Below, piece by piece: positions 1 to 64,000 of a stretch of 64,000 nt of DNA (position 1 is the first letter of the stretch; every line of letters begins with the position of its first letter). The notes under the pieces are model-generated. The model saw nothing but the letters and a program-made list of their open reading frames with translations. It was not told the origin of the DNA and made no database searches. A program made the translations under genes and the position numbers. Source of the DNA: Opitutia bacterium (GTDB lineage: Bacteria; Verrucomicrobiota; Verrucomicrobiia; Opitutales; Opitutaceae); the NCBI GenBank assembly GCA_016187945.1, contig JACPIT010000006.1:186001-250000 (forward strand). The letters run 5' to 3'.

Positions 1-14
1 CTACCACCGGCTGC

Positions 15-39
15 AAAAAAGCCCGCGTCACCGCGGGCT
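15..39 (-). terminator. Rho-independent terminator of smc
   Basis: On the minus strand an 8-bp GC-rich stem (AGCCCGCG with CGCGGGCT, loop GTGA) is followed directly by six T residues. It lies about 55 bp downstream of the smc stop codon. Confidence 0.85.
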
Positions 40-95
40 CTTGGAACTTGGCACTTGTTACTTGCCACTTGCGCGCCGCCACGGCGGCGCGGCGC

Positions 96-3000
96 TTACG
101 CCTCGACCGGCTTCGGGCGCGCGTTGCGCACGGCGTCGGCGACGGTCGTCGGCAACGCCTCGGCTTCGCCGCTGACCTTGTCGAATTTCATCGAGAGCGT
201 GCGCGACACGCCGCGCTCCTGCATCGTCACGCCGTAGATCGCGTCGGCGGCGGCGATGGTGCTCTTGTTGTGCGTGATGATGATGAACTGCGAGCTGTCC
301 ACGAACTGCTTCAGCAGGTTCGTGAAGCGGTGAATGTTCGACTCGTCGAGCGGCGCGTCGAGTTCGTCGAGCAAGCAGAACGGCGACGGCTTCACCATGT
401 AGAGCGCGAACAGCAGCGCGACCGCCGTGAGCGTCTTCTGACCGCCGGAGAGCAGCGTGATGCCCTTGAGCTTCGTGCCCGGCGGCTGCGCCACGATCTC
501 GATGCCGCTCTCGAGCGGATCCTCAGCCGTGATGAGTTCGATCTCCGCGCGGCCGCCGCCGAACAGGATGTTGAACGTGTAGGCGAAATTTTTGCGGATC
601 TGCTCGAAGGTGACTTTGAACTGCTCGAGCGACGTGTGGTTGATGTCGTCGATGGCTTTGAGCAGCGCGGCCTTGGCGTTCGTGAGGTCGTCGACCTGGT
701 TTTTCAGGAACTCGTAACGCTGTTTCAGCTCCGAGTATTCCTCGATCGCGACGAGATTCACCGCGCCCATCGAGCCGAGGCGCTGACGCAGCGCGTCGAC
801 CTCGCTCTTGATCACGGTCCAATCCGTGTTCTCCATCGCCGCAAAATCGGCCTCCGTCGGCTCGCCCTTTTCCTTCTTCTTTTTGCGACGGGGCTTCGCG
901 GGCTCGGCAGCAGGGGCATCTGCAGCCGCGGGCGCGGCGCCGTCAGGGGCGCCGGCGCCCACCTGCTCGGCGGCGGCGGCTTCAACCGGAGCGGCAGCGG
1001 GCAACGCCTTCGGCAGTCCGGCGTCCTCCGTCTTCGCTCCGCCGTTCTCGTCCTCCTCGTCGAGGTCGAGATCCTTCATGCCCTCGGGCTCGTCGTCGGC
1101 GTGCCAGAGCAGGTGCTTCCAATCGAGCGTCGAGATGTCCGTCTGGAACTCGTGCGTGACTTCGTCGATGAGGAACTGCAGGCGCGCGCGCGTCTCGGCG
1201 ACTTTCACTTCGGTGCGCGACAGCTCGGACATCGACGCTTCGGCCTCAGTGCGGATCGAACTCATGCCGGCTTCGACCGAGTTGATCTCGGATTCGATCG
1301 ACGTGAGTTCGTTGCGGACGGATTCGACGTTCTGCTGGGCGACGGCGAGCGTCGTGGCGATTTCCTCGGCTCGGGCGCGCTGGCCGGCGGACTCGTTCTC
1401 GAGCTGCGAAATCTGCTCGGTCCACGACTCGACCTCGATCTCGCGCTCGTCGTGCAAATCGGCGAGCTGCGCGCGGCGGCGCTCCATCTCGGAGAGGCCG
1501 CGATCGAGCACTTCGACCTTTTGGCGACGCTCGGCGAGTTCGAGGCGGGCCTGCGCGAGGCCTTCCTTCTTGCCGTCGCGCTCGGCGCGCTTGCCGGAAA
1601 TTTCCGCTTCGGTCTGCGCGATCTTCTGCTTCTGCGCCTCGACCTCGCCCTGTGCCTCGGCCAGTTGCGCCTGGGCCTTCGCGTGGCGCGCAAGGGCTTC
1701 CTGGTGATCGCGCTGGAGATTGCCGAGCTCGTTCTGCATGCGCCCGAGGCGATTCGCCGCCTCGTCGTGCGCGCGCTGGGCGTTTTTCTCTTCGCTGTGG
1801 AGCGTCGCGGCCTGCTGCGAGGCGGCGAGCACGTCCTTGCGCTTCTGCTCGAGCGTCTGCTCGGCCTCGTTCAGCGCGGTGTTCAGCTTCTCGATCAGCG
1901 CCTTCTGCTCGTCGTGCGCGGTCTGCTCGGCGACGACGGCCTTGCCCGTCTCGCGCAGATCGACTTCGCGCTGCACGATCGAGTTCGCCGGCTTCTTGTG
2001 ATGGCCGCCGTAAATGAGGCCGCGGCGGTCGACGAGGTCGCCCTTCCGCGTCGCGACCATCAGGAAGCTGAACGCCGGGTTCGCCTTCCAGAATTCGAGA
2101 AACGCCGCGAGGTCGTCCGCCACGTAGCAGGCCGAGAGCAGCGCGGCGGCCGGGTGCGACGGTTCGAGATTCGCGACCGCTTCGCTCGCCAACTTCAATC
2201 CGGCGGGCAAATCGCCCGCCGCGAGCTGCGCGCCGTCCGCCATCGGCACCTGCAGGCATACGCTGCCGATCTGATCGGTTTCGAGCTGCGCGAGAATCTT
2301 CTTCGCCGTGTCGACGTCGGCGACCGAGATCGCCTCGACGGACGAGCCGAGGAGCGCCTCGACGGCCTTCGCGTATTCGGCCCGGACCTCGAGACCTTGC
2401 GTGATCGGGACGAATTTCTGTTCGCCGAAGATCGACGCGAAACGCCCTTGCAAGATCGCCTTCGCGCCCTCGCCGAAGCCTTCCCACTTCTCGTGGAGCT
2501 GCTGGAGCAGCTTCAAGCGCGCGGTCTTCTGCGCGAGATTGCGGTCGATTTCCTGGAGCTTGCGCTGGCCTTCGCGGAACGCCGCGGTCGCCTGCTGCAA
2601 CGCCACCTGCGCGGCCTGCGCCTCGTTGTTCTGACGGCTCTGCTCGACCCGCGCCTCCTCGACGCGCGTGCGCGCCTCGTTCAACGCCTGCGCGGCGGCC
2701 GCGACCGTCTGGCGCACTTCCTCGATGTCGGCGGCGACTTGGTCGTAACGGTGCTGGCTCGTGCGCGCGTCGACTTCGAGCGACGAACTCTCGGTGACGT
2801 GACGCGCGACGGAGCTCTCGAGTTGGAGCAGGTGAAACTTGTCCTGGCCGAGCGCCTGTTCGACGCGCGTGAGTTCGCCTTCGAGGACGGCGAGTTCGCG
2901 GTTGCGCTCCTGGAACACGGCGTCGGAGCTGCCGAGCAGCGAGAGCTGCATCTGCTTGTCCTGCGCGCCGGTGTCGACCTGCGAGGCGAGCTCGCGGATT

Positions 3001-3992
3001 TGCATCTCGAGCTCGGCGAGATCGTCCTTCGCGGAGGCGAGGCGCTCTTCGAGGCCCTGGCGCTTCACGTGCGCCATGTTGGCGGCGTTGTCGGCCTGCT
3101 CGCGCTGCGAACGCAGATCGAAGACCGCTTGCTGCGCGTCCTGCACGCGTTGCATCAGGGCCGAGCGGTGCGCCTTGCGCTCATCGAGGGCGCGCGTGCG
3201 CTCGTCGAGCGTGCTGCGCCGCGTGTCGGCCTCGCCGCGGAGGCCGCTGACGCGACCGTCGAGGTCCGCGAGCGCCGTGGAGAGTTGGCGCCAATGGAAA
3301 TTGCCGTGGGCGAGCGCGAGGTGGCGCAGACGGAAGCTGAGGCGCTTGTAGCGCATCGCCTTCGCGGCCTGGCGGCGCAGCGAGCCGATCTGGCGGGCGA
3401 CTTCGTTGATGACGTCGGAGACGCGCGCGAGATTCTGCTCGGTGAGCGCGAGCTTGCCCATCGCTTCGCGGCGCTGGCTCTTGTATTTCGTGATGCCGGC
3501 GGCCTCCTCGAATACGACGCGGCGCTCTTCGGGCTTCGACGAGAGGATCTGATCGATCTGGCCCTGCGCCATGATTGAGTAGCTGGTCCGGCCAATGCCG
3601 GTATCCATGAAAAGTTTGTGGATGTCCTTCAAGCGGCACGGCTGGCCGTTGAAGTAATACTCGCTCTGCCCGTCGCGGTGGACGCGGCGCGTGATCTCGA
3701 TCTCGTGAAACTCGCTGCCGAGCGCCTTCTCGCATTCGGTGAGCAGCAGCGACACTTCGCAAATCTGCGACGGCTTGCGCGTGTCCGCGCCCTCGAAAAT
3801 CACGTCCTGCATCTTGCCGCCGCGGAGCGCCTTCGCGCTCTGCTCGCCGAGCACCCAGCGGATCGAGTCGGCGATGTTCGATTTTCCGCAGCCGTTCGGG
3901 CCGACGATCGCCGTGACACCGGGCTGGAAATTCAGGGTCGTCTGGTCGGCAAAACTTTTGAACCCGTGGAGCTTGAGGGCGCGTAGATGCAT
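96..3992 (-). CDS. smc: Chromosome segregation protein SMC
   Basis: Structural maintenance of chromosomes ATPase of 1298 residues; homodimeric SMC with ScpAB organises and segregates the nucleoid. The start MHLRALKLHGFKSF is the classical SMC N-terminus, so the 450-codon open extension upstream is not used. Walker A GPNGCGKS is at residues 31-38; two long heptad-rich coiled-coil arms flank a central hinge (around residues 520-660); the C-terminal head carries the signature LLSGGQKTL near 1178 and Walker B LLDELDAPLD near 1205. Bacterial SMCs are usually 1150-1200 residues; the excess is an Ala/Pro/Glu-rich, Lys-tailed insert at about 970-1046 that breaks the distal coil close to the head. scpA and scpB are not in the window. 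The divergent neighbour starts about 220 bp away. Confidence 0.97.
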   Translation of the reverse strand: MHLRALKLHGFKSFADQTTLNFQPGVTAIVGPNGCGKSNIADSIRWVLGEQSAKALRGGKMQDVIFEGADTRKPSQICEVSLLLTECEKALGSEFHEIEITRRVHRDGQSEYYFNGQPCRLKDIHKLFMDTGIGRTSYSIMAQGQIDQILSSKPEERRVVFEEAAGITKYKSQRREAMGKLALTEQNLARVSDVINEVARQIGSLRRQAAKAMRYKRLSFRLRHLALAHGNFHWRQLSTALADLDGRVSGLRGEADTRRSTLDERTRALDERKAHRSALMQRVQDAQQAVFDLRSQREQADNAANMAHVKRQGLEERLASAKDDLAELEMQIRELASQVDTGAQDKQMQLSLLGSSDAVFQERNRELAVLEGELTRVEQALGQDKFHLLQLESSVARHVTESSSLEVDARTSQHRYDQVAADIEEVRQTVAAAAQALNEARTRVEEARVEQSRQNNEAQAAQVALQQATAAFREGQRKLQEIDRNLAQKTARLKLLQQLHEKWEGFGEGAKAILQGRFASIFGEQKFVPITQGLEVRAEYAKAVEALLGSSVEAISVADVDTAKKILAQLETDQIGSVCLQVPMADGAQLAAGDLPAGLKLASEAVANLEPSHPAAALLSACYVADDLAAFLEFWKANPAFSFLMVATRKGDLVDRRGLIYGGHHKKPANSIVQREVDLRETGKAVVAEQTAHDEQKALIEKLNTALNEAEQTLEQKRKDVLAASQQAATLHSEEKNAQRAHDEAANRLGRMQNELGNLQRDHQEALARHAKAQAQLAEAQGEVEAQKQKIAQTEAEISGKRAERDGKKEGLAQARLELAERRQKVEVLDRGLSEMERRRAQLADLHDEREIEVESWTEQISQLENESAGQRARAEEIATTLAVAQQNVESVRNELTSIESEINSVEAGMSSIRTEAEASMSELSRTEVKVAETRARLQFLIDEVTHEFQTDISTLDWKHLLWHADDEPEGMKDLDLDEEDENGGAKTEDAGLPKALPAAAPVEAAAAEQVGAGAPDGAAPAAADAPAAEPAKPRRKKKKEKGEPTEADFAAMENTDWTVIKSEVDALRQRLGSMGAVNLVAIEEYSELKQRYEFLKNQVDDLTNAKAALLKAIDDINHTSLEQFKVTFEQIRKNFAYTFNILFGGGRAEIELITAEDPLESGIEIVAQPPGTKLKGITLLSGGQKTLTAVALLFALYMVKPSPFCLLDELDAPLDESNIHRFTNLLKQFVDSSQFIIITHNKSTIAAADAIYGVTMQERGVSRTLSMKFDKVSGEAEALPTTVADAVRNARPKPVEA

Positions 3993-4211
3993 TGAGCGGA
4001 AAGCGAAAAACTGAGGGGCCGCCATTCCGCTCGGCAACGGAAAAAACACCGCGGGCCGGAGAAGATATTCACACAGATTTGCCTCGCGTTTTTGCACGGC
4101 GTTCGCTCGACCGCAGCGAGCCGAAGCGGAGATCGACACGCAGATTCGCTTGGAAAAACTGCAACCAATCGCCGCGGCGCGCGTCAGTTGCCGCGAACGA
4201 CTTCTCTTCCC

Positions 4212-5912
4212 TTGCCTCTTTCTCGCGCTCCCACCCCTTCGTCCCGCGTTTTCGCGCGTTCCTCCCTGCTCGCTCTCGGCGCCCTGTGCGCCGCCGCCAT
4301 CGGCATCCGCGCGTGGCTGCAATTCGGCACGCCGCTCGCCCCGGGGATGAACGGCGCCTACTATTTCGTCCAAGCCCGCGCGCTGCTCGACAACGGCCGG
4401 CTCGGCATCCCCGACTTGCCGCTGACGTTCTGGCTCCACGCCGGACTCGCGCGCGTCGTCGCGACTTTGCCCGGCTGGCCGCAGGACGACGCGATCGTCT
4501 TCGCCGTGAAGCTCGCCGACTCCGTGCTGCCGCCACTGGCCGCGCTGCCGATCGCGTGGCTCGGCGCGAGCTGGCAACGAGAAGCAGGACGCCCGTCGCT
4601 CGTCGCGACGCTCGTGCCGGCTGCGCTCGTCTGCGCCAGCGCGGCGCCGCTGTCGATGGTCGGCGATTTTCAGAAAAACTCGCTGGCGCTCGTCTGGCTC
4701 GCCGCGACGGCGTGGGCCGCGCACCGCTTTCTCGCGGCGCCGAATCTCGCGCGCGCCGCGGCGGTCGTAGCGTGCGTCGCCCTGCTCGGCCTCACTCACG
4801 TCGGCGTGCTCGGCGCCGCGCTCGTCTTTCTCGGCGTGCTCGCCGTCGTAGCGACGGCGACCGCCGCGCCCGAAATGCGAAAACACGTCCTGCGCGTCGC
4901 CCTCATCGGCTGCCTCGCTCTCGGCGCGGCGGCAGCGGTCACGTATCGCTATGACCCCGCCCGCGTGCAACGGCTCTGGCGCGCGTTCGCCGAGCCGTCG
5001 TCGGTCGTCGGCAACGTCGACCATCCGCGCGGAGCGTTCGGTCCCAGCGGGCCGCCGATGGGACCGCCCCCCGGATTTGCGCCGGACGGTTCGCCCTCCG
5101 ATCCAGCGACACTCTACCATCGCGGTCCGCCGGCCGGCTTCGGCCCCCCCGGAGCACCAGGGAATCGCGGCGCGATGCGCGTGCTGCCGCGCGTATTTTT
5201 CCTCGGCGTCGGGCTTGGCGCGATCGCTCTCGTGCTCGTGCGACGCCGGCGACTGCTCGCGGCAGATTTTGCCGTTGCGATCGCCGCGGCAGTCGGCGCC
5301 GCCGTGCTGGGCGGCGGTTTTTTCGACGAACAGAAATCGCAACGCCTCATGTTGATCGCCGTCGTGCCGGCGGCGATCGCCGCGTCGTTTCTACTCGCGC
5401 AAATCCGGCGGACTTTCCCGCGCGTGCTGGTCGGCGCGGTCGTCTTCATCTGCGCCGTGACGAGTGGCGCGCTCTACGCCGCCCGCGGCGGACGCCAGAT
5501 CATCACGTTGGCTCAACGCGACGAGTTGCGCTCACTGGCTCCGTTGATCGCCTCGCCCGAGCGAACGCTGATCGTGGCGCACCACGGCCTCGAGTGGTGG
5601 ACGGCGTGGACGCTTCGCACGCACATCGCGCAACCGACCGCGGTGAGCCGCGAGGACTGGCAGCGCTACGAGCACGTCTATTACCTCACCGAGAAATCCG
5701 GCATGCCGCGCCGGCGCGGCGGCGGCGGCGAAGATCGCTTCGTTGCACCGCCGCCGTTTGGTCCGCCGGGAATGGGACCGGAAAACGCCGTGCCCGACGA
5801 CGCCGTCGTCGTTCATGATGGACCGCTCTACACCTTGGCGCGCGTCGACGAAGCGCCCGACGGCCAGCCGAGCGACGCCGAGGTGCAGGCGCAGCGTTTG
5901 AAGCGCCAGTGA
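4212..5912 (+). CDS. Polytopic membrane protein, possible GT-C type glycosyltransferase
   Basis: About 566 residues with roughly ten hydrophobic segments, the first directly after the N-terminus. The motif after TM1 (G-x-x-G-A-Y-Y-F-V-Q-A-R with a following D-N-G) resembles the first periplasmic loop of GT-C enzymes such as the PMT/ArnT group, but I see no diagnostic catalytic acidic pair, so the function is open. A Gly/Pro-rich loop (around residues 275-315) and a second one near residue 500 are unusual low-complexity insertions between membrane segments. Only TTG starts are available in the 5' part: 4092 and 4212 are both possible, and 4212 puts TM1 near the N-terminus. Divergent from smc. 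Confidence 0.75.
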   Translation: MPLSRAPTPSSRVFARSSLLALGALCAAAIGIRAWLQFGTPLAPGMNGAYYFVQARALLDNGRLGIPDLPLTFWLHAGLARVVATLPGWPQDDAIVFAVKLADSVLPPLAALPIAWLGASWQREAGRPSLVATLVPAALVCASAAPLSMVGDFQKNSLALVWLAATAWAAHRFLAAPNLARAAAVVACVALLGLTHVGVLGAALVFLGVLAVVATATAAPEMRKHVLRVALIGCLALGAAAAVTYRYDPARVQRLWRAFAEPSSVVGNVDHPRGAFGPSGPPMGPPPGFAPDGSPSDPATLYHRGPPAGFGPPGAPGNRGAMRVLPRVFFLGVGLGAIALVLVRRRRLLAADFAVAIAAAVGAAVLGGGFFDEQKSQRLMLIAVVPAAIAASFLLAQIRRTFPRVLVGAVVFICAVTSGALYAARGGRQIITLAQRDELRSLAPLIASPERTLIVAHHGLEWWTAWTLRTHIAQPTAVSREDWQRYEHVYYLTEKSGMPRRRGGGGEDRFVAPPPFGPPGMGPENAVPDDAVVVHDGPLYTLARVDEAPDGQPSDAEVQAQRLKRQ

Positions 5913-5996
5913 TAGGGAACGCGCCAGACCGTTAATCCCGACTACTGTCGGGCCCGCTCGCTTGCACGCGCGGCGAACGCGCGTTTGCTCTCCGCC

Positions 5997-7448
5997 GTGA
6001 ACAACGCCGCCGCCGCCACGAGTTCGCTCGCCGAAACCAAACGGTTTCTTCCGTGGATCGTCGCCACGGCGCTGTTCATGGAAAATCTCGACGCGACGAT
6101 CCTCAACACCGCCGTGCCGACGATGTCGGCGAGCCTGCACGTCGCGCCGCTCAGCCTGAAATCCGTCCTCACGAGCTACACGCTGTGTCTGGCGGTTTTC
6201 ATTCCGATCAGCGGCTGGATGGCGGACCGCTTCGGCACGTGCCGCGTGTTCACGTGGGCCGTGTGGTGTTTTTCGCTCGGCTCGCTGCTGTGCGGTCTGG
6301 CGGTGAACATCCCAATGCTCGTCGCCGCGCGCGTGCTGCAAGGCATCGGCGGCGCGATGATGACGCCCGTCGGACGCATCGCGCTCGTCCGCACGTTCCC
6401 GAAATCGGAAATGATGGCGGCGATGAACTTCGTCGTCATCCCGGCGCTCATCGGGCCGCTGCTCGGACCGTTCGTCGGCGGTCTCATCGTGCACTGGCTG
6501 CCTTGGCGCACGATTTTCTTTCTCAACCTGCCGTTCGGCCTGATGGGGCTGTGGCTCGTGAAGCGTCACATGCCCGACTTCCGCAATCCTGACGTCTCGT
6601 CGCTCGACCGCACCGGATTTCTGCTCTTCGGCAGCGGCATCGCGCTGCTTTCGTATGTGCTCGAAGTGTTCGGCGAGCACTCGATGCAGACCGGCTCGAT
6701 CCTGTTCATGCTCGCGGTGGCCGTCGTGTTGCTCGGCGGCTACGGCCTGCACGAGAGCCGCGAGCCGCACCCGGTGCTCGAGCTCGCGCTGTTCAAGACG
6801 CGCACGTTCAACGTCGCCGTGCTCGGCGGCATCATCACGCGCCTCGGCGTCGGCGGCATGCCGTTCCTGCTGCCGCTGCTCTACCAACTCGGTCTCGGCT
6901 ACGCGCCGTGGCAAGCCGGCCTGCTCACGATGCCGCAAGCCTTCGCCGCGATCCTGATGAAGATGATCAGTCAACGCATCCTCGGCCGCTTCGGCCACCG
7001 CCAGGTGCTCATCGCCAACACCGTCCTCTTCGGCGTCACGATGATGGTGTTCTCCCAGGTCACCGGAAACACCCCGGTCTGGGCGATCCTGGCGCTCGCG
7101 TTCACGCAGGGATTTTTCTCCGCGCTGCAATTCACGAGCATGAACTCGCTCGTTTACGCCGACATTCCGGACCGCGAAGCCTCGATGGCCACGAGCATCG
7201 CGAGCACGGCGCAGATGATGGCGCTCTCCTTCGGCGTCGCGATCGCCTCGCTCTGCGCGGCCTGGTTTCTCGGCGACACGCCGCAATCCGACCGCACGCT
7301 GCTCATCCCGGCGCTGCACAAATCCTTCCTCGTGCTCGGCAGTCTGACGGTGATCTCGTCCACGATGTTCTGGCGCCTGCACCCCGACGACGGCAACAAT
7401 GTCAGCAACCGCCCGCGCGCGGGCGAAGACGAAGCGGTGGCCGCGTGA
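5997..7448 (+). CDS. DHA2-family MFS drug exporter (EmrB/QacA type)
   Basis: Major facilitator protein of about 483 residues with 14 predicted membrane spans, which is the DHA2 (EmrB/QacA) layout; these are inner-membrane proton antiporters exporting hydrophobic compounds. The TM1 acidic motif ENLDATILNTAVP is the DHA2 motif D1, the loop 2-3 motif GWMADRFGTCRVF is the MFS A motif, and the motif-C-like stretch around GPLLGPFVGG follows in TM5. No EmrA-type adaptor or regulator is adjacent. The GTG at 5997 (VNN) is preferred over a TTG four codons upstream. A small hairpin (CCCGAC/GTCGGG) lies in the 80-bp gap before it. Confidence 0.93.
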   Translation: MNNAAAATSSLAETKRFLPWIVATALFMENLDATILNTAVPTMSASLHVAPLSLKSVLTSYTLCLAVFIPISGWMADRFGTCRVFTWAVWCFSLGSLLCGLAVNIPMLVAARVLQGIGGAMMTPVGRIALVRTFPKSEMMAAMNFVVIPALIGPLLGPFVGGLIVHWLPWRTIFFLNLPFGLMGLWLVKRHMPDFRNPDVSSLDRTGFLLFGSGIALLSYVLEVFGEHSMQTGSILFMLAVAVVLLGGYGLHESREPHPVLELALFKTRTFNVAVLGGIITRLGVGGMPFLLPLLYQLGLGYAPWQAGLLTMPQAFAAILMKMISQRILGRFGHRQVLIANTVLFGVTMMVFSQVTGNTPVWAILALAFTQGFFSALQFTSMNSLVYADIPDREASMATSIASTAQMMALSFGVAIASLCAAWFLGDTPQSDRTLLIPALHKSFLVLGSLTVISSTMFWRLHPDDGNNVSNRPRAGEDEAVAA

Positions 7449-7457
7449 GGGCGAAAA

Positions 7458-7538
7458 CGCCAAACGTCCAAAGCTCCAAATCTCAAAACTGTGCGCGGCG
7501 AGGAAGCTGACTTTGGCGTTTGGACCTTTGGCGTTTGT
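7458..7538. repeat. Inverted low-complexity repeat (CCAAACGTCCAAAG type)
   Basis: The left arm is built of short words (CCAAACGTCCAAAGC) and the right arm is its inverted counterpart (TTTGGCGTTTGGACC), separated by about 30 bp. It fills the convergent gap between the MFS gene and the acetyltransferase. Confidence 0.75.
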
Positions 7539-7563
7539 GATTTCCCGCCAACTGCGACGGCGC

Positions 7564-7998
7564 TCAGTCCTTCTCAAGTCGCTTCCCCATGCTGATCACG
7601 TTATCGACCGCGAAACCGATCCGCTCGTAGAACGCGATCGCGACTCGGTTGTCGGCGCGCACCTGCAAATTGATCTTCGGGCAACCGGCCGCGCGCAGCC
7701 GCGCTTCCGCTTCGTCCATCAAGCGCCGCCCGAGTCCGCCACGTTGGAGCGACGGCGCGACGCCGAGGTAATTGATCCAGCCGCGGTGCCCTTCGTAGCC
7801 CGCCATTACGGCGCCGACAATCTCGCCGCCGCGCTCCGCGACCAGAAACCACTCGGGATTCACCTTCAATTTCCGGGCGATGTCCTTGCGCGGATCGTTC
7901 TGCGGCCGCGTGAGCCCGCACTCGCGCCAGAGCGCGATAACCGCAGCTTCATCAGTAGGAGCGTAAGGGCGAATGGTGGCGGAGCGTGAATCGGACAT
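7564..7998 (-). CDS. ypeA: GNAT-family N-acetyltransferase, YpeA type
   Basis: A 144-residue single-domain GNAT. The N-terminal ALWRECGLTRPQNDPRKDI, the central YEGHRGWINYLGV and the C-terminal YERIGF and SMGKRLEKD match the layout of E. coli YpeA almost block for block. The acetyl-CoA-binding loop is Q-R-G-G-L-G-R-R. GNATs transfer acetyl from acetyl-CoA to an amine; the YpeA substrate is not established. ATG start; length equals the family norm (about 141). A long inverted repeat lies just downstream and two REPIN-like elements lie upstream, so it appears to be a single-gene unit. Confidence 0.92.
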   Translation of the reverse strand: MSDSRSATIRPYAPTDEAAVIALWRECGLTRPQNDPRKDIARKLKVNPEWFLVAERGGEIVGAVMAGYEGHRGWINYLGVAPSLQRGGLGRRLMDEAEARLRAAGCPKINLQVRADNRVAIAFYERIGFAVDNVISMGKRLEKD

Positions 7999-8058
7999 GT
8001 TTTTTGACCACGGATTGCACGGATTGCACGGATGAAGGCAAGCGACGGGATGCCGACC

Positions 8059-8150
8059 GTAGGGCCGGCTTCAGCCGGCCCATCTGCGGCAACGTTCGGC
8101 ATCCATGGCCGCGAGCGAAGACGCCACTGGCCCGGCTGAAGCCGGACCTT
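8059..8150. repeat. REPIN-like element, CCGGCTTCAGCCGG family
   Basis: The left arm begins GTAGGGCCGGCTTCAGCC and the right arm is its inverted copy (GGCTGAAGCCGG), with about 46 bp between. Each arm is itself palindromic. The terminal CTAC has decayed to CTTC. A short tandem run (CACGGATTG repeated) lies just to its left. Confidence 0.85.
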
Positions 8151-8170
8151 CCGTTTTCCTCGCGAGCAAA

Positions 8171-8265
8171 GTAGCGCCGGTCTCCGACCGGCGAAGTTGA
8201 AGTCCCTGCCGCGAACCCCAAGCGCGAGCGCGGCTGCATTCCGGCCAGTCACAGACTGGCCCTAC
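8171..8265. repeat. REPIN-like element, CCGGTCTCCGACCGG family
   Basis: It begins GTAGCGCCGGTC and ends GACTGGCCCTAC; both arms are self-complementary. The two arms differ at several positions (CGGTC versus CCAGTC), so they may derive from different family members. Confidence 0.85.
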
Positions 8266-8292
8266 CCCAAGGCGCCTACTGCCGAGCGCGAC

Positions 8293-8793
8293 CTATTCCT
8301 TTCGTTTCTGCTCCGCGATTGCAGCATCCAAAAACCGCCGTGCCCGTCGCTGATAGAATCCCGAGAGTGATATCGCCATCGCGAGCAGTGCGAGCATCGC
8401 TCCACCGACCGCCGGGCGCGACGTCATGACAAATCCGTCGCGAGTGACGATTCCAAGCCACGCGGCACCGCAGACCACGGAAGCGAACAATGCCGGAAAA
8501 AAATACCATCCGCTCGGCTTGCGGCCTCGCTTGGTCACGCAGTTCCACCATGAGATCGCTTTCAATTTTCCGCCTTCACGTCTTCCGACCACCACGACGT
8601 AGTCACCCGCATGAACGAGGAACGCGCCGTCTTTCGACCGAACGTTCACCACCGTATCGTGAATTGTGAACTCTACTTCGCTGATCGACGACGGTGCTCC
8701 GAAAATTTCAGAGAGGATGCGCGTCGAGATGCACTCCGCGCGGCCGCGCAGGACGGTGAGTCCTCTACCGCTGGCCTGGCTCTTCTCCGTCAC
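8293..8793 (-). CDS. Small membrane protein coupled to the FAD oxidase
   Basis: A 166-residue protein in two parts: a soluble N-terminal half (about residues 1-85) rich in beta-strand patterns (FTIHDTVVNVRSKDG, GDYVVVVGRR) that looks like a small OB-type barrel, and two hydrophobic spans (about 95-150) followed by a basic tail. No family is recognised. Its GTG start overlaps the TGA of the upstream oxidase gene in a GTGA tetranucleotide (8790-8793), strong evidence for translational coupling. It may anchor or assist the oxidase at the membrane, but that is inference from position only. Confidence 0.72.
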   Translation of the reverse strand: MTEKSQASGRGLTVLRGRAECISTRILSEIFGAPSSISEVEFTIHDTVVNVRSKDGAFLVHAGDYVVVVGRREGGKLKAISWWNCVTKRGRKPSGWYFFPALFASVVCGAAWLGIVTRDGFVMTSRPAVGGAMLALLAMAISLSGFYQRRARRFLDAAIAEQKRKE

Positions 8794-10241
8794 TTGTGAT
8801 CCCACGGGAACGACACCTGAAGCTTCGTGAATTTCCAGATGCGCACCGGCTCGAACATTTTTCCTGGATTGCAGATGCCCTTCGGATCGAGCGCGCGCTT
8901 CACCGCTTGCATCGCCTTCACCTGCGCGGGCGAGTGCTGGATGCGCAGGAATGGCGTCTTCGCCAGACCGATGCCGTGCTCGCCGGAGATCGCGCCGCCG
9001 AGCGCGACGACGGTTTCCATCAGCTTCTGCACGGCGTCCTCGGCGCGCTTCGCTTCGGCGGCGTCGGCGCGGTGATACATGATGTTCACGTGCAGATTGC
9101 CGTCGGCGAGATGGCCAAAGGTCGGGATCGCGAGCTTCGCGCTGCGCTTCAGGCCGGCGAGGAAGCGTGCGAACTTCTCGTAGCTGCGCATCGGCACGAC
9201 GATGTCCTCGTTCAGCTTCGAGTCGCCGAGCTCGAACATCGCGCCCGAGCACTTGCGGCGCACGGCCCAGAGTTGCTCGGCCTCTTCGCGGCTCTTCGCT
9301 TCGCGAAAACCGAGCGAGTGCTCCTGCGCCCACGCGAGCACGGTCGCCTTCACGTCCTCGATCTCCGCAGCGCCACCGGCGAATTCGAGCAGGATCACCG
9401 GGCGACCGGCCTGACCGGGGAAGATTGTCGTCTTCATCGCGCGCTCGGCGCAGACGACGCTCTCGCGGTCGAGAAACTCGCAGATCGCCGGCACGACGCG
9501 CTGGCGGAAGAGCGCCTTCGCGGCCTTCAACGCACTCACTTCGTCCGCGAACGACGTCAGCAGCGTCCAACGCGCGGCGGGCTGCGGCAGGAGCTTCAGC
9601 ACCGCGCCGGTCACGATGCCGAGCATGCCTTCGCTGCCGATCCAGAGATCGCGCAGGTTGAAGCCTGCGGAAAATTTCTTCGTCGCCGTGCCCCACTCCA
9701 CGAACTCGCCGGTCGGCAGGAAGCCGCGCAGCGCCACGACGAAGTCGCGCGTCACGCCGTATTTGCCGCCGTGCATGCCGCCGGCGTTGCAGGCGATGTT
9801 GCCGCCGATGGTGCAGTAAGCCTTCGACGACGGATCGAGCGGGAAAAACCAGCCGAGCTTCGCCGCGGCGTCCTGGATCGCCTGCGTCGTCGCGCCGGCG
9901 TGCGCCGTGGCGAGGCCGGCGTCGGCGTCGACGGCGACTTTGTTCAGCGCGAGCATGTCGACGACCCAGCCGCCGCGCACCGGCGCCGCCGAGCCCATGA
10001 GCGTGGTGCCGCGACCGCGCACGGTCACCGGCACCCGATGCCGGTTCGCGAGTTCGAGCACGACGCCGATTTCCTTTTCGGCGCGCGGCTTGATGACCGC
10101 CGCGGGCATGAACGAGACCTTGCTGCTGTCGAACGAAGCCGCGAAACGGCCCTTCTCCGAAACGTCCACGCGCGCCCCGAGGCGGCGTTTCAACTCACGA
10201 GTGGCGGCGGCGTATTTCTCCTTCATGGAAGGCGAACGCAT
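8790..10241 (-). CDS. FAD-linked oxidase, GlcD / D-lactate dehydrogenase type
   Basis: About 483 residues with the two-domain layout of the vanillyl-alcohol-oxidase/GlcD superfamily: an N-terminal FAD-binding PCMH domain (RGRGTTLMGSAAPVRGG around residue 85; the FAD pyrophosphate segment CTIGGNIACNAGG around 150) and a C-terminal cap (FGHLADGNLHVN around 400, containing the metal-binding His pair; SGEHGIGLAKTPFL around 440). Such enzymes oxidise 2-hydroxyacids (glycolate, D-lactate) to 2-oxoacids. No GlcE/GlcF partner or fused iron-sulfur domain is present, so it is a stand-alone form. The start MRSPSMKEKY is chosen over an upstream extension that runs into a REPIN. Two other hydroxyacid dehydrogenases follow divergently. 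Confidence 0.92.
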   Translation of the reverse strand: MRSPSMKEKYAAATRELKRRLGARVDVSEKGRFAASFDSSKVSFMPAAVIKPRAEKEIGVVLELANRHRVPVTVRGRGTTLMGSAAPVRGGWVVDMLALNKVAVDADAGLATAHAGATTQAIQDAAAKLGWFFPLDPSSKAYCTIGGNIACNAGGMHGGKYGVTRDFVVALRGFLPTGEFVEWGTATKKFSAGFNLRDLWIGSEGMLGIVTGAVLKLLPQPAARWTLLTSFADEVSALKAAKALFRQRVVPAICEFLDRESVVCAERAMKTTIFPGQAGRPVILLEFAGGAAEIEDVKATVLAWAQEHSLGFREAKSREEAEQLWAVRRKCSGAMFELGDSKLNEDIVVPMRSYEKFARFLAGLKRSAKLAIPTFGHLADGNLHVNIMYHRADAAEAKRAEDAVQKLMETVVALGGAISGEHGIGLAKTPFLRIQHSPAQVKAMQAVKRALDPKGICNPGKMFEPVRIWKFTKLQVSFPWDHK

Positions 10242-10315
10242 ACGCACGCCCGCGCGTCCGCGCAAGCGCCGCGACAGCGTCCGTGCGTCAATGCGGTGCG
10301 GTGTTCCGGTTCGTC

Positions 10316-10408
10316 GTATTTCCGGCTTCAGCCGGACCAGTTCGATCCACACTTTCCGCATTCAGCGTCCGCGCGAACGTCCTATGGTCCGGCTGAAGCC
10401 GGACCTAC
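10316..10408. repeat. REPIN-like element, CCGGCTTCAGCCGG family
   Basis: The left arm reads GTATTTCCGGCTTCAGCC (a degenerate GTAG head) and the right arm ends GAAGCCGGACCTAC. It lies in the divergent intergenic space between the GlcD-like gene and the hydroxyacid dehydrogenase, where it must overlap or adjoin promoters. Confidence 0.85.
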
Positions 10409-10522
10409 CGCCAGCAACCCGCCGTTATCTGCGCCGTCAACAATGCGACCGACATCCCGCCGGGCGCGGTGCACAATCGTTTTGAACCGCGCCGCCGGGC
10501 GTGTTGGCTCGCGGGCCTCCCC

Positions 10523-11473
10523 ATGACCCGAGTCCTTCTCTCCACGACTTCGTTTCAGGACACCCCTGGCATCCATCACGACATGCTCGCCGCGACGGGC
10601 TTCGAAATCGTCCGGGAGCGCGGGCCGCTCCCCGAGAGCCGCATGCTCGAACTCGCCGGGCAATTCGACGCCTACCTCTGCGGCGACGACGCCATGACGC
10701 GCGCCGTGATGCAGAAATCCCTGCCGCGCCTGAAGGTGATTTCGAAATACGGCATCGGCCTCGACAAGATCGACCTCGCCGCCGCGAAAGATCTCGGCCT
10801 GCCCGTGCTCTTCACGCCCGGCGTCAACCACACCACGGTCGCCGAGCACACGTTCGCGCTGCTCCTCGCGACGGTCCGCAATCTCGTCGTCGAAGCCAAC
10901 CACGTCGCCGCCGGCCGCTGGACGCGCATCACCGGCAACGAACTCTGCGGCAAGACGCTCACGCTCGTCGGCCTCGGCCGCATCTCGAAGGAAGTCGCAA
11001 TCCGCGCCCGCGCCTTCGGCCTGCGCGTGCTGGTCTACGCCAATTACTGGGAGGAAGACTTCGCGCGCTGGCACGGCCTCGAGCGCGTCGAAAATCTCGA
11101 CGACGCGCTGCGCCAAGCCGATTTCGTCTCGCTGCACACCAAGCTCACGGAGAAGACCAAAGGCCTGATCGACGCGCGCCGCCTCGCGTTGCTCAAGCCC
11201 GGTTGCGTCATCGTCAACACCGGCCGCGGCGAGCTCATCGCGCTCGCGCCGCTCGTCGAAGCCATCAAAGCCGGCAAGCTCCGCTACGCCGCCGACGTGC
11301 TCGACCAGGAACCGCCGCCGGCCGATCACCCGCTGCTCGGCCTGCCCGGCACGATTCTCACGCCGCACATCGGCTCGCGCACGCACGAGAGCGTGCAGCG
11401 CCAGGCGAGCTGCGCCGTGGAAAACCTCACGCGCTTCCTCGCCGGCAAGGAGCCGATCGCGAGAGCGGTCTGA
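10523..11473 (+). CDS. D-isomer specific 2-hydroxyacid dehydrogenase (phosphoglycerate dehydrogenase-like)
   Basis: A 316-residue NAD-dependent 2-hydroxyacid dehydrogenase. The substrate-domain segment KYGIGLDKIDL near residue 75 matches D-3-phosphoglycerate dehydrogenases (RAGIGVDNID type). The Rossmann motif is GLGRIS, so the third glycine of GxGxxG is a serine. The catalytic triad is visible: Arg in NTGRGELI, Glu in DVLDQEPPP, His in TPHIGSRTH. It lacks the C-terminal ACT domain of SerA, so it may be PGDH-like or act on another 2-hydroxyacid. ATG at 10523 is preceded by a GC-rich leader. A nested low-complexity repeat follows. Confidence 0.9.
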   Translation: MTRVLLSTTSFQDTPGIHHDMLAATGFEIVRERGPLPESRMLELAGQFDAYLCGDDAMTRAVMQKSLPRLKVISKYGIGLDKIDLAAAKDLGLPVLFTPGVNHTTVAEHTFALLLATVRNLVVEANHVAAGRWTRITGNELCGKTLTLVGLGRISKEVAIRARAFGLRVLVYANYWEEDFARWHGLERVENLDDALRQADFVSLHTKLTEKTKGLIDARRLALLKPGCVIVNTGRGELIALAPLVEAIKAGKLRYAADVLDQEPPPADHPLLGLPGTILTPHIGSRTHESVQRQASCAVENLTRFLAGKEPIARAV

Positions 11474-11496
11474 ATTCCGACTCTGGGCCGGAATTC

Positions 11497-11662
11497 AAAG
11501 CTCCAACATCCAAGCTCCAAATTCCAAAGAATCACCAAGCCAAATGAACCACGGAGACACGAAGACACGAAACCGGCAGACCTCTTTGTGCCTTGGTGTC
11601 TTTGTGGTTCATTTCTGAGTTTTTGAGTTTCTCTGGAGTTTGGATGTTGGAGCTTGGAGCTT
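11497..11662. repeat. Nested pair of inverted low-complexity repeats
   Basis: The outer arms (AAGCTCCAACATCCAAGCTC at left; TGGATGTTGGAGCTTGGAGC at right) enclose a second inverted pair (CACGGAGACACGAAGACACG with GCCTTGGTGTCTTTGTGG). The arms are made of degenerate repeated words rather than one clean palindrome. It fills the gap before the next gene. Confidence 0.8.
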
Positions 11663-11718
11663 TCCCCCGCTTGGAGCTTTCCCCATCCCGCACCCGTCTA
11701 TCACCCACCCTATCGAAA

Positions 11719-12819
11719 ATGGAAACCTTCCACGTCGTTCCCGAAGCTCAGCACAACGCCCTCATCGCCGCCGCGTATCGCCATCGCGGTTTCCTCGCCG
11801 ACGAAGCCGACGAAGGCGCGCGCTTCTGCGCCGAGGCCTCGCGCCACGGCATCCGCACGCACAACGGCATCAAGGCGCTTCACCTCGACCACCTCTTCGG
11901 CTCCGGCTCGAAGGGCTGCGTGCCCGGCGCGCAGATCGAGGAGCGCGCGTCGAAGTTCAAGGCCGCGAAAATCTGGAACGCGAACCGCAAGCTCGGCCAG
12001 TCGACCGCCTACCGCGCGATGGCCGAAGCGATGCGCCTCGCCGACGAGTTCGGCGTCGGCACCGTGTCCGTCGACAACGCCTTCCACTACCTCTGGGGCG
12101 GCGGCTACGTCATGGACGCCGCGAAGAAGGGCTACATCGCCTACACCAACTGCACGGCCGCGCTCGCGGAAGTCGTCCCGTTCGGCGGCAAGTTCCCCAC
12201 CCTCGGCACCAATCCGCACTCGTGGGGCTTCCCGACGACCGACGCCGTCGGCTACCCGATCGTGATCGATTGGGCGACGAGCGTCGTCGCGATGGGCCGC
12301 GTGCAACAGCTCGCGCGTGAAGGCAAAAATCTGCCGCCCGACGCCGCCGTCGACGAAAACGGCGTCCCGACCACCGATCCGAAAAAAGCGAAATTCCTCC
12401 TGCCGTTCGGCGCGCACAAAGGCTACGGCCTCTCGCTCATCAACGAGATCGTCGCCGGCTTCATCGGCGGCGCGTTGCCGACGGTCCGCAACCGCTGGTC
12501 GCAAGCCGAAGCGGTCGGCGAGAAAGGCACGTGCTGCTTCTTCTTCCAAGTGATCCACCCCGACGCGATCAGCGGTGGCGCCTTCGCGATGGGTCGCAAT
12601 CAATCGCAGAACGTGAAGGCCGTCATCGCCGACGTGCTCGGTCACGGCAACGAGAAGTGCATGCTCCCCGGCCAGCTCGAAGCCGGTTGGGCGAAGCATA
12701 CCGCCGCCGCGGGCGGCCTGCTCTTCACGGCGGCCGAGATCGCGGCCTTCAACGAACTCGCCACCGAAGCCGGCCAGCCGCTCTGGGACGCCGCGGCGTT
12801 CAAGACGGTCACGATCTGA
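11719..12819 (+). CDS. Malate/L-lactate dehydrogenase family oxidoreductase (Ldh_2)
   Basis: A 366-residue member of the Ldh_2 family of NAD(P)-dependent 2-oxoacid/2-imine reductases, which lack a classical Rossmann fold (malate, ureidoglycolate, L-sulfolactate and delta-1-piperideine-2-carboxylate enzymes). Family blocks: SRHGIRTHNGIKALHLDHL near residue 44, VSVDNAFHYLWGGGYV near 115, LGTNPHSWGFPT near 165 and LPFGAHKGYGLSLINE near 230. The substrate cannot be assigned from sequence. The ATG (METFHVVPEAQHNALI) is preferred over in-frame upstream codons that lie in the repeat. One base after the stop codon a REPIN begins. Confidence 0.9.
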   Translation: METFHVVPEAQHNALIAAAYRHRGFLADEADEGARFCAEASRHGIRTHNGIKALHLDHLFGSGSKGCVPGAQIEERASKFKAAKIWNANRKLGQSTAYRAMAEAMRLADEFGVGTVSVDNAFHYLWGGGYVMDAAKKGYIAYTNCTAALAEVVPFGGKFPTLGTNPHSWGFPTTDAVGYPIVIDWATSVVAMGRVQQLAREGKNLPPDAAVDENGVPTTDPKKAKFLLPFGAHKGYGLSLINEIVAGFIGGALPTVRNRWSQAEAVGEKGTCCFFFQVIHPDAISGGAFAMGRNQSQNVKAVIADVLGHGNEKCMLPGQLEAGWAKHTAAAGGLLFTAAEIAAFNELATEAGQPLWDAAAFKTVTI

Positions 12820-12820
12820 G

Positions 12821-12932
12821 GTAGCGCCAGTCTCCGACTGGCGGCAAAAGACTCCCGCAGCGTGCGCGTCACCGACCAGCGAACACGGGCACGCGCGAGC
12901 ACGAGCTGTCGCCGGTCAAAGACCGGCGCTAC
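12821..12932. repeat. REPIN-like element, GCCGGTC family
   Basis: It starts GTAGCGCCAGTC one nucleotide after the dehydrogenase stop codon and ends GACCGGCGCTAC. The arms are about 23 bp with a 66-bp spacer. Confidence 0.88.
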
Positions 12933-13025
12933 GTAGGTCCGGCTTCAGCCGGACCAGTTGCATCCGCGCATGCCGAGGTGCTCCTCGACTCGGAACTCTG
13001 ATGGGCCGGCTGAAGCCGGCCCTAC
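12933..13025. repeat. REPIN-like element, CCGGCTTCAGCCGG family
   Basis: It starts GTAGGTCCGGCTTCAGCC immediately after the previous element and ends GAAGCCGGCCCTAC immediately before the stop codon of the fusion gene on the other strand. The two tandem elements fill the whole convergent gap between two genes. Confidence 0.88.
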
Positions 13026-16000
13026 TCAGTTCTCCGCTTCGCCCTTCGTCAGTTCGATCGCGAGCGTGCGGCAGCCTTTCAGGTCGGTCTTGCCGGTGCC
13101 GAGCATCGGAATTTTTTCCACGCGGCGAATGATGCGCGGCACCCAGAGATTCGGCAGGCCGGCTTCGAGGAGTTTCGCGCGCACTTGCTCGGCGGTGACT
13201 TCCTGCGTCGTCAGCAACACGAGCGCTTCGCCCTTCGCCGGATCGGGCACGCCGGTGACGACCGCCGTCGGGCCCTCGTTCTGATCCCAGCCGAACAGCT
13301 CCGCGATGCGTGCCTCGACCGTGCCGTGCGGCACCATTTCGCCGCCGATCTTCGAGAAGCGCGAGAGGCGGCCCTCGATGTAGAGAAATCCGTCTTCGTC
13401 GAGCCGTCCGAGATCGCCCGTCACGAACCAGCGGCCATCTTTCAGCGCACCTGCCGTTTTTTCCGGATCCTTCAAGTAACCGGGGAAAATGTTAGGGCCC
13501 TTCAGCCAGAGCATGCCGGTGGATTCCATCGGCAGTTCCTCATTCGTGTCCGGATCGACGATGCGCGCCGTCATGCCCGGCAGCAAACGCCCGACCGAGC
13601 CCGCGCGCTTTCCGTCCTGGTGCTCCGCGGTGGACGTCGTCACCGGCGGGTGGTGCTGGTTCACGCTCGCGACCGGCGTCGTCTCGGTGAGGCCGTAGCC
13701 TTGGAGAATCTCGATGCCGAACTGCTGGAGAAACGCCTCGTAGAGGTCCATCGGCAGCTTCTCCGCGCCAGTCACGACGAGGTCGAGCGTGGCGAGTTCC
13801 TCCTTCGTCGCCTTCTTGAGGAACGGACGGATGAACGTCGGCGCGCCGACCATGACGGTCGCCTTCTCCTGCGCGATCGCTTCGACGATCTTGCGCGTGT
13901 CGAGCGGGCTCGGGAGCGTCACGACCCGGCAGCCGCGCAAGATCGGATACCAAACGGTCACCGTGAAACCGAACGAGTGAAACACCGGCAGGCAGCCGAT
14001 GATCGTCGCCGTGTCGGGCAGAATCGAGAGCGAGGAAATCTGCGCGCAGTTCGAGAGGATGTTGCGATGCGTGAGCACGACGCCCTTCGGCTCGCCGGCG
14101 CTGCCACTCGTGAAAAGCAGGCCAGCCTCCTCGTTGTCGCCCGTGCGCGGCAGGCCGAGCAGGTCGGCGATCCACTGGTTCGGCAACACGAATGCCGCGA
14201 CGAGCCACGGCAGGATCGCTCTCTTCCCGCCCATCGCCTCGACCGTCCTCTTGAAATCCAGCGTGTTTTCCGGAAACGGAAAATTCGGGATCTTCGCCCG
14301 CATCGCGTCGGCGCTGATCACCGTCTTGATCTCGCCGATGCGCAGGGCGGCCTCGACCGCGGCGCGACCGACGGTGAAGTTCAAATTCACCGGCGTCTTG
14401 CCCGCGCACGCTACGGCGAGATTCGCGATGTGCGCACCCGCGCCCGGCGGCAGCACGATGCCGACGCGCTGCTCGGGAATGTTTTTCCGAATATAGCGCG
14501 ACATCGCCGCCGCCACCGCGAGCAACTGCGCCGCGGTCACCGGTCGGCGGTCGGCCGTGCGATCGATCACTTCGACGTGCCGCGGACGTTTCGCGAGCGC
14601 GCGAACGCATTCGCGCGCGACGTGGCGTTTGAGCGACGGGCGCTCTTGAAATGCCTCTTCGCCGAGATCGAGCAACGCGCGTCGCGCCGTCGCCATGTTG
14701 ATCTCGTCCGGCCCGATGCGCTGACCAAACCGCACGCAGACGTGTGTCGGCATCGTGCGCGGGGATTTCCAGAGGTATTTGTTGCCCGCGAACGAGAACA
14801 CCGAGCCCCACAACCCGTCGATCACGGCCGGCACGACCGGCGCGCGCGCCTGGCGCGCGATGCTCTCGAACCCGCGCTTGAGCAGCATCAACTGCCCGGT
14901 GCGCGAGATCGCGCCCTCGGGGAAAACGCAGACGAGTTCGCCGTCCTTGATCGCGTCGACGGCAAGGCGGATGCCCTTCATCGGCTTGTCCGGCGCGACG
15001 GGGATGACGCCCGCCGCGCGGAACAGGTAGCGGACGACGCGGCTCTTCGCGAGACCGGCGAACGCCACGAAACGGATCGGCCGCGGCGAGGCGATTTGCA
15101 GCACGACGGCGTCGACGTAGCTCAGGTGATTGCAGATGATGAGCGCGCCGCTCGGCGGAATGTTCTCCTGCCCGCGCGCTTTCACGCGGTAGAAAAACGG
15201 TCCGAAGAAACGCATGACCGTGCACACCGTCTGGTGCGGCAGGTGATAGAGCGCATAGACGGTCATCGCCGCCGTCGCGCCCGCGAGCACGATCAATTGC
15301 GTGTGCGTCGAGAGCGCGAGGCTGTGGTCCGCCGCGAACACTTTATACAGCCCGGCTGCGGCCAGTCCGACCGAGCTGTCGAGCAGGCTCACCCCCGCGA
15401 GCACGCGGCCGCGACGGTGATCTCCCGCGCTTTTTTGGATGAACGCATACAGCGGCACGAGGAACAACCCCGACGAAAACCCGGCGCCGATCAGCAGGAT
15501 CGTGAACGGGCTCCGGAGAAAAACCGTCGGCGCCAGCGCGGCCGGCGGCGTCGCGATGCTCAAGGCCGCGAGGCAGCCGCACAGCAGGATGCCGCCGATC
15601 GGCGCGAGACCCATTTCGATGCCGCGCCGCGAGAAGAGGCCGGCGGAGACGTTGCCGATCACCGTGCCGACGCCGACCATCAGCAGCATCGTGCCCTGCA
15701 CCGCGCCCGTCATTACGCCACCGTGCTGCTGCTCGAATGCGACCTGCGGGAGCAACAGCGAAATGTAACCACCGATGCCGTAGAAAAAGCAGATGCCCAT
15801 CGTCGAGCGCCACAACGGCTTTTCGCGCCACACCTCCGCGATGTCCCGGAAATGACGCACCCACAGCGAACGGCTGAATGGCTCGGCCGACTGCGCCGGC
15901 GTCGGCGCCGCGAGTTGGAACAACGCCCATGCCACGAGCGAGAGACCGCCGAGCAACGCCGAGACGTTCAACGCTGCCTGCCACGGCGCGTCGCCCGCCG

Positions 16001-16499
16001 CCAGCCAGTGCGAAAACAGCGCGCTGCCCGCGAACGAGCCGGCGAGGATCGCGCTGATGTTGGCCATCTCCATGTAGCCGACGTAACGCGAGAGGTTCTC
16101 CGCGCCGACGTATTCGAGGATGATGCCGCGCTTCGCTGGCGAGAGGATCGCCGTCTGCACCGAGAGCAGGAAGAAACAGCCCAGCGCGCCCACGAAGGAT
16201 TGCCGCCACGTCGCCGCGATCAGCAGCGCCACGATCGCGACCTGCATCACGAGCGTGGAGTTGAACACGGAGCGTTTGGAAAACCGGTCCGACATCCACC
16301 CGCACACCGGTCCGAACGCGATGTAGGGCAGCACGAGCAACGCGCTGATCCAAGCGATGACCTCCTTCGCGTCCCGGCCGTTCGAGCGCGCGAGTTGCTG
16401 CGCCAACACGATCAGCATGAACTTCGCCGCACAGTCGTTGAAGGTGACTTGGGCTTGGGCGGTGACCAGCGCCACAAGCGAGACACGGGGTGATTTCAT
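13026..16499 (-). CDS. MFS transporter / 1-acyl-glycerophosphate acyltransferase / AMP-dependent acyl-ligase fusion (LplT-Aas type)
   Basis: A 1157-residue three-module protein of phospholipid recycling. Residues 1-400: about 12 membrane spans of an MFS transporter like LplT, which flips lysophospholipids inward. Residues about 430-620: PlsC-type acyltransferase with NHLSYVD (HX4D, near 457) and FPEGAISRTG (near 523). Residues about 640-1157: adenylate-forming acyl-ACP/CoA ligase with TSGSAGEPKG (near 795), YGLTETTP, TGDLGRLDEDGF and the catalytic-lysine segment GTGKTDLKG (near 1134). In E. coli LplT and Aas are separate; a single fused chain is known in several phyla. The start MKSPRVSLVALVTAQAQ is a typical MFS N-terminus; a 53-codon upstream extension is open but unconvincing. 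The stop codon abuts a REPIN. Confidence 0.93.
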   Translation of the reverse strand: MKSPRVSLVALVTAQAQVTFNDCAAKFMLIVLAQQLARSNGRDAKEVIAWISALLVLPYIAFGPVCGWMSDRFSKRSVFNSTLVMQVAIVALLIAATWRQSFVGALGCFFLLSVQTAILSPAKRGIILEYVGAENLSRYVGYMEMANISAILAGSFAGSALFSHWLAAGDAPWQAALNVSALLGGLSLVAWALFQLAAPTPAQSAEPFSRSLWVRHFRDIAEVWREKPLWRSTMGICFFYGIGGYISLLLPQVAFEQQHGGVMTGAVQGTMLLMVGVGTVIGNVSAGLFSRRGIEMGLAPIGGILLCGCLAALSIATPPAALAPTVFLRSPFTILLIGAGFSSGLFLVPLYAFIQKSAGDHRRGRVLAGVSLLDSSVGLAAAGLYKVFAADHSLALSTHTQLIVLAGATAAMTVYALYHLPHQTVCTVMRFFGPFFYRVKARGQENIPPSGALIICNHLSYVDAVVLQIASPRPIRFVAFAGLAKSRVVRYLFRAAGVIPVAPDKPMKGIRLAVDAIKDGELVCVFPEGAISRTGQLMLLKRGFESIARQARAPVVPAVIDGLWGSVFSFAGNKYLWKSPRTMPTHVCVRFGQRIGPDEINMATARRALLDLGEEAFQERPSLKRHVARECVRALAKRPRHVEVIDRTADRRPVTAAQLLAVAAAMSRYIRKNIPEQRVGIVLPPGAGAHIANLAVACAGKTPVNLNFTVGRAAVEAALRIGEIKTVISADAMRAKIPNFPFPENTLDFKRTVEAMGGKRAILPWLVAAFVLPNQWIADLLGLPRTGDNEEAGLLFTSGSAGEPKGVVLTHRNILSNCAQISSLSILPDTATIIGCLPVFHSFGFTVTVWYPILRGCRVVTLPSPLDTRKIVEAIAQEKATVMVGAPTFIRPFLKKATKEELATLDLVVTGAEKLPMDLYEAFLQQFGIEILQGYGLTETTPVASVNQHHPPVTTSTAEHQDGKRAGSVGRLLPGMTARIVDPDTNEELPMESTGMLWLKGPNIFPGYLKDPEKTAGALKDGRWFVTGDLGRLDEDGFLYIEGRLSRFSKIGGEMVPHGTVEARIAELFGWDQNEGPTAVVTGVPDPAKGEALVLLTTQEVTAEQVRAKLLEAGLPNLWVPRIIRRVEKIPMLGTGKTDLKGCRTLAIELTKGEAEN

Positions 16500-16676
16500 T
16501 CGGGGGGACCGTCCAGAGCTGAACGATTGCCCACATGCGCCGCAAGCCTGAGGTGGCGGGAATGGTCGGACCGGGCGCCGTATTCCTCCGCCGTCGCCAC
16601 CTACCGGCGCCAATCGAAACTGGCGAACGACGACAGGGACAAAGAGAGAGCGCGTCATCGTGAGCCGACGATCGCG

Positions 16677-16737
16677 GTAGCGCGGTGCTTCAGCCCGCCC
16701 TGAAAGTCCACCGGTGCGGGCTAAAGCACCGCACTAC
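16677..16737. repeat. REPIN-like element, GCGGTGCTTCAGCC family
   Basis: It begins GTAGCGCGGTGCTTCAGCCC and ends AAGCACCGCACTAC. First of three elements lying between the fusion gene and the Toprim-like gene. Confidence 0.88.
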
Positions 16738-16760
16738 TCCGGAGTTCGCCGGCGTGGACT

Positions 16761-16834
16761 GTAGGAGCGGCTTTATGCCGCGATCCGAACGCGGCGCGCG
16801 CAGCGCACCAATCGCGGCGTAAAGCCGCTCCTAC
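16761..16834. repeat. REPIN-like element, GGAGCGGCTTTACGCCGC family
   Basis: It begins GTAGGAGCGGCTTTATGCCG and ends GTAAAGCCGCTCCTAC. A copy of the same family (18980-19054) lies on the other side of the ATPase/Toprim cassette. Confidence 0.88.
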
Positions 16835-16858
16835 AACTCTCGCGAGCGGCGGTTCGGA

Positions 16859-16919
16859 GTAGCGCGGTGCTTCAGCCCGCGATTGCGACTCCTCAGTGCG
16901 GGCTAAAGCACCGCACTAC
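16859..16919. repeat. REPIN-like element overlapping the 3' end of the Toprim-like gene
   Basis: It begins GTAGCGCGGTGCTTCAGCCC and ends AAGCACCGCACTAC. Its right arm encodes the last five codons and the stop of the minus-strand gene ending at 16903, so the present C-terminus (GSAVL) is repeat-derived. Confidence 0.88.
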
Positions 16920-17559
16920 CGTCGGGCGGCCGCCATCCGCGCAAATCCCGCGCGAGCGCGCCGAAGCCGTTGGGGAAATCGTTTTCGAGTCGCCGCACAT
17001 CGCCGCGATGGCGCGTGACCTCTTCGAGGACGCGCTGGATTTCCCACGGAAGCGACGGGCGTGTGGTGCCGTAGACGCGCGACTTCAAATCGCGCCGCGA
17101 ATACGGCGCCACGCCGCTCGCCTGCCCCGCCATCCACGCCGCCTCGGTGACGTCCGGATCGCGTCCGCACAACATCCAAGCCTCGATCGCGGGCACGGCG
17201 AGCCCGACGGCACGCAGCGGTCCCCGGCGGCCGTGCGCAGGCGGCAGGTTCTTCATCGTGCGCCGGAACGCCGCGCGCAGCCGGCACACGCGACAAAGCG
17301 GATGATGGTAACTCGGCGCCTCGTGCTCCGGCGTGTGCACGGGCGAATCGTCCGAGTCGCACACGACGACGAGCCCGTGCGCGTCGGTGTTGAAATGCAG
17401 GTGCCGGAGAATCGGCGGCAGCACCTGTTCGACCGACGGCCAGCCCCGCGCGCGCAGCGACGGCGTGACGAGCGAAAACTCCACACCGAGCACGTAGCCG
17501 ACGAGCACCTTCAACGCCGCCTCATCCGCGGGCGACTCGCTGAGAATCGCGAGTTTCAT
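16903..17559 (-). CDS. Toprim-like protein, partner of the upstream AAA ATPase
   Basis: A 218-residue protein with no close family that I can name. The N-terminus (ILSESPADEAALKVLV) places a glutamate after a beta strand followed by DEAAL, and about 65 residues on a second hydrophobic strand ends in VVVCDSDDSPVH, a DxD pair. Together these are the E and DxD signatures of a Toprim catalytic fold, as in OLD nucleases and the AriB subunit of PARIS. A C-R-V-C-R-L segment follows (residues 97-102). It lies 241 bp downstream of the ATPase gene in the same direction, which suggests a two-gene unit. The last codons and stop lie inside a REPIN. Nuclease or defence function is inference; an anonymous DUF4276-like protein is the alternative. 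Confidence 0.72.
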   Translation of the reverse strand: MKLAILSESPADEAALKVLVGYVLGVEFSLVTPSLRARGWPSVEQVLPPILRHLHFNTDAHGLVVVCDSDDSPVHTPEHEAPSYHHPLCRVCRLRAAFRRTMKNLPPAHGRRGPLRAVGLAVPAIEAWMLCGRDPDVTEAAWMAGQASGVAPYSRRDLKSRVYGTTRPSLPWEIQRVLEEVTRHRGDVRRLENDFPNGFGALARDLRGWRPPDGSAVL

Positions 17560-17572
17560 GCAACCGGAGGAC

Positions 17573-17788
17573 GGAAACCACGAAAGGGACAAAACACACC
17601 CAAAGGGGTGAACGCTCGAGAACTCGACCGAGCCTCTGCTTTCCCAACCACGAACCTCCCCGCGAATTGACGCGAATCGGCGCGAATGAAAAACCGCGCA
17701 AAAACAGAATCTGCATTCGCGAAGATTCGCGTCATTCGCGGGCGGTGTTTTTTCGGGGATTGGTCCCCTTTCGCGTCTTCCGTGGTGC
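17573..17788. repeat. Nested inverted low-complexity repeats between Toprim-like and ATPase genes
   Basis: The outer arms (ACCACGAAAGGGAC at left, CCCCTTTCGCGTCTTCCGTG at right) surround an inner inverted pair built of the word CGCGAAT (GACGCGAATCGGCGCGAATG with CATTCGCGAAGATTCGCGTC). It occupies nearly all of the gap that separates the two cassette genes. Confidence 0.8.
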
Positions 17789-17800
17789 TCATCCGCTGCT

Positions 17801-18805
17801 TCACGCTTCGTCCGGCGTGCCGCCGAGGATGCCGCTATACCAGAGGTCGCCGAGGTTCGACTCGCCGAGCAGCTCGCGCAGGTCTTTCCGCTCGGAAAGG
17901 CGCTCGAACGTCGCGGAGCGACCGTGTTTGTTCGCGAGCACGACTTCCTCCGGGTGCTCCTTGAACAGATCGAGGAGATAGGGCGAATGCGTCGTCGTGA
18001 TCACCTGCACCGGCGCCCGCGTTTCGCCGAAGGCCTGCGGGTAGCTCAGCCGGTAAAGCGCGTCGCGGATCTCGCGCAGCATGCGCGGATGGACGCCGCG
18101 ATCCGCTTCCTCGAGGCAAACGACGGCCGGCGGCTCGGGCGCGAAGGCGAGCGCGAGCACCGCGAGCAGGTAGAGCGTGCCCTGCGAGAGCGAGTCGGCG
18201 GGCACGGCATCGCCGTTCACGCGCGCGAGCAACTCGACCCGCTCCGCACCCACATCGCGAAATTCGAGGCCGGAGAATTCCGGCACGATTCGCCGGAACT
18301 CTGCCTCTAGTTTTTCGAGCGCCCCGGGAGTGTGCTCGCGCCACTCGGAGAGCACTGCGGCGAGATTGCCGGCGTTCGAGGCGAGCTCGCGTCGGTCGTC
18401 GCGCCGGGCCGGCGCGGCCATCGCGTAGTGATCGAACAGGAAGCCGCGGATCGTGAGCAGGCGCGCGCGCAGATCGTTCCAGAGTTTCTCCTCCGGATCG
18501 CCCGGCGCGCGCAGCACGACGAGCGTGTCGCAGACGAGTTCGTCGTGTGTGCAGGCGCAGACGACGCGCAGCCGTTCGAACGGCGGCCGAAAGCGAAACT
18601 CGATCTCCGGTCCGCCGTGGCGGACGTGTTTCGTATCCGTCGTATGCGCGGCCGGCAGTGCGGCAAGCGTGCGCAGCCGCAGCAAGGCCTGAATAAGGCT
18701 CGTCTTGCCCGAACCGTTGGGGCCGATGACGAGATTAAACGGCTCGATCCGGACCGCGGCAGAGCGCAGCGCCTTGAAGTTCTTGAAATGGACGGACGCG
18801 AGCAC
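17801..18805 (-). CDS. AAA (AAA_21/OLD-like) ATPase
   Basis: A 334-residue ABC/SMC-head type ATPase of the AAA_15/AAA_21 group. Start VHFKNFKALRSAAVRIEPFN is typical of RecF/OLD heads. Walker A GPNGSGKTS is at 28-36, the signature-like LSQGTLYLLAVLALAF near 205-220, Walker B VVCLEEADRGVHP near 229-241 and the switch histidine TTTHSPYLLD near 270-280. There is no C-terminal Toprim domain; instead a separate Toprim-like gene follows. This resembles PARIS (AriA ATPase plus AriB Toprim-like effector) and split OLD systems. GTG start. Two repeat elements lie upstream. The ATPase call is firm; the defence role is inference. Confidence 0.9.
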   Translation of the reverse strand: MLASVHFKNFKALRSAAVRIEPFNLVIGPNGSGKTSLIQALLRLRTLAALPAAHTTDTKHVRHGGPEIEFRFRPPFERLRVVCACTHDELVCDTLVVLRAPGDPEEKLWNDLRARLLTIRGFLFDHYAMAAPARRDDRRELASNAGNLAAVLSEWREHTPGALEKLEAEFRRIVPEFSGLEFRDVGAERVELLARVNGDAVPADSLSQGTLYLLAVLALAFAPEPPAVVCLEEADRGVHPRMLREIRDALYRLSYPQAFGETRAPVQVITTTHSPYLLDLFKEHPEEVVLANKHGRSATFERLSERKDLRELLGESNLGDLWYSGILGGTPDEA

Positions 18806-18894
18806 GAGGTGAAGTTACGCGAAGGATTTCCGTTCGCGAGCCCGGAGTCGCGGCGATGGCGCGCGGCGGCGGCGGGCCGCGGCGGCGATGCAAG

Positions 18895-18955
18895 GTAGCG
18901 CGGTGCTTCAGCCCGCGCGGGAGAGTTTTCAGCGCGGGCTGAAGCACCGCGCTAC
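18895..18955. repeat. REPIN-like element, GCGGTGCTTCAGCC family
   Basis: It begins GTAGCGCGGTGCTTCAGCCC and ends AAGCACCGCGCTAC. Same family as 16677-16737 and 16859-16919 on the opposite side of the ATPase/Toprim cassette. Confidence 0.88.
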
Positions 18956-18979
18956 TCCGAGCCCTCGCGCGCGGGAGTT

Positions 18980-19054
18980 GCAGGAGCGGCTTTACGCCGC
19001 GATTTTTTGCGCAACCGATGCCGCGCTCGGATCGCGGCGTAAAGCCGCTCCTAC
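18980..19054. repeat. REPIN-like element, GGAGCGGCTTTACGCCGC family
   Basis: It begins GCAGGAGCGGCTTTACGCCG (degenerate GTAG head) and ends GTAAAGCCGCTCCTAC. Same family as 16761-16834. Confidence 0.87.
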
Positions 19055-19055
19055 A

Positions 19056-19089
19056 AAACGCAAGAGGGCCGTCGCGGACGACGGCCCTC
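19056..19089 (-). terminator. Terminator of the EF-G-like gene
   Basis: On the minus strand an 11-bp stem (GAGGGCCGTCG with CGACGGCCCTC) is followed by TTGCGTTTTG. It lies 30 bp after the stop codon of the EF-G-like gene. Confidence 0.75.
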
Positions 19090-19118
19090 GTTTCTTTGGG
19101 GGGAGCAATGGCGGTGAA

Positions 19119-21224
19119 TCAGTGATGCGCGTTGGCGGAGTTACCGGCGGCGCGGGCCTTCTGGTATTCGTCGACGTGCTTCTTCTCCTGGTCGGAGGGC
19201 ATCTCTTCGTAGTGGCTGCATTTCTCGGCGTGCATGCCGCGTCCGCCGGTGAGCGAGCGCAGCACGGTGCCGTAGTGGTAGAGCTGCGCCGCGGGGACGG
19301 AGGCCTTGACGATTTGCAGGCGGCCGGCGACGTCCATGCCGAGAATTTTTCCGCGCCGTCCGGACAAATCGCCGACCACGCGGCCGACGAATTCTTCGGG
19401 GACTTTGATTTCCAACTCGTGGATCGGCTCGAGCAGCACCGGACGCGCCTGCGCGAATGCTTCGCGGAACGCGAAGTAGCCGGCGATCTGGAACGCGATG
19501 TCCTTCGAGTCGACGGGGTGCATCTTGCCGCCGTAGAAATCGATCTTCACATCGGTCACGCGGTAGCCCGCATGGATGCCCTCGCCCGCGGCGGACTTGA
19601 GGCCTTTTTCGACCGAGGGAACGAAGACGCGATCGACGTCCTGGCCGACGAGCGACTCGTCGAACACGATGCCGCTGTCGCGCGGACCGGGCTCGATGCG
19701 CAGCCAAACTTCCGCGAACTGGCCGGCTCCGCCGGTCTGCTTCTTGTGGCGGTAGCGCGCATCGCCTTTGCCGCGGATCGTTTCGCGGTAGCGGATCTTC
19801 GGCGGCTCGAGGGAGACGTCGACCTTGTAGCGACGCCGCAGGCGCTCGAAGAGCACCTCTAGGTGCAACTCGCCCTGCGCCGAGATGATGAACTGGTGCA
19901 GCTCCGGATCGGTGTGATACTCGAACGCGCGATCCTCCTCGTGCAGCGCGGCGAGGCCGGCGGCGAGACGCTCTTCGTCGCCCGGCGCGTTGAGTTTCAG
20001 CGCGGCCTGAGTGTAGGGCGTCGGGTAAGTGACCTTCGGCAGCGCGACGGCGTGGCGCACGTCGCAGAGCGTGTTGCCGGTGTGCGTGTCCTTGAGTTTC
20101 ACCGCGGCGCCGACGTCGCCGGCGTGGAGCGCGTCGACGGCGGTCCGGTTCTTGCCGTTGAGGCGGTAGAGCTGGCCGATGCGCTCGGCGACGCGCCGCT
20201 CGCTGTTGTGCAGGTCCATGCCCGGTTTGATCGTGCCGGAGTAGACGCGGAAGATCGAGAGGTCGCCGCTCTGCGGATCGGTGAGCGTTTTGAAAACGTA
20301 GGCAACCGGCTCGGCGCCGTCGAGGCGCACGAGGCACGGCGAACCGGTGTTGGTCGCGACGGCGCCGACGGTCTGGCGGTCGTCGGGCGAGGAGCCGTAT
20401 TTCGCGATGAAATCCATCAGGCGCGCGACGCCGACGTTCGTCTCGGCGGACGTGACGAGCAGCGGGATGAAAACTTGTTTCTGAATCGCGGGGTGGATGC
20501 CGTTGCGCAGGACGTCCTCGGAGAGGCCGCCGTCGTTGAAGAATTTCTCCAGGAGCGTGTCGTCGCTCTCGGCGACGTGCTCGATGAGCTCCTTGTGCAG
20601 CGCGTCGACCTTTTCCTTCCACGAGCCCCCGGCGGGCTCCTCGGTGTATTTGCCGGATTTGTCGGCGGCGTAGCTGCACACCTCGCTGCGGAGGACGTCG
20701 AGAACCTGGTGAAAGCCCGGGCCGGAGTCCATCGGCACCTGCATGGGGAAGACGGCCTGGCCGAAGTGCTCGCGGATTTCGGCGAGGACGGTGTCGAAAT
20801 CGTATTTTTCCTTGTCGAATCCGTTGACGACGATGATGCGCGGGATGCCGAACTGACCGGCGTAATCCCACATCAGGTCCGCGCCGACGCCGACGCCGTT
20901 GCCGGCGTTCACGACGAGGAGCGCGAAATCCGAAACGTGCAGCGCATGGATCGCCTCGCCGGCGAAATCGAGGTAGCCGGGCGTGTCGATGAAATTGAAA
21001 CGCCGCCCCTGCCATTCGCAGTTGAGCGGCGTGCCGTGGATCGAAATGTGCCGTTGTTGTTCGCCCACGTGGTAATCGGAAGTCGTGGTGCCTTGAGCCA
21101 CGCTGCCGAGCCGATGAATCGCTCCACCGCAGAGCAGCATGGCTTCGGCAAGGGTCGTCTTGCCGGCTGTAGCATGCCCCACGATGGCGAAGTTCCTGAT
21201 GTCTCCAGGACGAGTGCCATTCAT
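19119..21224 (-). CDS. Elongation factor G-like translational GTPase (EF-G2 type)
   Basis: A 701-residue full-length EF-G homologue: GTPase domain, domain II, III, IV and V in order, ending in a His-rich tail (NSANAHH). G1 is GHATAGKTT (residues 16-24; canonical EF-G has GHIDAGKTT or AHVDAGKTT), G3 is DTPGYLDF and G4 is NGFDKE instead of NKMD, so lysine of the guanine-specificity motif is replaced by glycine. The G2 segment GTTTSDYHVGEQQRHISI is also divergent. This pattern marks the EF-G-like paralogue group rather than housekeeping FusA; its exact role (back-translocation, ribosome recycling or a regulatory function) is unknown. ATG at 21224 is supported by AAGGAGA eight bases upstream. Confidence 0.92.
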   Translation of the reverse strand: MNGTRPGDIRNFAIVGHATAGKTTLAEAMLLCGGAIHRLGSVAQGTTTSDYHVGEQQRHISIHGTPLNCEWQGRRFNFIDTPGYLDFAGEAIHALHVSDFALLVVNAGNGVGVGADLMWDYAGQFGIPRIIVVNGFDKEKYDFDTVLAEIREHFGQAVFPMQVPMDSGPGFHQVLDVLRSEVCSYAADKSGKYTEEPAGGSWKEKVDALHKELIEHVAESDDTLLEKFFNDGGLSEDVLRNGIHPAIQKQVFIPLLVTSAETNVGVARLMDFIAKYGSSPDDRQTVGAVATNTGSPCLVRLDGAEPVAYVFKTLTDPQSGDLSIFRVYSGTIKPGMDLHNSERRVAERIGQLYRLNGKNRTAVDALHAGDVGAAVKLKDTHTGNTLCDVRHAVALPKVTYPTPYTQAALKLNAPGDEERLAAGLAALHEEDRAFEYHTDPELHQFIISAQGELHLEVLFERLRRRYKVDVSLEPPKIRYRETIRGKGDARYRHKKQTGGAGQFAEVWLRIEPGPRDSGIVFDESLVGQDVDRVFVPSVEKGLKSAAGEGIHAGYRVTDVKIDFYGGKMHPVDSKDIAFQIAGYFAFREAFAQARPVLLEPIHELEIKVPEEFVGRVVGDLSGRRGKILGMDVAGRLQIVKASVPAAQLYHYGTVLRSLTGGRGMHAEKCSHYEEMPSDQEKKHVDEYQKARAAGNSANAHH

Positions 21225-21457
21225 AGAGTTGGGTCTCCTTTTTTGAGGCCGACCCGGAACGGGTCGCGCCGTTGGGTTGAGGGGAGCCACAAGCTAGCCG
21301 GAACCAGCGGCGGGTAAAGCGCCAAGCCGCCGCGGAAATTGGCGGGAGGTGCGCGCGGATTCACCGGGCAAATCGGCATTGATGCGAATCGGGAGCGTCG
21401 CCTTGATTCGCCACCGGCTGCGCGATGACCGCGAATGAACCTCGACGCCAAACTCGA

Positions 21458-21967
21458 ATGAGCTACCTCGAAACCGTTCTCACCTATGATCGCCCGTCCG
21501 AAGCGGAAGTCGACAAAGCCTTCCTCGAGTCGCATGGCATCGTCGTGTTTCTGCTCAATGCAAACACCGCGCGCAACGAGCTCGGCGCGCCTTTTTTCAT
21601 CCGATTGCAGGTGATGGCGGAGGATCGTGAGCGCGCGACCGAAATCCTGCGCCAAGCGAATCCCTCACGCTTTGGCTCCGCCGCTCGGGTCGCGGAAATC
21701 GACCGCCAAATCAAACATTCGGCGCTCTGGTTCGTTCTGGCTGCCCTGCCGGCAGGCTTTATCGCCTACTGGCTGATTCCGGAACCGGGATGGAAGGAGC
21801 AGATTCGTTTCGACGAACACCAGCCCTACGATGTCCGACCAATCGCGTCCGCCGCGGCGGCGTTTCTCGCGGGCTTAATCGCGCTGTGGCTCAACCGTCG
21901 CAGTTCCGGCGGTCCGGCGGCCAGCATCGCGCAACACAGCGATCGCCCCAGCGGCGGCGGAGCCTGA
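21458..21967 (+). CDS. DUF2007-like protein with two membrane spans
   Basis: A 169-residue protein. Residues 1-70 look like the DUF2007 putative signal-transducing domain (an early A-x-x-L-E-S-H-G-I, then a short L-L-N turn and a C-terminal RATEILRQ). Residues about 85-105 and 128-148 are hydrophobic spans; the tail is Gly/Ser-rich. DUF2007 proteins have no experimentally fixed function; many are small cytosolic PII-like proteins, and the membrane extension here is an addition. ATG at 21458 chosen because homology-like sequence starts there. It converges on the cyclase gene with a 12-bp gap. Confidence 0.8.
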   Translation: MSYLETVLTYDRPSEAEVDKAFLESHGIVVFLLNANTARNELGAPFFIRLQVMAEDRERATEILRQANPSRFGSAARVAEIDRQIKHSALWFVLAALPAGFIAYWLIPEPGWKEQIRFDEHQPYDVRPIASAAAAFLAGLIALWLNRRSSGGPAASIAQHSDRPSGGGA

Positions 21968-21979
21968 CCGCGGATCAGC

Positions 21980-24244
21980 TCAGCCCTTCTCCTTCATCAC
22001 AAACACGCCGTCCCAGTTCGCGCCGGGCGGGTGTTCTTTCATGTGGTGGCAGCGCTCGATCATGATCAGCGACGGGTTGCTCTCGATTGCCAGCGACTTA
22101 TTCGGCTGGTGTGGTTCGAGCTTCGCGCTCTGCTCGAAAAGCGCTATCGCGCCGAGCCAGTCTTGCGCGTGGTAGCGTTCGACGGCGCGCGCATGCAGCG
22201 CGAGGCACTCGAGCGTTTGTGCGCTAATCTCATCCTTGAAGCCAACGACTTCGTGGACACCGGTCGGAATGTTCTTACCCTTGACCTTAATCCGATCGAG
22301 GAAGCGGAAGACGATACGGTCGCCGCCGTGCTTCTCACAATCAATACGGGTTTGATCGGCCACCATCGTGTAAACACCGAGGAGTTTTGCGCCGGACTCC
22401 ATGCGGGCCGCCAAGTTTACCGTATCGCCCATCATGGTGTAATTGAATCGCGTGCGGCTGCCCATGTTTCCGACGGTAGCTCCGCCAGTGTTCATGCCGA
22501 GCCGCGCACGCAGATTATGCACGACCACAGGCCATTTGCCGCCCTCGCTCCGCCATTTCACTCGTAATTCGTCAATTTTCCTCTGCACACGGATTGATGC
22601 CACGCACGCGCGATAAGCGTGATCAGACAATGGCACCGGCGCGCCAAACATCGCGACGACAGCATCGCCGATATACTTGTCCAGTGTCCCTCCCTCCTCC
22701 GTGATGATGTCGGTGCAGGCAGTGAAATACTCGTTCATCAAGTCAACAAGCGCCGCATGGCTCATCATTTCTGAAAATGACGAGAACGACTGGATGTCCG
22801 AAAAATACGCCGTGATCGTCTCCTCGTGTCCGCCGAGCTCGGGCTCCTTGCCGGAGTCGATGAGGCTGTTGACGACGGTGGGCGCGAGGTAGGCGGAGAA
22901 CATGCCCTTGATGCGGCCCTTCTGTTTCTCCTCGTCGACGAGTTGGATGATCGTCGCGATGAAGCCGGTCGTGAACGCCGCGCTCAGCGGCGCCGTCATC
23001 GGCAGCACCCAGTCATAGGCGCGGAAGACGTAGAAGGCCACGACGGCGTAGCCCGCGAGGGCGAGTAGCGCGAGGATCTTGAAGAACAGGCTGCGCGCGC
23101 CTCCCGTGATCGTGAGCAACGCCACGGCGAGCGTGAGAACTAACGTCGCGACCCACAGGAACCAAGACGGCGTGCGGTGCAGGTAGCGTTCGGCAACGAT
23201 CGTCTTCACGATGTTGCCGTGGAGACCGACCTTGGGCACCGGCTCGGAGTCGAAAGGCGTCGGAGCGAGATCCTGCAACAGCGGATCGGTCGGCCCGATC
23301 AGCACGATGCCGCCCTTGAAGCGCGAGAAATAGTCCCTCGCTTCGGCGCGTTCGGCTTCCTTTTCCGACTTCAACATCTCGCCGGCCACGAGCACGTCGG
23401 CGACGCTCGTCTGCGGGTTGAACTGCGACGAGTTCCACTCGGAAAACCAGTTCGTCTCGAGCGTCTGCTCGTCCGATACGGGAATGCGGCGGACGACCTC
23501 GCCGGACGGCTTGACCAACTCGACGAAACTTCCGGCGCGGCGCGCCGAGCTGGGCGGCAAGCCGAGTTGGACGCACGCGAGTTGCACCCCCATGTGCCAG
23601 AACGTCGGGCCGATGGATTCGGCGAACAGCGGCACCCAGCGCGGCGTCTCGCCTTTGCTCGCCGCGAGATCGACGTCGATCAAACCGATCGTGCCCCACG
23701 ACTGCGTGAGTGTCGCGCCCATGATGGGATACTGCGGCAACTCCGGCGTGTCGTTTTTTTCGCGATTCTTGAATCCGCTGCGCAAGAACGGAAATTGCCG
23801 GATGCCCTGCTGCGTGCGTGCGTCGCCACCGGTGTATTGCGCGGCGAGGATCAATTCGGGGTGTTTCCGCGCCACGCGTCCCAGCGCGACGTTGCCCTTC
23901 GCGGCCGCCTCTCGATCCACCAAATCGGAGTGTCCCTGCTCGGAAAAAACGAAATCGAAACCGACGGCCTTCGCCCCACCCTCTTCAAAAAGCAGTCGAG
24001 CCACCTCCGCAAACTTCGCGCGATTCCATGGCCGTTCGCCGATCGATTGGATCGCCCGCGAATCGACATTCACGTAGTGGATGTCCACGGGTGCGGCGAG
24101 AGGGCCGCGCGAGCGAAATCTGAGATCGAGCAGCATGTGCTCGAGGTTGGTCAAGAGACCTGCGCTCGCTGCCCAGCACCACAGCAGCGGGATCGGCAGC
24201 AGCAACAGCATCCGCCAGTCGAGTTTCGCCTTCGTCTTGGCCAC
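21980..24244 (-). CDS. CHASE2-domain class III adenylate/guanylate cyclase
   Basis: A 754-residue membrane cyclase. Order: one N-terminal span, a large extracytoplasmic CHASE2 sensor (about 30-370; VDIHYVNVDSRAIQ and FDFVFSEQG are CHASE2-like), three closely spaced spans (about 375-450), then the catalytic domain (about 500-690) and a C-terminal TPR-like helix pair. Both metal-binding aspartates are present (AYFSDIQSFS and YIGDAVVAMFG), the Lys of LDKYIGD marks purine selection and VNLAARM supplies the transition-state Asn/Arg. It should make cAMP (or cGMP). GTG at 24244 is preferred to a TTG 15 codons upstream that lies in the FecR-gene terminator. CHASE2 cyclases commonly neighbour FecR proteins, as here. 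Confidence 0.93.
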   Translation of the reverse strand: MAKTKAKLDWRMLLLLPIPLLWCWAASAGLLTNLEHMLLDLRFRSRGPLAAPVDIHYVNVDSRAIQSIGERPWNRAKFAEVARLLFEEGGAKAVGFDFVFSEQGHSDLVDREAAAKGNVALGRVARKHPELILAAQYTGGDARTQQGIRQFPFLRSGFKNREKNDTPELPQYPIMGATLTQSWGTIGLIDVDLAASKGETPRWVPLFAESIGPTFWHMGVQLACVQLGLPPSSARRAGSFVELVKPSGEVVRRIPVSDEQTLETNWFSEWNSSQFNPQTSVADVLVAGEMLKSEKEAERAEARDYFSRFKGGIVLIGPTDPLLQDLAPTPFDSEPVPKVGLHGNIVKTIVAERYLHRTPSWFLWVATLVLTLAVALLTITGGARSLFFKILALLALAGYAVVAFYVFRAYDWVLPMTAPLSAAFTTGFIATIIQLVDEEKQKGRIKGMFSAYLAPTVVNSLIDSGKEPELGGHEETITAYFSDIQSFSSFSEMMSHAALVDLMNEYFTACTDIITEEGGTLDKYIGDAVVAMFGAPVPLSDHAYRACVASIRVQRKIDELRVKWRSEGGKWPVVVHNLRARLGMNTGGATVGNMGSRTRFNYTMMGDTVNLAARMESGAKLLGVYTMVADQTRIDCEKHGGDRIVFRFLDRIKVKGKNIPTGVHEVVGFKDEISAQTLECLALHARAVERYHAQDWLGAIALFEQSAKLEPHQPNKSLAIESNPSLIMIERCHHMKEHPPGANWDGVFVMKEKG

Positions 24245-24282
24245 GAGGCGGAGCGTAGCGGTGCGACGCGGCGTGGGAAGGG

Positions 24283-24315
24283 AAAACAAAAGCGCCCGGC
24301 GTTACAGCCAGGCGC
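24283..24315 (-). terminator. Terminator after the FecR-domain gene
   Basis: On the minus strand a 9-bp stem (GCGCCTGGC with GCCGGGCGC) is followed by TTTTGTTTT. It separates the FecR gene from the cyclase gene, so the cyclase needs read-through or its own promoter. Confidence 0.8.
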
Positions 24316-24338
24316 GCGAGGGGAAATTTAACTTCGGC

Positions 24339-25430
24339 TCAGTTGCCGCCGCCGGCCCCGGGCGTGAGGGAGTTCGTCGTCGTGGTGGCACCGGGCGTAT
24401 TGGTCGTCGTGGTCGTGGTCTTGGAGGTCGTGGTCGTGTCCGTCGTCGTCGTGGTATCGGTAGTCTGACCAGTCTTCGTATCGCTACTGGTCTCGGTCTT
24501 CGTTTCTTCCTTCTTTGTCTCTTCCGTCTTCTTTTCTTCGGTCTTCTTCTCCTCGGAACTCGTGTTGCCGGCATTCGTGTTCGAGGTGCTGCCGGAGCTG
24601 GTGTCCGTGTTCGCCGCCTGTTGTTGTTCGTTCGTGGTGATCGTGACCGTTTGCGCCGCCTCCGTGATTACGGTCGTCACGGCTTGCGTAATTTGCGCGG
24701 CGGCGTCGGAAGAGATCGTCGTGGTGGCGGCGGGCACTTCGACTTTCGTGACCTGCACAGCGCCGGTCGTCGCATCGACGGTCGCTTCGGCGGTGACGAC
24801 GAGTTCCTCGCCTTGCGGAACGGAGATGTCCTTCGGCGCCTGCACGGTGCCCTCGAAAGCCACTTTGCCGTCCGCAGTCGAGAGTTGGAAGGTGAACGAT
24901 TTTCCGTCGCCCGTCGGACGGAACACGATGCGGAATTGCGTGCCGCGGATGCCCGCCGCGCCGACCGGCGTGGTGATGTTGAACTGCGAACCCTTGTCGC
25001 GGTTCAGGTGCTTCACGTCGCCGACCATTTCGCCGTAGGCGAGATTGAGCGAAGTCTTAGAGATACTGGGCTCGCTCTCGAGTTTCGAAATCACGACGTC
25101 TTCTTCGAGCGGGTCCATCTTGAACTCCTCGATCTTGAGCTTGGTGTCGCCACCGAGTTTCACGGAAGCGCCGTTGGCGAAGACGAGGACGACGAGCGCG
25201 CCTTTCTCGGTCTTGACGGTGTCGGTCTCGATCACCGCGTCGCCGGCTTTGAGCGCAACATTCTGGCCGTCGGCCGTCATCCGATACACGAGGCCCTCGA
25301 CCTTACCGACTTTGATCGCGCCGGGCTTTGTGAACGCAGCGGGCGCGGCGCCCTGCTGGGCGACGGCGTGCAGCGACAAACCAATGGCAAAAAGCGCCGC
25401 AAAGACGAAACGGAGGACCGAGGATTTCAT
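24339..25430 (-). CDS. Secreted FecR-domain protein with Thr-rich tail
   Basis: A 363-residue protein with a clear signal peptide (MKSSVLRFVFAALFAIGLSL, cleavage after HAVAQ). Residues about 40-200 form a FecR-type beta-helical domain: GDAVIETDTVKTEKGALVVLVF, GASVKLGGDTKLKIEEF and the hallmark TPVGAAGIRGTQF. The last 110 residues are low-complexity Thr/Ser/Lys/Glu runs (E-E-K-K-T-E-E repeats, then poly-Thr), probably a flexible periplasmic or surface-exposed tail. FecR domains otherwise act as sigma-regulator sensors; stand-alone secreted forms next to CHASE2 cyclases are of unknown function. It lies 22 bp downstream of the O-antigen-ligase gene, so the two are probably one transcript that ends at the terminator. 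Confidence 0.92.
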   Translation of the reverse strand: MKSSVLRFVFAALFAIGLSLHAVAQQGAAPAAFTKPGAIKVGKVEGLVYRMTADGQNVALKAGDAVIETDTVKTEKGALVVLVFANGASVKLGGDTKLKIEEFKMDPLEEDVVISKLESEPSISKTSLNLAYGEMVGDVKHLNRDKGSQFNITTPVGAAGIRGTQFRIVFRPTGDGKSFTFQLSTADGKVAFEGTVQAPKDISVPQGEELVVTAEATVDATTGAVQVTKVEVPAATTTISSDAAAQITQAVTTVITEAAQTVTITTNEQQQAANTDTSSGSTSNTNAGNTSSEEKKTEEKKTEETKKEETKTETSSDTKTGQTTDTTTTTDTTTTSKTTTTTTNTPGATTTTNSLTPGAGGGN

Positions 25431-25452
25431 GATGACCAGGGTTGACGAACGC

Positions 25453-27384
25453 TCAGCGTCCCGCGCTCAGGCGGGCTCGCAAAGATTTCGCCTCGGGATT
25501 GGAGGGGTCAAGAGCTAAACAGGTTTCCAACTCCGCGAGCGCCTCCGCCTTTCGGTCAGCCTCGGTGCTGAGGTGATGCGCATGGTAGTAGTGCCACTCG
25601 GCCGTGTGCGGCGCGAGGGAGATTGCCCGGCGAAACGACTGCGCGGCCTCCGCGCGCCGGCCTTGCATGTCGAGTGCTACCGCCTGACGAATCCACGATT
25701 CCGCGGTCACGGGACACAGCGCGACCGCCCGCACCGCCGCGGCCTCCGCACGCCGGCCGATCGCCGCTGCGTGGCCGTGCGTGACGTGCCAGCTCAACGC
25801 CGTGGCGTAGGCGAGATCGCTCCAGGCGCGTCCGTTTTGCGGATCGATTTTTACCGCCGCTTGAAATCTCAACAGCGCCACCGGCACCGCGTCGTCGAGC
25901 GTCGCGCGCCCGAGCGCCACGCGATCGATGCCGCGCCGCGCCTCGAAGCGCAGCGCCTCCGAGCGATACAACGCATCGCCGCGCACCGCGCATGCCGCCA
26001 GCACGCCAAGGAACGGCACCACGCACAACGCCGTCGTCGCGCGGACCGCGCTGCCGGCGGGCGCGCCGTCGTCTCGCCGTAACGCCAGCGCGGCGACCAG
26101 CGCCGCCGCGTAGGCGAGCGCGGGAATCTTTGTGTGGAAATCCACACCCAAGTGCACCGCGAACGCCACGAGCGACAGCCACCACGCGAGCCGCCAGCGC
26201 CAGCTCGCGATCGCCGCATCGCCGGGTTTCGCGCCGCGCCGCGGCACCACGATCGCGCGCCAACCGAGCCACAGGATCGTCGCGCCGGCCGCGGCCCACA
26301 GCGCGAAGCCGACGACGCCGTAATCCGAAAGCGTGTTCAGATAGTCGTTGTGCGCCCAGTCGGGCTCGTTGCGAAAGCCGGCGGGCCGGAATTGATCGAA
26401 CACGACGTTGTAGGACGCCGCGCCCGTGCCGCACCAGGGCGCGGTTTGCCAGATGCGCACACCCACGCGCCAGATGATCGGCCGGCTCGACTCGAACTCG
26501 CCGCGCAGAAACGGTGCGATGCGCCCGCGCGCCGCGTCGCTGGAAAAATACAGCGCCACGAAACTCGCCGCGAGCAACGCGAGCACGCCCGCCGCGCCGA
26601 GCGCGCCGCGACGCGCCGAGCGACTCGTCAGCACCGGCCAGAGCGCCAGTGCCGTCGCCGCGCCGATCCAGCCGCCGCGACTGCCTGTGAGCACGAGGCC
26701 GAAGATCAGCAACGCCGCCAGCCACCCGCACAGGATTTTCACGGTCACGGAAATCGCGCGCGCGCCGAACCACACGAGGCACAGCGGCAACACGAGTTCG
26801 AAGAGCGCCGCGAGACTGTTCGGGATGCCGAACATGCCGGCCGAGCGCGTCCGGAATTGTTCCGCCTGCGTGCGCCCGAGCATCATCCACTTCGGATCGA
26901 CGAAGCGCTGATACGCCGCCATCGCCACGCCCGCGAGCGCGAGCGCGAGAAGGGTGCCGACGAGCGTCCACGTCTGCGCGCGCGAGCGCGCAAAGTGCAA
27001 CGCGAGCGCGAACCACAGCCACATCTGGAACCACAACAGCCACTCACGCCACGCCAGCCACTTCGCCGGCGCAAGCCAGAGCACGCTCGCCAGAGCGAAG
27101 AGCAGAAACGGCACTGGCAACAATGCGCGCCAGTCGAGCGCGCCCGGCCGCAGCACGAGCAGCACGGCGCCGAGCGCTGCGAGCGCCCACACCGCGCGCG
27201 CGGACCAGACCAGCGTCTCGGCCAGATAGCCGCCGAGGCAAAGCGTGGTCCACGCGAGCGTCGCGGCGAGACCGAGCGTGAGGAGCCATTCGCCGGCGTC
27301 GGCGACGCGCGCGAGCGCCGGGGATTCGGCAGCGTCGGTCGCGACGGCGGGCGCGTTGGCGGAGGCGGCAGGCGCGGCGGGCAT
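25453..27384 (-). CDS. O-antigen ligase (Wzy_C) family protein with C-terminal TPRs
   Basis: A 643-residue protein: about 11 membrane spans (residues 30-455) with the large periplasmic loop of the Wzy/WaaL superfamily, containing the catalytic-type motif GTGAASYNVVFDQF and AHNDYLNTLSDYGVVG (the H-N-D-Y-L signature), then two to three TPR units in the C-terminal 150 residues (WSDLAYATAL, SWIRQAVALDMQGRRAEA, AEALAELETCLALDPSNPEA). Such proteins ligate or polymerise surface polysaccharide; TPR-fused forms are common in Verrucomicrobiota, Planctomycetota and Acidobacteriota, and the acceptor is unknown. ATG at 27384. First gene of the O-ligase-FecR(-cyclase) group. Confidence 0.9.
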   Translation of the reverse strand: MPAAPAASANAPAVATDAAESPALARVADAGEWLLTLGLAATLAWTTLCLGGYLAETLVWSARAVWALAALGAVLLVLRPGALDWRALLPVPFLLFALASVLWLAPAKWLAWREWLLWFQMWLWFALALHFARSRAQTWTLVGTLLALALAGVAMAAYQRFVDPKWMMLGRTQAEQFRTRSAGMFGIPNSLAALFELVLPLCLVWFGARAISVTVKILCGWLAALLIFGLVLTGSRGGWIGAATALALWPVLTSRSARRGALGAAGVLALLAASFVALYFSSDAARGRIAPFLRGEFESSRPIIWRVGVRIWQTAPWCGTGAASYNVVFDQFRPAGFRNEPDWAHNDYLNTLSDYGVVGFALWAAAGATILWLGWRAIVVPRRGAKPGDAAIASWRWRLAWWLSLVAFAVHLGVDFHTKIPALAYAAALVAALALRRDDGAPAGSAVRATTALCVVPFLGVLAACAVRGDALYRSEALRFEARRGIDRVALGRATLDDAVPVALLRFQAAVKIDPQNGRAWSDLAYATALSWHVTHGHAAAIGRRAEAAAVRAVALCPVTAESWIRQAVALDMQGRRAEAAQSFRRAISLAPHTAEWHYYHAHHLSTEADRKAEALAELETCLALDPSNPEAKSLRARLSAGR

Positions 27385-27436
27385 GGCGGAGGTTCAACCG
27401 CAAGCGGGCGCAGCGCGCTAGCCTGAATATTCGTCC

Positions 27437-27675
27437 GTCGGAGCGGAAGCCGTGAGGCTTTCGCGGATGATCGAAAATTCCGCAGTTGAAACGCGGAGAG
27501 CGCAGAGGACGCGGAGTAGAACGCGGGAAAATCCGTCCCCACGAAGGTCTCACCTGGCGGCTGAAGGGGCGCGGCGCGGAACGATCGCGGTTTCTCCTCT
27601 GTGTTCTCCGCGTCCTCCGCGTTTCCACGGCGTTTTTCTGGATGATGAGCCGCGAAATTCTGACGAATTCCGCTA
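27437..27675. repeat. REPIN-like element interrupted by a second inverted repeat
   Basis: The outer arms (GAGCGGAAGCCGTGAGGC at left; GAAATTCTGACGAATTCCGC at right) are the two ends of the intact 62-bp element seen at 36143-36204. Here they are 170 bp apart because a different inverted repeat (ACGCGGAGAGCGCAGAGGAC with TCTCCGCGTCCTCCGCGT) sits between them (about 27482-27649). The 463-bp gap shows no gene. Confidence 0.82.
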
Positions 27676-27786
27676 ACCGTCCGCGCTGTCGAGTTTCCGC
27701 TGCCAAGTTTCTGCTGCGCGTTCAGCAGATTGGACCCGCCTTCGCTCTGCGAGCTTCGGCGGGTTCGTTTCGGCTGGGCCGAAACG

Positions 27787-27824
27787 AAAAAAAACGCCCG
27801 GCTCGCTTGCGCGGGCCGGGCGTT
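27787..27824 (-). terminator. Terminator of glnN
   Basis: On the minus strand a 10-bp stem (AACGCCCGGC with GCCGGGCGTT, 12-nt loop) runs into eight T residues, 24 bp downstream of the glutamine synthetase stop codon. Confidence 0.9.
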
Positions 27825-27847
27825 GTTGGTGTGCGTTCTACCCCAAA

Positions 27848-30019
27848 TTAGCGGATGAAGAGCATCTCTTCGTAGGTCGGCAGCGGCCACGACTCGTCGG
27901 GGCACACGGCCTCGAGCGCGTCGACGGCCTTGCGGATCGCGAGGAGCTGCGGGAGCACTTCGTGGCAGAGGTGCGCGGCCTCGGCTTCGAGACCGGAGAC
28001 GTGGTCTGCGCGGATTTCCTCGAGCTTGCCGAGTTCGGCGGTGAGCGAGTCGATCAGGCCGGTGACCTTGTCGAGCAGACCGGTGTCGGCCTTGGCGCCG
28101 GCGGCGCGGAGGGCGGCGACGTTCTGGGCGAGGGCGGTCTGGTAAGCGATCGCGGTCGGGATGAACTTCGTGTTCACCATCTCGGTGACGACGTTCGCCT
28201 CGACGATGACGGCCTTGACGTATTGCTCGAACGCGATGTCGCGGCGGGCTTCGAGTTCGCGCTTGGTGAGGATGCCGTAGGCTTCGTAGGCGGCGACCGT
28301 GGACTTCGCGGCGAGCACCGGGATGGCGTCGACGGAGGTCTTGAGGTTCGGGAGGCCGCGTTTTTCGGCTTCCTTGTGCCACTCTTCGGAGTAGCCGTTG
28401 CCGTTGAACACGACCGCGCTGTGCTCGCGGGCGATCTCGGTGAGGATGTCCTGGACGACGTCTTCGAACTTCTTCGACTTGGGCGCCTTCTCGAGCTTCG
28501 TGGCGATGTAGTCGAGCGACTCGGACATGATCGTGTTCAACGCGGCCAGCGGGGCGGCGATGGACTGATTCGAGGCGACGGCGCGGTATTCGAATTTGTT
28601 TCCGGTGAAGGCGAACGGCGAGGTGCGGTTGCGGTCGCCGGCGTCCTTCATGAGGAGCGGCAGCGTATCGACGCCGAGGTGCATCGTGCCGGCGCTCTTG
28701 GAGGACTTGGCTTTGCCCTTCTTGAGCTGCTCGAACACGTCGGCGAGCTGCTCGCCGAGGAAGATCGAGATGATGGCGGGCGGGGCCTCGTTGGCGCCGA
28801 GACGGTGGTCGTTGGAAGCGGAGGCGACCATCGCGCGGAGGAGGGCGCCGTGCTTGTGGACCGCGCGGATGACGGCGGCGCAGAACACGAGGAACTGCAT
28901 GTTCTGGTGCGGCGTGTGGCCGGGCTCGAGCAGGTTGCCCTGCGTGGCGTTGCCGAGCGACCAGTTGAGGTGCTTGCCGGAACCGTTGACGCCGGCGAAG
29001 GGCTTCTCGTGCAGCAGGCACTCGAGGCCGTATTTGCGCGCGACCTTCTTCAGCGTGATCATGATCGTCTGCTGATGGTCGGCGGCGACGTTGGCGTTCT
29101 CGTAGATCGGCGCGATCTCGTATTGCGACGGCGCGACTTCGTTGTGGCGGGTCTTGACCGGCACGCCGAGCTTGTAGAGCTCGGCCTCGGCGTCGTGCAT
29201 GAACGCGAGGACGCGCTCGGGGATGACGCCGAAGTATTGGTCTTCAAACTCCTGGCCCTTCGGCGGACGGGCGCCGAACAGCGTGCGGCCGGCGGTGAGC
29301 AGGTCCGGGCGGCTCAGGTAGAAATTGCGGTCGATGAGGAAGTATTCCTGCTCGGGGCCGGCGGTGGCGGTGACCATCGCGATGTTTTGGTGACCGAAGA
29401 GCTTCAGGATGCGGCGCGCCTGTTGGTCGAGCGCCTTCATCGAGCGGAGCACCGGGGTCTTGAGGTCGAGCGCCTCACCCGTCCAGGAAACGAACGCGGT
29501 CGGGATGCAGAGCGTGACGCCGTTGGCGTTTTCAACCAGGTAGCAGGGGCTCGTGACGTCCCAGGCGGTGTAGCCGCGGGCCTCGAAGGTCGCGCGGATG
29601 CCGCCGGAGGGGAACGACGAAGCGTCGGGCTCGCCTTGCGCGAGCTGTTTGCCGGAGAATTCGGCGATGGCGCCGCCGCGGCCGTCGGGCTCGAGGAAGC
29701 TGTCGTGCTTCTCGGCGGTGATGCCGGTCAGCGGCTGGAAAACGTGCGCGTAGTGCGTGGCGTGGTGCTCGAGCGCCCAATCCTTGATCGCCGTGGCGAC
29801 GATATCGAGCACGCCCGCTTCGAGGGTCGCGCCGGTGTCGATGGTTTTCTTCAGCGACTTGTAGGCGGCCTTCGGGAGGCGCTGCTGCATGATTTTGTCG
29901 TTGAAGACATTTTTGCCGAAGAGGCCGGCAGAGTGGCTTTCGTTGAAAGCCACGGTCTTCGTCGTGCGGTAATTGTTGGCCGCAGAGATCGCCGCGAGGC
30001 GGGAGGGACTAACGCTCAT
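27848..30019 (-). CDS. glnN: Glutamine synthetase type III
   Basis: A 723-residue ATP-dependent glutamate-ammonia ligase of the GSIII class (usual length about 700-730), which forms dodecamers of opposite ring orientation to GSI. The N-terminal GSIII-specific domain includes [25 protein letters not shown] blocks include [54 protein letters not shown] and [14 protein letters not shown]; a helical C-terminus follows. The start [18 protein letters not shown] matches the family N-terminus; a GTG 14 codons upstream is less likely. Followed by a strong terminator and not coupled to neighbours. No GlnK/AmtB nearby. Confidence 0.97.
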
Positions 30020-30198
30020 GATGGGTGTGAGAACGCAGGGTAGTGTTTTTTCGGTGAACACGCGCCCAAAATGGGGGGCGAGTGCTCGCGCGGAGGAGAG
30101 CCGGTTCTATGCCAGCCACCCCGGGGTGTCTAAGAAAAATACGGCAGGTGACACACGGGGCGCGACCGGAGGGCGCGCGGGCAAAATCGGGGCGCCGC

Positions 30199-30636
30199 TC
30201 AGTTCTTCAGCGCCGACTTCGGCACGCGTTTGACGGTGATAAAGTTCGCGCGGAAGAGTTCGTCCATGAGCTGGCGCGTCGCCGCCGGGATGCGCTGGAC
30301 CAGGTCGTCGAGCGGAGGGAGCGACTTCTTGTCGTCCGGGTCCGTTTCGGCCGCGGCGGCGCGGCTTGGCGCGGCCGGCGCGCTGACGCTTTGCTCGCGT
30401 TGCTCGGCCAAAAACGCGGACTCTTCGCCATCGGTCGGTCCGATGGGCGCACCTTCGTCGAAGCTGCCTTCCAGTAGCGGCGGTCTATGACCGCCGTCGG
30501 AGGCGTTGGGATCATCGGATCGGCGGTCATAGACTGCCGCGACAGACTCCTCTTCCCCACCCGACTGGCCGATCGCTGACGGCTGATCGGCGATCGCCGC
30601 CGTGCCGTTAGGCGCCGGCCTCAGTCGTTTTTTTTT
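30199..30636 (-). CDS. dnaX: DnaX tau-specific C-terminal extension, reached by -1 frameshift
   Basis: Reading frame open from the A9 run in dnaX (30628-30636) to a TAA... stop at 30199, one frame behind the annotated dnaX stop. It contains no ATG or GTG and no start before a TTG at 30411, yet encodes protein-like sequence: a Gly/Ala/Glu linker, then the compact helical end [20 protein letters not shown] and a basic tail ([11 protein letters not shown]). This is what is expected of a tau domain IV/V extension made by slippage on the A run, giving a long form of about 521 residues beside the 380-residue form. A REPIN (30474-30542) is translated within it. The frameshift is inferred from sequence, not measured. 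Confidence 0.7.
30474..30542. repeat. REPIN-like element inside the dnaX tau region, CGGCGGTC family
   Basis: It begins GTAGCGGCGGTCTATGACCG and its right arm is CGGTCATAGACTGCC, ending GCGAC in place of GCTAC. Same family as 32064-32132 and 59149-59217, but located in translated sequence if tau is made. Confidence 0.82.
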
Positions 30637-31763
30637 AACGGGTCGTCCGGCAGGCTCTCGGCCAGCGTGGCGATTTCCTTGATCAGACTGTCGATCGCGC
30701 GCGCACGGCTGGCTTCGACGGCTTTCAAGAGGGCCACTTCAAAATTGATCTTCTCCGACAGGCCGTGCTTCACGCCGCCCTCGCCTTCGCGCAGCGCGTC
30801 GAGGAGGCGCGTGAGCTGCTCGGTCGACATCGGCGTGCCGAGCGAAGCGCTGCTGCCACCCTTCGCGATGGCGTCGAGCAGCGACGTGCGCAGGTGCGCC
30901 TGCAAATCGACAAGCATCCGGTAAAGGTCGCGGCCGTTCTCGTCGCACTCGTCGACGATGCGGACGAGTTTCTTGTGGTCGCCGGCGGCGAGCGCGCTGG
31001 CGAGGTCGGCGATCGTCGCGGCGGAAACGAGGCCGTAGACGTCGAGCACGTCCGCTTCGCCGATCTCGGCGCCGCAGAACGAAATCATCTGGTCGAAGAT
31101 CGATTGCGCGTCGCGCATGCCGCCGTCGGCCATGCGGGCGATGCTTTGGAGCGCCTCGTCGCTGACTTTGATCTGCTCCGCGCCGGCGATTTTCTTGAGG
31201 CGTTGCACGATCAGCTCCGTCGGGATCGGCTTCAGGTCGAAGCGCTGGCAACGCGAGATGATCGTCGGCAGCACCTTTTGCACGTCCGTCGTGGCGAAGA
31301 TAAACTTCACGTGCTCCGGCGGCTCCTCGAGCGTCTTCAGCAGCGCGTTGAACGCCGCGGCCGAGAGCATGTGCACTTCGTCGATGATGTAGACCTTGAA
31401 CTTCCCTTGCGCGGGCGCGTAGCGGACGGTGTCGCGGAGCTCGCGGACTTGCTCGACGCCGTTGTTCGACGCACCGTCGATCTCGATCACGTCGAGGCAG
31501 GAGCCTTCGGCGATGGACTTGGCGATCGGGTCTTCCGGGTCGAAGTCGGCCTTCGGGCCGTCGGTGACGTTGAGGGCCTTGGCGAAAATGCGGGCGGTGC
31601 TCGTCTTGCCTGTGCCGCGCGGGCCGACGAAGAGGTAGGCGTGCGCGATGCGCTGGCGGCCGATGGCGTTCCTCAGCGTCCGGACCACGTGGTCCTGCCC
31701 CACGACATCGTCGAAGGTTTGGGGCCGCCACTTGCGGGCGATGACTTGATAGGCGCCGGACAC
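30621..31763 (-). CDS. dnaX: DNA polymerase III subunit gamma (short DnaX product)
   Basis: Clamp-loader ATPase; the 0-frame product is 380 residues. Walker [10 protein letters not shown] near residue 48, Walker [11 protein letters not shown] near 128, sensor-1 IFATTD near 158, arginine-finger SRCQRFDL near 172, sensor-2 GGMRDAQS near 218, followed by the domain III collar. The zinc module found in many DnaX proteins (four Cys between Walker A and Walker B) is replaced by a short Asp/Pro-rich loop with one Cys. The gene ends CCG-TTA, nine A, C-GAC-TGA: the A9 run is a slippery site that allows a longer tau product. It is preceded by the SRP RNA gene on the same strand. Confidence 0.96.
30628..30636 (-). 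promoter_or_regulatory. A9 slippery sequence for dnaX frameshifting
   Basis: Nine consecutive A residues on the minus strand, read as TTA-AAA-AAA-AAC in frame 0, two codons before the TGA. A -1 slip (or RNA-polymerase slippage adding one A) enters the open frame that runs to 30199. An A-run at this place in dnaX is the known arrangement in Thermus (transcriptional slippage), and A-AAA-AAG in E. coli (ribosomal). A GC-rich palindromic stretch (GGCGATCGCC) follows about 30 nt downstream. Confidence 0.75.
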
Positions 31764-31769
31764 GCAGGA

Positions 31770-31860
31770 GTTGAAGTTGAAGGTTGAAGTTTAAGTCGAG
31801 TCGAGGAGCGGAAGCCAAGTAATCGTTTCGATGGCTTCAACTTCAACTTTCAACTTCGAC
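31770..31860. repeat. Inverted low-complexity repeat (TTGAAGG words)
   Basis: Left arm GTTGAAGTTGAAGGTTGAAG, right arm CTTCAACTTCAACTTTCAAC, followed by a GC hairpin (GCGCCGC-GAG-CGGCGC). The same word plus GC-hairpin arrangement occurs inside sucB and lpdA. Confidence 0.8.
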
Positions 31861-31885
31861 GGCGCCGCGAGCGGCGCAAAAAATA

Positions 31886-31984
<99 letters not shown>

Positions 31985-32063
31985 AGGCGGACCGTAGGTC
32001 GGACCTCAGGTCGCGCAACCAATAAATCTCCGCGCTCGAAAACAATCGCGCGTCTCCCTTGGT

Positions 32064-32132
32064 GCAGCGGCGGTCTATGACCGCCGGCCTCCCTATTTCC
32101 GTGCTTCGTCGGCGGTCACAGACCGCCGCTAC
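32064..32132. repeat. REPIN-like element, CGGCGGTC family
   Basis: It begins GCAGCGGCGGTCTATGACCG (degenerate GTAG head) and ends CACAGACCGCCGCTAC; 69 bp long. Confidence 0.87.
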
Positions 32133-32195
32133 AGAGGCAAAAGGGAAATGCGGCCGGAAACAATCGCGCCCGTCACTCGGACGGGCGCGGGAAAA

Positions 32196-32699
32196 TCAGT
32201 CTTTGCCGGGATCGGCGGGCGGCGCCTTGCCGTCCGGCGGTGGCGGTGGGTGGCCTTCGCCTCCGGGCGGCGGGGGGCCGCGACGGTCGCCTTTTTCGCT
32301 GCGCTCGCGGCGCTGCTGCTCGAACAACCTCCGCGCGCGCTCGCGCCGCTCTTCGTTGAACTTCTCGAATTTTTCCTTCTGCTCCGGAGTGAGGATCGCC
32401 GCGATGTCCTTCTCCATGCGCTCGAGGATGCGGCGCGTTTCCTGGAATCCCTGTTGGCGCAACCGGTTCATGTCCTCGACGTCGCGGCGGATGATCGGCT
32501 TCAGGCGCTCGATCTGCTCGACCGTGAGATCGAGTTCCTTTTCCAACGTCTTCAAACGCGCCGGACCCCAGTTGTCGGGCGCGAGGCGCTTGCGGAGCAT
32601 GCCCTTGCCGACTTCGAGCGTCACGAAACCGCCGGCCACGGCGCCCGCGAGGAAAATGCCGGTGAGCAGCAGGACGAGTTTCCAGGGCTTGTCGGTCAT
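32196..32699 (-). CDS. Spy/CpxP-like periplasmic protein (heavy-metal resistance type), membrane anchored
   Basis: 167 residues: one N-terminal span (LVLLLTGIFLAGAVAGGFV), then a long helical hairpin with the LTxxQ-like motifs LDLTVEQIERLKPI and LTPEQKEKFEKFNEERR of the Spy/CpxP/CnrX fold, and a Pro/Gly-rich tail. Such proteins are periplasmic sensors or chaperones. Its ATG overlaps the preceding TGA by four bases (ATGA at 32696-32699); with the sigma factor and the single-span protein upstream it forms a compact operon like those of CnrYXH-type ECF systems. A role in envelope stress sensing is inference. Confidence 0.85.
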   Translation of the reverse strand: MTDKPWKLVLLLTGIFLAGAVAGGFVTLEVGKGMLRKRLAPDNWGPARLKTLEKELDLTVEQIERLKPIIRRDVEDMNRLRQQGFQETRRILERMEKDIAAILTPEQKEKFEKFNEERRERARRLFEQQRRERSEKGDRRGPPPPGGEGHPPPPPDGKAPPADPGKD

Positions 32700-32992
32700 G
32701 ACTGCGCGAGGACTTCCGTGACGGTGTCGCCGGTGGCCACCTCGGTTTCCTGCTCGCTGCGGAACGCCGAGTAACCGAACGCCGCGGCCGCGACGCTCAG
32801 CGCGCATGCCGCGAAGAGCCCGCGCAGCGCGAATTTCTCGAGTAACGCGCGCGGAATCGGCGCGGCGGGCGCCGCGAAACCGAGCGCAGCCACGCGCGTC
32901 GCGAAACCATACGGCGCGCTCGCGTCGCGATCGTCGGGAGCGTTGCGCGCGGCGGCCGTGAGGCGCAGCCAAGCTTCATGGTTCGGGTTCAT
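32696..32992 (-). CDS. Single-span membrane protein, putative anti-sigma factor
   Basis: 98 residues: a soluble N-terminal half (cytoplasmic if N-in), one span (about 52-72, LFAACALSVAAAAFGYS) and a short periplasmic tail. Size, topology and position between an ECF sigma factor and a Spy-like sensor fit an anti-sigma factor of the CnrY/short-ASD kind, but no anti-sigma domain is recognisable. It overlaps both neighbours by ATGA tetranucleotides (32989-32992 and 32696-32699), so the three genes are translationally coupled. Confidence 0.75.
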   Translation of the reverse strand: MNPNHEAWLRLTAAARNAPDDRDASAPYGFATRVAALGFAAPAAPIPRALLEKFALRGLFAACALSVAAAAFGYSAFRSEQETEVATGDTVTEVLAQS

Positions 32993-33585
32993 GACTTTTC
33001 CTGAGTTCTGAGTTCTTGAAAGAGTTTCTGCAACTTCCGACGTGCGCGGAAGGCGCGGACCTTGATCATCGACTGGCCCCAGCCGGTGAGCGTGGAGATT
33101 TCCGCGACCGACTTCTGCTCGAGATCGAGGAGCTGGATGACGGTGCGATCGGCGGGCGCGAGTTGGTCGAGGAGCTTGCCGACGAGTTCGCGGGCGGCCA
33201 TGGCGTCGCTCGGCGTGTCGGCGCTGGTGTCGCTGAGGACGTTGTCGAGCACCTCGGCCTCGTTTTCCGAAAGGTCCGCCCACCGGAACTCCGGCCGGCG
33301 CTTCTGCGCGCGGAGCTGGTCGATGCACGTCGTCACGGCGATGCGCGACACCCAATGGGTGAACGGCACGTTGCCCTGATACTGTGCGAGGCGGGTGAAC
33401 ATTTTCAGAAAGATGTCCTGCGCGAGATCCTCTTCCGCCACGCGGCGCGGGAGGTGTGACCGCACGATGCGGATGACGAGCGGGTAAAGGTGCTCGACGA
33501 GCGCGCGCGCCGCCGCCTGGTCGCGCGCGCGGACGCGTTCGAGGCAACCGGCCAAGTCGAACGTTTCGTCAGCCATGAGGAGCAT
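32989..33585 (-). CDS. ECF-type RNA polymerase sigma factor
   Basis: 198 residues with region 2 (LYPLVIRIVRSHLPRRVAEEDLAQDIFLKMF, then HWVSRIAVTTCIDQLRAQKRR) and region 4 (LAPADRTVIQLLDLEQKSVAEI and the helix-turn-helix TGWGQSMIKVRAFRARRKL). Region 3 is absent, so it is an extracytoplasmic-function sigma factor. First gene of the sigma/single-span/Spy-like operon. Start at 33585 (MLLMADET) or three codons later at 33576. A REPIN lies about 60 bp upstream. Confidence 0.93.
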   Translation of the reverse strand: MLLMADETFDLAGCLERVRARDQAAARALVEHLYPLVIRIVRSHLPRRVAEEDLAQDIFLKMFTRLAQYQGNVPFTHWVSRIAVTTCIDQLRAQKRRPEFRWADLSENEAEVLDNVLSDTSADTPSDAMAARELVGKLLDQLAPADRTVIQLLDLEQKSVAEISTLTGWGQSMIKVRAFRARRKLQKLFQELRTQEKS

Positions 33586-33646
33586 GGGAGCGAGAGGAGC
33601 ACGCCGATGGAGACGCGTTTCCCTCCCCCGCAGTTACCTCCGGCCG

Positions 33647-33710
33647 GTGGAACGCGTTGACCTCAACGCGTTCGCAGGACGAGCGCATTGGGGGCAATGC
33701 GCTCCGCCTC
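33647..33710. repeat. REPIN-like element, GGAACGCGTTGACCTCAACG family
   Basis: It begins GTGGAACGCGTTGACC and ends AATGCGCTCCGCCTC; the right arm is diverged. Related to 44240-44299 and 60943-61015. Confidence 0.8.
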
Positions 33711-33747
33711 GGCAAAACTCTTTCCTCGGGGGCCACGGCTTCGAGAC

Positions 33748-34899
33748 TCAGGCCCGGTCGACCTTGCGGAACATCCAGATGCCGAGCGCCTGGAAGCCGA
33801 GATTCGGCAGCCACATCAGCAGGTCGGGACGGAAGGCGGGTTTGTTGTCGAACCAGCCGACCACCACCGTCGCGAAGTAGTAACCCATCGCCAACGCGAG
33901 CGCGACGCCGAGGTTGGCCGTGGTTTCCTTGCGCGAGACCTTGATGCCGAGCGGGATTGCCAGCAGCGCGAACGACAGCACCGAGAACGCCGTCGCGCAT
34001 TTCTCGTGGAACGCGATCTGCACCTTCATGCGCTGTCGCTCGCGTTCCTGCCGACCGTCGGGCGTGAGCGAGGGATCGGGCGCGCCGAGACTCCGCCACT
34101 CGTCGAGCAACTGCGTCCAAGTGAGCCAGCGCGGCTTCGGTTTCGTCGTGCGCGCGCCGGTGACGCGGTCGAGCGGCAGGTAGAACGTCGCCCGTTCCAT
34201 CGCCGGCGCGCCGCTGATCGCGGCGAAATTCTCGGGGTCTTTCTCGTCGCGCACTTCGATCTGCGCGCGCTGGACGGTGAGCACGAGATTGTTCGCCGCC
34301 TCGTCATAGGAGATACGGCCCTCGTCGGCGCGCGCGAAACGCCGCACGCGGCCCTGCGGGTCGACTTCCCAGAGCCAGAAATCCTTCAGCGTGTTGTCGC
34401 CTTTCTTCTGGCCGACGTAGAGCACGATCCCGCGGAAATCGCGGATGAACGTCTTCTCGATGATGAAACTCAGCGGATTCCGCCGCACCGCCTGATCGAG
34501 TTCCTGCTGATACGCCACCCGCGCCGTCGGCATGAAATGGAAGTTCACCGCCAGACTCGCGGCCACTCCGAGCAGCGCGAAAAAGAAAATCGGCGCCGAA
34601 ATCCCCGCCACGCTCACGCCCGACGCGCGGATCGCCGTGATTTCGCGCTCGGACGACATGCGTCCGAGCACCAGCAACACGCCTGTGAGAATACCGCCCG
34701 GCAACGCATACGACACCACGATCGGCACCAGCAGCCCGACGAGCCGGACAAACGTCTCCGGCTCGAGCTGCCCCGATAGCACGTAGCCGAGCAAATCCTT
34801 CAGCGCGTTCCCGAGCAGCAGGATGAACGTGAACACGCCCACCGCCGCCAGACACGTCCCCGCGACGTTGGCGAAAATGTGGCGATCGAGGAGCTTCAT
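33748..34899 (-). CDS. LptF/LptG family lipopolysaccharide export permease
   Basis: A 383-residue YjgP/YjgQ permease: the start MKLLDRHIFANVAGTCLAAV is the LptF/G signature; three spans, a large periplasmic beta-jellyroll (about 115-290) and three C-terminal spans. LptF and LptG form the membrane core of LptB2FG, which drives LPS to LptC; their partners lptC-lptA-lptB lie 25 kb downstream. Only one permease is present here, so the second is elsewhere. A Pro/Arg-rich stretch (about residues 255-285) sits in the jellyroll. Divergent from rlmN with a repeat between. Confidence 0.93.
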   Translation of the reverse strand: MKLLDRHIFANVAGTCLAAVGVFTFILLLGNALKDLLGYVLSGQLEPETFVRLVGLLVPIVVSYALPGGILTGVLLVLGRMSSEREITAIRASGVSVAGISAPIFFFALLGVAASLAVNFHFMPTARVAYQQELDQAVRRNPLSFIIEKTFIRDFRGIVLYVGQKKGDNTLKDFWLWEVDPQGRVRRFARADEGRISYDEAANNLVLTVQRAQIEVRDEKDPENFAAISGAPAMERATFYLPLDRVTGARTTKPKPRWLTWTQLLDEWRSLGAPDPSLTPDGRQERERQRMKVQIAFHEKCATAFSVLSFALLAIPLGIKVSRKETTANLGVALALAMGYYFATVVVGWFDNKPAFRPDLLMWLPNLGFQALGIWMFRKVDRA

Positions 34900-34903
34900 C
34901 AGA

Positions 34904-35012
34904 GACGAGTTGAGAGTTGAGGGTTGAGCGTTGAGAGTTCAACCACAAGGTCACAGTTCCCCGGCCGCGCGGCCGGCTCGTCTGCTCTCAACTCTTAGCT
35001 CTCAACTCTCAA
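34904..35012. repeat. Inverted low-complexity repeat (TTGAGAG words)
   Basis: Left arm GTTGAGAGTTGAGGGTTGAG, right arm CTCTTAGCTCTCAACTCTC, about 50 bp between. It fills the divergent gap between the lptF/G permease gene and rlmN, and its right edge touches the rlmN start codon. Confidence 0.82.
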
Positions 35013-35013
35013 C

Positions 35014-36138
<1,125 letters not shown>

Positions 36139-36142
36139 CCCC

Positions 36143-36204
36143 GTAGCGGAAGCCGTGAGGCTTTCGCCGATGCGCACCGGCGAAATTCTGACGAATTCCG
36201 CTAC
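36143..36204. repeat. REPIN-like element, GCGGAAGCCGTGAGGC family (intact copy)
   Basis: It begins GTAGCGGAAGCCGTGAGGC and ends ACGAATTCCGCTAC; 62 bp, four bases after the rlmN stop codon. The interrupted copy is at 27437-27675. Confidence 0.85.
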
Positions 36205-36278
36205 AACTCTCGTCGCCCCTGAGCCGGTGACGCGTTCCGCTCTCGACACGTATCCTCAAATCCGGATGCATTGATGCC

Positions 36279-37154
36279 ATGTCTGCCGACCGTCCCATCT
36301 CCGAACTCTTTGCCAGCCGGAAAACCGTGCGCTCGCTCGAATTTTTCCCACCCAAGGACGACGCGCAGATGGCGATGCTGCACGCGTCGGCGTCAGCGCT
36401 GAAAAGCATCGCGCCCGACTTCGTCTCGATCACCTATGGCGCCGGCGGCACCACGCGCGAGCGCACCGCACGCTCGGCCGCGCTGCTGAAAAAAGATTTC
36501 GGCTTCACCGTGATGCCGCACCTCACGTGCGTCGGCCACTCGCGCGCCGAGTTGAATGACGTCGCCGACCGACTCCATGCCGACGGTTTCCGCAATATCA
36601 TGACGCTCCGCGGCGACCTGCCAAAAGATCCCGGCTTTCAGCCCGCGCCGGACGGCCTGCGTTACGCGGCCGAACTCGTCGCGCTGCTCAAGGCGCGCCA
36701 CGCCGACTTCTGCCTCGGCGTCGCCGGTTATCCGGAGAAACACCCGCAAGCGACCACACTCGGCGCAGACCTCGACAACCTGAAACGCAAGGTCGACGCC
36801 GGCGCGGACTTCATCACGACGCAGCTCTTCTTCGACAACGCGCTCTATTACCGCTTCGTCGAGCAATGCCGCGAGCGCGACATACGCGTGCCGATCGTCC
36901 CCGGCATCATGCCCGTGCTCTCGCTGAAGCAGATCAAGCGCTTCACCGACATGTGCGGCGCCACGCTCCCGCAAAAACTGGTGACGCGCCTCGAAGCCGC
37001 GCAGGAGAATCCCGATGTGGTTGAAATCATCGGCCTCGACTGGGCCTTCACGCAAATCCGCGGCCTCCTCGCGAACGGCGCCCCCGGCTACCACCTCTAC
37101 ATCATGAACCGCGCCAAGAGCGCCCTGGCGCTCGCGGCGGGGCTGGCGGCGTAA
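36279..37154 (+). CDS. metF: Methylenetetrahydrofolate reductase
   Basis: 291-residue FAD-dependent reductase making 5-methyl-THF for methionine synthesis. TIM-barrel blocks: the N-terminal SLEFFPPKDD with the catalytic glutamate, FVSITYGAGGTTRERT, MPHLTCVGHSRAEL, IMTLRGDLPKD, GVAGYPEKHPQA, DAGADFITTQLFFD and VPGIMPV. Length equals the family norm. ATG at 36279; the 140-bp leader contains a REPIN and no recognisable SAM or SAH riboswitch. Confidence 0.97.
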   Translation: MSADRPISELFASRKTVRSLEFFPPKDDAQMAMLHASASALKSIAPDFVSITYGAGGTTRERTARSAALLKKDFGFTVMPHLTCVGHSRAELNDVADRLHADGFRNIMTLRGDLPKDPGFQPAPDGLRYAAELVALLKARHADFCLGVAGYPEKHPQATTLGADLDNLKRKVDAGADFITTQLFFDNALYYRFVEQCRERDIRVPIVPGIMPVLSLKQIKRFTDMCGATLPQKLVTRLEAAQENPDVVEIIGLDWAFTQIRGLLANGAPGYHLYIMNRAKSALALAAGLAA

Positions 37155-37170
37155 TGTCCTGAGAACGCGT

Positions 37171-37557
37171 TCACGTAGCGGCGTAGCGCGCAACCAGCCA
37201 AACGACCACGATTGACGGCGTATACGCGAAACTGAGCCAGAAGGCGGTCGCGTGAAAGTGACTCTGTTGGCGCTTGGGCCAAAGGACTAGAGTTTGGGCC
37301 AACATTACCAACGGCGCCAAGAACACCAAAACCGCTGCACCAATCGACGCCATCCCGGACCAAAGCCAGAAAAGCATCGTGAGAAGCAACACAAGTGCTG
37401 CGCCATAGACCGCGAAGATAACCAGAAACGGCAACCAAATCTCGGGTGATATCCGTCGACGCGCCATCGTTCGCAGCAAATAGAAATACGCGCCGACACC
37501 TGTAGCCGGAACGGCCAGGTGAATCAAAGCCGCGAGGACGAAATCCCGCATCGTCAC
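37171..37557 (-). CDS. Small four-span membrane protein coupled to the SUI1 gene
   Basis: 128 residues with about four hydrophobic spans and short loops; no family recognised. The GTG at 37557 overlaps the TGA of the SUI1 gene (GTGA), though an ATG two codons later (37551) is also possible. Coding is supported by coherent membrane topology and the coupling. GC content is lower than that of the surroundings. Function unknown. Confidence 0.65.
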   Translation of the reverse strand: MTMRDFVLAALIHLAVPATGVGAYFYLLRTMARRRISPEIWLPFLVIFAVYGAALVLLLTMLFWLWSGMASIGAAVLVFLAPLVMLAQTLVLWPKRQQSHFHATAFWLSFAYTPSIVVVWLVARYAAT

Positions 37558-37970
37558 CCGCCCGCGAACACCGGCCTAAAGCCCGCTTCGCTCAGGATCG
37601 CCGCGATCTTCTCGCGTTGGTCGCCTTGGATCTCGATGTCGCCGTCCTTCACCGTGCCGCCGCAGCCGCACGCGGAGCGCATCTTTTTGCAGAGCGATTC
37701 CTTCTCGGGCAGGCCGATGCCGACGAAGCCGGTAACCAGCGTCACCGTCTTGCCGCCGCGACCCGCGGTCGAGCGCTTGATGTCGACGCGGCCGCGATTC
37801 TTGTTCGGCTGCGCACGCGAGGAACCCGTCGACGCATGCACCACATTCCCCGCGTTCGCCGGGACAGACGCTTTCGACGCCGCGGGCAAACCCGCCGCGC
37901 TCAACGCGCCGAACGGATTCTGTCCGAGCGATTGACCGCCGTCGGTCGGAACTTTGCCGGAATTGTTCAT
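37554..37970 (-). CDS. SUI1/eIF1-like translation factor (YciH family)
   Basis: 138 residues. The C-terminal half (about 60-135) is the SUI1 domain: GRVDIKRSTAGRGGKTVTLV, then GLPEKESLCKKMRSACGCGGTVKDGDIEIQGDQREKI, matching E. coli YciH and eIF1 blocks. The N-terminal 55 residues are a disordered Gly/Ala/Ser/Asn-rich extension. Bacterial YciH can influence start-site fidelity; its physiological role is not settled. ATG at 37970. Confidence 0.93.
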   Translation of the reverse strand: MNNSGKVPTDGGQSLGQNPFGALSAAGLPAASKASVPANAGNVVHASTGSSRAQPNKNRGRVDIKRSTAGRGGKTVTLVTGFVGIGLPEKESLCKKMRSACGCGGTVKDGDIEIQGDQREKIAAILSEAGFRPVFAGG

Positions 37971-37987
37971 GCGATTCAGGTTTTTCT

Positions 37988-38036
37988 GGAGGGCGCGCGT
38001 CCCCGCGCGCCGCGGCGCGGCCGGGCCGAGCCCTCC
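37988..38036. repeat. REPIN-like element, GGAGGGCGCGCGTCCCCGCG family
   Basis: It begins GGAGGGCGCGCGTCCCCGCG and ends GGCCGAGCCCTCC with almost no spacer. Same family as the outer arms at 51776-51935. Confidence 0.75.
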
Positions 38037-38047
38037 ATTTCAGAAAA

Positions 38048-38308
38048 TCAATGCCGATGTCCGCCGCCGCCGCAACCTCCGGGCGGGCTTGCCGGTTTGG
38101 CGAAGCCGCTCTCTCCGCCGAGCCACAACAGCGCCTTCGCGTAGCTACGGCCTTCGAGGAAATGCACGAGCTGCGGGTGCAACTCGGCGCGGTGGGCGGT
38201 GAGGAGCGATTCTAATCGGATCAACGCCGTCGAAATGCCCGCGCCGTCCGCGTTTTTCACTGCGGAATCGAAGGATTGGAGCGCGGCTTTGATCTGTTCC
38301 GTGGCCAT
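38048..38308 (-). CDS. Small helical protein with Gly/Cys/His tail
   Basis: 86 residues: an all-helical body (about 1-65) and a C-terminal tail P-P-G-G-C-G-G-G-G-H-R-H that could bind a metal. No family recognised. ATG at 38308; codon pattern and the amphipathic helices support a real gene. Same strand as the SUI1 gene, about 77 bp upstream of it, so possibly co-transcribed. Function unknown. Confidence 0.7.
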   Translation of the reverse strand: MATEQIKAALQSFDSAVKNADGAGISTALIRLESLLTAHRAELHPQLVHFLEGRSYAKALLWLGGESGFAKPASPPGGCGGGGHRH

Positions 38309-38491
38309 TACGGCCCGGCAGCGTGTTTAAGTTTTCGTTATGAGCAAGCCCCGGCGCATAAAACCGGATTTTTCCTCGGCGTGCCGGCGCCTAAACGGTT
38401 GAGTCGCGCCCTTGCCGGTGTTCCGTTGACCCTCCCTTGGGCTTTCGCGGCCTCCCGTCCGCAACTTCCGAGGCCCTCCCTCCTGACTCTC

Positions 38492-41272
38492 ATGAATCCC
38501 GTCAATTTCTCCGAGCGCGCGAACGTCGCCGTCGTCGAGGAACATTATCAGCGCTGGCTCGCTAATCCCGAGGCGGTCGACGCCTCCTGGCGCGCCTTCT
38601 TCCAAGGCTTCACGCTCGGCGCCGATGGCCGTTCGCTCGCGGGCGGCGCCGCCGCGTCGACCGCCTCCGCTCCCGCGGTTGCGCCGTCCGTCGCCGCCGA
38701 CTCCTGCATCCCAAAGCAGTCGCAAGTCGACAGCCTCATCTACCACTACCGCGCGATCGGCCATATCGACGCAGACATCAACCCGCTCTCCGGCGCCCCG
38801 AAGCCCTCGCCGCGCCTAGCGCTGGCGGCGTTCGGCCTCGACGAGGCCGACCTCGATCGCACGTTCGAGACGGGCCATTACCTCGGCGGCGGGCAAATGA
38901 ATCTGCGCGACATCGTCGCGTCGCTGCGCGAGACTTACTGTGGCAAGATCGGCGTCGAATACCTGCACATCCAGGACACCGAAGTGCGCCGCTGGCTGCA
39001 GGACCGCATCGAGCCCACGAAGCAGAAGCCGAAGTTCACCAAGCCGCAAAAAGTCCGCATCCTCCGCCGCGTCCACAAGGCCGAGCTGTTCGAAAAATTT
39101 CTCCACACGAAATACGTCGGCCAAAAGCGCTTCTCGCTCGAAGGCGGCGAGACGGTCATCGCGGCGCTCGACGCGGTCATCGACGCCTGCCCCGAACTCG
39201 GCGTGAAGGAAATCGTCCTGGGCATGGCCCACCGCGGCCGCCTCAACGTCCTCTGCTCCACGCTGCGCAAATCCTTCGACGAGCTCTTCGAGAAGTTTTC
39301 CGAAAACTACATCCCCGACACCGTCGCGGGAGACGGCGACGTGAAATACCACCTCGGCTACGAGGCGATCCTCACGACCACGTCGGGCAAGAAGGTCGAA
39401 GTCCGTCTCGCACCGAACCCCTCGCACCTCGAGATCGTCAACCCGGTCGTCGAAGGCAAAGCCCGCGCGCGCCAGCGCATCCGCAACGACATGGAGTCGC
39501 GCACCAGCGTCATGCCGTTGCTCATCCACGGCGACGCCGCCGTCGCCGGCCAGGGCATCGTCGCGGAGACGCTCAACTTCTCCCAGCTCCCCGGCTACAC
39601 GACCGGCGGCACGCTGCATTTCGTCATCAACAACCAGATCGGCTTCACCACCGACCCGCACGACTCGCGCTCCACGAAATACTGCACCGACGTCGCGAAA
39701 ATGATCGAAGCGCCTATCTTCCACGTGAACGGCGACGATCCCGAAGCCGTCTGCATGGTCGCGCAGCTCGCGCTCGAATTCCGCGTGAAGTGGAAGCGCG
39801 ACGTGTTCATCGACATGTATTGCTACCGCAAGCATGGCCACAACGAGACCGATGAGCCGTCGTTCACGCAGCCGAAACTCTACCAGCAGATCGCCGCGCA
39901 CCCGCTCGTCTCCGCGATCTACACCAAGCAACTCGTCGACGAAGGCAGCGTCACGCTCGCCGAGGGCGACAAGATCAAAGCCGAATACACCGCCGCGCTC
40001 GAGGAGCACCTCGAAAAAGCGAAGTCCCGCGAAGCCTCCCGCGCCGCCAAGCGCAAGGAAGACCCGAACGCCGTCTTCAAGGGCTCGACCGCGGAGTTCC
40101 AGCCGAGCTACTCGTTCGCGAAAACCGAGACGAAGGTCAGCGCGAAGCTCATCGATCAAGTTTTCGCCGGCCTCACGCGCATCCCGGACGGCTTCAAGAT
40201 TCACCCGAAGATCAAGCGCTTCGTCGACGCCCGCACCGAGGCGCACAAGACCGGCGGCCCCTTCGACTGGGGCATGGGCGAAGCGCTGGCGTTCGGCACG
40301 CTGATGCTCGAAGGCACGCCGATCCGCCTCAGCGGCCAGGATTGCGAGCGCGGCACGTTCAGCCACCGCCACGCCGTCTGGAGCGACGTCGAGACCGGAC
40401 AGAAATTCTCGCCGCTCAAGAACCTCGATCCGAAGCAAGCGCGCTTCTGCGTCTACAACTCGCTCCTCTCGGAAAACGCCGTGCTCGGCTTCGACTACGG
40501 CTACTCGCTCGATTACCCGGAAATGCTCTGCCTCTGGGAAGGCCAGTTCGGCGACTTCGCCAACGGCGCGCAGGTCGTCATCGACCAGTTCCTCGTCTCC
40601 GGTGAATCGAAGTGGCAGCGCAACAGCGGCATCGTGCTCCTCCTTCCCCACGGCTACGAAGGCCAGGGCCCCGAGCATTCCAGCGCGCGCCTCGAGCGTT
40701 TTCTCCAAGCCTGCGCCGAGGACAACATCCAGGTCGCGAACTGCACCACGCCCGCGCAATTCTTCCACCTCCTCCGTCGGCAAATGCGCCGCGACTTCCT
40801 CAAGCCGCTCGTCGTGATGTCGCCGAAGTCGCTGCTCCGCCACCCGGCCGCCGTTTCGCAGCTCGATGATTTCACCAAGGGCGCGTTCGAGGAAATCATC
40901 GACGACACAGCCGCGAAGGCCGACCGCATCGTGCTGTGCTCCGGCAAGGTTTACTACGACCTGCTCGATTACCGCGCGAAGCACGCCGAAGCCGCGAGCA
41001 CCGCTCTCGTCCGCGTCGAACAACTCTACCCACTGCACGCCAAACGCCTCGCCGAACTCGCGAAGAAATACGCGAACGCGAAACTCGTCTGGTGCCAGGA
41101 AGAGCCCGAGAACATGGGCGCCGCCCGCTGGATCGCCCCGCAGCTCGAAGCGATCTTCGGCCGCAAACCTGCTTACGCCGGTCGTCCCGCCGCCGCCTCG
41201 CCCGCCGTCGGCATGCTCGCCAAACATCGCACGCAGCTCGCCGCGTTCCTCAAAGACGCCTTCACTCTCTAA
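38492..41272 (+). CDS. sucA: 2-oxoglutarate dehydrogenase E1 component
   Basis: 926-residue thiamine-diphosphate enzyme decarboxylating 2-oxoglutarate and transferring succinyl to the E2 lipoyl group. N-terminal EHYQRWLANPEAVDASWRAFF is the E2-interacting segment of SucA; active-site blocks include MAHRGRLNVL, HGDAAVAGQG, VINNQIGFTT, YCYRKHGHNETDEPSFTQP and SGQDCERGTFSHRHAVW. A short Ala/Ser-rich insertion follows residue 45. ATG at 38492 starts the conserved sequence; the open extension upstream is antisense to the 86-residue gene. Followed by sucB and lpdA, giving the complete complex. Confidence 0.97.
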   Translation: MNPVNFSERANVAVVEEHYQRWLANPEAVDASWRAFFQGFTLGADGRSLAGGAAASTASAPAVAPSVAADSCIPKQSQVDSLIYHYRAIGHIDADINPLSGAPKPSPRLALAAFGLDEADLDRTFETGHYLGGGQMNLRDIVASLRETYCGKIGVEYLHIQDTEVRRWLQDRIEPTKQKPKFTKPQKVRILRRVHKAELFEKFLHTKYVGQKRFSLEGGETVIAALDAVIDACPELGVKEIVLGMAHRGRLNVLCSTLRKSFDELFEKFSENYIPDTVAGDGDVKYHLGYEAILTTTSGKKVEVRLAPNPSHLEIVNPVVEGKARARQRIRNDMESRTSVMPLLIHGDAAVAGQGIVAETLNFSQLPGYTTGGTLHFVINNQIGFTTDPHDSRSTKYCTDVAKMIEAPIFHVNGDDPEAVCMVAQLALEFRVKWKRDVFIDMYCYRKHGHNETDEPSFTQPKLYQQIAAHPLVSAIYTKQLVDEGSVTLAEGDKIKAEYTAALEEHLEKAKSREASRAAKRKEDPNAVFKGSTAEFQPSYSFAKTETKVSAKLIDQVFAGLTRIPDGFKIHPKIKRFVDARTEAHKTGGPFDWGMGEALAFGTLMLEGTPIRLSGQDCERGTFSHRHAVWSDVETGQKFSPLKNLDPKQARFCVYNSLLSENAVLGFDYGYSLDYPEMLCLWEGQFGDFANGAQVVIDQFLVSGESKWQRNSGIVLLLPHGYEGQGPEHSSARLERFLQACAEDNIQVANCTTPAQFFHLLRRQMRRDFLKPLVVMSPKSLLRHPAAVSQLDDFTKGAFEEIIDDTAAKADRIVLCSGKVYYDLLDYRAKHAEAASTALVRVEQLYPLHAKRLAELAKKYANAKLVWCQEEPENMGAARWIAPQLEAIFGRKPAYAGRPAAASPAVGMLAKHRTQLAAFLKDAFTL

Positions 41273-41273
41273 A

Positions 41274-41366
41274 AATCTTTCTCTTCCCTCTTTCTCTTAC
41301 TCTTACTCCCCCCGCGAGCCGCGCCGGACGGATTGAAGAGAAAGAGAAAGATTAAGAAGAAAGAGT
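41274..41366. repeat. Inverted low-complexity repeat (CTTTCTCTTCC words)
   Basis: Left arm ATCTTTCTCTTCCCTC and TTTCTCTTACTC, right arm GAAGAGAAAGAGAAAGATTA. It occupies the sucA-sucB gap; a close relative lies in the sucB-lpdA gap. Confidence 0.8.
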
Positions 41367-41420
41367 CTCTCCACTCCCTTTCACTTTCACTTTCGCTCTC
41401 ACTCCTCCATCCCCTCCGCC

Positions 41421-42647
41421 ATGGCTATCGAAGTCAAAATCCCCCCGATGGGTGAATCCATCTCGTCCGGCATCCTCGCCAAATGGCACATCGCCAACGG
41501 CGACGTCGTGAAGAAGGACCAAGCCCTCTTCGAACTCGAGACCGACAAGATCACCTCCGAAGGCACTGCCGAAGCCGCCGGCAAAATCACGCTCCTCGTC
41601 CAGCCCGGCACCGAAGTCAAAATCGGCGCCACCGTCGCGACGATCGACACCGCCGTAACGGAAAACGCGTCCCCCGCCGCTCCTCAACCTCAACCTTCAA
41701 CTTCAACCAGCGCCGCAGGCGCCTCCCCCGCGGTCCGCCGCCTCGCCGCCGAAACCGGCATCGACCCCGCCAGCATCGCCGGCACCGGCAAAGCCGGCCG
41801 CGTCACCAAAGGCGATATGCTCGCCGCAGAGGTGGGACGCGCTGTCCCCAGCGCGTCTTCAGCCCCCGCGCCCGCGGCTCCTGCCCCCGCTCCTTCCGCT
41901 CCGGCAATCGAAAATCGAGAATCCAAAATCGAAAATCGATCCGCGGCTGCGAAGCAGACGCGGATCAAGATGTCCAAGCTCCGCCAGACGATCGCCAACC
42001 GCCTCGTCGCCGCGCAGCACAACGCCGCGATGCTCACGACCTTCAACGAAGCCGACATGTCGGCCGTCATGGGCCTGCGCGCGAAATACCAGGACGACTT
42101 CACCAAGAAACACGGCGTGAAACTCGGCTTCATGTCCTTCTTCGTGAAAGCCGTCGTCAACGCCCTTAAGGAAGTCCCCGGCATCAACGCCCAGATCGAC
42201 GGCGACACGATCATCCAAAACCACTACTACGACATCGGCGTCGCCGTCTCGACCGACAAGGGCCTCATGGTTCCGGTCATTCGCGATTGCGACAAGAAGT
42301 CGATGGCCGACATCGAGCGCGACATCGCCGACGCCGCCAAGCGCGCCCGCGACGGCAAGATCACGCTCGCCGACCTCGAAGGCGGCGTCTTCACGATCAC
42401 GAACGGCGGCATCTTCGGCTCGCTCCTCGCCACGCCGATCATCAACGCCCCGCAAAGCGCCATCCTCGGCATGCACGCCATCAAGGAGCGCCCGATCGCG
42501 TTGAACGGCCAGGTCGTCATCCGCCCGATGATGTATCTCGCCCTCAGCTACGATCACCGCCTCGTCGACGGCAAAGAGTCGGTCACCTTCCTCGTGTCGG
42601 TGAAAAACAGCCTCGAAGACCCCGCTAGGCTCGTCCTCGGCGCCTGA
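41421..42647 (+). CDS. sucB: Dihydrolipoyllysine succinyltransferase (E2 of 2-oxoglutarate dehydrogenase)
   Basis: 408 residues: lipoyl domain (1-75, lipoyl lysine in [12 protein letters not shown]), linker 1, peripheral-subunit-binding domain (about 100-136, [27 protein letters not shown]), linker 2 and the catalytic domain (about 170-408, [41 protein letters not shown], catalytic His and Asp in [10 protein letters not shown]). Both linkers contain repeat-derived sequence: linker 1 has [13 protein letters not shown] from a CTTCAACC-word repeat plus a GC hairpin (about 41688-41730), linker 2 has [10 protein letters not shown] from an AAATCG-word repeat (41907-41941). No Shine-Dalgarno is evident. 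Confidence 0.96.
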
Positions 42648-42651
42648 GCCA

Positions 42652-42750
42652 AAATCTTTCTCTTTCCTCTTTCTCTTAATCTTTCTCCCCGACGCGCGTC
42701 GCGCAACCGGTGAGATTGAAGAGAAAGAGAAAGAGAAAGAGGAAAGATTT
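42652..42750. repeat. Inverted low-complexity repeat (AGAAAGAG words)
   Basis: Left arm ATCTTTCTCTTTCCTCTTTC, right arm GAGAAAGAGAAAGAGAAAG. Its right end stops one base before the lpdA ATG and supplies the purine-rich AGAGGAAAG that acts as ribosome binding site. Confidence 0.8.
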
Positions 42751-42751
42751 C

Positions 42752-44200
42752 ATGTCCGCTTCCCAATCCTTCGACCTCATCGTCATCGGCGCCGGTCCCG
42801 GCGGCTACGTGTGCGCGTTCCGCGCCGCGCAGCTCGGCCTCAAAGTCGCGCTCGTCGACAAACGCGCCGCTCTCGGCGGCACCTGCCTCAATGTCGGCTG
42901 CATCCCGAGCAAAGCACTCCTCCACGCCACCGAGCACGTCGCGTGGGCCAAGGCGCACGCCGCCGACTCCGGCATCAAATTCGGCAGCGTCGAAGTCGAC
43001 CTCGCCACGTTGATGAAGAAGAAAGACGCCGTCGTGACCAAGCTCACCGGCGGCGTCGGCCTGCTCGCCAAGGGCCGCAAAGTCACCGTCGTCACCGGCA
43101 CCGCGTCGTTCGTCTCGCCCACCGAGATCGAGGTTTCTCCGGACCTTAAACTTCAACCTTCAACTTCAACCACGCGCCTTCAGGCGCGTCACTTCGTCAT
43201 CGCGACCGGTTCCGCACCGGTCGAGTTGCCGTTCATGAAATTCGACGGCGAAACCGTCGTCTCGAGCGACCACGCCATCGCCTTCGACTCCGTGCCAAAG
43301 AAACTCGTGGTGGTCGGCGGCGGCGCCATCGGCCTCGAACTTGGCTCAGTCTGGGCGCGTCTCGGCAGCGACGTCACCGTCGTCGAGTTCCTCCCGAAAA
43401 TCGCTGCGACCTTCGACGACGACATCGTCCGCCAGTTCACGCGCTTGCTCCAAAAGCAGGGCCTCAAAATCGAGACGGGCGCCAAAGTCACAGGACTGCG
43501 CCAATCGAAAATCGAGAATCCAAAATCGAAAATGTCCGCCTCGATTCTCACGGCGGAACGCGACGGCCAAACGCTCGAATTCGAGGCGGACAAAGTCCTC
43601 GTCGCCGTCGGTCGTCGCCCGTTCACCGACGGCCTCGGCCTCGACAAAGCCGGCGTATCTACCGACGAAAAGAAGCGCATCGCCGTCGACGGCCGTCTCC
43701 GCACCAACGTCCCCCACATCTGGGCCATCGGCGACGTCGTCGCCGGCCCGATGCTCGCCCACAAGGCCGAGGAAGACGGCGTCGCCGTCGCCGAGTGGAT
43801 CGCCGGCAAGGCGGGCCACATCGACTGGGACCTCGTCCCCGGCATCGTCTACACGAATCCCGAAGTCGCCTCCGTCGGCCTCGGCGAAGACGAAGCGAAA
43901 AAGCGCGGCCTCACGATCGCCGTCGGCAAATTCAACTTCGCCGCCAACGGCCGCGCCATCGCCGCCGACGCGACCGACGGCTTCGTGAAGATCATCGCCG
44001 ACGCGAAGACCGACAAGATCCTCGGTGCGCAAATTCTCGGCCACAACGCCGGCGAGCTCATCAGCGAAATCGTCACGCACATGGAATACGGCGGCAGCGC
44101 CGAAGACCTCGGCCGCACGATCCACGGCCACCCGACGATGAGCGAAGCCATCAAGGAAGCCGCCCTCGCCGTGAGCAAAAGCGCGATCCACGCGATGTGA
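42752..44200 (+). CDS. lpdA: Dihydrolipoyl dehydrogenase (E3)
   Basis: 482-residue FAD/NAD disulfide reductase reoxidising the E2 lipoyl group. FAD motif GAGPGGYVCAFRAAQLG near residue 13, redox disulfide GGTCLNVGCIPSKALL near 40, NAD motif GGGAIGLELGSVWARLG near 190, AIGDVV near 325 and the C-terminal catalytic HGHPTMSE. Two repeat-derived peptides are inserted: [15 protein letters not shown] (about 43148-43190, CTTCAACC words plus an ACGCGCC/GGCGCGT hairpin) and [11 protein letters not shown] (43502-43535, AAATCG words), both in surface loops. ATG at 42752. Confidence 0.96.
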   Translation: MSASQSFDLIVIGAGPGGYVCAFRAAQLGLKVALVDKRAALGGTCLNVGCIPSKALLHATEHVAWAKAHAADSGIKFGSVEVDLATLMKKKDAVVTKLTGGVGLLAKGRKVTVVTGTASFVSPTEIEVSPDLKLQPSTSTTRLQARHFVIATGSAPVELPFMKFDGETVVSSDHAIAFDSVPKKLVVVGGGAIGLELGSVWARLGSDVTVVEFLPKIAATFDDDIVRQFTRLLQKQGLKIETGAKVTGLRQSKIENPKSKMSASILTAERDGQTLEFEADKVLVAVGRRPFTDGLGLDKAGVSTDEKKRIAVDGRLRTNVPHIWAIGDVVAGPMLAHKAEEDGVAVAEWIAGKAGHIDWDLVPGIVYTNPEVASVGLGEDEAKKRGLTIAVGKFNFAANGRAIAADATDGFVKIIADAKTDKILGAQILGHNAGELISEIVTHMEYGGSAEDLGRTIHGHPTMSEAIKEAALAVSKSAIHAM

Positions 44201-44201
44201 G

Positions 44202-44226
44202 GTAGGGCGCACCGGCCCGGTGCGCC
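44202..44226. repeat. Single REP-like hairpin after lpdA
   Basis: It begins GTAGGGCGCACCGGCCCGGT and folds back on itself (GGCGCACCGG with CCGGTGCGCC). It starts two bases after the lpdA stop codon and may act as an RNA 3'-end structure. Confidence 0.7.
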
Positions 44227-44239
44227 GCCGCCCGTGCCG

Positions 44240-44299
44240 GTGGAACGCGTTGACCTCAACGCGTTCTGCCTCGAGCGCGTTGAGGTCAATGCGCTCCAC
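44240..44299. repeat. REPIN-like element, GGAACGCGTTGACCTCAACG family
   Basis: It begins GTGGAACGCGTTGACC and ends CAATGCGCTCCAC; compact, 60 bp. The rest of the 355-bp gap to 44555 contains a GCGAGGAGCGCAGC-type stretch and no gene that I can support. Confidence 0.85.
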
Positions 44300-44555
44300 C
44301 TCGACCGCGCCGCTTGCTGTCATTGCGAGGAGCGCAGCGTTCCGAGCGGAGCGAAAATCTGCGAAGCGTGGCCGACTTACGCAGCGGCCACGTTGTCGCC
44401 TCGCTCCAACGCGGCTACTTCTCAGCACCGCGCAATCTTCGCCGTCCACTGCATCAACGCGTTTTGCGTCCTAGCACGCGACCTTATCGTTGAGTTCTAG
44501 CCTCGCTCCAGCATTGCCGCCGCGCCGCCGAGCGCGGCGTGTTTGTCTCCCTCCA

Positions 44556-45446
44556 ATGCCCACCACGGCTCCCCGCCACCGTCGCGCCCTGCTCATCATG
44601 CTCGCGTCCGCCGCGTTTTTCGTGGCGAACGTGTTGCTCGTGCGCGCGCTCGGCACGCTCGGGTCCGCCAACGTCTGGCTCATCGCCGTGGCGCGCTTCG
44701 TCGTCGGCCTCGCGATGATCGTCGCCGTCTATCGCCGCGAGTTCCAGCCGACGCACCTCTGGCGCAACCGCAAGCTCATCGACCGCGGCGTGGTCGGCGG
44801 CATCGGCGTCTACCTCACCTACCTCACCGTCGTGAAACTCGGCGCCGGCCGTGCAACGTTCATCGGCAACACCTACATCATCTGGGGCGCGTTTCTCGCC
44901 GCGTGGTGGCTGAAGGAAAAACTCCGCCCGGCCACGCTCACGGGCGGCGCCGCCGCGCTCGTCGGCCTCGCGCTGCTCACCAACGTTTTCTCCTCCGCCA
45001 ATCCACCCGGCCTTTACGACGCGCTCGCCGTCGTCGCCTCGCTGATGTCCGCACATGTCGTCGTCACGATCCGCCAACTCCACGACAGCGAGCACACCTC
45101 GACGATCTTCGCCGCCCAATGCGTCTACGGCCTGCTCATCTGCACCGTGCCGGCCGTCGCGACATTCGAGCCGCTCACGCCGCTCGCGTGGGGCGTGCTG
45201 CTCGTCGCCAGCGTTTGCGCGGGGGCCGGACAACTCACGATGACGCGCGCGTTCCGCGATCTGCCGGTCGCCGAGGGCTCGCTGATCCAGATCCTCGTGC
45301 CCCTCGGCATCGCGTGCGGCGGCGCGGCGTTTTTCCACGAGCATTTCGCCCCGCACGAACTCATCGGCGCCGCCCTGATCCTCGCCGGCTGCGCGTTCAC
45401 CGCGCTGCGTCGCGACGCGAAACCGACGCCGCCTGAGAACGAGTAA
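44556..45446 (+). CDS. DMT-superfamily (EamA) transporter
   Basis: 296 residues, ten predicted membrane spans in two five-span EamA repeats (second repeat begins near ANPPGLYDALAVVASL). Repeat signatures: ANVWLIAVARFVVG in the first and LTMTRAFRDLPVAEGSLIQIL then GAALILAGCAFTA in the second. Members export amino acids, nucleotide precursors or other metabolites; the substrate cannot be read from sequence. ATG at 44556. No regulator adjacent. Confidence 0.92.
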   Translation: MPTTAPRHRRALLIMLASAAFFVANVLLVRALGTLGSANVWLIAVARFVVGLAMIVAVYRREFQPTHLWRNRKLIDRGVVGGIGVYLTYLTVVKLGAGRATFIGNTYIIWGAFLAAWWLKEKLRPATLTGGAAALVGLALLTNVFSSANPPGLYDALAVVASLMSAHVVVTIRQLHDSEHTSTIFAAQCVYGLLICTVPAVATFEPLTPLAWGVLLVASVCAGAGQLTMTRAFRDLPVAEGSLIQILVPLGIACGGAAFFHEHFAPHELIGAALILAGCAFTALRRDAKPTPPENE

Positions 45447-45488
45447 ACGGCGCGCTCACTGCGCCGCACCGCACGGCTACGGAGAAAT

Positions 45489-45542
45489 GGTAGGGGCGAA
45501 CCGTCCCGGTGAGCCACGGCTCGGCGAGACGCCTCGCCCTAC
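45489..45542. repeat. REPIN-like element, GTAGGGGCGAACCG family
   Basis: It begins GTAGGGGCGAACCGTCCCGG and ends GACGCCTCGCCCTAC. A single-arm low-complexity stretch (GATTCGCGTTCATTCGCGGG and CGTATATTTCGTGG words) follows before the HAD gene. Confidence 0.75.
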
Positions 45543-45666
45543 CTTCCCGCCTTCGCGCATATCACCGCCCGCCCATTTTTCCTTCGCGCTGATTCGCGTT
45601 CATTCGCGGGCCTACGCGTTTTCGTTTCGTGTCTTTCGTATATTTCGTGGTCTGCTCTCCGCTCCG

Positions 45667-46344
45667 ATGAAGAAACTCATCCTCTGGGACATCGACGGCA
45701 CCCTCATCCGCACGAACCGCGCGGGCATCGTCGCGCTCGTGCGCGCGTTCGCGCAGTTGCACGGACGCGAGCCCGACATGGCGTCGATCGAAGTCTCCGG
45801 CCGCACCGATCGCTGGATCATCAGCCGCATGCTCGAGCACCACGGCATGGAACCGACCGCGCACAACATCCACGCGATCCTCGAAGGTTACCTGCAGCTT
45901 CTCCAAGGCGAGATAGTCGCGCGCCCCGGCCGCGTGCTGCCGGGCGTGCTCGAGTTGCTCGAGACGCTCCACCACCGCGCCGACGTCGTGCAGGCGCTGC
46001 TCACCGGCAACGTCGAGCGCGGCGCCCGCATCAAGCTGGAGCACTACCGCGCGTGGCACTACTTCGCCTTCGGCGCGTTTGGCGACGACAGCCCGCTGCG
46101 CAACGATCTCGGCCCGCACGCGCTGCGCCGCGCCAAGGAACGGCACGAAATCGATTTCCGGCCCGAACGCACGTTCGTGATCGGCGACACGCCGCACGAC
46201 ATCGAGTGCGGCAAAGTCATCGGCGCGCGCACGATTGCCGTGGCCACCGGCAACTTCACCGTCGAACAACTCGCCGCGCACGCGCCGACGGCGGTGTTCG
46301 CCGACTTCGCCGACACGACGGCGCTGCTCCGCGTGCTCGAGTAG
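45667..46344 (+). CDS. HAD-superfamily hydrolase (phosphoglycolate phosphatase-like)
   Basis: 225-residue HAD phosphatase. Motif I is WDIDGTLIRTN (nucleophile Asp 8 and Asp 10), the cap follows, motif II is LLTGN, motif III lysine lies in RIKLEHYR and motif IV is VIGDTPHDIECG. The fold and length fit PGP/beta-phosphoglucomutase-like enzymes; the substrate is undetermined. ATG at 45667. The stop codon TAG is part of the GTAG that begins a REPIN. Confidence 0.9.
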   Translation: MKKLILWDIDGTLIRTNRAGIVALVRAFAQLHGREPDMASIEVSGRTDRWIISRMLEHHGMEPTAHNIHAILEGYLQLLQGEIVARPGRVLPGVLELLETLHHRADVVQALLTGNVERGARIKLEHYRAWHYFAFGAFGDDSPLRNDLGPHALRRAKERHEIDFRPERTFVIGDTPHDIECGKVIGARTIAVATGNFTVEQLAAHAPTAVFADFADTTALLRVLE

Positions 46345-46460
46345 CGCCGGTTTTCAACCGGCGAAAGAACCTCGCGACCACGCGAACGTCCGTCTTTGCC
46401 GCAACCGCAAGTGACGGCGCATGCGGATCGTCCCGGACGCCGGTCAGAGACCGGCGCTAC
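46341..46460. repeat. REPIN-like element supplying the HAD gene stop codon
   Basis: It begins GTAGCGCCGGTTTTCAACCG at 46341; the TAG at 46342-46344 is the stop codon of the HAD gene. It ends GAGACCGGCGCTAC. Confidence 0.87.
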
Positions 46461-46483
46461 CGCACGCGCCCAGCTATCGCGCC

Positions 46484-46903
46484 TCACCCCTTCCGGAAAT
46501 CGATCCTCACCACGCGCCCCTGCTGGAACTCCACGCGCAGCGCCTCGTCGTCGTAGTATCCGCCGGTCGACGTGCTCACGCCGACGTGGCTCGCCGAGTG
46601 CCGTCCGTAGCTGCCGACACCGAACCCGAAACTGAACCGCGGCGCGCTTTTCCGGTAAACCCACACGTCCGCGCGTCCCGCCGGATCGACGCGCTCGAAG
46701 TGCCGCGCCGGCTCGCCGAGCGCGATCCGCACCATCTCGTCGGTGTAGCCGATATCGATGCGGCCCGCGCGGAGATTTTGCTGCACGTCGGACGGAAATT
46801 GCGCAAACGCCGCCTGGCTTTGGGCGATGCGCTGATCAGGCGTGCTGGAGCAACCGGCGAGCAGGGCGAGCGGCAGGATCAACCATAAGACGCGGGTTTT
46901 CAT
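46484..46903 (-). CDS. Small lipoprotein
   Basis: 139 residues with a lipoprotein signal (MKTRVLWLILPLALLAGC; lipobox LLAGC, then SSTP, no Asp at +2 so probably sent to the outer membrane). The body has a short helical segment (ALGEPARHF near 65, as in SmpA/OmlA-like small lipoproteins that carry a G-x-P turn) and a Gly/Ser/Tyr-rich loop (about 90-118). No firm family. ATG at 46903; divergent from rpiB. Confidence 0.85.
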   Translation of the reverse strand: MKTRVLWLILPLALLAGCSSTPDQRIAQSQAAFAQFPSDVQQNLRAGRIDIGYTDEMVRIALGEPARHFERVDPAGRADVWVYRKSAPRFSFGFGVGSYGRHSASHVGVSTSTGGYYDDEALRVEFQQGRVVRIDFRKG

Positions 46904-46986
46904 GGCAGGATTTTGTTGCTGGCAGCTAGGGTGACCGGAATAACGACACCCGCAAACCGCCCGCGTTCACCGCACCATCCTTTCCC

Positions 46987-47424
46987 ATGAAAAAATTCTC
47001 GATCGCCATCGGCTCCGACCACGCCGGCTTCGCCTACAAGGAGAAGATCAAAGCCATGCTGCTCGCCGACGGCTACGTCGTCCGCGACTACGGCACGAAT
47101 TCCGACGCGCCTTGCGACTACCCGGACTTCATCCGCCCGGTGGCCGAAGCCGTCGCGCGCGGGGAGTTCGAGCGCGGCATCGTGCTCGGCGGCTCGGGCA
47201 ACGGCGAAGCGATCACCGCCAACCGCGTCAAAGGCATCCGCTGCGGCCTTTGCTGGAACGAGCAGGTCGCGATCTGGAACCGCTCCCACAACGACGGCAA
47301 CGTCCTCTCCCTCGGCCAGCGCACCATCACCGAAGACGAGGCGCTGAAGATCGTCCGCACCTGGCTCGCCACCGCGTTCGAAGGCGGCCGCCACCTCGCC
47401 CGCATCCAAAAGATCGACGCCTAA
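46987..47424 (+). CDS. rpiB: Ribose-5-phosphate isomerase B
   Basis: 145-residue RpiB/LacAB-family sugar-phosphate isomerase of the pentose phosphate pathway (ribose-5-P to ribulose-5-P). Blocks: IAIGSDHAGFAYKE at the N-terminus, DYPDFIRPVAEAV, GIVLGGSGNGEAITANRVKGIRCGLCWN (the catalytic loop; Ser or Cys position is Ser here in GGSGNGE) and HNDGNVLSLGQRTI. It ends at a strong terminator. ATG at 46987. Confidence 0.95.
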   Translation: MKKFSIAIGSDHAGFAYKEKIKAMLLADGYVVRDYGTNSDAPCDYPDFIRPVAEAVARGEFERGIVLGGSGNGEAITANRVKGIRCGLCWNEQVAIWNRSHNDGNVLSLGQRTITEDEALKIVRTWLATAFEGGRHLARIQKIDA

Positions 47425-47452
47425 AACCCGATCACGGGCTGCAACGCTGTAG

Positions 47453-47479
47453 GGCGGGGTCGCCGACCCCGCCTTTTTT
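47453..47479 (+). terminator. Terminator of rpiB formed by a REP-like hairpin
   Basis: 9-bp stem GGCGGGGTC / GACCCCGCC with a 3-nt loop followed by six T. The stem is preceded by GTAG (47449-47452), so a REP-type unit has been used as terminator. Confidence 0.85.
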
Positions 47480-47511
47480 GCGTCCTCATCCGCGATTTTC
47501 GGGGCAAAGAT

Positions 47512-47545
47512 AGTTGCGGCCGCAACTTTTAATTTGACATCAAAT
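47512..47545. promoter_or_regulatory. Two palindromes upstream of the MarR gene, candidate operator/promoter
   Basis: A perfect 16-bp palindrome AGTTGCGGCCGCAACT (47512-47527) is followed by ATTTGA-CA-TCAAAT (47532-47545), which overlaps a TTGACA -35-like hexamer at 47534. The placing just upstream of the MarR gene suggests autoregulation by quinone-responsive MarR binding. The local AT content is higher than in the surroundings. Confidence 0.6.
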
Positions 47546-47569
47546 CATCTTCGCCCACCATTCGTCGCC

Positions 47570-48016
47570 ATGGGAACACGCCACCGCGGCACAATCGAAG
47601 AGATCAACGCACTGAACGCCTTCATCAAGCTCCAGCGCGCCGCCGAATCCGTATCCTCCCGCGTCCACGCGGTGCTTCCCGAAGGCCTCACCGTCACCCA
47701 GTTCGGCGTCCTCGAAGCGATCCACCACATCGGACCGCTCTGCCAGGGCGAGTTGGCCGAAAAGCTCCTCCGCTCCGGCGGTAACCTCACTCTCGTCGTC
47801 GACAACCTCGAAAAGGCCGGCCTCGTCGCCCGCGAACGCGACCCCGCCGACCGCCGCTTCGTCGTCGTGAAGCTCACCGACCGCGGCGAGAAGTTTATCG
47901 CCCAACTCTTCCCCAAGGTCGTCGCCAATGTCTCCCGCGAGATGAACCGCCTCTCGTCCACCGAGCTCCTCGACCTCGGCCGCCTTTGCAAAAAGATCGG
48001 CCTGCCGCCGGGTTGA
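47570..48016 (+). CDS. MarR-family regulator, MhqR-like
   Basis: 148-residue MarR protein: dimerisation helices at both ends and a winged helix (QGELAEKLLRSGGNLTLVVDNLEKAGLVARERDPADRRFVVVKLTDRGEKFI) with the typical DxR wing motif. It is followed 38 bp later by a two-VOC-domain dioxygenase and then an MhqD-like hydrolase, the neighbours of MhqR in Bacillus, where MhqR is inactivated by quinones. ATG at 47570; two palindromes directly upstream are likely binding sites. The quinone role is inferred from neighbours. Confidence 0.9.
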   Translation: MGTRHRGTIEEINALNAFIKLQRAAESVSSRVHAVLPEGLTVTQFGVLEAIHHIGPLCQGELAEKLLRSGGNLTLVVDNLEKAGLVARERDPADRRFVVVKLTDRGEKFIAQLFPKVVANVSREMNRLSSTELLDLGRLCKKIGLPPG

Positions 48017-48054
48017 TTTCTTCTTTTTCCCGAATACTTTAACATCGAACGATC

Positions 48055-48984
48055 ATGAACCTCCTCGGACTCCACCACATCACCGCCATCGCTGCCGACC
48101 CGAAGACGAATCTGGACTTCTACACCCGCGTCCTCGGCCTGCGCTTCGTCAAGAAGTCGGTCAACCAGGACGATCCCGGCACCTACCACCTCTACTACGG
48201 CGACAACGTCGGCTCTCCCGGCACGGCGCTGACTTTCTTCCCGTGGCAAGGCCTCCGCCGCGGCCGTCCCGGCACCGGCCAAGCCTATGCGACCGGCTTT
48301 TCCATTCCCGCCGCGTCCCTCGCCTATTGGCAAAAGCGCTTGGCGGACCTCAAGGTCGCAACTGAGCCCGTCGAAACCCGCTTCGGCGACCAGGTTCTCG
48401 CCTTCGTCGACCCCGACGGCATGCGCCTAGAACTCGTCGCCACCGCGGAAGCCGATCCGCGCGCACCGGCACCGTCGACCGACGTCCCCGCCGAGCACGG
48501 CATCCGCGGTTTTCACAGCAGCACGCTCGCCCTCACCGACGCGCTGCCGACCGCCACCATGCTCACGAAGATCATGAGCTACCGGCTGCATGCCAAGGAA
48601 GGTCACCGCGCGCGCTACACCGTCGCCGGCGGCGGCCCCGGCACCTACGTCGACCTCTTCACCGACCCGAAACTCCCGCGCGGCCTCAACGGCTCCGGCA
48701 CGGTCCATCACATCGCGTTCCGCGTCGCCGACGACGCCCAGCACCTCGCCGCGCACGAACTCCTCGTCACGGCCGGCGCGCACGTCAGTCCAGTGATCGA
48801 CCGCGCCTACTTCAAGTCGATCTACTATCGCGAACCCGCCGGCGTGCTCTTCGAGATCGCGACCGACCAACCTGGCTTCGCCATCGACGAGTCCGTCGAA
48901 ACCCTCGGTCAAAAGCTCTCGCTCCCGCCGCGCCTCGAAACGCACCGCGCCGAGATCGAAGCTGCGCTGCCGAAGCTCGACTGA
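48055..48984 (+). CDS. Ring-cleaving dioxygenase, two-VOC-domain MhqO/MhqE type
   Basis: 309 residues with two vicinal-oxygen-chelate (glyoxalase) modules: residues about 1-130 (LGLHHITAIAADPKTNLDFYTRVLGLRFV) and 150-300 (HHIAFRVADDAQHLAAH, then EPAGVLFEIATDQPGF). The metal ligands His (LHHITA), His (VHHIAF) and Glu (VLFEIAT) are visible. The family (MhqO, MhqE, MhqA, PcpA-like) cleaves hydroquinones or quinone adducts. ATG at 48055. Probably co-transcribed with the MarR gene. A REPIN separates it from the hydrolase. Confidence 0.92.
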   Translation: MNLLGLHHITAIAADPKTNLDFYTRVLGLRFVKKSVNQDDPGTYHLYYGDNVGSPGTALTFFPWQGLRRGRPGTGQAYATGFSIPAASLAYWQKRLADLKVATEPVETRFGDQVLAFVDPDGMRLELVATAEADPRAPAPSTDVPAEHGIRGFHSSTLALTDALPTATMLTKIMSYRLHAKEGHRARYTVAGGGPGTYVDLFTDPKLPRGLNGSGTVHHIAFRVADDAQHLAAHELLVTAGAHVSPVIDRAYFKSIYYREPAGVLFEIATDQPGFAIDESVETLGQKLSLPPRLETHRAEIEAALPKLD

Positions 48985-49008
48985 CTCGCACCAACGGCAT
49001 CGCTCACC

Positions 49009-49074
49009 GTGGGAGGGGCTTTACGCCCCGGCGTTGGACGAACGCAGAGCGTCGGGGCGTAAAGCCCCTCCCAC
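49009..49074. repeat. REPIN-like element, GGAGGGGCTTTACGCCCC family
   Basis: It begins GTGGGAGGGGCTTTACGCCC and ends AAAGCCCCTCCCAC; lies between the dioxygenase and hydrolase genes. Confidence 0.87.
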
Positions 49075-49110
49075 CACTTCCGCAGTCAGACCTCCGTCCG
49101 TCCTCCGATC

Positions 49111-49731
49111 ATGCCTCTCTCCTACCAACACGTCTTCGAGCCCGCCCACGATCCGTCCGCCGCGCCGCTCCTCTTGCTCCATGGCACCGGTGGCGACGAG
49201 CACGACCTGCTCCCCGTCGGCCGTCAACTCGCGCCCGGCGCCGCGCTCCTCAGCCCACGCGGCGATGTGCTCGAGCGCGGCGCGCCACGCTTCTTCCGCC
49301 GTTTTGCCGAAGGCGTCTTCGATCTCGCCGACGTCGAGCGCCGCACGCACGCGCTCGCCGACTTCATCGCCGCCGCCGCACGCCACTACGGCTTCGACGC
49401 CTCGCGCCTCACCGCGCTCGGCTTCTCCAACGGCGCCAACATCGCCGCCTCGCTCCTCCTGCTCCGCCCCGAGTCGCTCGCCGCCGCCGTGCTGCTGCGC
49501 CCCATGGTCGTGCTCGAACCCGCCGCTGTCCCCGCATCCGCGCCCACGCTCGCCGGCAAACGCGTGCTGATCTCCTCCGGTCAGTTCGACCCGATCGTCC
49601 CGGCCGATCATCCGCCGCGCCTCGCCGAAATTTTTCGCCGCGCCGGAGCCGACGTCACGTTGCGGACGCACGTCGCCAGCCACGGCCTCGTGCCCGGCGA
49701 CTTCGCCGCCGCGAAGGAATTTCTGCAGTAG
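49111..49731 (+). CDS. Alpha/beta hydrolase, MhqD-like carboxylesterase/phospholipase
   Basis: 206-residue compact serine hydrolase. Oxyanion segment LLLLHGTGGDEHDL near residue 20, nucleophile elbow GFSNGAN near 112 (Ser), Asp in SGQFDPIVPAD near 155 and His in ASHGLVPGD near 192. Family YpfH/MhqD (DUF carboxylesterases) with B. subtilis MhqD as the closest named relative, a member of the quinone-response regulon. ATG at 49111. Its TAG stop is supplied by the GTAG of the next REPIN. Confidence 0.9.
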   Translation: MPLSYQHVFEPAHDPSAAPLLLLHGTGGDEHDLLPVGRQLAPGAALLSPRGDVLERGAPRFFRRFAEGVFDLADVERRTHALADFIAAAARHYGFDASRLTALGFSNGANIAASLLLLRPESLAAAVLLRPMVVLEPAAVPASAPTLAGKRVLISSGQFDPIVPADHPPRLAEIFRRAGADVTLRTHVASHGLVPGDFAAAKEFLQ

Positions 49732-49803
49732 CGCCGGTCTCTGACCGGCGTCGCGGACGCGCGTCACGCACCGGCCATGCCGCCGGTCAAAGACCGGCGC
49801 TAC
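49728..49803. repeat. REPIN-like element supplying the hydrolase stop codon
   Basis: It begins GTAGCGCCGGTCTCTGACCG at 49728; TAG at 49729-49731 is the stop of the MhqD-like gene. It ends AAGACCGGCGCTAC. Confidence 0.88.
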
Positions 49804-49881
49804 TTTACGCCCCGCGACCCGATTCATCCCCCAACTCGCGTTAGACAAATCCGCGTGCGTCCGCACACTGGCAACCATCCT

Positions 49882-50868
49882 ATGGAAATGCCTTATCGCC
49901 GCGTCGGCACGACCGGCCTCAAAGTCTCCGCGCTTTCCTTCGGCGCGTGGGTCACGTTCGGCAACCAGGTCAGCAGCGACACCGCGCGCGACCTCATGCA
50001 CACCGCCTACGGCGCCGGCGTGAACTTCTTCGACAACGCCGAGGGCTACGCCGATGGCCAGGCCGAAGTCGTCATGGGCGACATCCTCAAAAAATCCGGC
50101 TGGCGCCGCGGCAGCTACATCCTTTCCACGAAAATCTATTTCGGCGCCGAGCACGACGGTCCGAACGAGATGGGCCTCTCCCGCAAACACCTCATCGAGG
50201 GCTGCGAAGCCTCGCTCCGCCGCCTCCAGCACGACCACGTCGACATCCTCTTCTGCCACCGCCCCGACCCCGAGACGCCGTTGATGGAAACCATCCGCGC
50301 GATGCACGACCTCATCGCGCAGGGCAAAGTCCTCTACTGGGGCACGAGCGAATGGACCGCCGAGCAGATCAACGCCACGTTCGCGATCTGCGAGAAGTTC
50401 GGCTTCCACACTCCCGTCGTCGAGCAGCCGCAATACAACCTCTTCCACCGCTCCCGCTTCGAGCGCGAGCTCACGCCCCTCTGCAAATCCCGCGGCTACG
50501 GCATGACCACGTGGTCGCCCCTCGCCAGCGGCCTGCTCACCGGCAAATACAACGAAGGCGTCCCCGCCGACTCGCGCCTGCACATCGAGAGCCTCGAGTG
50601 GCTCCGCAAGCGCCTCACCGGTTTCGGCTCCGAGCGCAAAATCGAAGCCGTGAAGAAATTCGCCGCCATCGCCCAGCGCGTCGGCGTCCCCCTCCCGCAA
50701 CTCGCCATCGCGTGGTGCCTGAAAAACCCGCACGTCAGCACGGTGATCCTCGGCGCGTCCCGCCCGGAGCAACTCCGCGAAAACTTCGGCGCCCTCGACG
50801 CGGTCGAGAAGATGATGCCCCAAATCATGGCCGAACTCGACGCCCTCTCCCGCACGGTCGCCGAGTGA
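49882..50868 (+). CDS. Aldo/keto reductase, potassium-channel beta-subunit/YghZ-like
   Basis: 328-residue NADPH-dependent aldo/keto reductase. The TIM-barrel carries catalytic Asp-Tyr-Lys-His: DNAEGYADGQAE (Asp, Tyr), STKIYF (Lys) and ILFCHRPDPETP (His). YWGTSEWTAEQI and TTWSPLASGLLTGKYNEGVP are typical of the AKR6/KvBeta-YghZ group. Such enzymes reduce reactive aldehydes, in keeping with the electrophile-resistance genes upstream, but co-regulation is not shown. ATG at 49882. Confidence 0.94.
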   Translation: MEMPYRRVGTTGLKVSALSFGAWVTFGNQVSSDTARDLMHTAYGAGVNFFDNAEGYADGQAEVVMGDILKKSGWRRGSYILSTKIYFGAEHDGPNEMGLSRKHLIEGCEASLRRLQHDHVDILFCHRPDPETPLMETIRAMHDLIAQGKVLYWGTSEWTAEQINATFAICEKFGFHTPVVEQPQYNLFHRSRFERELTPLCKSRGYGMTTWSPLASGLLTGKYNEGVPADSRLHIESLEWLRKRLTGFGSERKIEAVKKFAAIAQRVGVPLPQLAIAWCLKNPHVSTVILGASRPEQLRENFGALDAVEKMMPQIMAELDALSRTVAE

Positions 50869-50897
50869 GGTGGAACGCATCGCGACGATCCGGAACA

Positions 50898-51032
50898 AAC
50901 CACGAAACACACCAAACACACGAAAGACTTCACCGATGAATCGGCGCTTCGAATCGGAGCGTAGGGACTACTGCGAGTTCCAGCATAGCCAGCGCACGTC
51001 TGCTTCACGCGTGGTTCGTGTATTTCGTGGTT
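50898..51032. repeat. Inverted low-complexity repeat (CACGAAACACACC words)
   Basis: Left arm AACCACGAAACACACCAAAC, right arm GTGGTTCGTGTATTTCGTGG, about 80 bp apart. It resembles the element at 17573-17788 and the inner pair at 11545-11611. No gene is seen in this gap. Confidence 0.78.
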
Positions 51033-51090
51033 CCTCCATGCCCTGATCCGTCCTCGGTCCTCAGCCCTACGTCGTCCGTCCTCCTCAACC

Positions 51091-51771
51091 ATGCGCCTCA
51101 CCTACTTCGGCCACTCGACCTTCCTCCTCGAAACCAGCCAGGCCCGCATCGTCTTCGATCCCTTCTTCGACGACAACCCCGCGAGCCCGACGAAGGCGAA
51201 GGACATCGCGTGCGACTACCTCGTCGTTTCGCACGGTCACAACGACCACTGCGCCGACGCGCTCCAGATCGCTCAGCGCACTGGCGCCACCGTCATCGCC
51301 AACTACGAAATCTGCGAATACCTCGCCCAGCGCGGCGCGAAAACTCACGACCTCAACCCCGGCGGCGGCTTCAATTTCCCCTTCGGCCGCGTAAAGCTCA
51401 CGCTCGCGTTCCACACCTCGAGCATCGAACTCGAAAAAAACCCGCCCTACGGCGGCACCGCCTGCGGCGTGCTCGTCACCGCCGACGGCAAGCAAATCTA
51501 CCACGCCGGCGACACCGCGCTGTTTTCCGACATGGCGCTCATCGGCCGCACCGGCCTCGACCTCGCGATGATCCCCATCGGCGACAACTACACCATGGGC
51601 CCCGACGACGCGCTCCTCGCGCTCGACTACCTCCGCCCGAAGCTCGCCGTGCCGATGCACTACAACACGTGGAAAAAGATCGCGCAGGACGGCGACGCCT
51701 TCGCTCGCCGCGCCGCATTGTCCAATCACCCGGTCCGCGCGCTCAAGCCCGGCGAGTCGCTCGAATTCTGA
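51091..51771 (+). CDS. Metal-dependent hydrolase, UPF0173/UlaG-like metallo-beta-lactamase fold
   Basis: 226-residue metallo-beta-lactamase-fold hydrolase. MRLTYFGHSTFLLE starts the fold, the metal motif is SHGHNDHCAD (HxHxDH near residue 48-53), further ligands are His in LAFHTSSIE, Asp in IYHAGDTALF and His in VPMHYNTW. Length equals the family. The substrate is unknown (UlaG hydrolyses L-ascorbate-6-phosphate lactone). ATG at 51091. Confidence 0.93.
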   Translation: MRLTYFGHSTFLLETSQARIVFDPFFDDNPASPTKAKDIACDYLVVSHGHNDHCADALQIAQRTGATVIANYEICEYLAQRGAKTHDLNPGGGFNFPFGRVKLTLAFHTSSIELEKNPPYGGTACGVLVTADGKQIYHAGDTALFSDMALIGRTGLDLAMIPIGDNYTMGPDDALLALDYLRPKLAVPMHYNTWKKIAQDGDAFARRAALSNHPVRALKPGESLEF

Positions 51772-51775
51772 AGCG

Positions 51776-51935
51776 GAGGGTCCGCGTCCCCGCGTGTCTT
51801 GTCCGCCCATCGGAGGCGGGGCCATCAGCCCCGCGGATTTCAAGGAGGCAACGCGTTCCTCGCGGGGCTGATGGCCCGCCTCCACCGTCACGCCACGAGC
51901 TTTGCCGTGCCGGCCCGCGAGGACGCTGGCCCTCC
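51776..51935. repeat. Nested REPIN-like elements
   Basis: The outer arms GGAGGGTCCGCGTCCCCGCG (51776-51795) and CGCGAGGACGCTGGCCCTCC (51916-51935) are inverted copies. Inside lies a complete second element (51812-51883), GGAGGCGGGGCCATCAGCCC to GGCTGATGGCCCGCCTCC. One element appears inserted into another. Confidence 0.82.
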
Positions 51936-51986
51936 ATCGATCAGCCGGGTATGCATTTCATCCTGCACTGTCGTGCCCGCTTCCGA

Positions 51987-52041
51987 GTAGCACCGGCGTC
52001 CAGCCGACCTCCGATACCTGCCGGCTGGAAGCCGGCGCTAC
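51987..52041. repeat. REPIN-like element, CCGGCGTCCAGCCG family
   Basis: It begins GTAGCACCGGCGTCCAGCC and ends GAAGCCGGCGCTAC, 55 bp. The 391-bp gap 51772-52162 contains only this and the nested elements at 51776-51935. Confidence 0.85.
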
Positions 52042-52162
52042 GAACCTCCCATAAAATTAGCCCGTGCACGCCGCGCCGCGCCCGTTCTGATGACGCGACC
52101 GCCCCCGCGATTTTCCTCGCCGACCGCGCCGCGCGCCGCACCGTCTTTTTGTCATAAGCGCA

Positions 52163-54241
52163 ATGACGTTTCCCGCGACTCCCACGCTGTTCCAACGCCG
52201 CGACCTCCGCCTCGCCGACCTCGAACGCGACCGCACCGCCACGCTCCTCCAACTCTACGCATGGATGCAGCTCGCGCGCACCGGCGACAACCGCATCCTC
52301 GACCTCTTCCGCCAAGGTCTCATCCGCGGCACCGTCACCGGCGGCCAGGGCAACGAAGCCCTCATTTGCCCGCTCGCGCTCCTCGCCGACAAATCCGTCG
52401 ACGTCGTCTCGTTCTCCCACCGCGGCTTCGGCGGCCACCTCATCTGGAGCGGACACCTTTGCGATCACCTCGCGCAATACTTCGCCAACTCCGGCAGCCC
52501 CACCAAAGCCCGCGAAGGCAACATCCACCACGGCGACCCCGCCGCGCGCAGCCTGCCGATGATTTCGCACCTCGGCATCATGCTCTCGAACGTCGTCGGT
52601 GCCGTCGACTCCCAGCGCCGCGCCGGCAAGCCCGCCGTCGGCTTCGCCTTCTTCGGCGACGGCTCCAGCTCCACCGGCGACATCCACGAATCGCTCAACC
52701 TCGCCGCCGTCCTCGGCGTGCCCGTCATCTTCGTCATCGAGAACAACGGCTACGCCTACTCGACGCCCTGCTCCGAACAATTCATCTCCGCCAACCTCCA
52801 CGACCGCGCCCGCGGCTACGGCATGGAAGGCTTCTCGATGGATTGCGCCGATCCGGAAAACGTCCTGCGCACGCTCGGCGCCGCGATCGACCGCGCCCGC
52901 AGCACTTCGCGCCCGATCCTGATCGAAGCCCGCACGTTCCGCCTGCGCGGCCACGCCGCCTACGACACCTGCGACTACATGCAGCCCGGTGAAGCCGAAG
53001 CGATCCTCGCCGAAGACCCGCTCCCGCGCTGGCACGCCAAGCTCGCCGCCGCCGGCCTCACGCGCGAACTCGACGCGATCGACGCCCAAGTCCGCGACTT
53101 CGTCGAAACCTCGATCAAGTCCGCGATGGCCCTCCCGCCCGTCACGCCCGACGGCATGCTCGCCGACCTCTTCGCTCCCGACGCCGCGCCGATGCCGTGG
53201 ACCCCGAGCCTCGACAGTGGAGGGCCGAGCTCCCGCGAGGCCGCAATCGAGAATCCAAAATCCAAAATCGAAAATCTCACGATGGCCCAGGCCATCAACC
53301 GCGCTCTCCGCAAAATCCTCGCCGAGCGCCCCGAATCGCTCGTCCTCGGCCAGGACATCGGCACCTACGGCGGCGCGTTCAAAGTCACCGAAGGTCTCCT
53401 GAAAGATTTCGGCCGCCCGCGCGTCCTCAGCACACCGCTCTGCGAATCCGCCTCCACCGGCTACGCCATCGGCCTCGCCAGCAACGGCCACCGCCCGATC
53501 GAGGAGTTCCAATTCGCCGACTTCGCGACCGACGCCACGACGCAGATCGTCCTCAACGCCGCGACGTATCACTTCCGCGCCGGCCAAAAAATCCCGCTCG
53601 TCTTCCGCTTCCCCTGCGGCGGCGGCCTCACCTTCGGCTCCTTCCACTCGCAGGAACTCGAGTCCGCGCTCCTCTCCTTCCCCGGCCTCAAAGCGCTCTA
53701 CCCGTCCACGCCGCAGGACGCCTTCAACGCCCTCCTCGCCGCCTACGAAGACGACAACCCCGTGATCGTGTTCGAGCACAAGGGCCTCTACCGCCGCGGC
53801 AAACACCCCGTGCAGTTCGACGCGAACTACCGCGACGTCTGGCAACCGCGCCACGTCCGCACGGGCGACTTCGCCACGATCGTCACCTACGGCGAGATGG
53901 TCCTGCACTGCACCGATGCCTGCCGCTATTTCGAGGAAGAATACGAGACGACCTTCGACCTCTTCGACCTGCGCGCGCTCTCGCCGCTGAAGCTCGACGC
54001 GATCAAAGCCTCCGTCGCACGCACCGGCCGCCTCGTCATCGTGCACGAAGGCCGCAAGACGCACGGCTTCGGCGCCGAACTCGTCGCACGCCTCACCGAA
54101 GAACAGTGGGGCCAGCTCAAAGCCGCCCCGCTCCGCATCGCCGCGCTGGACATTCCGGTCCCCTTCGCCCCCGAACTCGAAACCGTCTACCGCCCGAGCA
54201 AAGAAAAAATCATCGACGCCATCGCCGCGTGGATGGGCTGA
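52163..54241 (+). CDS. Fused alpha-beta E1 of a branched-chain or pyruvate-type 2-oxoacid dehydrogenase
   Basis: 692 residues joining both E1 chains. Alpha (about 1-340): thiamine-diphosphate motif GDGSSSTGDIHESLNLAAVL through VIENNGYAYSTP, phosphorylation-loop-like RGHAAYDTCDYMQPGE. Beta (about 372-692): LGQDIGTYGGAFKVTEGL, EFQFADFATDATTQIV, FRFPCGGGLTFGSFHSQELES and VIVFEHKGLYRR. The layout matches 2-oxoisovalerate dehydrogenase E1 more than PdhA/B, but the substrate is not proven. The inter-domain linker (about residues 350-371) is repeat-derived: a GTGGAGGG REP-like piece, then AAATCC-word repeats (53242-53275). No E2 follows. The last 185 bp are duplicated at 55350. Confidence 0.93.
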   Translation: MTFPATPTLFQRRDLRLADLERDRTATLLQLYAWMQLARTGDNRILDLFRQGLIRGTVTGGQGNEALICPLALLADKSVDVVSFSHRGFGGHLIWSGHLCDHLAQYFANSGSPTKAREGNIHHGDPAARSLPMISHLGIMLSNVVGAVDSQRRAGKPAVGFAFFGDGSSSTGDIHESLNLAAVLGVPVIFVIENNGYAYSTPCSEQFISANLHDRARGYGMEGFSMDCADPENVLRTLGAAIDRARSTSRPILIEARTFRLRGHAAYDTCDYMQPGEAEAILAEDPLPRWHAKLAAAGLTRELDAIDAQVRDFVETSIKSAMALPPVTPDGMLADLFAPDAAPMPWTPSLDSGGPSSREAAIENPKSKIENLTMAQAINRALRKILAERPESLVLGQDIGTYGGAFKVTEGLLKDFGRPRVLSTPLCESASTGYAIGLASNGHRPIEEFQFADFATDATTQIVLNAATYHFRAGQKIPLVFRFPCGGGLTFGSFHSQELESALLSFPGLKALYPSTPQDAFNALLAAYEDDNPVIVFEHKGLYRRGKHPVQFDANYRDVWQPRHVRTGDFATIVTYGEMVLHCTDACRYFEEEYETTFDLFDLRALSPLKLDAIKASVARTGRLVIVHEGRKTHGFGAELVARLTEEQWGQLKAAPLRIAALDIPVPFAPELETVYRPSKEKIIDAIAAWMG
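54056..54240. repeat. Left copy of a 185-bp direct duplication (3' end of the fused E1 gene)
   Basis: The last part of the E1 gene, from AAGACGCACGGCTTCGGC to its stop, recurs at 55350-55535 with roughly 90 percent identity. The DNA between carries a hypothetical gene and a toxin-antitoxin pair. Confidence 0.9.
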
Positions 54242-54414
54242 GGCGATTGCGGATTTCGGATCGCAGAATGCGGATTGCCCAAAAGGTAGGGCGAGTCGTC
54301 CCCGACGAGCCGCTCCGAGGTGGTCGCCGCCGTCCCGGCGGCGACAGGCGCGTCAACCGCGTCCACGTTTTCGAGTAGCCTCATCAACGCGGGCATATAC
54401 AACCTCCGCTCAAG

Positions 54415-54735
54415 ATGCCCACTGAGTCAGACTGGAAGAAATTCAGAGCGATGGTTCCGATGCTTCGCGAGAGATACTTGGCTGACCGGAATGCCCGTAT
54501 CGCTGCACTACTCACAGCCTCGAAGAAGACGGAGACCGAACGTTTCTGGGATGCGATGGTAGAGATGGAGAAGGAGGCGAAGATTCTTCACCAATGCCTG
54601 GATGGCCACTCCCGCTCAAAGTTGTGGCTGTTCATGCACTTGATGATCCACGCGGGCATGCTGAAGAAAGAAGATCTCACCGAATTCAGCGACGAGCTCC
54701 AACGCGAAGCCACATCTGTTTTCGGTGGGAGATAG
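54415..54735 (+). CDS. Hypothetical 106-residue helical protein
   Basis: 106 residues, predicted all-helical with charged N-terminus (WKKFRAMVPMLRERYLADRN) and a C-terminal segment HQCLDGHSRSKLWLFMHLMI. No family recognised. ATG at 54415. Composition is less GC-rich than neighbours. Its 3' end overlaps the most upstream candidate start of the antitoxin gene, suggesting it belongs to the same small accessory unit, but whether it takes part in the toxin-antitoxin system is unknown. Confidence 0.7.
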   Translation: MPTESDWKKFRAMVPMLRERYLADRNARIAALLTASKKTETERFWDAMVEMEKEAKILHQCLDGHSRSKLWLFMHLMIHAGMLKKEDLTEFSDELQREATSVFGGR

Positions 54736-55039
54736 AGCCAGCCAATCTCCCGTTACTGCGTCGCCCCACGTTCGCGTAAAAACCGCAGTTGATTTTCTCC
54801 GAGTGCTGCGCGACTTTGCGCGCGTGAAGGCTGCCGCCGCAATCATCGCTGAAATCAAAGCGCTCCCGCCGGAAGGGCTCGCCGAGGTTTCCGCGTTTAT
54901 GCTGGAAGTCGAGCGAGCCGATCCCGCGCTGCAAATCGCCTTGGAGCGCAAAGAGCAATCGTCCACGGGCCAAGTGGTCAGCCGTCCCTACGAGCAGGCG
55001 TCAGCCGCCGTTCGAGCCGCGCTGAACGCGGCCCGATGA
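54725..55039 (+). CDS. Antitoxin of a ParE/RelE-type module
   Basis: Up to 104 residues; GTG starts at 54725, 54803 and 54824 are all in frame, and the conserved-looking part (AIIAEIKALPPEGLAEVSAF, then E-x-A-D-P) begins after the last. It is acidic, helical, about antitoxin size, and its TGA overlaps the toxin ATG (ATGA, 55036-55039), the usual order of type II modules. The sequence family is not one I can name. Likely binds and neutralises the toxin and represses the operon (family knowledge, inferred here). Confidence 0.75.
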   Translation: MGDRASQSPVTASPHVRVKTAVDFLRVLRDFARVKAAAAIIAEIKALPPEGLAEVSAFMLEVERADPALQIALERKEQSSTGQVVSRPYEQASAAVRAALNAAR

Positions 55040-55341
55040 GGATCGTTCTTCATCCCGAAGCGGAACGCGAATTCACCGCCGCCGCGCTCTACTACGAGCG
55101 ACAACGTCCCGGACTCGGCGCCGACTTTCTGGCGGAATTCGACGCCGCCGTAATCGATCTCCGGCAGCATCCGCATCGCTGGCGAGTCATCGCACAAGAT
55201 GTCCGGCGCGGTTTACTTCGCCGCTTCCCTTACGCACTCTACTACTGGGAGAAAATTCCCGGTGAAGAACTCGAAATCCTCTCGATCAGCCACACGAAAC
55301 GGCACCCGCAATACTGGATTTCCCGTCACCAGAAATCCTAG
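55036..55341 (+). CDS. RelE/ParE-family toxin
   Basis: 101 residues with the complete ParE/RelE pattern: ILHPEAEREFTAAALYYERQ, GLGADFLAEFDAAVIDLRQHP, RWRVIAQDVRRGLLRRFPYAL YY and LSISHTKRHPQYW. ParE toxins poison DNA gyrase, RelE toxins cleave mRNA; which one this is cannot be decided from sequence. ATG overlaps the antitoxin stop by four bases. Directly downstream begins the duplicated E1 fragment. Confidence 0.92.
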   Translation: MRIVLHPEAEREFTAAALYYERQRPGLGADFLAEFDAAVIDLRQHPHRWRVIAQDVRRGLLRRFPYALYYWEKIPGEELEILSISHTKRHPQYWISRHQKS

Positions 55342-55349
55342 CCACGAAC

Positions 55350-55535
55350 AAGACGCACGGCTTCGGCACCGAACTCCTCGCGCGCCTGACCGAAGAACAC
55401 TGGGGCCAACTCAAAGCCGCCCCGCTCCGCATCGCCGCACTGGATATTCCGGTCCCCTTCGCCCCCGGACTCGAAGCCGTCGACCGCCCGGGCAAAGAAA
55501 AAAATCATCGCCGCCATCGCGGCGTTGATGGGGCG
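55350..55535 (+). pseudogene. Truncated duplicate of the fused E1 gene 3' end
   Basis: A diverged copy of 54056-54240: AAGACGCACGGCTTCGGC, then CGAAGAACACTGGGGCCAAC and GCATCGCCGCACTGGATATT, about 17 differences in 185 bp. One A has been added in the A-run near the end (frameshift) and the stop context is lost, so it is not translatable as the E1 C-terminus. It marks the right border of the toxin-antitoxin insert. Confidence 0.85.
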
Positions 55536-55570
55536 AGTAAATGTGCGGCTTGAATTCTCAGCGCCCCGCG

Positions 55571-56236
55571 TCATCGGAATGGATTCGCATCGATAATCGC
55601 GCGAATCGAGCCGCACAAATATGCTCCGAATTCGCCAATTTTTTCATCGACCACTTTAGGCATGCGTTCGGTGGGAGACCATGCACCTGTGCAAACGAAG
55701 GCGTGAACAAATCGGCCTAGTCGCCCGACTGTGCCAATCGAGATATTGCAGTCCTGCAAGTTTGCGTCTTGCAGCATCAGCGTAAAATCCCGGGCTAAGA
55801 ACATTCGATTAAGCGAGTAGATTAGTTCGGCAGGTAATCCTGAATCGATGGTCACGGCAGCCCCGCGTGCTCGAAGTATTTCGATGGCCGCGAGCCGCTG
55901 ACTCTCGTGAACAAATGCCGCCGAGACCGCCAATGCCGGAAGATTTGCCTGACTTACGCACTGTCGAATCTCGTCGCTCACCGAGTTGAAAAATGACGCA
56001 TGGTTCTCTTGCGCTGGACAATTCTGATAGTGCCGCCCGACGATATGCTGGGTGAGTAGGACTGCACTGGTTGCTGAAAAAACGTAGAGACGACACATCG
56101 TTTCAAAACTGACAGCCGGACTGTGTGCGATATCGTCGAGCTGTGTCGCTTTTGCGAGTGCTCTATTTAAAGATCGTCCCACAAATACTGGATCAGGCTC
56201 CCTCGAACTCCAGAAAGCTGACTTAATCGGGTTCAT
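55571..56236 (-). CDS. Hypothetical protein of low-GC composition
   Basis: 221 residues, soluble, predicted mostly alpha-helical, with several Cys (CRLYVF, QNCPAQ, RQCVSQ, LQDCN). No family recognised. Its codon use is clearly different from the neighbours (many A/T-ending codons, about 50 percent GC), pointing to recent acquisition. ATG at 56236. It lies on the opposite strand to the toxin-antitoxin genes in the same accessory patch. An effector or orphan gene are both possible. Confidence 0.75.
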   Translation of the reverse strand: MNPIKSAFWSSREPDPVFVGRSLNRALAKATQLDDIAHSPAVSFETMCRLYVFSATSAVLLTQHIVGRHYQNCPAQENHASFFNSVSDEIRQCVSQANLPALAVSAAFVHESQRLAAIEILRARGAAVTIDSGLPAELIYSLNRMFLARDFTLMLQDANLQDCNISIGTVGRLGRFVHAFVCTGAWSPTERMPKVVDEKIGEFGAYLCGSIRAIIDANPFR

Positions 56237-56458
56237 CGCCGTTAGCTACGGCATCTCCAGTCAGCCAACAACTCGAATAGCAGTGGATCGCGGGGTGAGA
56301 TCGGACTGATGGAACGGGTCGGCGACTGAAATTGACACCCGTCGAATGAGTTAGCCGCACCGTCTCCCAAATCCCAGTGACAGCGTCGCCACCACTCCTC
56401 CGCCGCTCCCGTCAACCCTGTCTTGAATCTACTGACCTGGCGGATACGGCCCCTCGCC

Positions 56459-56671
56459 ATGAGCAAAGCGGAAATTCTCGCAGAACTGTCGAAACTCAGC
56501 CCGCAGGACCGGGGCGAGATTCTCGAGCAGCTCTGGCGCTTGGAGGAAGCCGCCGGCCCCACCGAGCGTGAGAAAACACTGCTCGATGAAGCGCAGGCCT
56601 CCTACGACGCGAACCCGTCAGCAGGTGCGCCGTGGTCGGAAGTCCAAGCCCGTCTCCGCCGTCGCGGATGA
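56459..56671 (+). CDS. Orphan antitoxin of the addiction-module (PF09720-like) type
   Basis: 70 residues: KAEILAELSKLSPQDRGEIL at the N-terminus (helix with L-x-P), then LLDEAQASYDANPSAGAPWSEVQARLRRR, the pattern of putative addiction-module components that pair with ParE/RelE toxins. ATG at 56459. An ATG overlaps its stop (56668, ATGA) but the following frame has only a few unrelated codons (KRGLSNGRS) and no toxin fold, so the toxin has been lost or replaced. Confidence 0.75.
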   Translation: MSKAEILAELSKLSPQDRGEILEQLWRLEEAAGPTEREKTLLDEAQASYDANPSAGAPWSEVQARLRRRG

Positions 56672-57145
56672 AGCGCGGGTTATCGAACGGCCGCAGCGCC
56701 AAGCCACGAACAAGATCGGCGGCATCACGCCAGCCGCCGCGACGGTGCTCGAGCGATGCTGCTGAATTTCTTCCATCCTCCGCGTTCTCCGCGGCCTTCG
56801 CGTCGAGATCGCCCCACCTCGCTCGCAGCGCTTTTTCACCACGGATTTCCCGGATGAACTCGGAGCCCCCAGATCCGTTCCATCCGTTTCTATCCGAATA
56901 ATCCGTGGCAAAGCAAAACGCCCGCCCGCGTCATCCGCCCAACTCCACTCAGCACCGGCGCTCCGCCTTTCTCGCCTTCGCAAGGCGCAAAAAAACTCTT
57001 CGGCCATAAGAAAGCACGAGAATCCACGAAAAGAAGCGGCCTTTTTCTTTGCGCGTTTTTGCGCCTCTTTGTGGCCAAGCCTTCTGTGGATTGGGTTTGG
57101 TTGCGGCGCTACCGCGCTGCGTCCCGCCCCGAGCGCCGCGCGCCC
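56672..57145. other. Intergenic region with inverted low-complexity repeats and a decayed toxin position
   Basis: 474 bp without a supportable gene. It contains GCCACGAACAAGA at 56702, the same 13 bases that begin the join at 55341 downstream of the ParE gene; an inverted pair built on CACCACGGATT and AATCCGTGG (56839-56911); and a second inverted pair GGCCATAAGAAAGCACGAG with GCGCCTCTTTGTGGCC (about 57001-57076). Confidence 0.6.
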
Positions 57146-59023
57146 TCACCCACTCGCACTCGATGCCGGTGACTTCTCCGAGAGCGCGAGCAGCAAATCC
57201 GTCTTCGACAAACTGCCGAGCAATCGCCCGCCGTCGTCGAGCACGGGCAGGCGCTCGGCGCTGACTTCGCGGAAACGTTTCAGGCCGTCGCTCAGCGGGT
57301 CGTCGGCGCGGATCGTCGGGAAGTCGTCGCGCAGGATGTCGTTCGCGAGCACCACCTCCGCGATGTCCGGCTGCTGGAGAAACGGTTTGATGTCGTGCAG
57401 CGACACCACGCCCACGTAGCGGCCGTCGGCGTCGAGCACGTAGAGATTGTTCACGCGGTTCGCCAGGAACGTGCGGCCGATCTCGCCGAACGACGCCGTG
57501 CGCGCGACCGTCGGCGGCTCGGTGCGCATGAGTTCGCCCACCTTCACCGGCGTCGGCGCCGGCGCGGCGACCGGTTGCTCGACGGCCTTGCGCTTGAGCG
57601 ACTCGCTGTAGATCGACTCGCCCTCGAGGCTCTTCGCCGTGAAATACGCCACGACGCTGCACACCATCAACGGCAGGATGATGTCGTAGCTCAGCGTCAT
57701 CTCGAACAGCATGATGATCGCCATCACGGGCGCGTGGCTCGCCGCCGAGAGGAACGCCCCCATGCCCACCATCGCGATCGTGCGCGGATCGACTTCCGCC
57801 GCCGGCCACAGCGTTTGCAGCGCCGCGCCGAACAAATATCCCGCGCCCGCACCCATGAACAGCGACGGCGTAAACACGCCGCCCGGCGCGCCCGAGCCGA
57901 ACGACGCGCACGTCGCGAGCCATTTGCAGACCACGAGCACGAGCAGCACCGACCACACGTGTTTGCCTTGCAGCACGTCGACGACCACCGAGTAGCCGTT
58001 GCCGCACACCTCGGGCACCTTCACCGCCAGCACGCCCACGAACAACCCGCCGAGCCCGAGCCGCACGACCGGCGGCAGCGATGTGCGCCGGAAAAAACTC
58101 TCCGCCACGCGCAAGCTCCGCAAGAACCACGGCGCGAGCGCGCCCACGATCAACCCGAGCAGCACATACGCCACCATCTCCCACGGCGTCCGCATCTCGT
58201 AGCTCGGCACGACGTAGAGTTTGCCGGCGTTCAGCAGCACGCGCATCGTCAACGCCGCCGTCACCGCCGCGATGACCAACGGCCCGAGGCTCTCCATCGC
58301 GATCGTGCCGAGGATAATTTCCGCCACGAAAAACGAGCCCGCGATCGGCGCGTTGTAGGCCGACGCGATGCCCGCCGACGCCCCGCACGCCACCAGCAGC
58401 CGCTGTTTCGGCGCGCTCAAGCCCAGCCAGCGTCCGAGCCGCGACGAGACCACCGCGGCGAGTTGCACGAGCGGACCTTCGCGACCGATCGAGCCGCCCG
58501 AGCCGATGGTGAACAACGCCGCGGCGCTCTTCACGAGACTCGCGCGCGTCGGCACGTAGCCGTCGCCGATCACGATCGCCTCCATGTAGTCCGTCGCGCC
58601 CTGCGGTCCCGCAAAACGCCGTCCGAATTTCAGAATCAATCCCGCCGCCACGCCGCCCGCCGCCGGCACCAGCACCACCGCCCACACCGGAATCTGCCGC
58701 ATCGTCTCGACGACGCCCGCCCGCGAACCGGTCAGCAACACGTGCACGCCCTCCGTCAAACTCGTGAACGCCACCGCCGCCAGCGCGCCGAGAAACCCCG
58801 CCAGCGCCGACCAGAAGAGCGTGATCTGCCACTCGGTCGGCTGGAGTTTTTCCTGCAGCCACAGCCGCCGCGCCAGCAGCTTCATGAGCTGCTGATGGCT
58901 GACGTTCAGCAGCCGCTCGAACGACAGGCGCACCCGCTGCTTTTCCTTCGCCTGCACCTCCTGCTGCGCCGCGGATTGCGAGCTGGGAGGCGAAGGCGGA
59001 GGTGAAGGAAAATCCGGCGACAT
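57146..59023 (-). CDS. CLC-family chloride channel/antiporter with C-terminal CBS pair
   Basis: 625 residues: an N-terminal Pro/Ser/Gln-rich cytosolic segment, the CLC membrane domain (about 65-480) and two CBS domains (about 510-620, VGELMRTEPPTVARTASFGE then ILRDDFPTIRADDPLSDGL). The gating-glutamate motif is intact (GSGGSIGREGP near 170) and the second-half motif is GGVFTPSLFMG. The first selectivity motif (GSGIP in most CLCs) is replaced by G-P-Q-G-A-T-D-Y, so the anion-coordinating serine is absent. CBS pairs usually bind adenine nucleotides. ATG at 59023 (MSPDFPSPPPSPPSS); an extension upstream is open but runs into the REPIN region. Confidence 0.9.
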   Translation of the reverse strand: MSPDFPSPPPSPPSSQSAAQQEVQAKEKQRVRLSFERLLNVSHQQLMKLLARRLWLQEKLQPTEWQITLFWSALAGFLGALAAVAFTSLTEGVHVLLTGSRAGVVETMRQIPVWAVVLVPAAGGVAAGLILKFGRRFAGPQGATDYMEAIVIGDGYVPTRASLVKSAAALFTIGSGGSIGREGPLVQLAAVVSSRLGRWLGLSAPKQRLLVACGASAGIASAYNAPIAGSFFVAEIILGTIAMESLGPLVIAAVTAALTMRVLLNAGKLYVVPSYEMRTPWEMVAYVLLGLIVGALAPWFLRSLRVAESFFRRTSLPPVVRLGLGGLFVGVLAVKVPEVCGNGYSVVVDVLQGKHVWSVLLVLVVCKWLATCASFGSGAPGGVFTPSLFMGAGAGYLFGAALQTLWPAAEVDPRTIAMVGMGAFLSAASHAPVMAIIMLFEMTLSYDIILPLMVCSVVAYFTAKSLEGESIYSESLKRKAVEQPVAAPAPTPVKVGELMRTEPPTVARTASFGEIGRTFLANRVNNLYVLDADGRYVGVVSLHDIKPFLQQPDIAEVVLANDILRDDFPTIRADDPLSDGLKRFREVSAERLPVLDDGGRLLGSLSKTDLLLALSEKSPASSASG

Positions 59024-59148
59024 CGAGAAACCGCCGCGCCCGACGCCCGACAACGGACTCGCCACGCGGCGCCCCGAAAGGAACCCGCCCGAGCCCGACG
59101 GCGCAAGACGATTGAGCCGCGGGCGGCGCACCTCACCGTTCTGGACTT

Positions 59149-59217
59149 GTAGCGGCGGTCTATGACCGCCGGCCGAGCGTCGCTCGCGTTTCGTCGGCGG
59201 TCATAGACCGCCGCTAC
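59149..59217. repeat. REPIN-like element, CGGCGGTC family
   Basis: It begins GTAGCGGCGGTCTATGACCG and ends CATAGACCGCCGCTAC, 69 bp, in the divergent gap between the CLC gene and kdsC. Confidence 0.9.
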
Positions 59218-59302
59218 AGAAAACGGGCGCGTCGCGCTCGCGCCCCGCGCGGTGAGTTTCAGATTGGCGTTGCCCCGCTGCGCACCCAACCTCCGCGTCA
59301 TC

Positions 59303-59848
59303 GTGGCTGCCGCTTCGAAATCCAAAATCCAAAATCGAAAATCCAAAATCCGCCGCCCCGGCTGGGCGGCGGTGCGCCTCTTCGCCATGGACGTCGATGG
59401 CGTCCTGACCGACGGCACCGTGCGCATCCACTCGGACGGCACGGAGTCGAAGAGTTTCTCCATTCTCGACGGCATGGGTCTGGTGCGGCTGCGCAAAGCC
59501 GGGGTGGCGCTCGCGTGGATTTCGGGGCGCCCGTCCGCCGCCACCACCGCGCGCGCGACCGAGTTGCAGATTCCGCATCTCATCCAAGGCCGCACCGACA
59601 AGCTCATCGCGCTCCAGGAACTCGCCGCACAACTCGGCCTGAAAGCCGCGGAGGTTTGCTACATGGGCGACGACGACATCGACGCGCCCGCCATCGCGTG
59701 GGCCGGTGTCGGTGTGGCGCCGCAACAGGCGATGCCCGCCGCGCTCGCGGCGGCGAAATTCGTGCCGGCGCGCGAGGCGGGTCACGGCGCCGTGCGCGAA
59801 GTGTGTGAACAAATCCTCGCCGCCCGCGGTCAGAAAGCAGCCTCGTGA
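59303..59848 (+). CDS. kdsC: 3-deoxy-D-manno-octulosonate 8-phosphate phosphatase
   Basis: About 181-residue HAD phosphatase (tetrameric C0-type, no cap) making free Kdo for lipid A. Motif I AMDVDGVLTDGTV near residue 30, LDGMGL, motif II WISGRPS, RTDKLIAL with the motif III lysine and motif IV YMGDDDIDAPA, all as in KdsC. The start is uncertain: GTGs at 59252, 59303 and 59372 are in frame. The sequence between (SKSKIQNRKSKIRR) is an AAATCC-word repeat, so part of the N-terminus may be repeat-derived. First gene of an overlapping kdsC-lptC-lptA set. Confidence 0.9.
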   Translation: MAAASKSKIQNRKSKIRRPGWAAVRLFAMDVDGVLTDGTVRIHSDGTESKSFSILDGMGLVRLRKAGVALAWISGRPSAATTARATELQIPHLIQGRTDKLIALQELAAQLGLKAAEVCYMGDDDIDAPAIAWAGVGVAPQQAMPAALAAAKFVPAREAGHGAVREVCEQILAARGQKAAS

Positions 59849-60363
59849 ACCGCAGCGACGACCATCACCGACGTGGGACAGCGCGCTTGCGCGCGCCCGT
59901 CCCGCGCGCGCAAGCGCGCTGCCCACAATGGGCGGCTCTGCTGGTCGCGTTTTTGGGGATCGCGGGATCGATTTGCGCGCAGACGACGACCCGCATCGCC
60001 ACCGACGCGCCGATCGTGAACTTCCGCCTGCCCACGTTCACGCCAGAAGGTTACCGCCAGTGGCTCGTGCGCGGCACCGAGGCGCGGCTCATCAGCACGA
60101 AGGAAATCGACATCCGCGAACTCACGCTGACCGTCTTCACCGCCGACGCGACCGACCGCATCGAGACGATGATCCTCAGCCCGAGCGCCAAAGTGCTGAC
60201 CGATTCGCAAGTCGTCTCCGGCCCCGGCACCATCCGCGTGATCCGCGACGACCTCGACGCCACCGGCGCGAACTGGACCTACGACCACAAGGAGAAAAGG
60301 GTTTCCATGCGCCAGAACGTGCGCGTAACGTTCCGCGCCGAATTGAAGAATTTCCTGCAATGA
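59845..60363 (+). CDS. lptC: LptC-like LPS export periplasmic bridge protein
   Basis: 172 residues. GTG start overlaps the kdsC stop (GTGA). A basic N-terminal segment that is encoded by a REPIN (residues about 10-27), one hydrophobic signal/anchor span (WAALLVAFLGIAGSICAQ) and a beta-jellyroll body of the LptC/OstA fold (TEARLISTKEIDIRELTLTVF, DRIETMILSPSAKVL, VSGPGTIRV). LptC passes LPS from LptB2FG to LptA. Identification rests on position between kdsC and lptA plus fold pattern. The lptA ATG overlaps its stop (ATGA). Confidence 0.82.
   Translation: MNRSDDHHRRGTARLRAPVPRAQARCPQWAALLVAFLGIAGSICAQTTTRIATDAPIVNFRLPTFTPEGYRQWLVRGTEARLISTKEIDIRELTLTVFTADATDRIETMILSPSAKVLTDSQVVSGPGTIRVIRDDLDATGANWTYDHKEKRVSMRQNVRVTFRAELKNFLQ
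59873..59926. repeat. REPIN-like element inside the lptC coding region
   Basis: It begins GTGGGACAGCGCGCTTGCGC and ends CAAGCGCGCTGCCCAC, 54 bp, in frame in the n-region of the LptC-like signal segment. Confidence 0.88.
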
Positions 60364-60908
60364 CGCTTCCCCGCCTCGCCCTGTTCCTCGCCGCGTTCGC
60401 CGGCTCGCTCTACGCGCAAAACGCCGAGACACAGCCCACGGTCATCGAGAGCGAGAAGCTCGACATGAAGAGCACCGACACGAAGACGACGTCGATCTTC
60501 GAGGGCAAAGTCGTCGTCACCGGCACGAACTTGAAGCTCACCTGCGACCGCCTCGAAGTCGTCGCGCTCCGCAACAAGGCCGACGCCGCCGCGACGATCG
60601 GCAAGGTCGAGCGCTTCGAATCGCTCGTGGCCGAAGGCAACGTCCACATCGTCCAAGGCGACCGCGAAGCCGCTTGCGGCAAAGCCGTCGTGCTCCCCGG
60701 CGACGACAAGATCACGCTCACCGACCGCCCCGTCGTCAGCGACCGCGGCGTGGGTTGGACGTGGACCGGCGACGAGTTGCTCCTCCTCCGCGGCGAGCGC
60801 CAGGTGCGCGGCACGAACGTGAAGATCGTCGGCCCGCCGGTGAAGGATCTCGGTTTCGACAAGGACAAGAAAGTCGAGCCCACGCCGGAGGCGCCGAAGC
60901 AGCCGTGA
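60360..60908 (+). CDS. lptA: LptA-like LPS transport protein (OstA domain)
   Basis: 182 residues with a signal peptide (LPRLALFLAAFAGSLYAQ) and an OstA/LptA jellyroll: VIESEKLDMKSTDTKTTSIFEG KV, NLKLTCDRLEVV, FESLVAEGNVHIVQGDREAACGKAVVLPGDDKITL, TDRPVV. LptA forms the periplasmic filament that carries LPS to LptDE. It overlaps lptC by ATGA. The C-terminus is a Lys/Pro-rich tail. A REPIN separates it from lptB. Confidence 0.9.
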   Translation: MTLPRLALFLAAFAGSLYAQNAETQPTVIESEKLDMKSTDTKTTSIFEGKVVVTGTNLKLTCDRLEVVALRNKADAAATIGKVERFESLVAEGNVHIVQGDREAACGKAVVLPGDDKITLTDRPVVSDRGVGWTWTGDELLLLRGERQVRGTNVKIVGPPVKDLGFDKDKKVEPTPEAPKQP

Positions 60909-60942
60909 GCAGCGCGACCAACCCGGAACTCTGCGGCCGGAG

Positions 60943-61015
60943 GTGGAGCGCGTTCACCCCAACGCGCCTTCTCCGGGCGCGAACCGAGCAGCGCGTTGAG
61001 GTCAACGCGCTCCAC
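60943..61015. repeat. REPIN-like element, GGAGCGCGTTGACC family
   Basis: It begins GTGGAGCGCGTTCACCCC and ends GGTCAACGCGCTCCAC; lies in the lptA-lptB gap. Confidence 0.87.
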
Positions 61016-61038
61016 CTCGAGCAATCACGCATCCACGC

Positions 61039-61788
<750 letters not shown>

Positions 61789-61794
61789 GTAGCG

Positions 61795-61913
61795 AGGAGT
61801 GAGTAGCGGGTAGCGAGTAGTTCGCATCGCCTGTTCAAGTGAGCGCGAGCTTGTTCCCCGTCGCCGGTTCCCCTACTCACTACCCGCTACTCGCTACCCG
61901 CTACCCGCTACTT
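61795..61913. repeat. Inverted low-complexity repeat (GAGTAGCGGGTAGC words)
   Basis: Left arm GAGTAGCGAGGAGTGAGTAG and GCGGGTAGCGAGTAG, right arm CTACTCACTACCCGCTACTC followed by three CTACCCGCTAC-like repeats. It fills the lptB-hprK gap. Confidence 0.85.
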
Positions 61914-61924
61914 CTCCTGCCCCC

Positions 61925-62974
61925 ATGCCCACCAAAGCCATCAACGGCATCTCCGTCGCGCACTTCTACGAGACGTATAAGTCGAAGCTCCAGCTCGAGC
62001 TGCTCACCGGCGAGGAAGGCATGCACCGCCTCATCAAGGAGGGTTCGATCAACCGGCCGTCGCTCGCGCTCACGGGGTTCTTCAAATATTTCGCGATGAA
62101 ACGCATTCAGGTGCTCGGCGCGGCCGAGATGACGTTTCTGAAGACGCTCTCGCAACGGCAGCAGATCATCATTTTTCAGGAGATGGTGAAGCGCGGCATC
62201 CCGTGCCTCGTGCTCACGCGCAACTACAACGCCACGCACCCGATGCTCGCGGTGTCGCAGGAGATGCACCTGCCGATCTTCCGCACGCCGATGATCACGA
62301 TGAATTTCGTGAACGCCGCCACGCTGTGCGTCGACAACGAGTTCGCCCCCTCCGGCACCGAGCATGCGACGACGCTCGATATCAAAGGCATCGGCGTGAT
62401 GATCCGCGGCGACTCCGGCATCGGCAAATCCGAGTGCGCCCTCGCTCTCATCGAGCGCGGCCACTCGCTCGTGGCCGACGACCTCACCTGCATCCGCCTC
62501 GTCGACGAACGCGAGCTCACGGCCAGCTCGCGCGACCTCAACCGCGGCTACATGGAGTGCCGCGGCATCGGCATCATCAACATCGCCGAAATGTTCGGCG
62601 TGAAAAGCATCCGACTCGAAAAGCGCATCGACATGGTCGTGACGCTGAAGGAGTGGAGCGCCGACGTGGTCGAGGAGCGCACCGGCCTCGAGGAAAATTT
62701 CTACGAGATCCTCGGCATCAAGGTTCCGCACATCGAATTCTACGTGCGACCGGGCCGCGACATCGCCCGCCTCATCGAAGTCGCCGCGATGGTGCAGGCG
62801 TTGAAGAAAATGGGCCACGATCCCGCCAAGGATTTCAACGACCGCCTCATCGCGCATATGCAGGAGCAGGCCGTGCTGAAGACGACGACGCACAAGATCG
62901 CGTCCGAGTCGCGCGCGGCGCTCGCTCCGCAGGAATTCCCCGAAGACGAGCCGCTGCCGGAGAATCCGTCCTGA
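61925..62974 (+). CDS. hprK: HPr kinase/phosphorylase
   Basis: 349-residue bifunctional Ser-kinase/phosphorylase of HPr. N-terminal domain (1-135), Walker A GDSGIGKSECALALIERGH near residue 158, DDLTCIRLV and the HprK signature MECRGIGIINIAEMFGV near 205-220, then the C-terminal lid FYVRPGRDIARLIEVAAM. In Gram-negatives hprK often sits beside PTS or LPS genes, as here. ATG at 61925. Carbon-signalling function is family knowledge. Confidence 0.97.
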   Translation: MPTKAINGISVAHFYETYKSKLQLELLTGEEGMHRLIKEGSINRPSLALTGFFKYFAMKRIQVLGAAEMTFLKTLSQRQQIIIFQEMVKRGIPCLVLTRNYNATHPMLAVSQEMHLPIFRTPMITMNFVNAATLCVDNEFAPSGTEHATTLDIKGIGVMIRGDSGIGKSECALALIERGHSLVADDLTCIRLVDERELTASSRDLNRGYMECRGIGIINIAEMFGVKSIRLEKRIDMVVTLKEWSADVVEERTGLEENFYEILGIKVPHIEFYVRPGRDIARLIEVAAMVQALKKMGHDPAKDFNDRLIAHMQEQAVLKTTTHKIASESRAALAPQEFPEDEPLPENPS

Positions 62975-62995
62975 GGCTGTAGCCGATTGGGCCCG

Positions 62996-63065
62996 GTAGC
63001 AGCCGACGAAAGGAGGCTGTTCTCGTTCCGGCACCTAGCGTCAGCCTCCTCACGTCGGCTGCTAC
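62996..63065. repeat. REPIN-like element, GTAGCAGCCGACG family
   Basis: It begins GTAGCAGCCGACGAAAGGAG and ends CTCACGTCGGCTGCTAC; lies between hprK and rph. A further GTAGCCGATT stretch is directly to its left. Confidence 0.8.
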
Positions 63066-63142
63066 GATTCCTCCGCCCGAACACGTCACCGCCGACTTCC
63101 GGCCTTGCCCCGACCGCGCCGTGCGCGTCTGCTCCTCGCGCC

Positions 63143-63892
63143 ATGTCCACCCCCTCGCGCCCCGACGGCCGCCGCTTCGACCAACTCCGCCCCATCACCC
63201 TCGAGGCCAACATCGCGCCGCATGCCTCCGGTTCCGTGCTGATCGGCTTCGGCCACACGCGCGTGATCTGCGCTGCGACGATCGAGCCGAAAGTGCCCTC
63301 GTGGATGCGCCAGCAAGGCGTCTCCGGCGGCTGGTTGACCGCGGAGTATTCGATGCTCCCCTACTCGACCCACGACCGGAAGCAGCGCGACATCTCGAAG
63401 GGCAAGATCGACGGCCGCACCGTCGAGATCCAGCGCCTCATCGGCCGTTCGCTGCGCGCGATCATCGATCTCCAAAAACTCGGCGACAACACGCTCTGGA
63501 TCGATTGCGACGTCCTCCAAGCCGACGGCGGCACGCGCACCGCTTCGATCACCGGTGCCTACCTCGCCGCGCGCCTCGCGATCCAGAAGCTGCTCGATGC
63601 GAAGAAAATTTCCGAGAACCCGCTGGTCGACTCCGTCGCCGCCGTGAGCGTCGGCCTGTTCGGCGGACAACAGCTTCTCGACCTGAACTACATCGAGGAC
63701 AAGGACGCCGCGGTGGACTTCAACGTCGTGATGACCGGCAAGGGTCAATTCGTCGAAGTGCAGGGCACCGGTGAAGAAGCGACGTTCTCTCAGGAAGAAC
63801 TCGATGGCCTCCTCGGCCTCGCCCGCAAAGGCCTGCAAGAGCTCGCCGGTGTCCAATCGGCGTTCCTTGCGAAGCAGCTTTTGAAATTCTGA
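63143..63892 (+). CDS. rph: Ribonuclease PH
   Basis: 249-residue phosphorolytic 3'-5' exoribonuclease (tRNA 3'-end trimming), hexameric. Blocks: [17 protein letters not shown] at the start, [78 protein letters not shown] and [27 protein letters not shown]. Phosphate-binding and metal Asp residues are all present. ATG at 63143. Confidence 0.96.
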
Positions 63893-63965
63893 CCGCACGC
63901 GGGAGTCGAGCGCGGCCCGCGGGGACGCGGGCGCTCCCATGCGTTTCTGGTGGGCCTCCGCCGGA

Positions 63966-64000
63966 CTATTTCGCCTCGCGCGCCGCCGCTTCCTGTTTCA
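63966..64000 (-). CDS. Possible C-terminal end of a gene continuing past the window
   Basis: On the minus strand the last 35 bases read as ...KQEAAAREAK followed by TAG (stop at 63966-63968). The lysine/alanine/glutamate pattern is coding-like, but too short to identify. Confidence 0.35.
   Translation of the reverse strand, partial: KQEAAAREAK

What the first reader, a model, noticed from the sequence alone, without database searches (positions are those of the whole stretch)
8059..63065. A REPIN-like network with many families, all with GTAG/GTGG/GGAG heads
Seen: more than twenty elements share one plan: a tetranucleotide head (mostly GTAG), a palindromic arm, a short spacer, an inverted arm and the complementary tail (mostly CTAC). 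At least nine arm sequences exist. Known: REPs with a 5' GTAG and doublets in inverted orientation (REPINs) are moved by RAYT (TnpA-REP) transposases acting in trans. Inferred: this genome has several co-existing REPIN families, with no RAYT inside the window. Such diversity in 64 kb is remarkable.
Basis: partly seen in the sequence, partly recalled or inferred. Interest (0 to 1): 0.8.

Follow-up and report, generated by a model that had tools for sequence, protein, structure and literature searches.

The report
Twelve transposase-matched REPIN families, one genome
The window is dotted with tiny mirror-image DNA repeats (REPINs) of many kinds, and the same bacterial genome carries twelve different single-gene transposases, each sitting beside its own matching kind of repeat, so one cell hosts an unusually large set of parallel repeat-spreading systems of a known type.

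Summary
The window has 52 REP arms of 16 families: 20 complete head-out REPINs in one scan, and three more pairs with a decayed arm or outside the consensuses. The genome (Opitutaceae-like, 5.47 Mb) holds about 2,550 such units by extrapolation; family A has 311 copies against 0 for the reversed pattern. No RAYT lies in the window, but two profile rounds converge on 12 elsewhere. Each has a REP family of its own beside it: 10 of 12 on both sides in the strict scan, against 22 of 20,000 random intervals. Ten of the 16 window families have their RAYT here. Over 68 RAYT/REP pairs the distances correlate (r 0.585, 0 of 9,999 permutations); the head changes 8 times on the RAYT tree (shuffled mean 23.6).

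Apparently new are the number, GGAG heads in two RAYT clades, and family D: 215 copies, no RAYT of its own found, nearly always beside C REPINs. How D spreads is unresolved.

The parts
8059..8151 (.). REPIN family F (GTAGGGCCGGCTTCAGCCGGCC); no RAYT found in this assembly, A-clade type
   Evidence: F-like REPs flank an A-clade RAYT in L017
8171..8265 (.). REPIN family A (GTAGCGCCGGTCnnnGACCGGCG); RAYT at G000:C15:244594
10316..10408 (.). REPIN family F
12821..12932 (.). REPIN family A, directly abutting the next F REPIN
12933..13025 (.). REPIN family F
16677..16919 (.). D-C-D arrangement: REPIN D 16677-16737, REPIN C 16761-16834, REPIN D 16859-16919
18895..19054 (.). D-C arrangement: REPIN D 18895-18955, REPIN C 18980-19054 (RAYT of C at G000:C15:188191)
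27440..27466 (+). single arm of family P
30474..30543 (.). REPIN family B (GTAGCGGCGGTCnnnGACCGCCG; one compensated stem pair from A)
32064..32132 (.). REPIN family B
33647..33672 (+). single arm of family E
36143..36204 (.). REPIN family P with a decayed second arm (RAYT at G000:C1:327270)
37988..38011 (+). single arm of family H (GGAG head; RAYT at G000:C2:209514)
44202..44226 (+). single arm of family R (RAYT at G000:C8:168097)
44240..44299 (.). REPIN family E (GTGGAGCGCGTTGACCTCAACGCGCT; RAYT at G000:C9:497962)
45518..45542 (-). single arm of family K (RAYT at G000:C11:5711)
46341..46460 (.). REPIN family A
47449..47473 (+). single arm of family U (GTAGGGCGGGGTCGCCGACCCCGCC); near-identical REPs flank RAYTs L073 and L136 in same-genus genomes; no such RAYT found here
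49009..49074 (.). REPIN family M (GTGGGAGGGGCTTTACGCCCCGGC), C-clade type; its REP (one base different) flanks RAYT L111 of a same-genus genome
49728..49803 (.). REPIN family A
51775..51935 (.). H arms 51775 (+) and 51912 (-) with a G pair (51812-51883, GGAG head) between them
51987..52041 (.). REPIN with S-like arms (GTAGCGCCGGCTTCCAGCCGGC)
53219..53242 (+). single arm of family L inside predicted gene 52163-54241 (RAYT of L at G000:C12:569835)
59149..59217 (.). REPIN family B
59873..59927 (.). REPIN family Q (GTGGGACAGCGCGCTTGCGCGCGC; RAYT at G000:C12:361775)
60943..61015 (.). REPIN family E
62996..63065 (.). REPIN family O (GTAGCAGCCGACGTGAGGAGGCTG; RAYT at G000:C2:366234)
63914..63937 (-). 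single arm of family H

Best explanation
These are REP elements and their head-out doublets (REPINs). They are non-autonomous units that single-copy RAYT (TnpA-REP, HuH/Y1) transposases recognise as single-stranded hairpins and spread in trans. This genome holds twelve such RAYT/REP systems side by side, each RAYT beside its own REP family and presumably acting mainly on it. Families without a RAYT here (B, D, F, G, M, S, U) are sub-families, or what is left of systems whose RAYT was lost or lies in an unassembled part; five of the seven (all but G and S) resemble the REPs of a known RAYT clade. Shown: RAYT identity, one family per RAYT, copy excess, family-typical spacers, mostly intergenic placement, co-diversification with relatives. 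Inferred: actual mobilisation, and cleavage next to the head.
For: 12 RAYTs by two converging profile rounds; 12 of 12 match NF047646; the profile hits the solved TnpA-REP chain 4er8 at 2.4e-20; HxH, the Y and Y---NP are invariant in 12 of 12. Each RAYT has its own family nearby; 10 of 12 on both sides within 450 bp, against 22 of 20,000 random intervals. Before the last four RAYT loci were read I noted that orphans D, E, O and perhaps B, F, G would flank them: E and O did, as did P (an orphan I had not named) and a new family R; D, B, F and G did not. Copy numbers: A 311, reversed control 0; D 215, control 0. Pairs within 150 bp: 149 head-out, 13 head-in, 3 same-strand, with family-typical spacers. 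414 of 464 units outside predicted genes; densest between convergent genes, sparsest between divergent ones. RAYT-REP Mantel r 0.585, 0 of 9,999; 0.558 with the head removed; 0.528 for the own 12 alone, 1 of 9,999. Head changes 8 on the tree, shuffled mean 23.6, minimum 17 of 2,000.
Against: No movement was observed: no empty site against a relative, no expression data. H and E RAYTs have a clean copy on one side only in the strict scan, though searches show a diverged E copy upstream of its RAYT. For 17 of 69 RAYTs the nearest RAYT's REP is not among the three nearest REPs (L071 and L132 rank worst). The orphan families D and B are not more decayed than families that own a RAYT, which 'RAYT lost long ago' does not predict. 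The assembly is 95.7% complete, so further RAYTs may be missing. Several family consensuses were chosen from the same sequences in which they were counted.
Confidence: 0.9

Rival explanations
1. Only the families with a RAYT are living systems; the rest (B, D, F, M, U) are sub-family drift or orthoswitch relics of the same RAYT clades, so 'many families' overstates the number of independent systems.
For: B differs from A by one compensated stem pair; F-like and D-like REPs flank A-clade RAYTs elsewhere (L017, L018), and M-like and U-like REPs flank RAYTs of same-genus genomes. The orthoswitch model is published (PMC3686654 section 8).
Against: Even counted strictly there are 12 RAYTs with 12 families, spread over the main clades of the tree.
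Confidence: 0.5
2. Family D has no transposase of its own and spreads only joined to C: either a C-D composite moves as a unit by C's RAYT, or D inserts only at the ends of C REPINs.
For: 17 of 18 complete D REPINs in 853 kb stand 22-26 bp from a C REPIN; 23 C-D neighbours, 0 of 5,000 label shuffles; 65 exact junctions genome-wide. Of 29 exact D REPINs, 22 have a clear C, 1 a degraded C at the usual distance, 1 a C about 60 bp away, 3 a C remnant read by eye, 1 only C's outer arm (by eye), 1 none.
Against: D and C spacers do not co-vary (Mantel r -0.11, n 29) and C lies in both orientations relative to D (9 to 15, 5 unclear), which speaks against simple unit amplification. D's RAYT may lie in the missing part of the genome; a RAYT with D-like REPs exists in L018.
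Confidence: 0.5
3. The hairpins are ordinary transcription terminators or RNA-level signals multiplied by selection for function, not mobile DNA.
For: They lie mostly between convergent or tandem genes (148 and 228 of 405) and seldom between divergent ones (29).
Against: Separate sequence families with family-typical spacers, one family per RAYT, and co-diversification with RAYTs; terminators need none of these.
Confidence: 0.04

Closest known systems
GTAG repeats and REPtrons including Opitutus terrae (Di Nocera et al. 2013, PMC3733652; sections 5 and 16 and passages seen; figures not held)
   Same: Same phylum, several GTAG families coexisting in one genome, repeat-specific REPtrons in species with several families, a GTGG-headed family, dimers, downstream-of-gene bias.
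   Different: A different genome; 12 RAYT/REP systems resolved one by one; GGAG-headed families (the word GGAG is not in that paper's main text; its Figure 1 consensuses could not be seen).
RAYT/REP classes of fluorescent pseudomonads and stenotrophomonads (Nunvar et al. 2013, PMC3686654; abstract, sections 6 and 8 read)
   Same: REP classes defined by their RAYT, orthogroups, orphan classes when the RAYT is lost or the flanking REP switches.
   Different: They report two to three RAYTs per strain on average and a maximum of four; here there are twelve.
Composite repeats in Pseudomonas putida and P. fluorescens: degenerate GTAG-1 units adjoined to unrelated stem-loops, hundreds of copies (PMC3733652 section 16)
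   Same: A GTAG-1-type unit (C also has a dinucleotide between head and stem) joined to a second palindrome in many copies.
   Different: Here both partners are complete REPINs, typical of two different RAYT clades; C also occurs alone, D almost never.
Escherichia coli TnpA-REP and its REPs (PMC8266576, passages seen; PDB 4er8)
   Same: HuH/Y1 protein; GTAG-type head plus hairpin recognised as single strand.
   Different: E. coli REPs have a bulge; here stems are mostly perfect, with K and D as exceptions (read by eye), and GTGG and GGAG heads occur.

Membership tests
REP/REPIN | Conserved 5' tetranucleotide next to a palindrome of 20-50 nt | tested here: met
   (head positions at least 75% conserved in the 18 families shown; GGAG in G, H, I, J, L is a variant of GTAG)
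REP/REPIN | Many copies per genome | tested here: met
   A 311, D 215, 107 exact C REPINs; small families such as U, J, M are estimated at only 10-29
REP/REPIN | Mostly intergenic | tested here: met
   414 of 464 units outside crude gene models that cover 82% of the sequence; R (6 of 9 inside) and J (7 of 10 inside) are exceptions
REP/REPIN | Inverted doublets with conserved spacing | tested here: met
   e.g. C 26 nt in 21 of 33, D 15 in 9 of 18, F 49 in 4 of 6, G 28 in 3 of 3; K, P and I are mostly single (I has no head-out pair in 14 units)
REP/REPIN | Cognate RAYT beside copies of the family | tested here: met
   12 of 19 consensus families; not met for B, D, F, G, M, S, U in this assembly
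RAYT (TnpA-REP) | HuH motif, single catalytic tyrosine, Y---NP signature of class 2 | tested here: met
   invariant in 12 of 12; signature from PMC6006769 passages
RAYT (TnpA-REP) | Curated family model | tested here: met
   NF047646 hit by 12 of 12 at E up to 0.01; not all reach the 80-bit cut-off (two listed own places at 75.9 and 74.8 bits; three own places not listed)
RAYT (TnpA-REP) | REP-specific ssDNA cleavage | not testable with these tools
   needs purified protein
TIRtron/TIRYT (long terminal repeats instead of REPs) | Long terminal repeats unrelated to REPs beside the gene | tested here: inconclusive
   the L-family RAYT has a 91-nt repeat on both sides that contains a GGAG palindrome; the gene groups with the H clade
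CGTC repeats | CGTC tag at one end | tested here: not met
   the heads of the families counted here are GTAG, GTGG or GGAG; CGTC-tagged repeats were not searched for

The most novel reading that the evidence does not exclude
Family D is a REPIN that lives on another REPIN: 215 arm copies in this genome and none (at up to 2 mismatches) in 12 same-genus genomes, some of them incomplete; no RAYT of its own found in the assembly; and spread only when joined to the ends of C REPINs, using C's transposase or C's ends as its landing site. That would be a second-order parasite of a domesticated-transposase system.
Probability: 0.45. Interest if true: 0.68.

Novelty: new member of a known kind. Interest (0 to 1): 0.5.

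Why it matters
Twelve RAYT/REP pairs in one cytoplasm, and dozens more in sister genomes, are a natural specificity matrix. Which RAYT residues read which head, stem and loop can be asked from the 68 RAYT/REP pairs in hand. The two origins of the GGAG head on the RAYT tree test the published guide model of cleavage-site choice. The C-D arrangement asks whether REPINs of one RAYT clade can exploit another. None of this overturns the known picture of REPINs.

Tried and rejected
Rejected: (1) one RAYT serves all families; there are 12 RAYTs with 12 families. (2) E, O and P as RAYT-less orphans: the Pfam model PF01797 alone finds 8 RAYTs; a profile of those finds 4 more, and three of these carry E, O and P. 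(3) The simple-repeat pairs at 61789-61911 as a REPIN. (4) A C-D composite amplified unchanged as a block: spacers do not co-vary and orientation is mixed; not excluded, because spacers may evolve too fast.

Errors on the way: one search stopped on a file-name error; one search read L002 on the wrong strand (put right); the first consensus for L was wrong (0 hits) and was replaced. My note says 'prediction met'; that was too strong: of the families named (D, E, O, perhaps B, F, G) only E and O were found at the four new RAYTs.

Rows dropped: 26 of 64 relatives' loci had no tblastn hit at 1e-8; 22 of those were not passed on. One search examined 74 loci (12 own, 62 relatives). The strict rule found a REP pair in 58 of 74. 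Of the 16 without one, 4 low-scoring loci (L023, L024, L105, L115; 46-60 bits) were dropped; a relaxed rule without hairpin condition found a pair in 11 of the other 12 (not L103). So 69 pairs; L134 is the same locus as L072 and was removed, leaving 68.

Papers: PMC3686654 abstract and sections 6 and 8; PMC3733652 sections 5 and 16 and passages; PMC2817692, PMC8266576 and PMC6006769 passages only; PMC12306157 a word search without hits; others only as search listings. Not found in the held library: 'opitut' together with 'repetitive extragenic palindromic' (0 papers); 'rep sequences', 'reptron' and 'composite' together (0). One paper holds 'rep-associated tyrosine transposase' with 'verrucomicrobia' (PMC3733652). 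The library lacks most subscription papers.
Full report
What is there. The window is G000:C10:186001-250000 of a 5.47-Mb genome in 16 contigs, 95.7% complete. In a search that finds close relatives only, the two nearest named relatives of one of its RAYTs are an Opitutaceae MAG (61% identity) and Opitutus sp. GAS368 (56%). With 19 family consensuses the window holds 52 arms of 16 families; 40 of these arms form 20 complete head-out REPINs. Three more pairs have a decayed partner arm or fall outside the consensuses. A 560-kb sample of stretches spread over the contigs holds 261 units, so about 2,550 per genome by extrapolation; the window is about 1.7 times denser. A Markov copy of 621 kb gave 3 hits where the real sequence gave 328.

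Families are real units. In 853 kb of own sequence there are 149 head-out pairs within 150 bp, 13 head-in and 3 same-strand. Spacers are typical of each family: C 26 nt (21 of 33), D 15 (9 of 18, range 14-17), B 23 (5 of 11), A 48-49 (9 of 20), F 49 (4 of 6), E 21 (9) or 30 (7) of 23, G 28 (3 of 3), Q 7 (3 of 3). Base conservation mostly stops within a few bases of the head on the 5' side. By crude codon-usage gene models (82% coding), 414 of 464 units are outside genes. Of the 405 intergenic units with a gene on each side, 148 lie between convergent genes (25.7 kb), 228 between tandem genes (79.7 kb) and 29 between divergent genes (28.3 kb). This matches what is published for REPs (PMC3733652 abstract).

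The transposases. PF01797 finds 8 Y1 genes; a profile of those 8 finds 12, the weakest at E 1.1e-13; a profile of all 12 finds the same 12. All 12 match NF047646, REP-associated tyrosine transposase, at E up to 0.01, and the profile matches the solved TnpA-REP chain 4er8. Each has a family of its own next to it: A (C15:244594), C (C15:188191), E (C9:497962), H (C2:209514), I (C9:599110), J (C10:320763), K (C11:5711), L (C12:569835), O (C2:366234), P (C1:327270), Q (C12:361775), R (C8:168097). Before reading the last four loci I noted that orphan families D, E, O and perhaps B, F, G would flank them. E and O did, P and a new family R also turned up there, and D, B, F and G did not. In the strict scan 10 of 12 have the same family on both sides within 450 bp, against 22 of 20,000 random intervals; H and E show it on one side. 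Heads of the 12: GTAG six, GTGG two, GGAG four.

Co-diversification. Of 74 RAYT loci (12 own, 62 from relatives), 58 gave a flanking REP pair by the strict rule and 11 more by a relaxed rule; 4 low-scoring loci without a pair were dropped, L103 gave none, and one duplicate was removed, leaving 68. RAYT distance and REP distance correlate: r 0.585, 0 of 9,999 permutations reach it; r 0.558 without the head bases; r 0.400 among RAYT pairs at least 50% different; r 0.528 for the own 12 alone, 1 of 9,999. For 52 of 69 the nearest RAYT's REP is among the three nearest REPs; for 17 it is not. On a quick RAYT tree (20 of 65 inner branches at support 95 or more, 30 under 80) the head changes 8 times; shuffled labels need 23.6 on average, minimum 17. 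GGAG appears in two separate clades, H/L (8 rows, support 100) and I/J (4 rows, support 99). The own 12 are spread over the main clades, so they are not recent copies of one gene. The word GGAG is not in the main text of PMC3733652, PMC2817692 or PMC8266576 (figures not held). Nunvar gives GT[A/G]G.

Families without a RAYT here. A-clade RAYTs of relatives carry F-like (L017) and D-like (L018) REPs, and the four A-clade genes form one group (support 95). A C-clade RAYT of a same-genus genome carries M but for one base (L111), and RAYTs L073 and L136 carry U-like REPs. B is one compensated stem pair away from A. So five of the seven orphans resemble the REPs of a known RAYT clade; G and S do not. 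Loss of the RAYT or an orthoswitch, as proposed for Pseudomonas and Stenotrophomonas (PMC3686654 section 8), fits most of them. But B and D are no more decayed than families with a RAYT.

Family D. It has 215 copies at up to 2 mismatches here, none in 12 same-genus genomes (some incomplete), and 5 hits in three genomes of other genera. D REPINs stand beside C REPINs: 23 neighbour pairs within 80 bp, reached by 0 of 5,000 label shuffles (A-F has 5, reached by 8 of 5,000). 17 of 18 complete D REPINs in 853 kb are 22-26 bp from a C REPIN with a similar junction sequence. Genome-wide there are 65 exact junctions, 29 exact D REPINs and 107 exact C REPINs, reversed-pattern controls 0. Of the 29 D REPINs, 20 have an exact junction (comparing), 2 an approximate one and 1 a degraded C at the usual distance (L142). 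One has a C about 60 bp away (L147), 3 a C remnant that I read by eye (L143, L145, L148), 1 only C's outer arm, by eye (L144), and 1 nothing (L146). C REPINs without D within 90 bp are common (14 listed, though at least one has a decayed D beside it). Against a block that copies itself unchanged, D and C spacers do not co-vary (r -0.11, n 29; spacer-junction correlations are weak, 0.14 and 0.10) and C lies both ways round (9, 15, 5 unclear). I cannot tell composite transposition from targeted attachment of D at C ends, nor exclude a D-specific RAYT in the missing part of the assembly.

How common. In 145 genomes of the phylum (own included), 91 have an NF047646 match at E up to 0.001 and 46 have one over the curated cut-off; per-genome counts run up to 32, and 15 genomes besides this one have 12 or more. 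Those counts include matches below the cut-off. So RAYT richness is shared by part of this phylum, and 12 here is high, not unique. The survey of fluorescent pseudomonads and stenotrophomonads reports at most four per genome.

Verdict. The system is a new, unusually rich member of a known kind, with two details worth following: GGAG heads and the D-beside-C arrangement.

Noticed in passing
window 61789-61911, 31753-31877, 34908-35014, 41276-41364, 42652-42750, 27501-27621, 11542-11614: Inverted pairs whose arms are simple repeats (GTAGCGAG/GTAGCGGG heptamers, GTTGAAG, CTCTTTCT, CACGGAGACACG types), each a possible large hairpin; not REPs and not explained.
   Followed up: no
window 51775-51935: A G pair lies between two outward H arms, as if one REPIN had landed inside another; L013 8496-8570 likewise shows a C REPIN between what look by eye like decayed D arms.
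   Followed up: partly
L010 (G000:C10:320667-321287): The J-family RAYT lies among frames that look by eye like a type I restriction-modification operon, and its own open frame is extended at both ends by REP-encoded residues.
   Followed up: no
L127 and L140 (two same-genus genomes): RAYTs flanked by GTGGGAGCGAGCTTGCTCGCGAC, identical but for the last base to the cognate REP PF8 of Pseudomonas fluorescens Q8r1-96: transfer or convergence between phyla.
   Followed up: no
621 kb of own sequence: A longer repeat with the words GATCGTCTCCGCCGCG, GCCGCGGATTTGGAAT and TGGAATCAAGGCAAAG, 12 occurrences each, with no GTAG-type head listed.
   Followed up: no
L143 (G000:C9:634400-635100): A family-I-like palindrome (GATATTATATCGCC) seems by eye to have replaced most of a C REPIN beside D.
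   Followed up: no
window 53219-53242: An exact L-family arm inside predicted gene 52163-54241, a possible intragenic REP.
   Followed up: no
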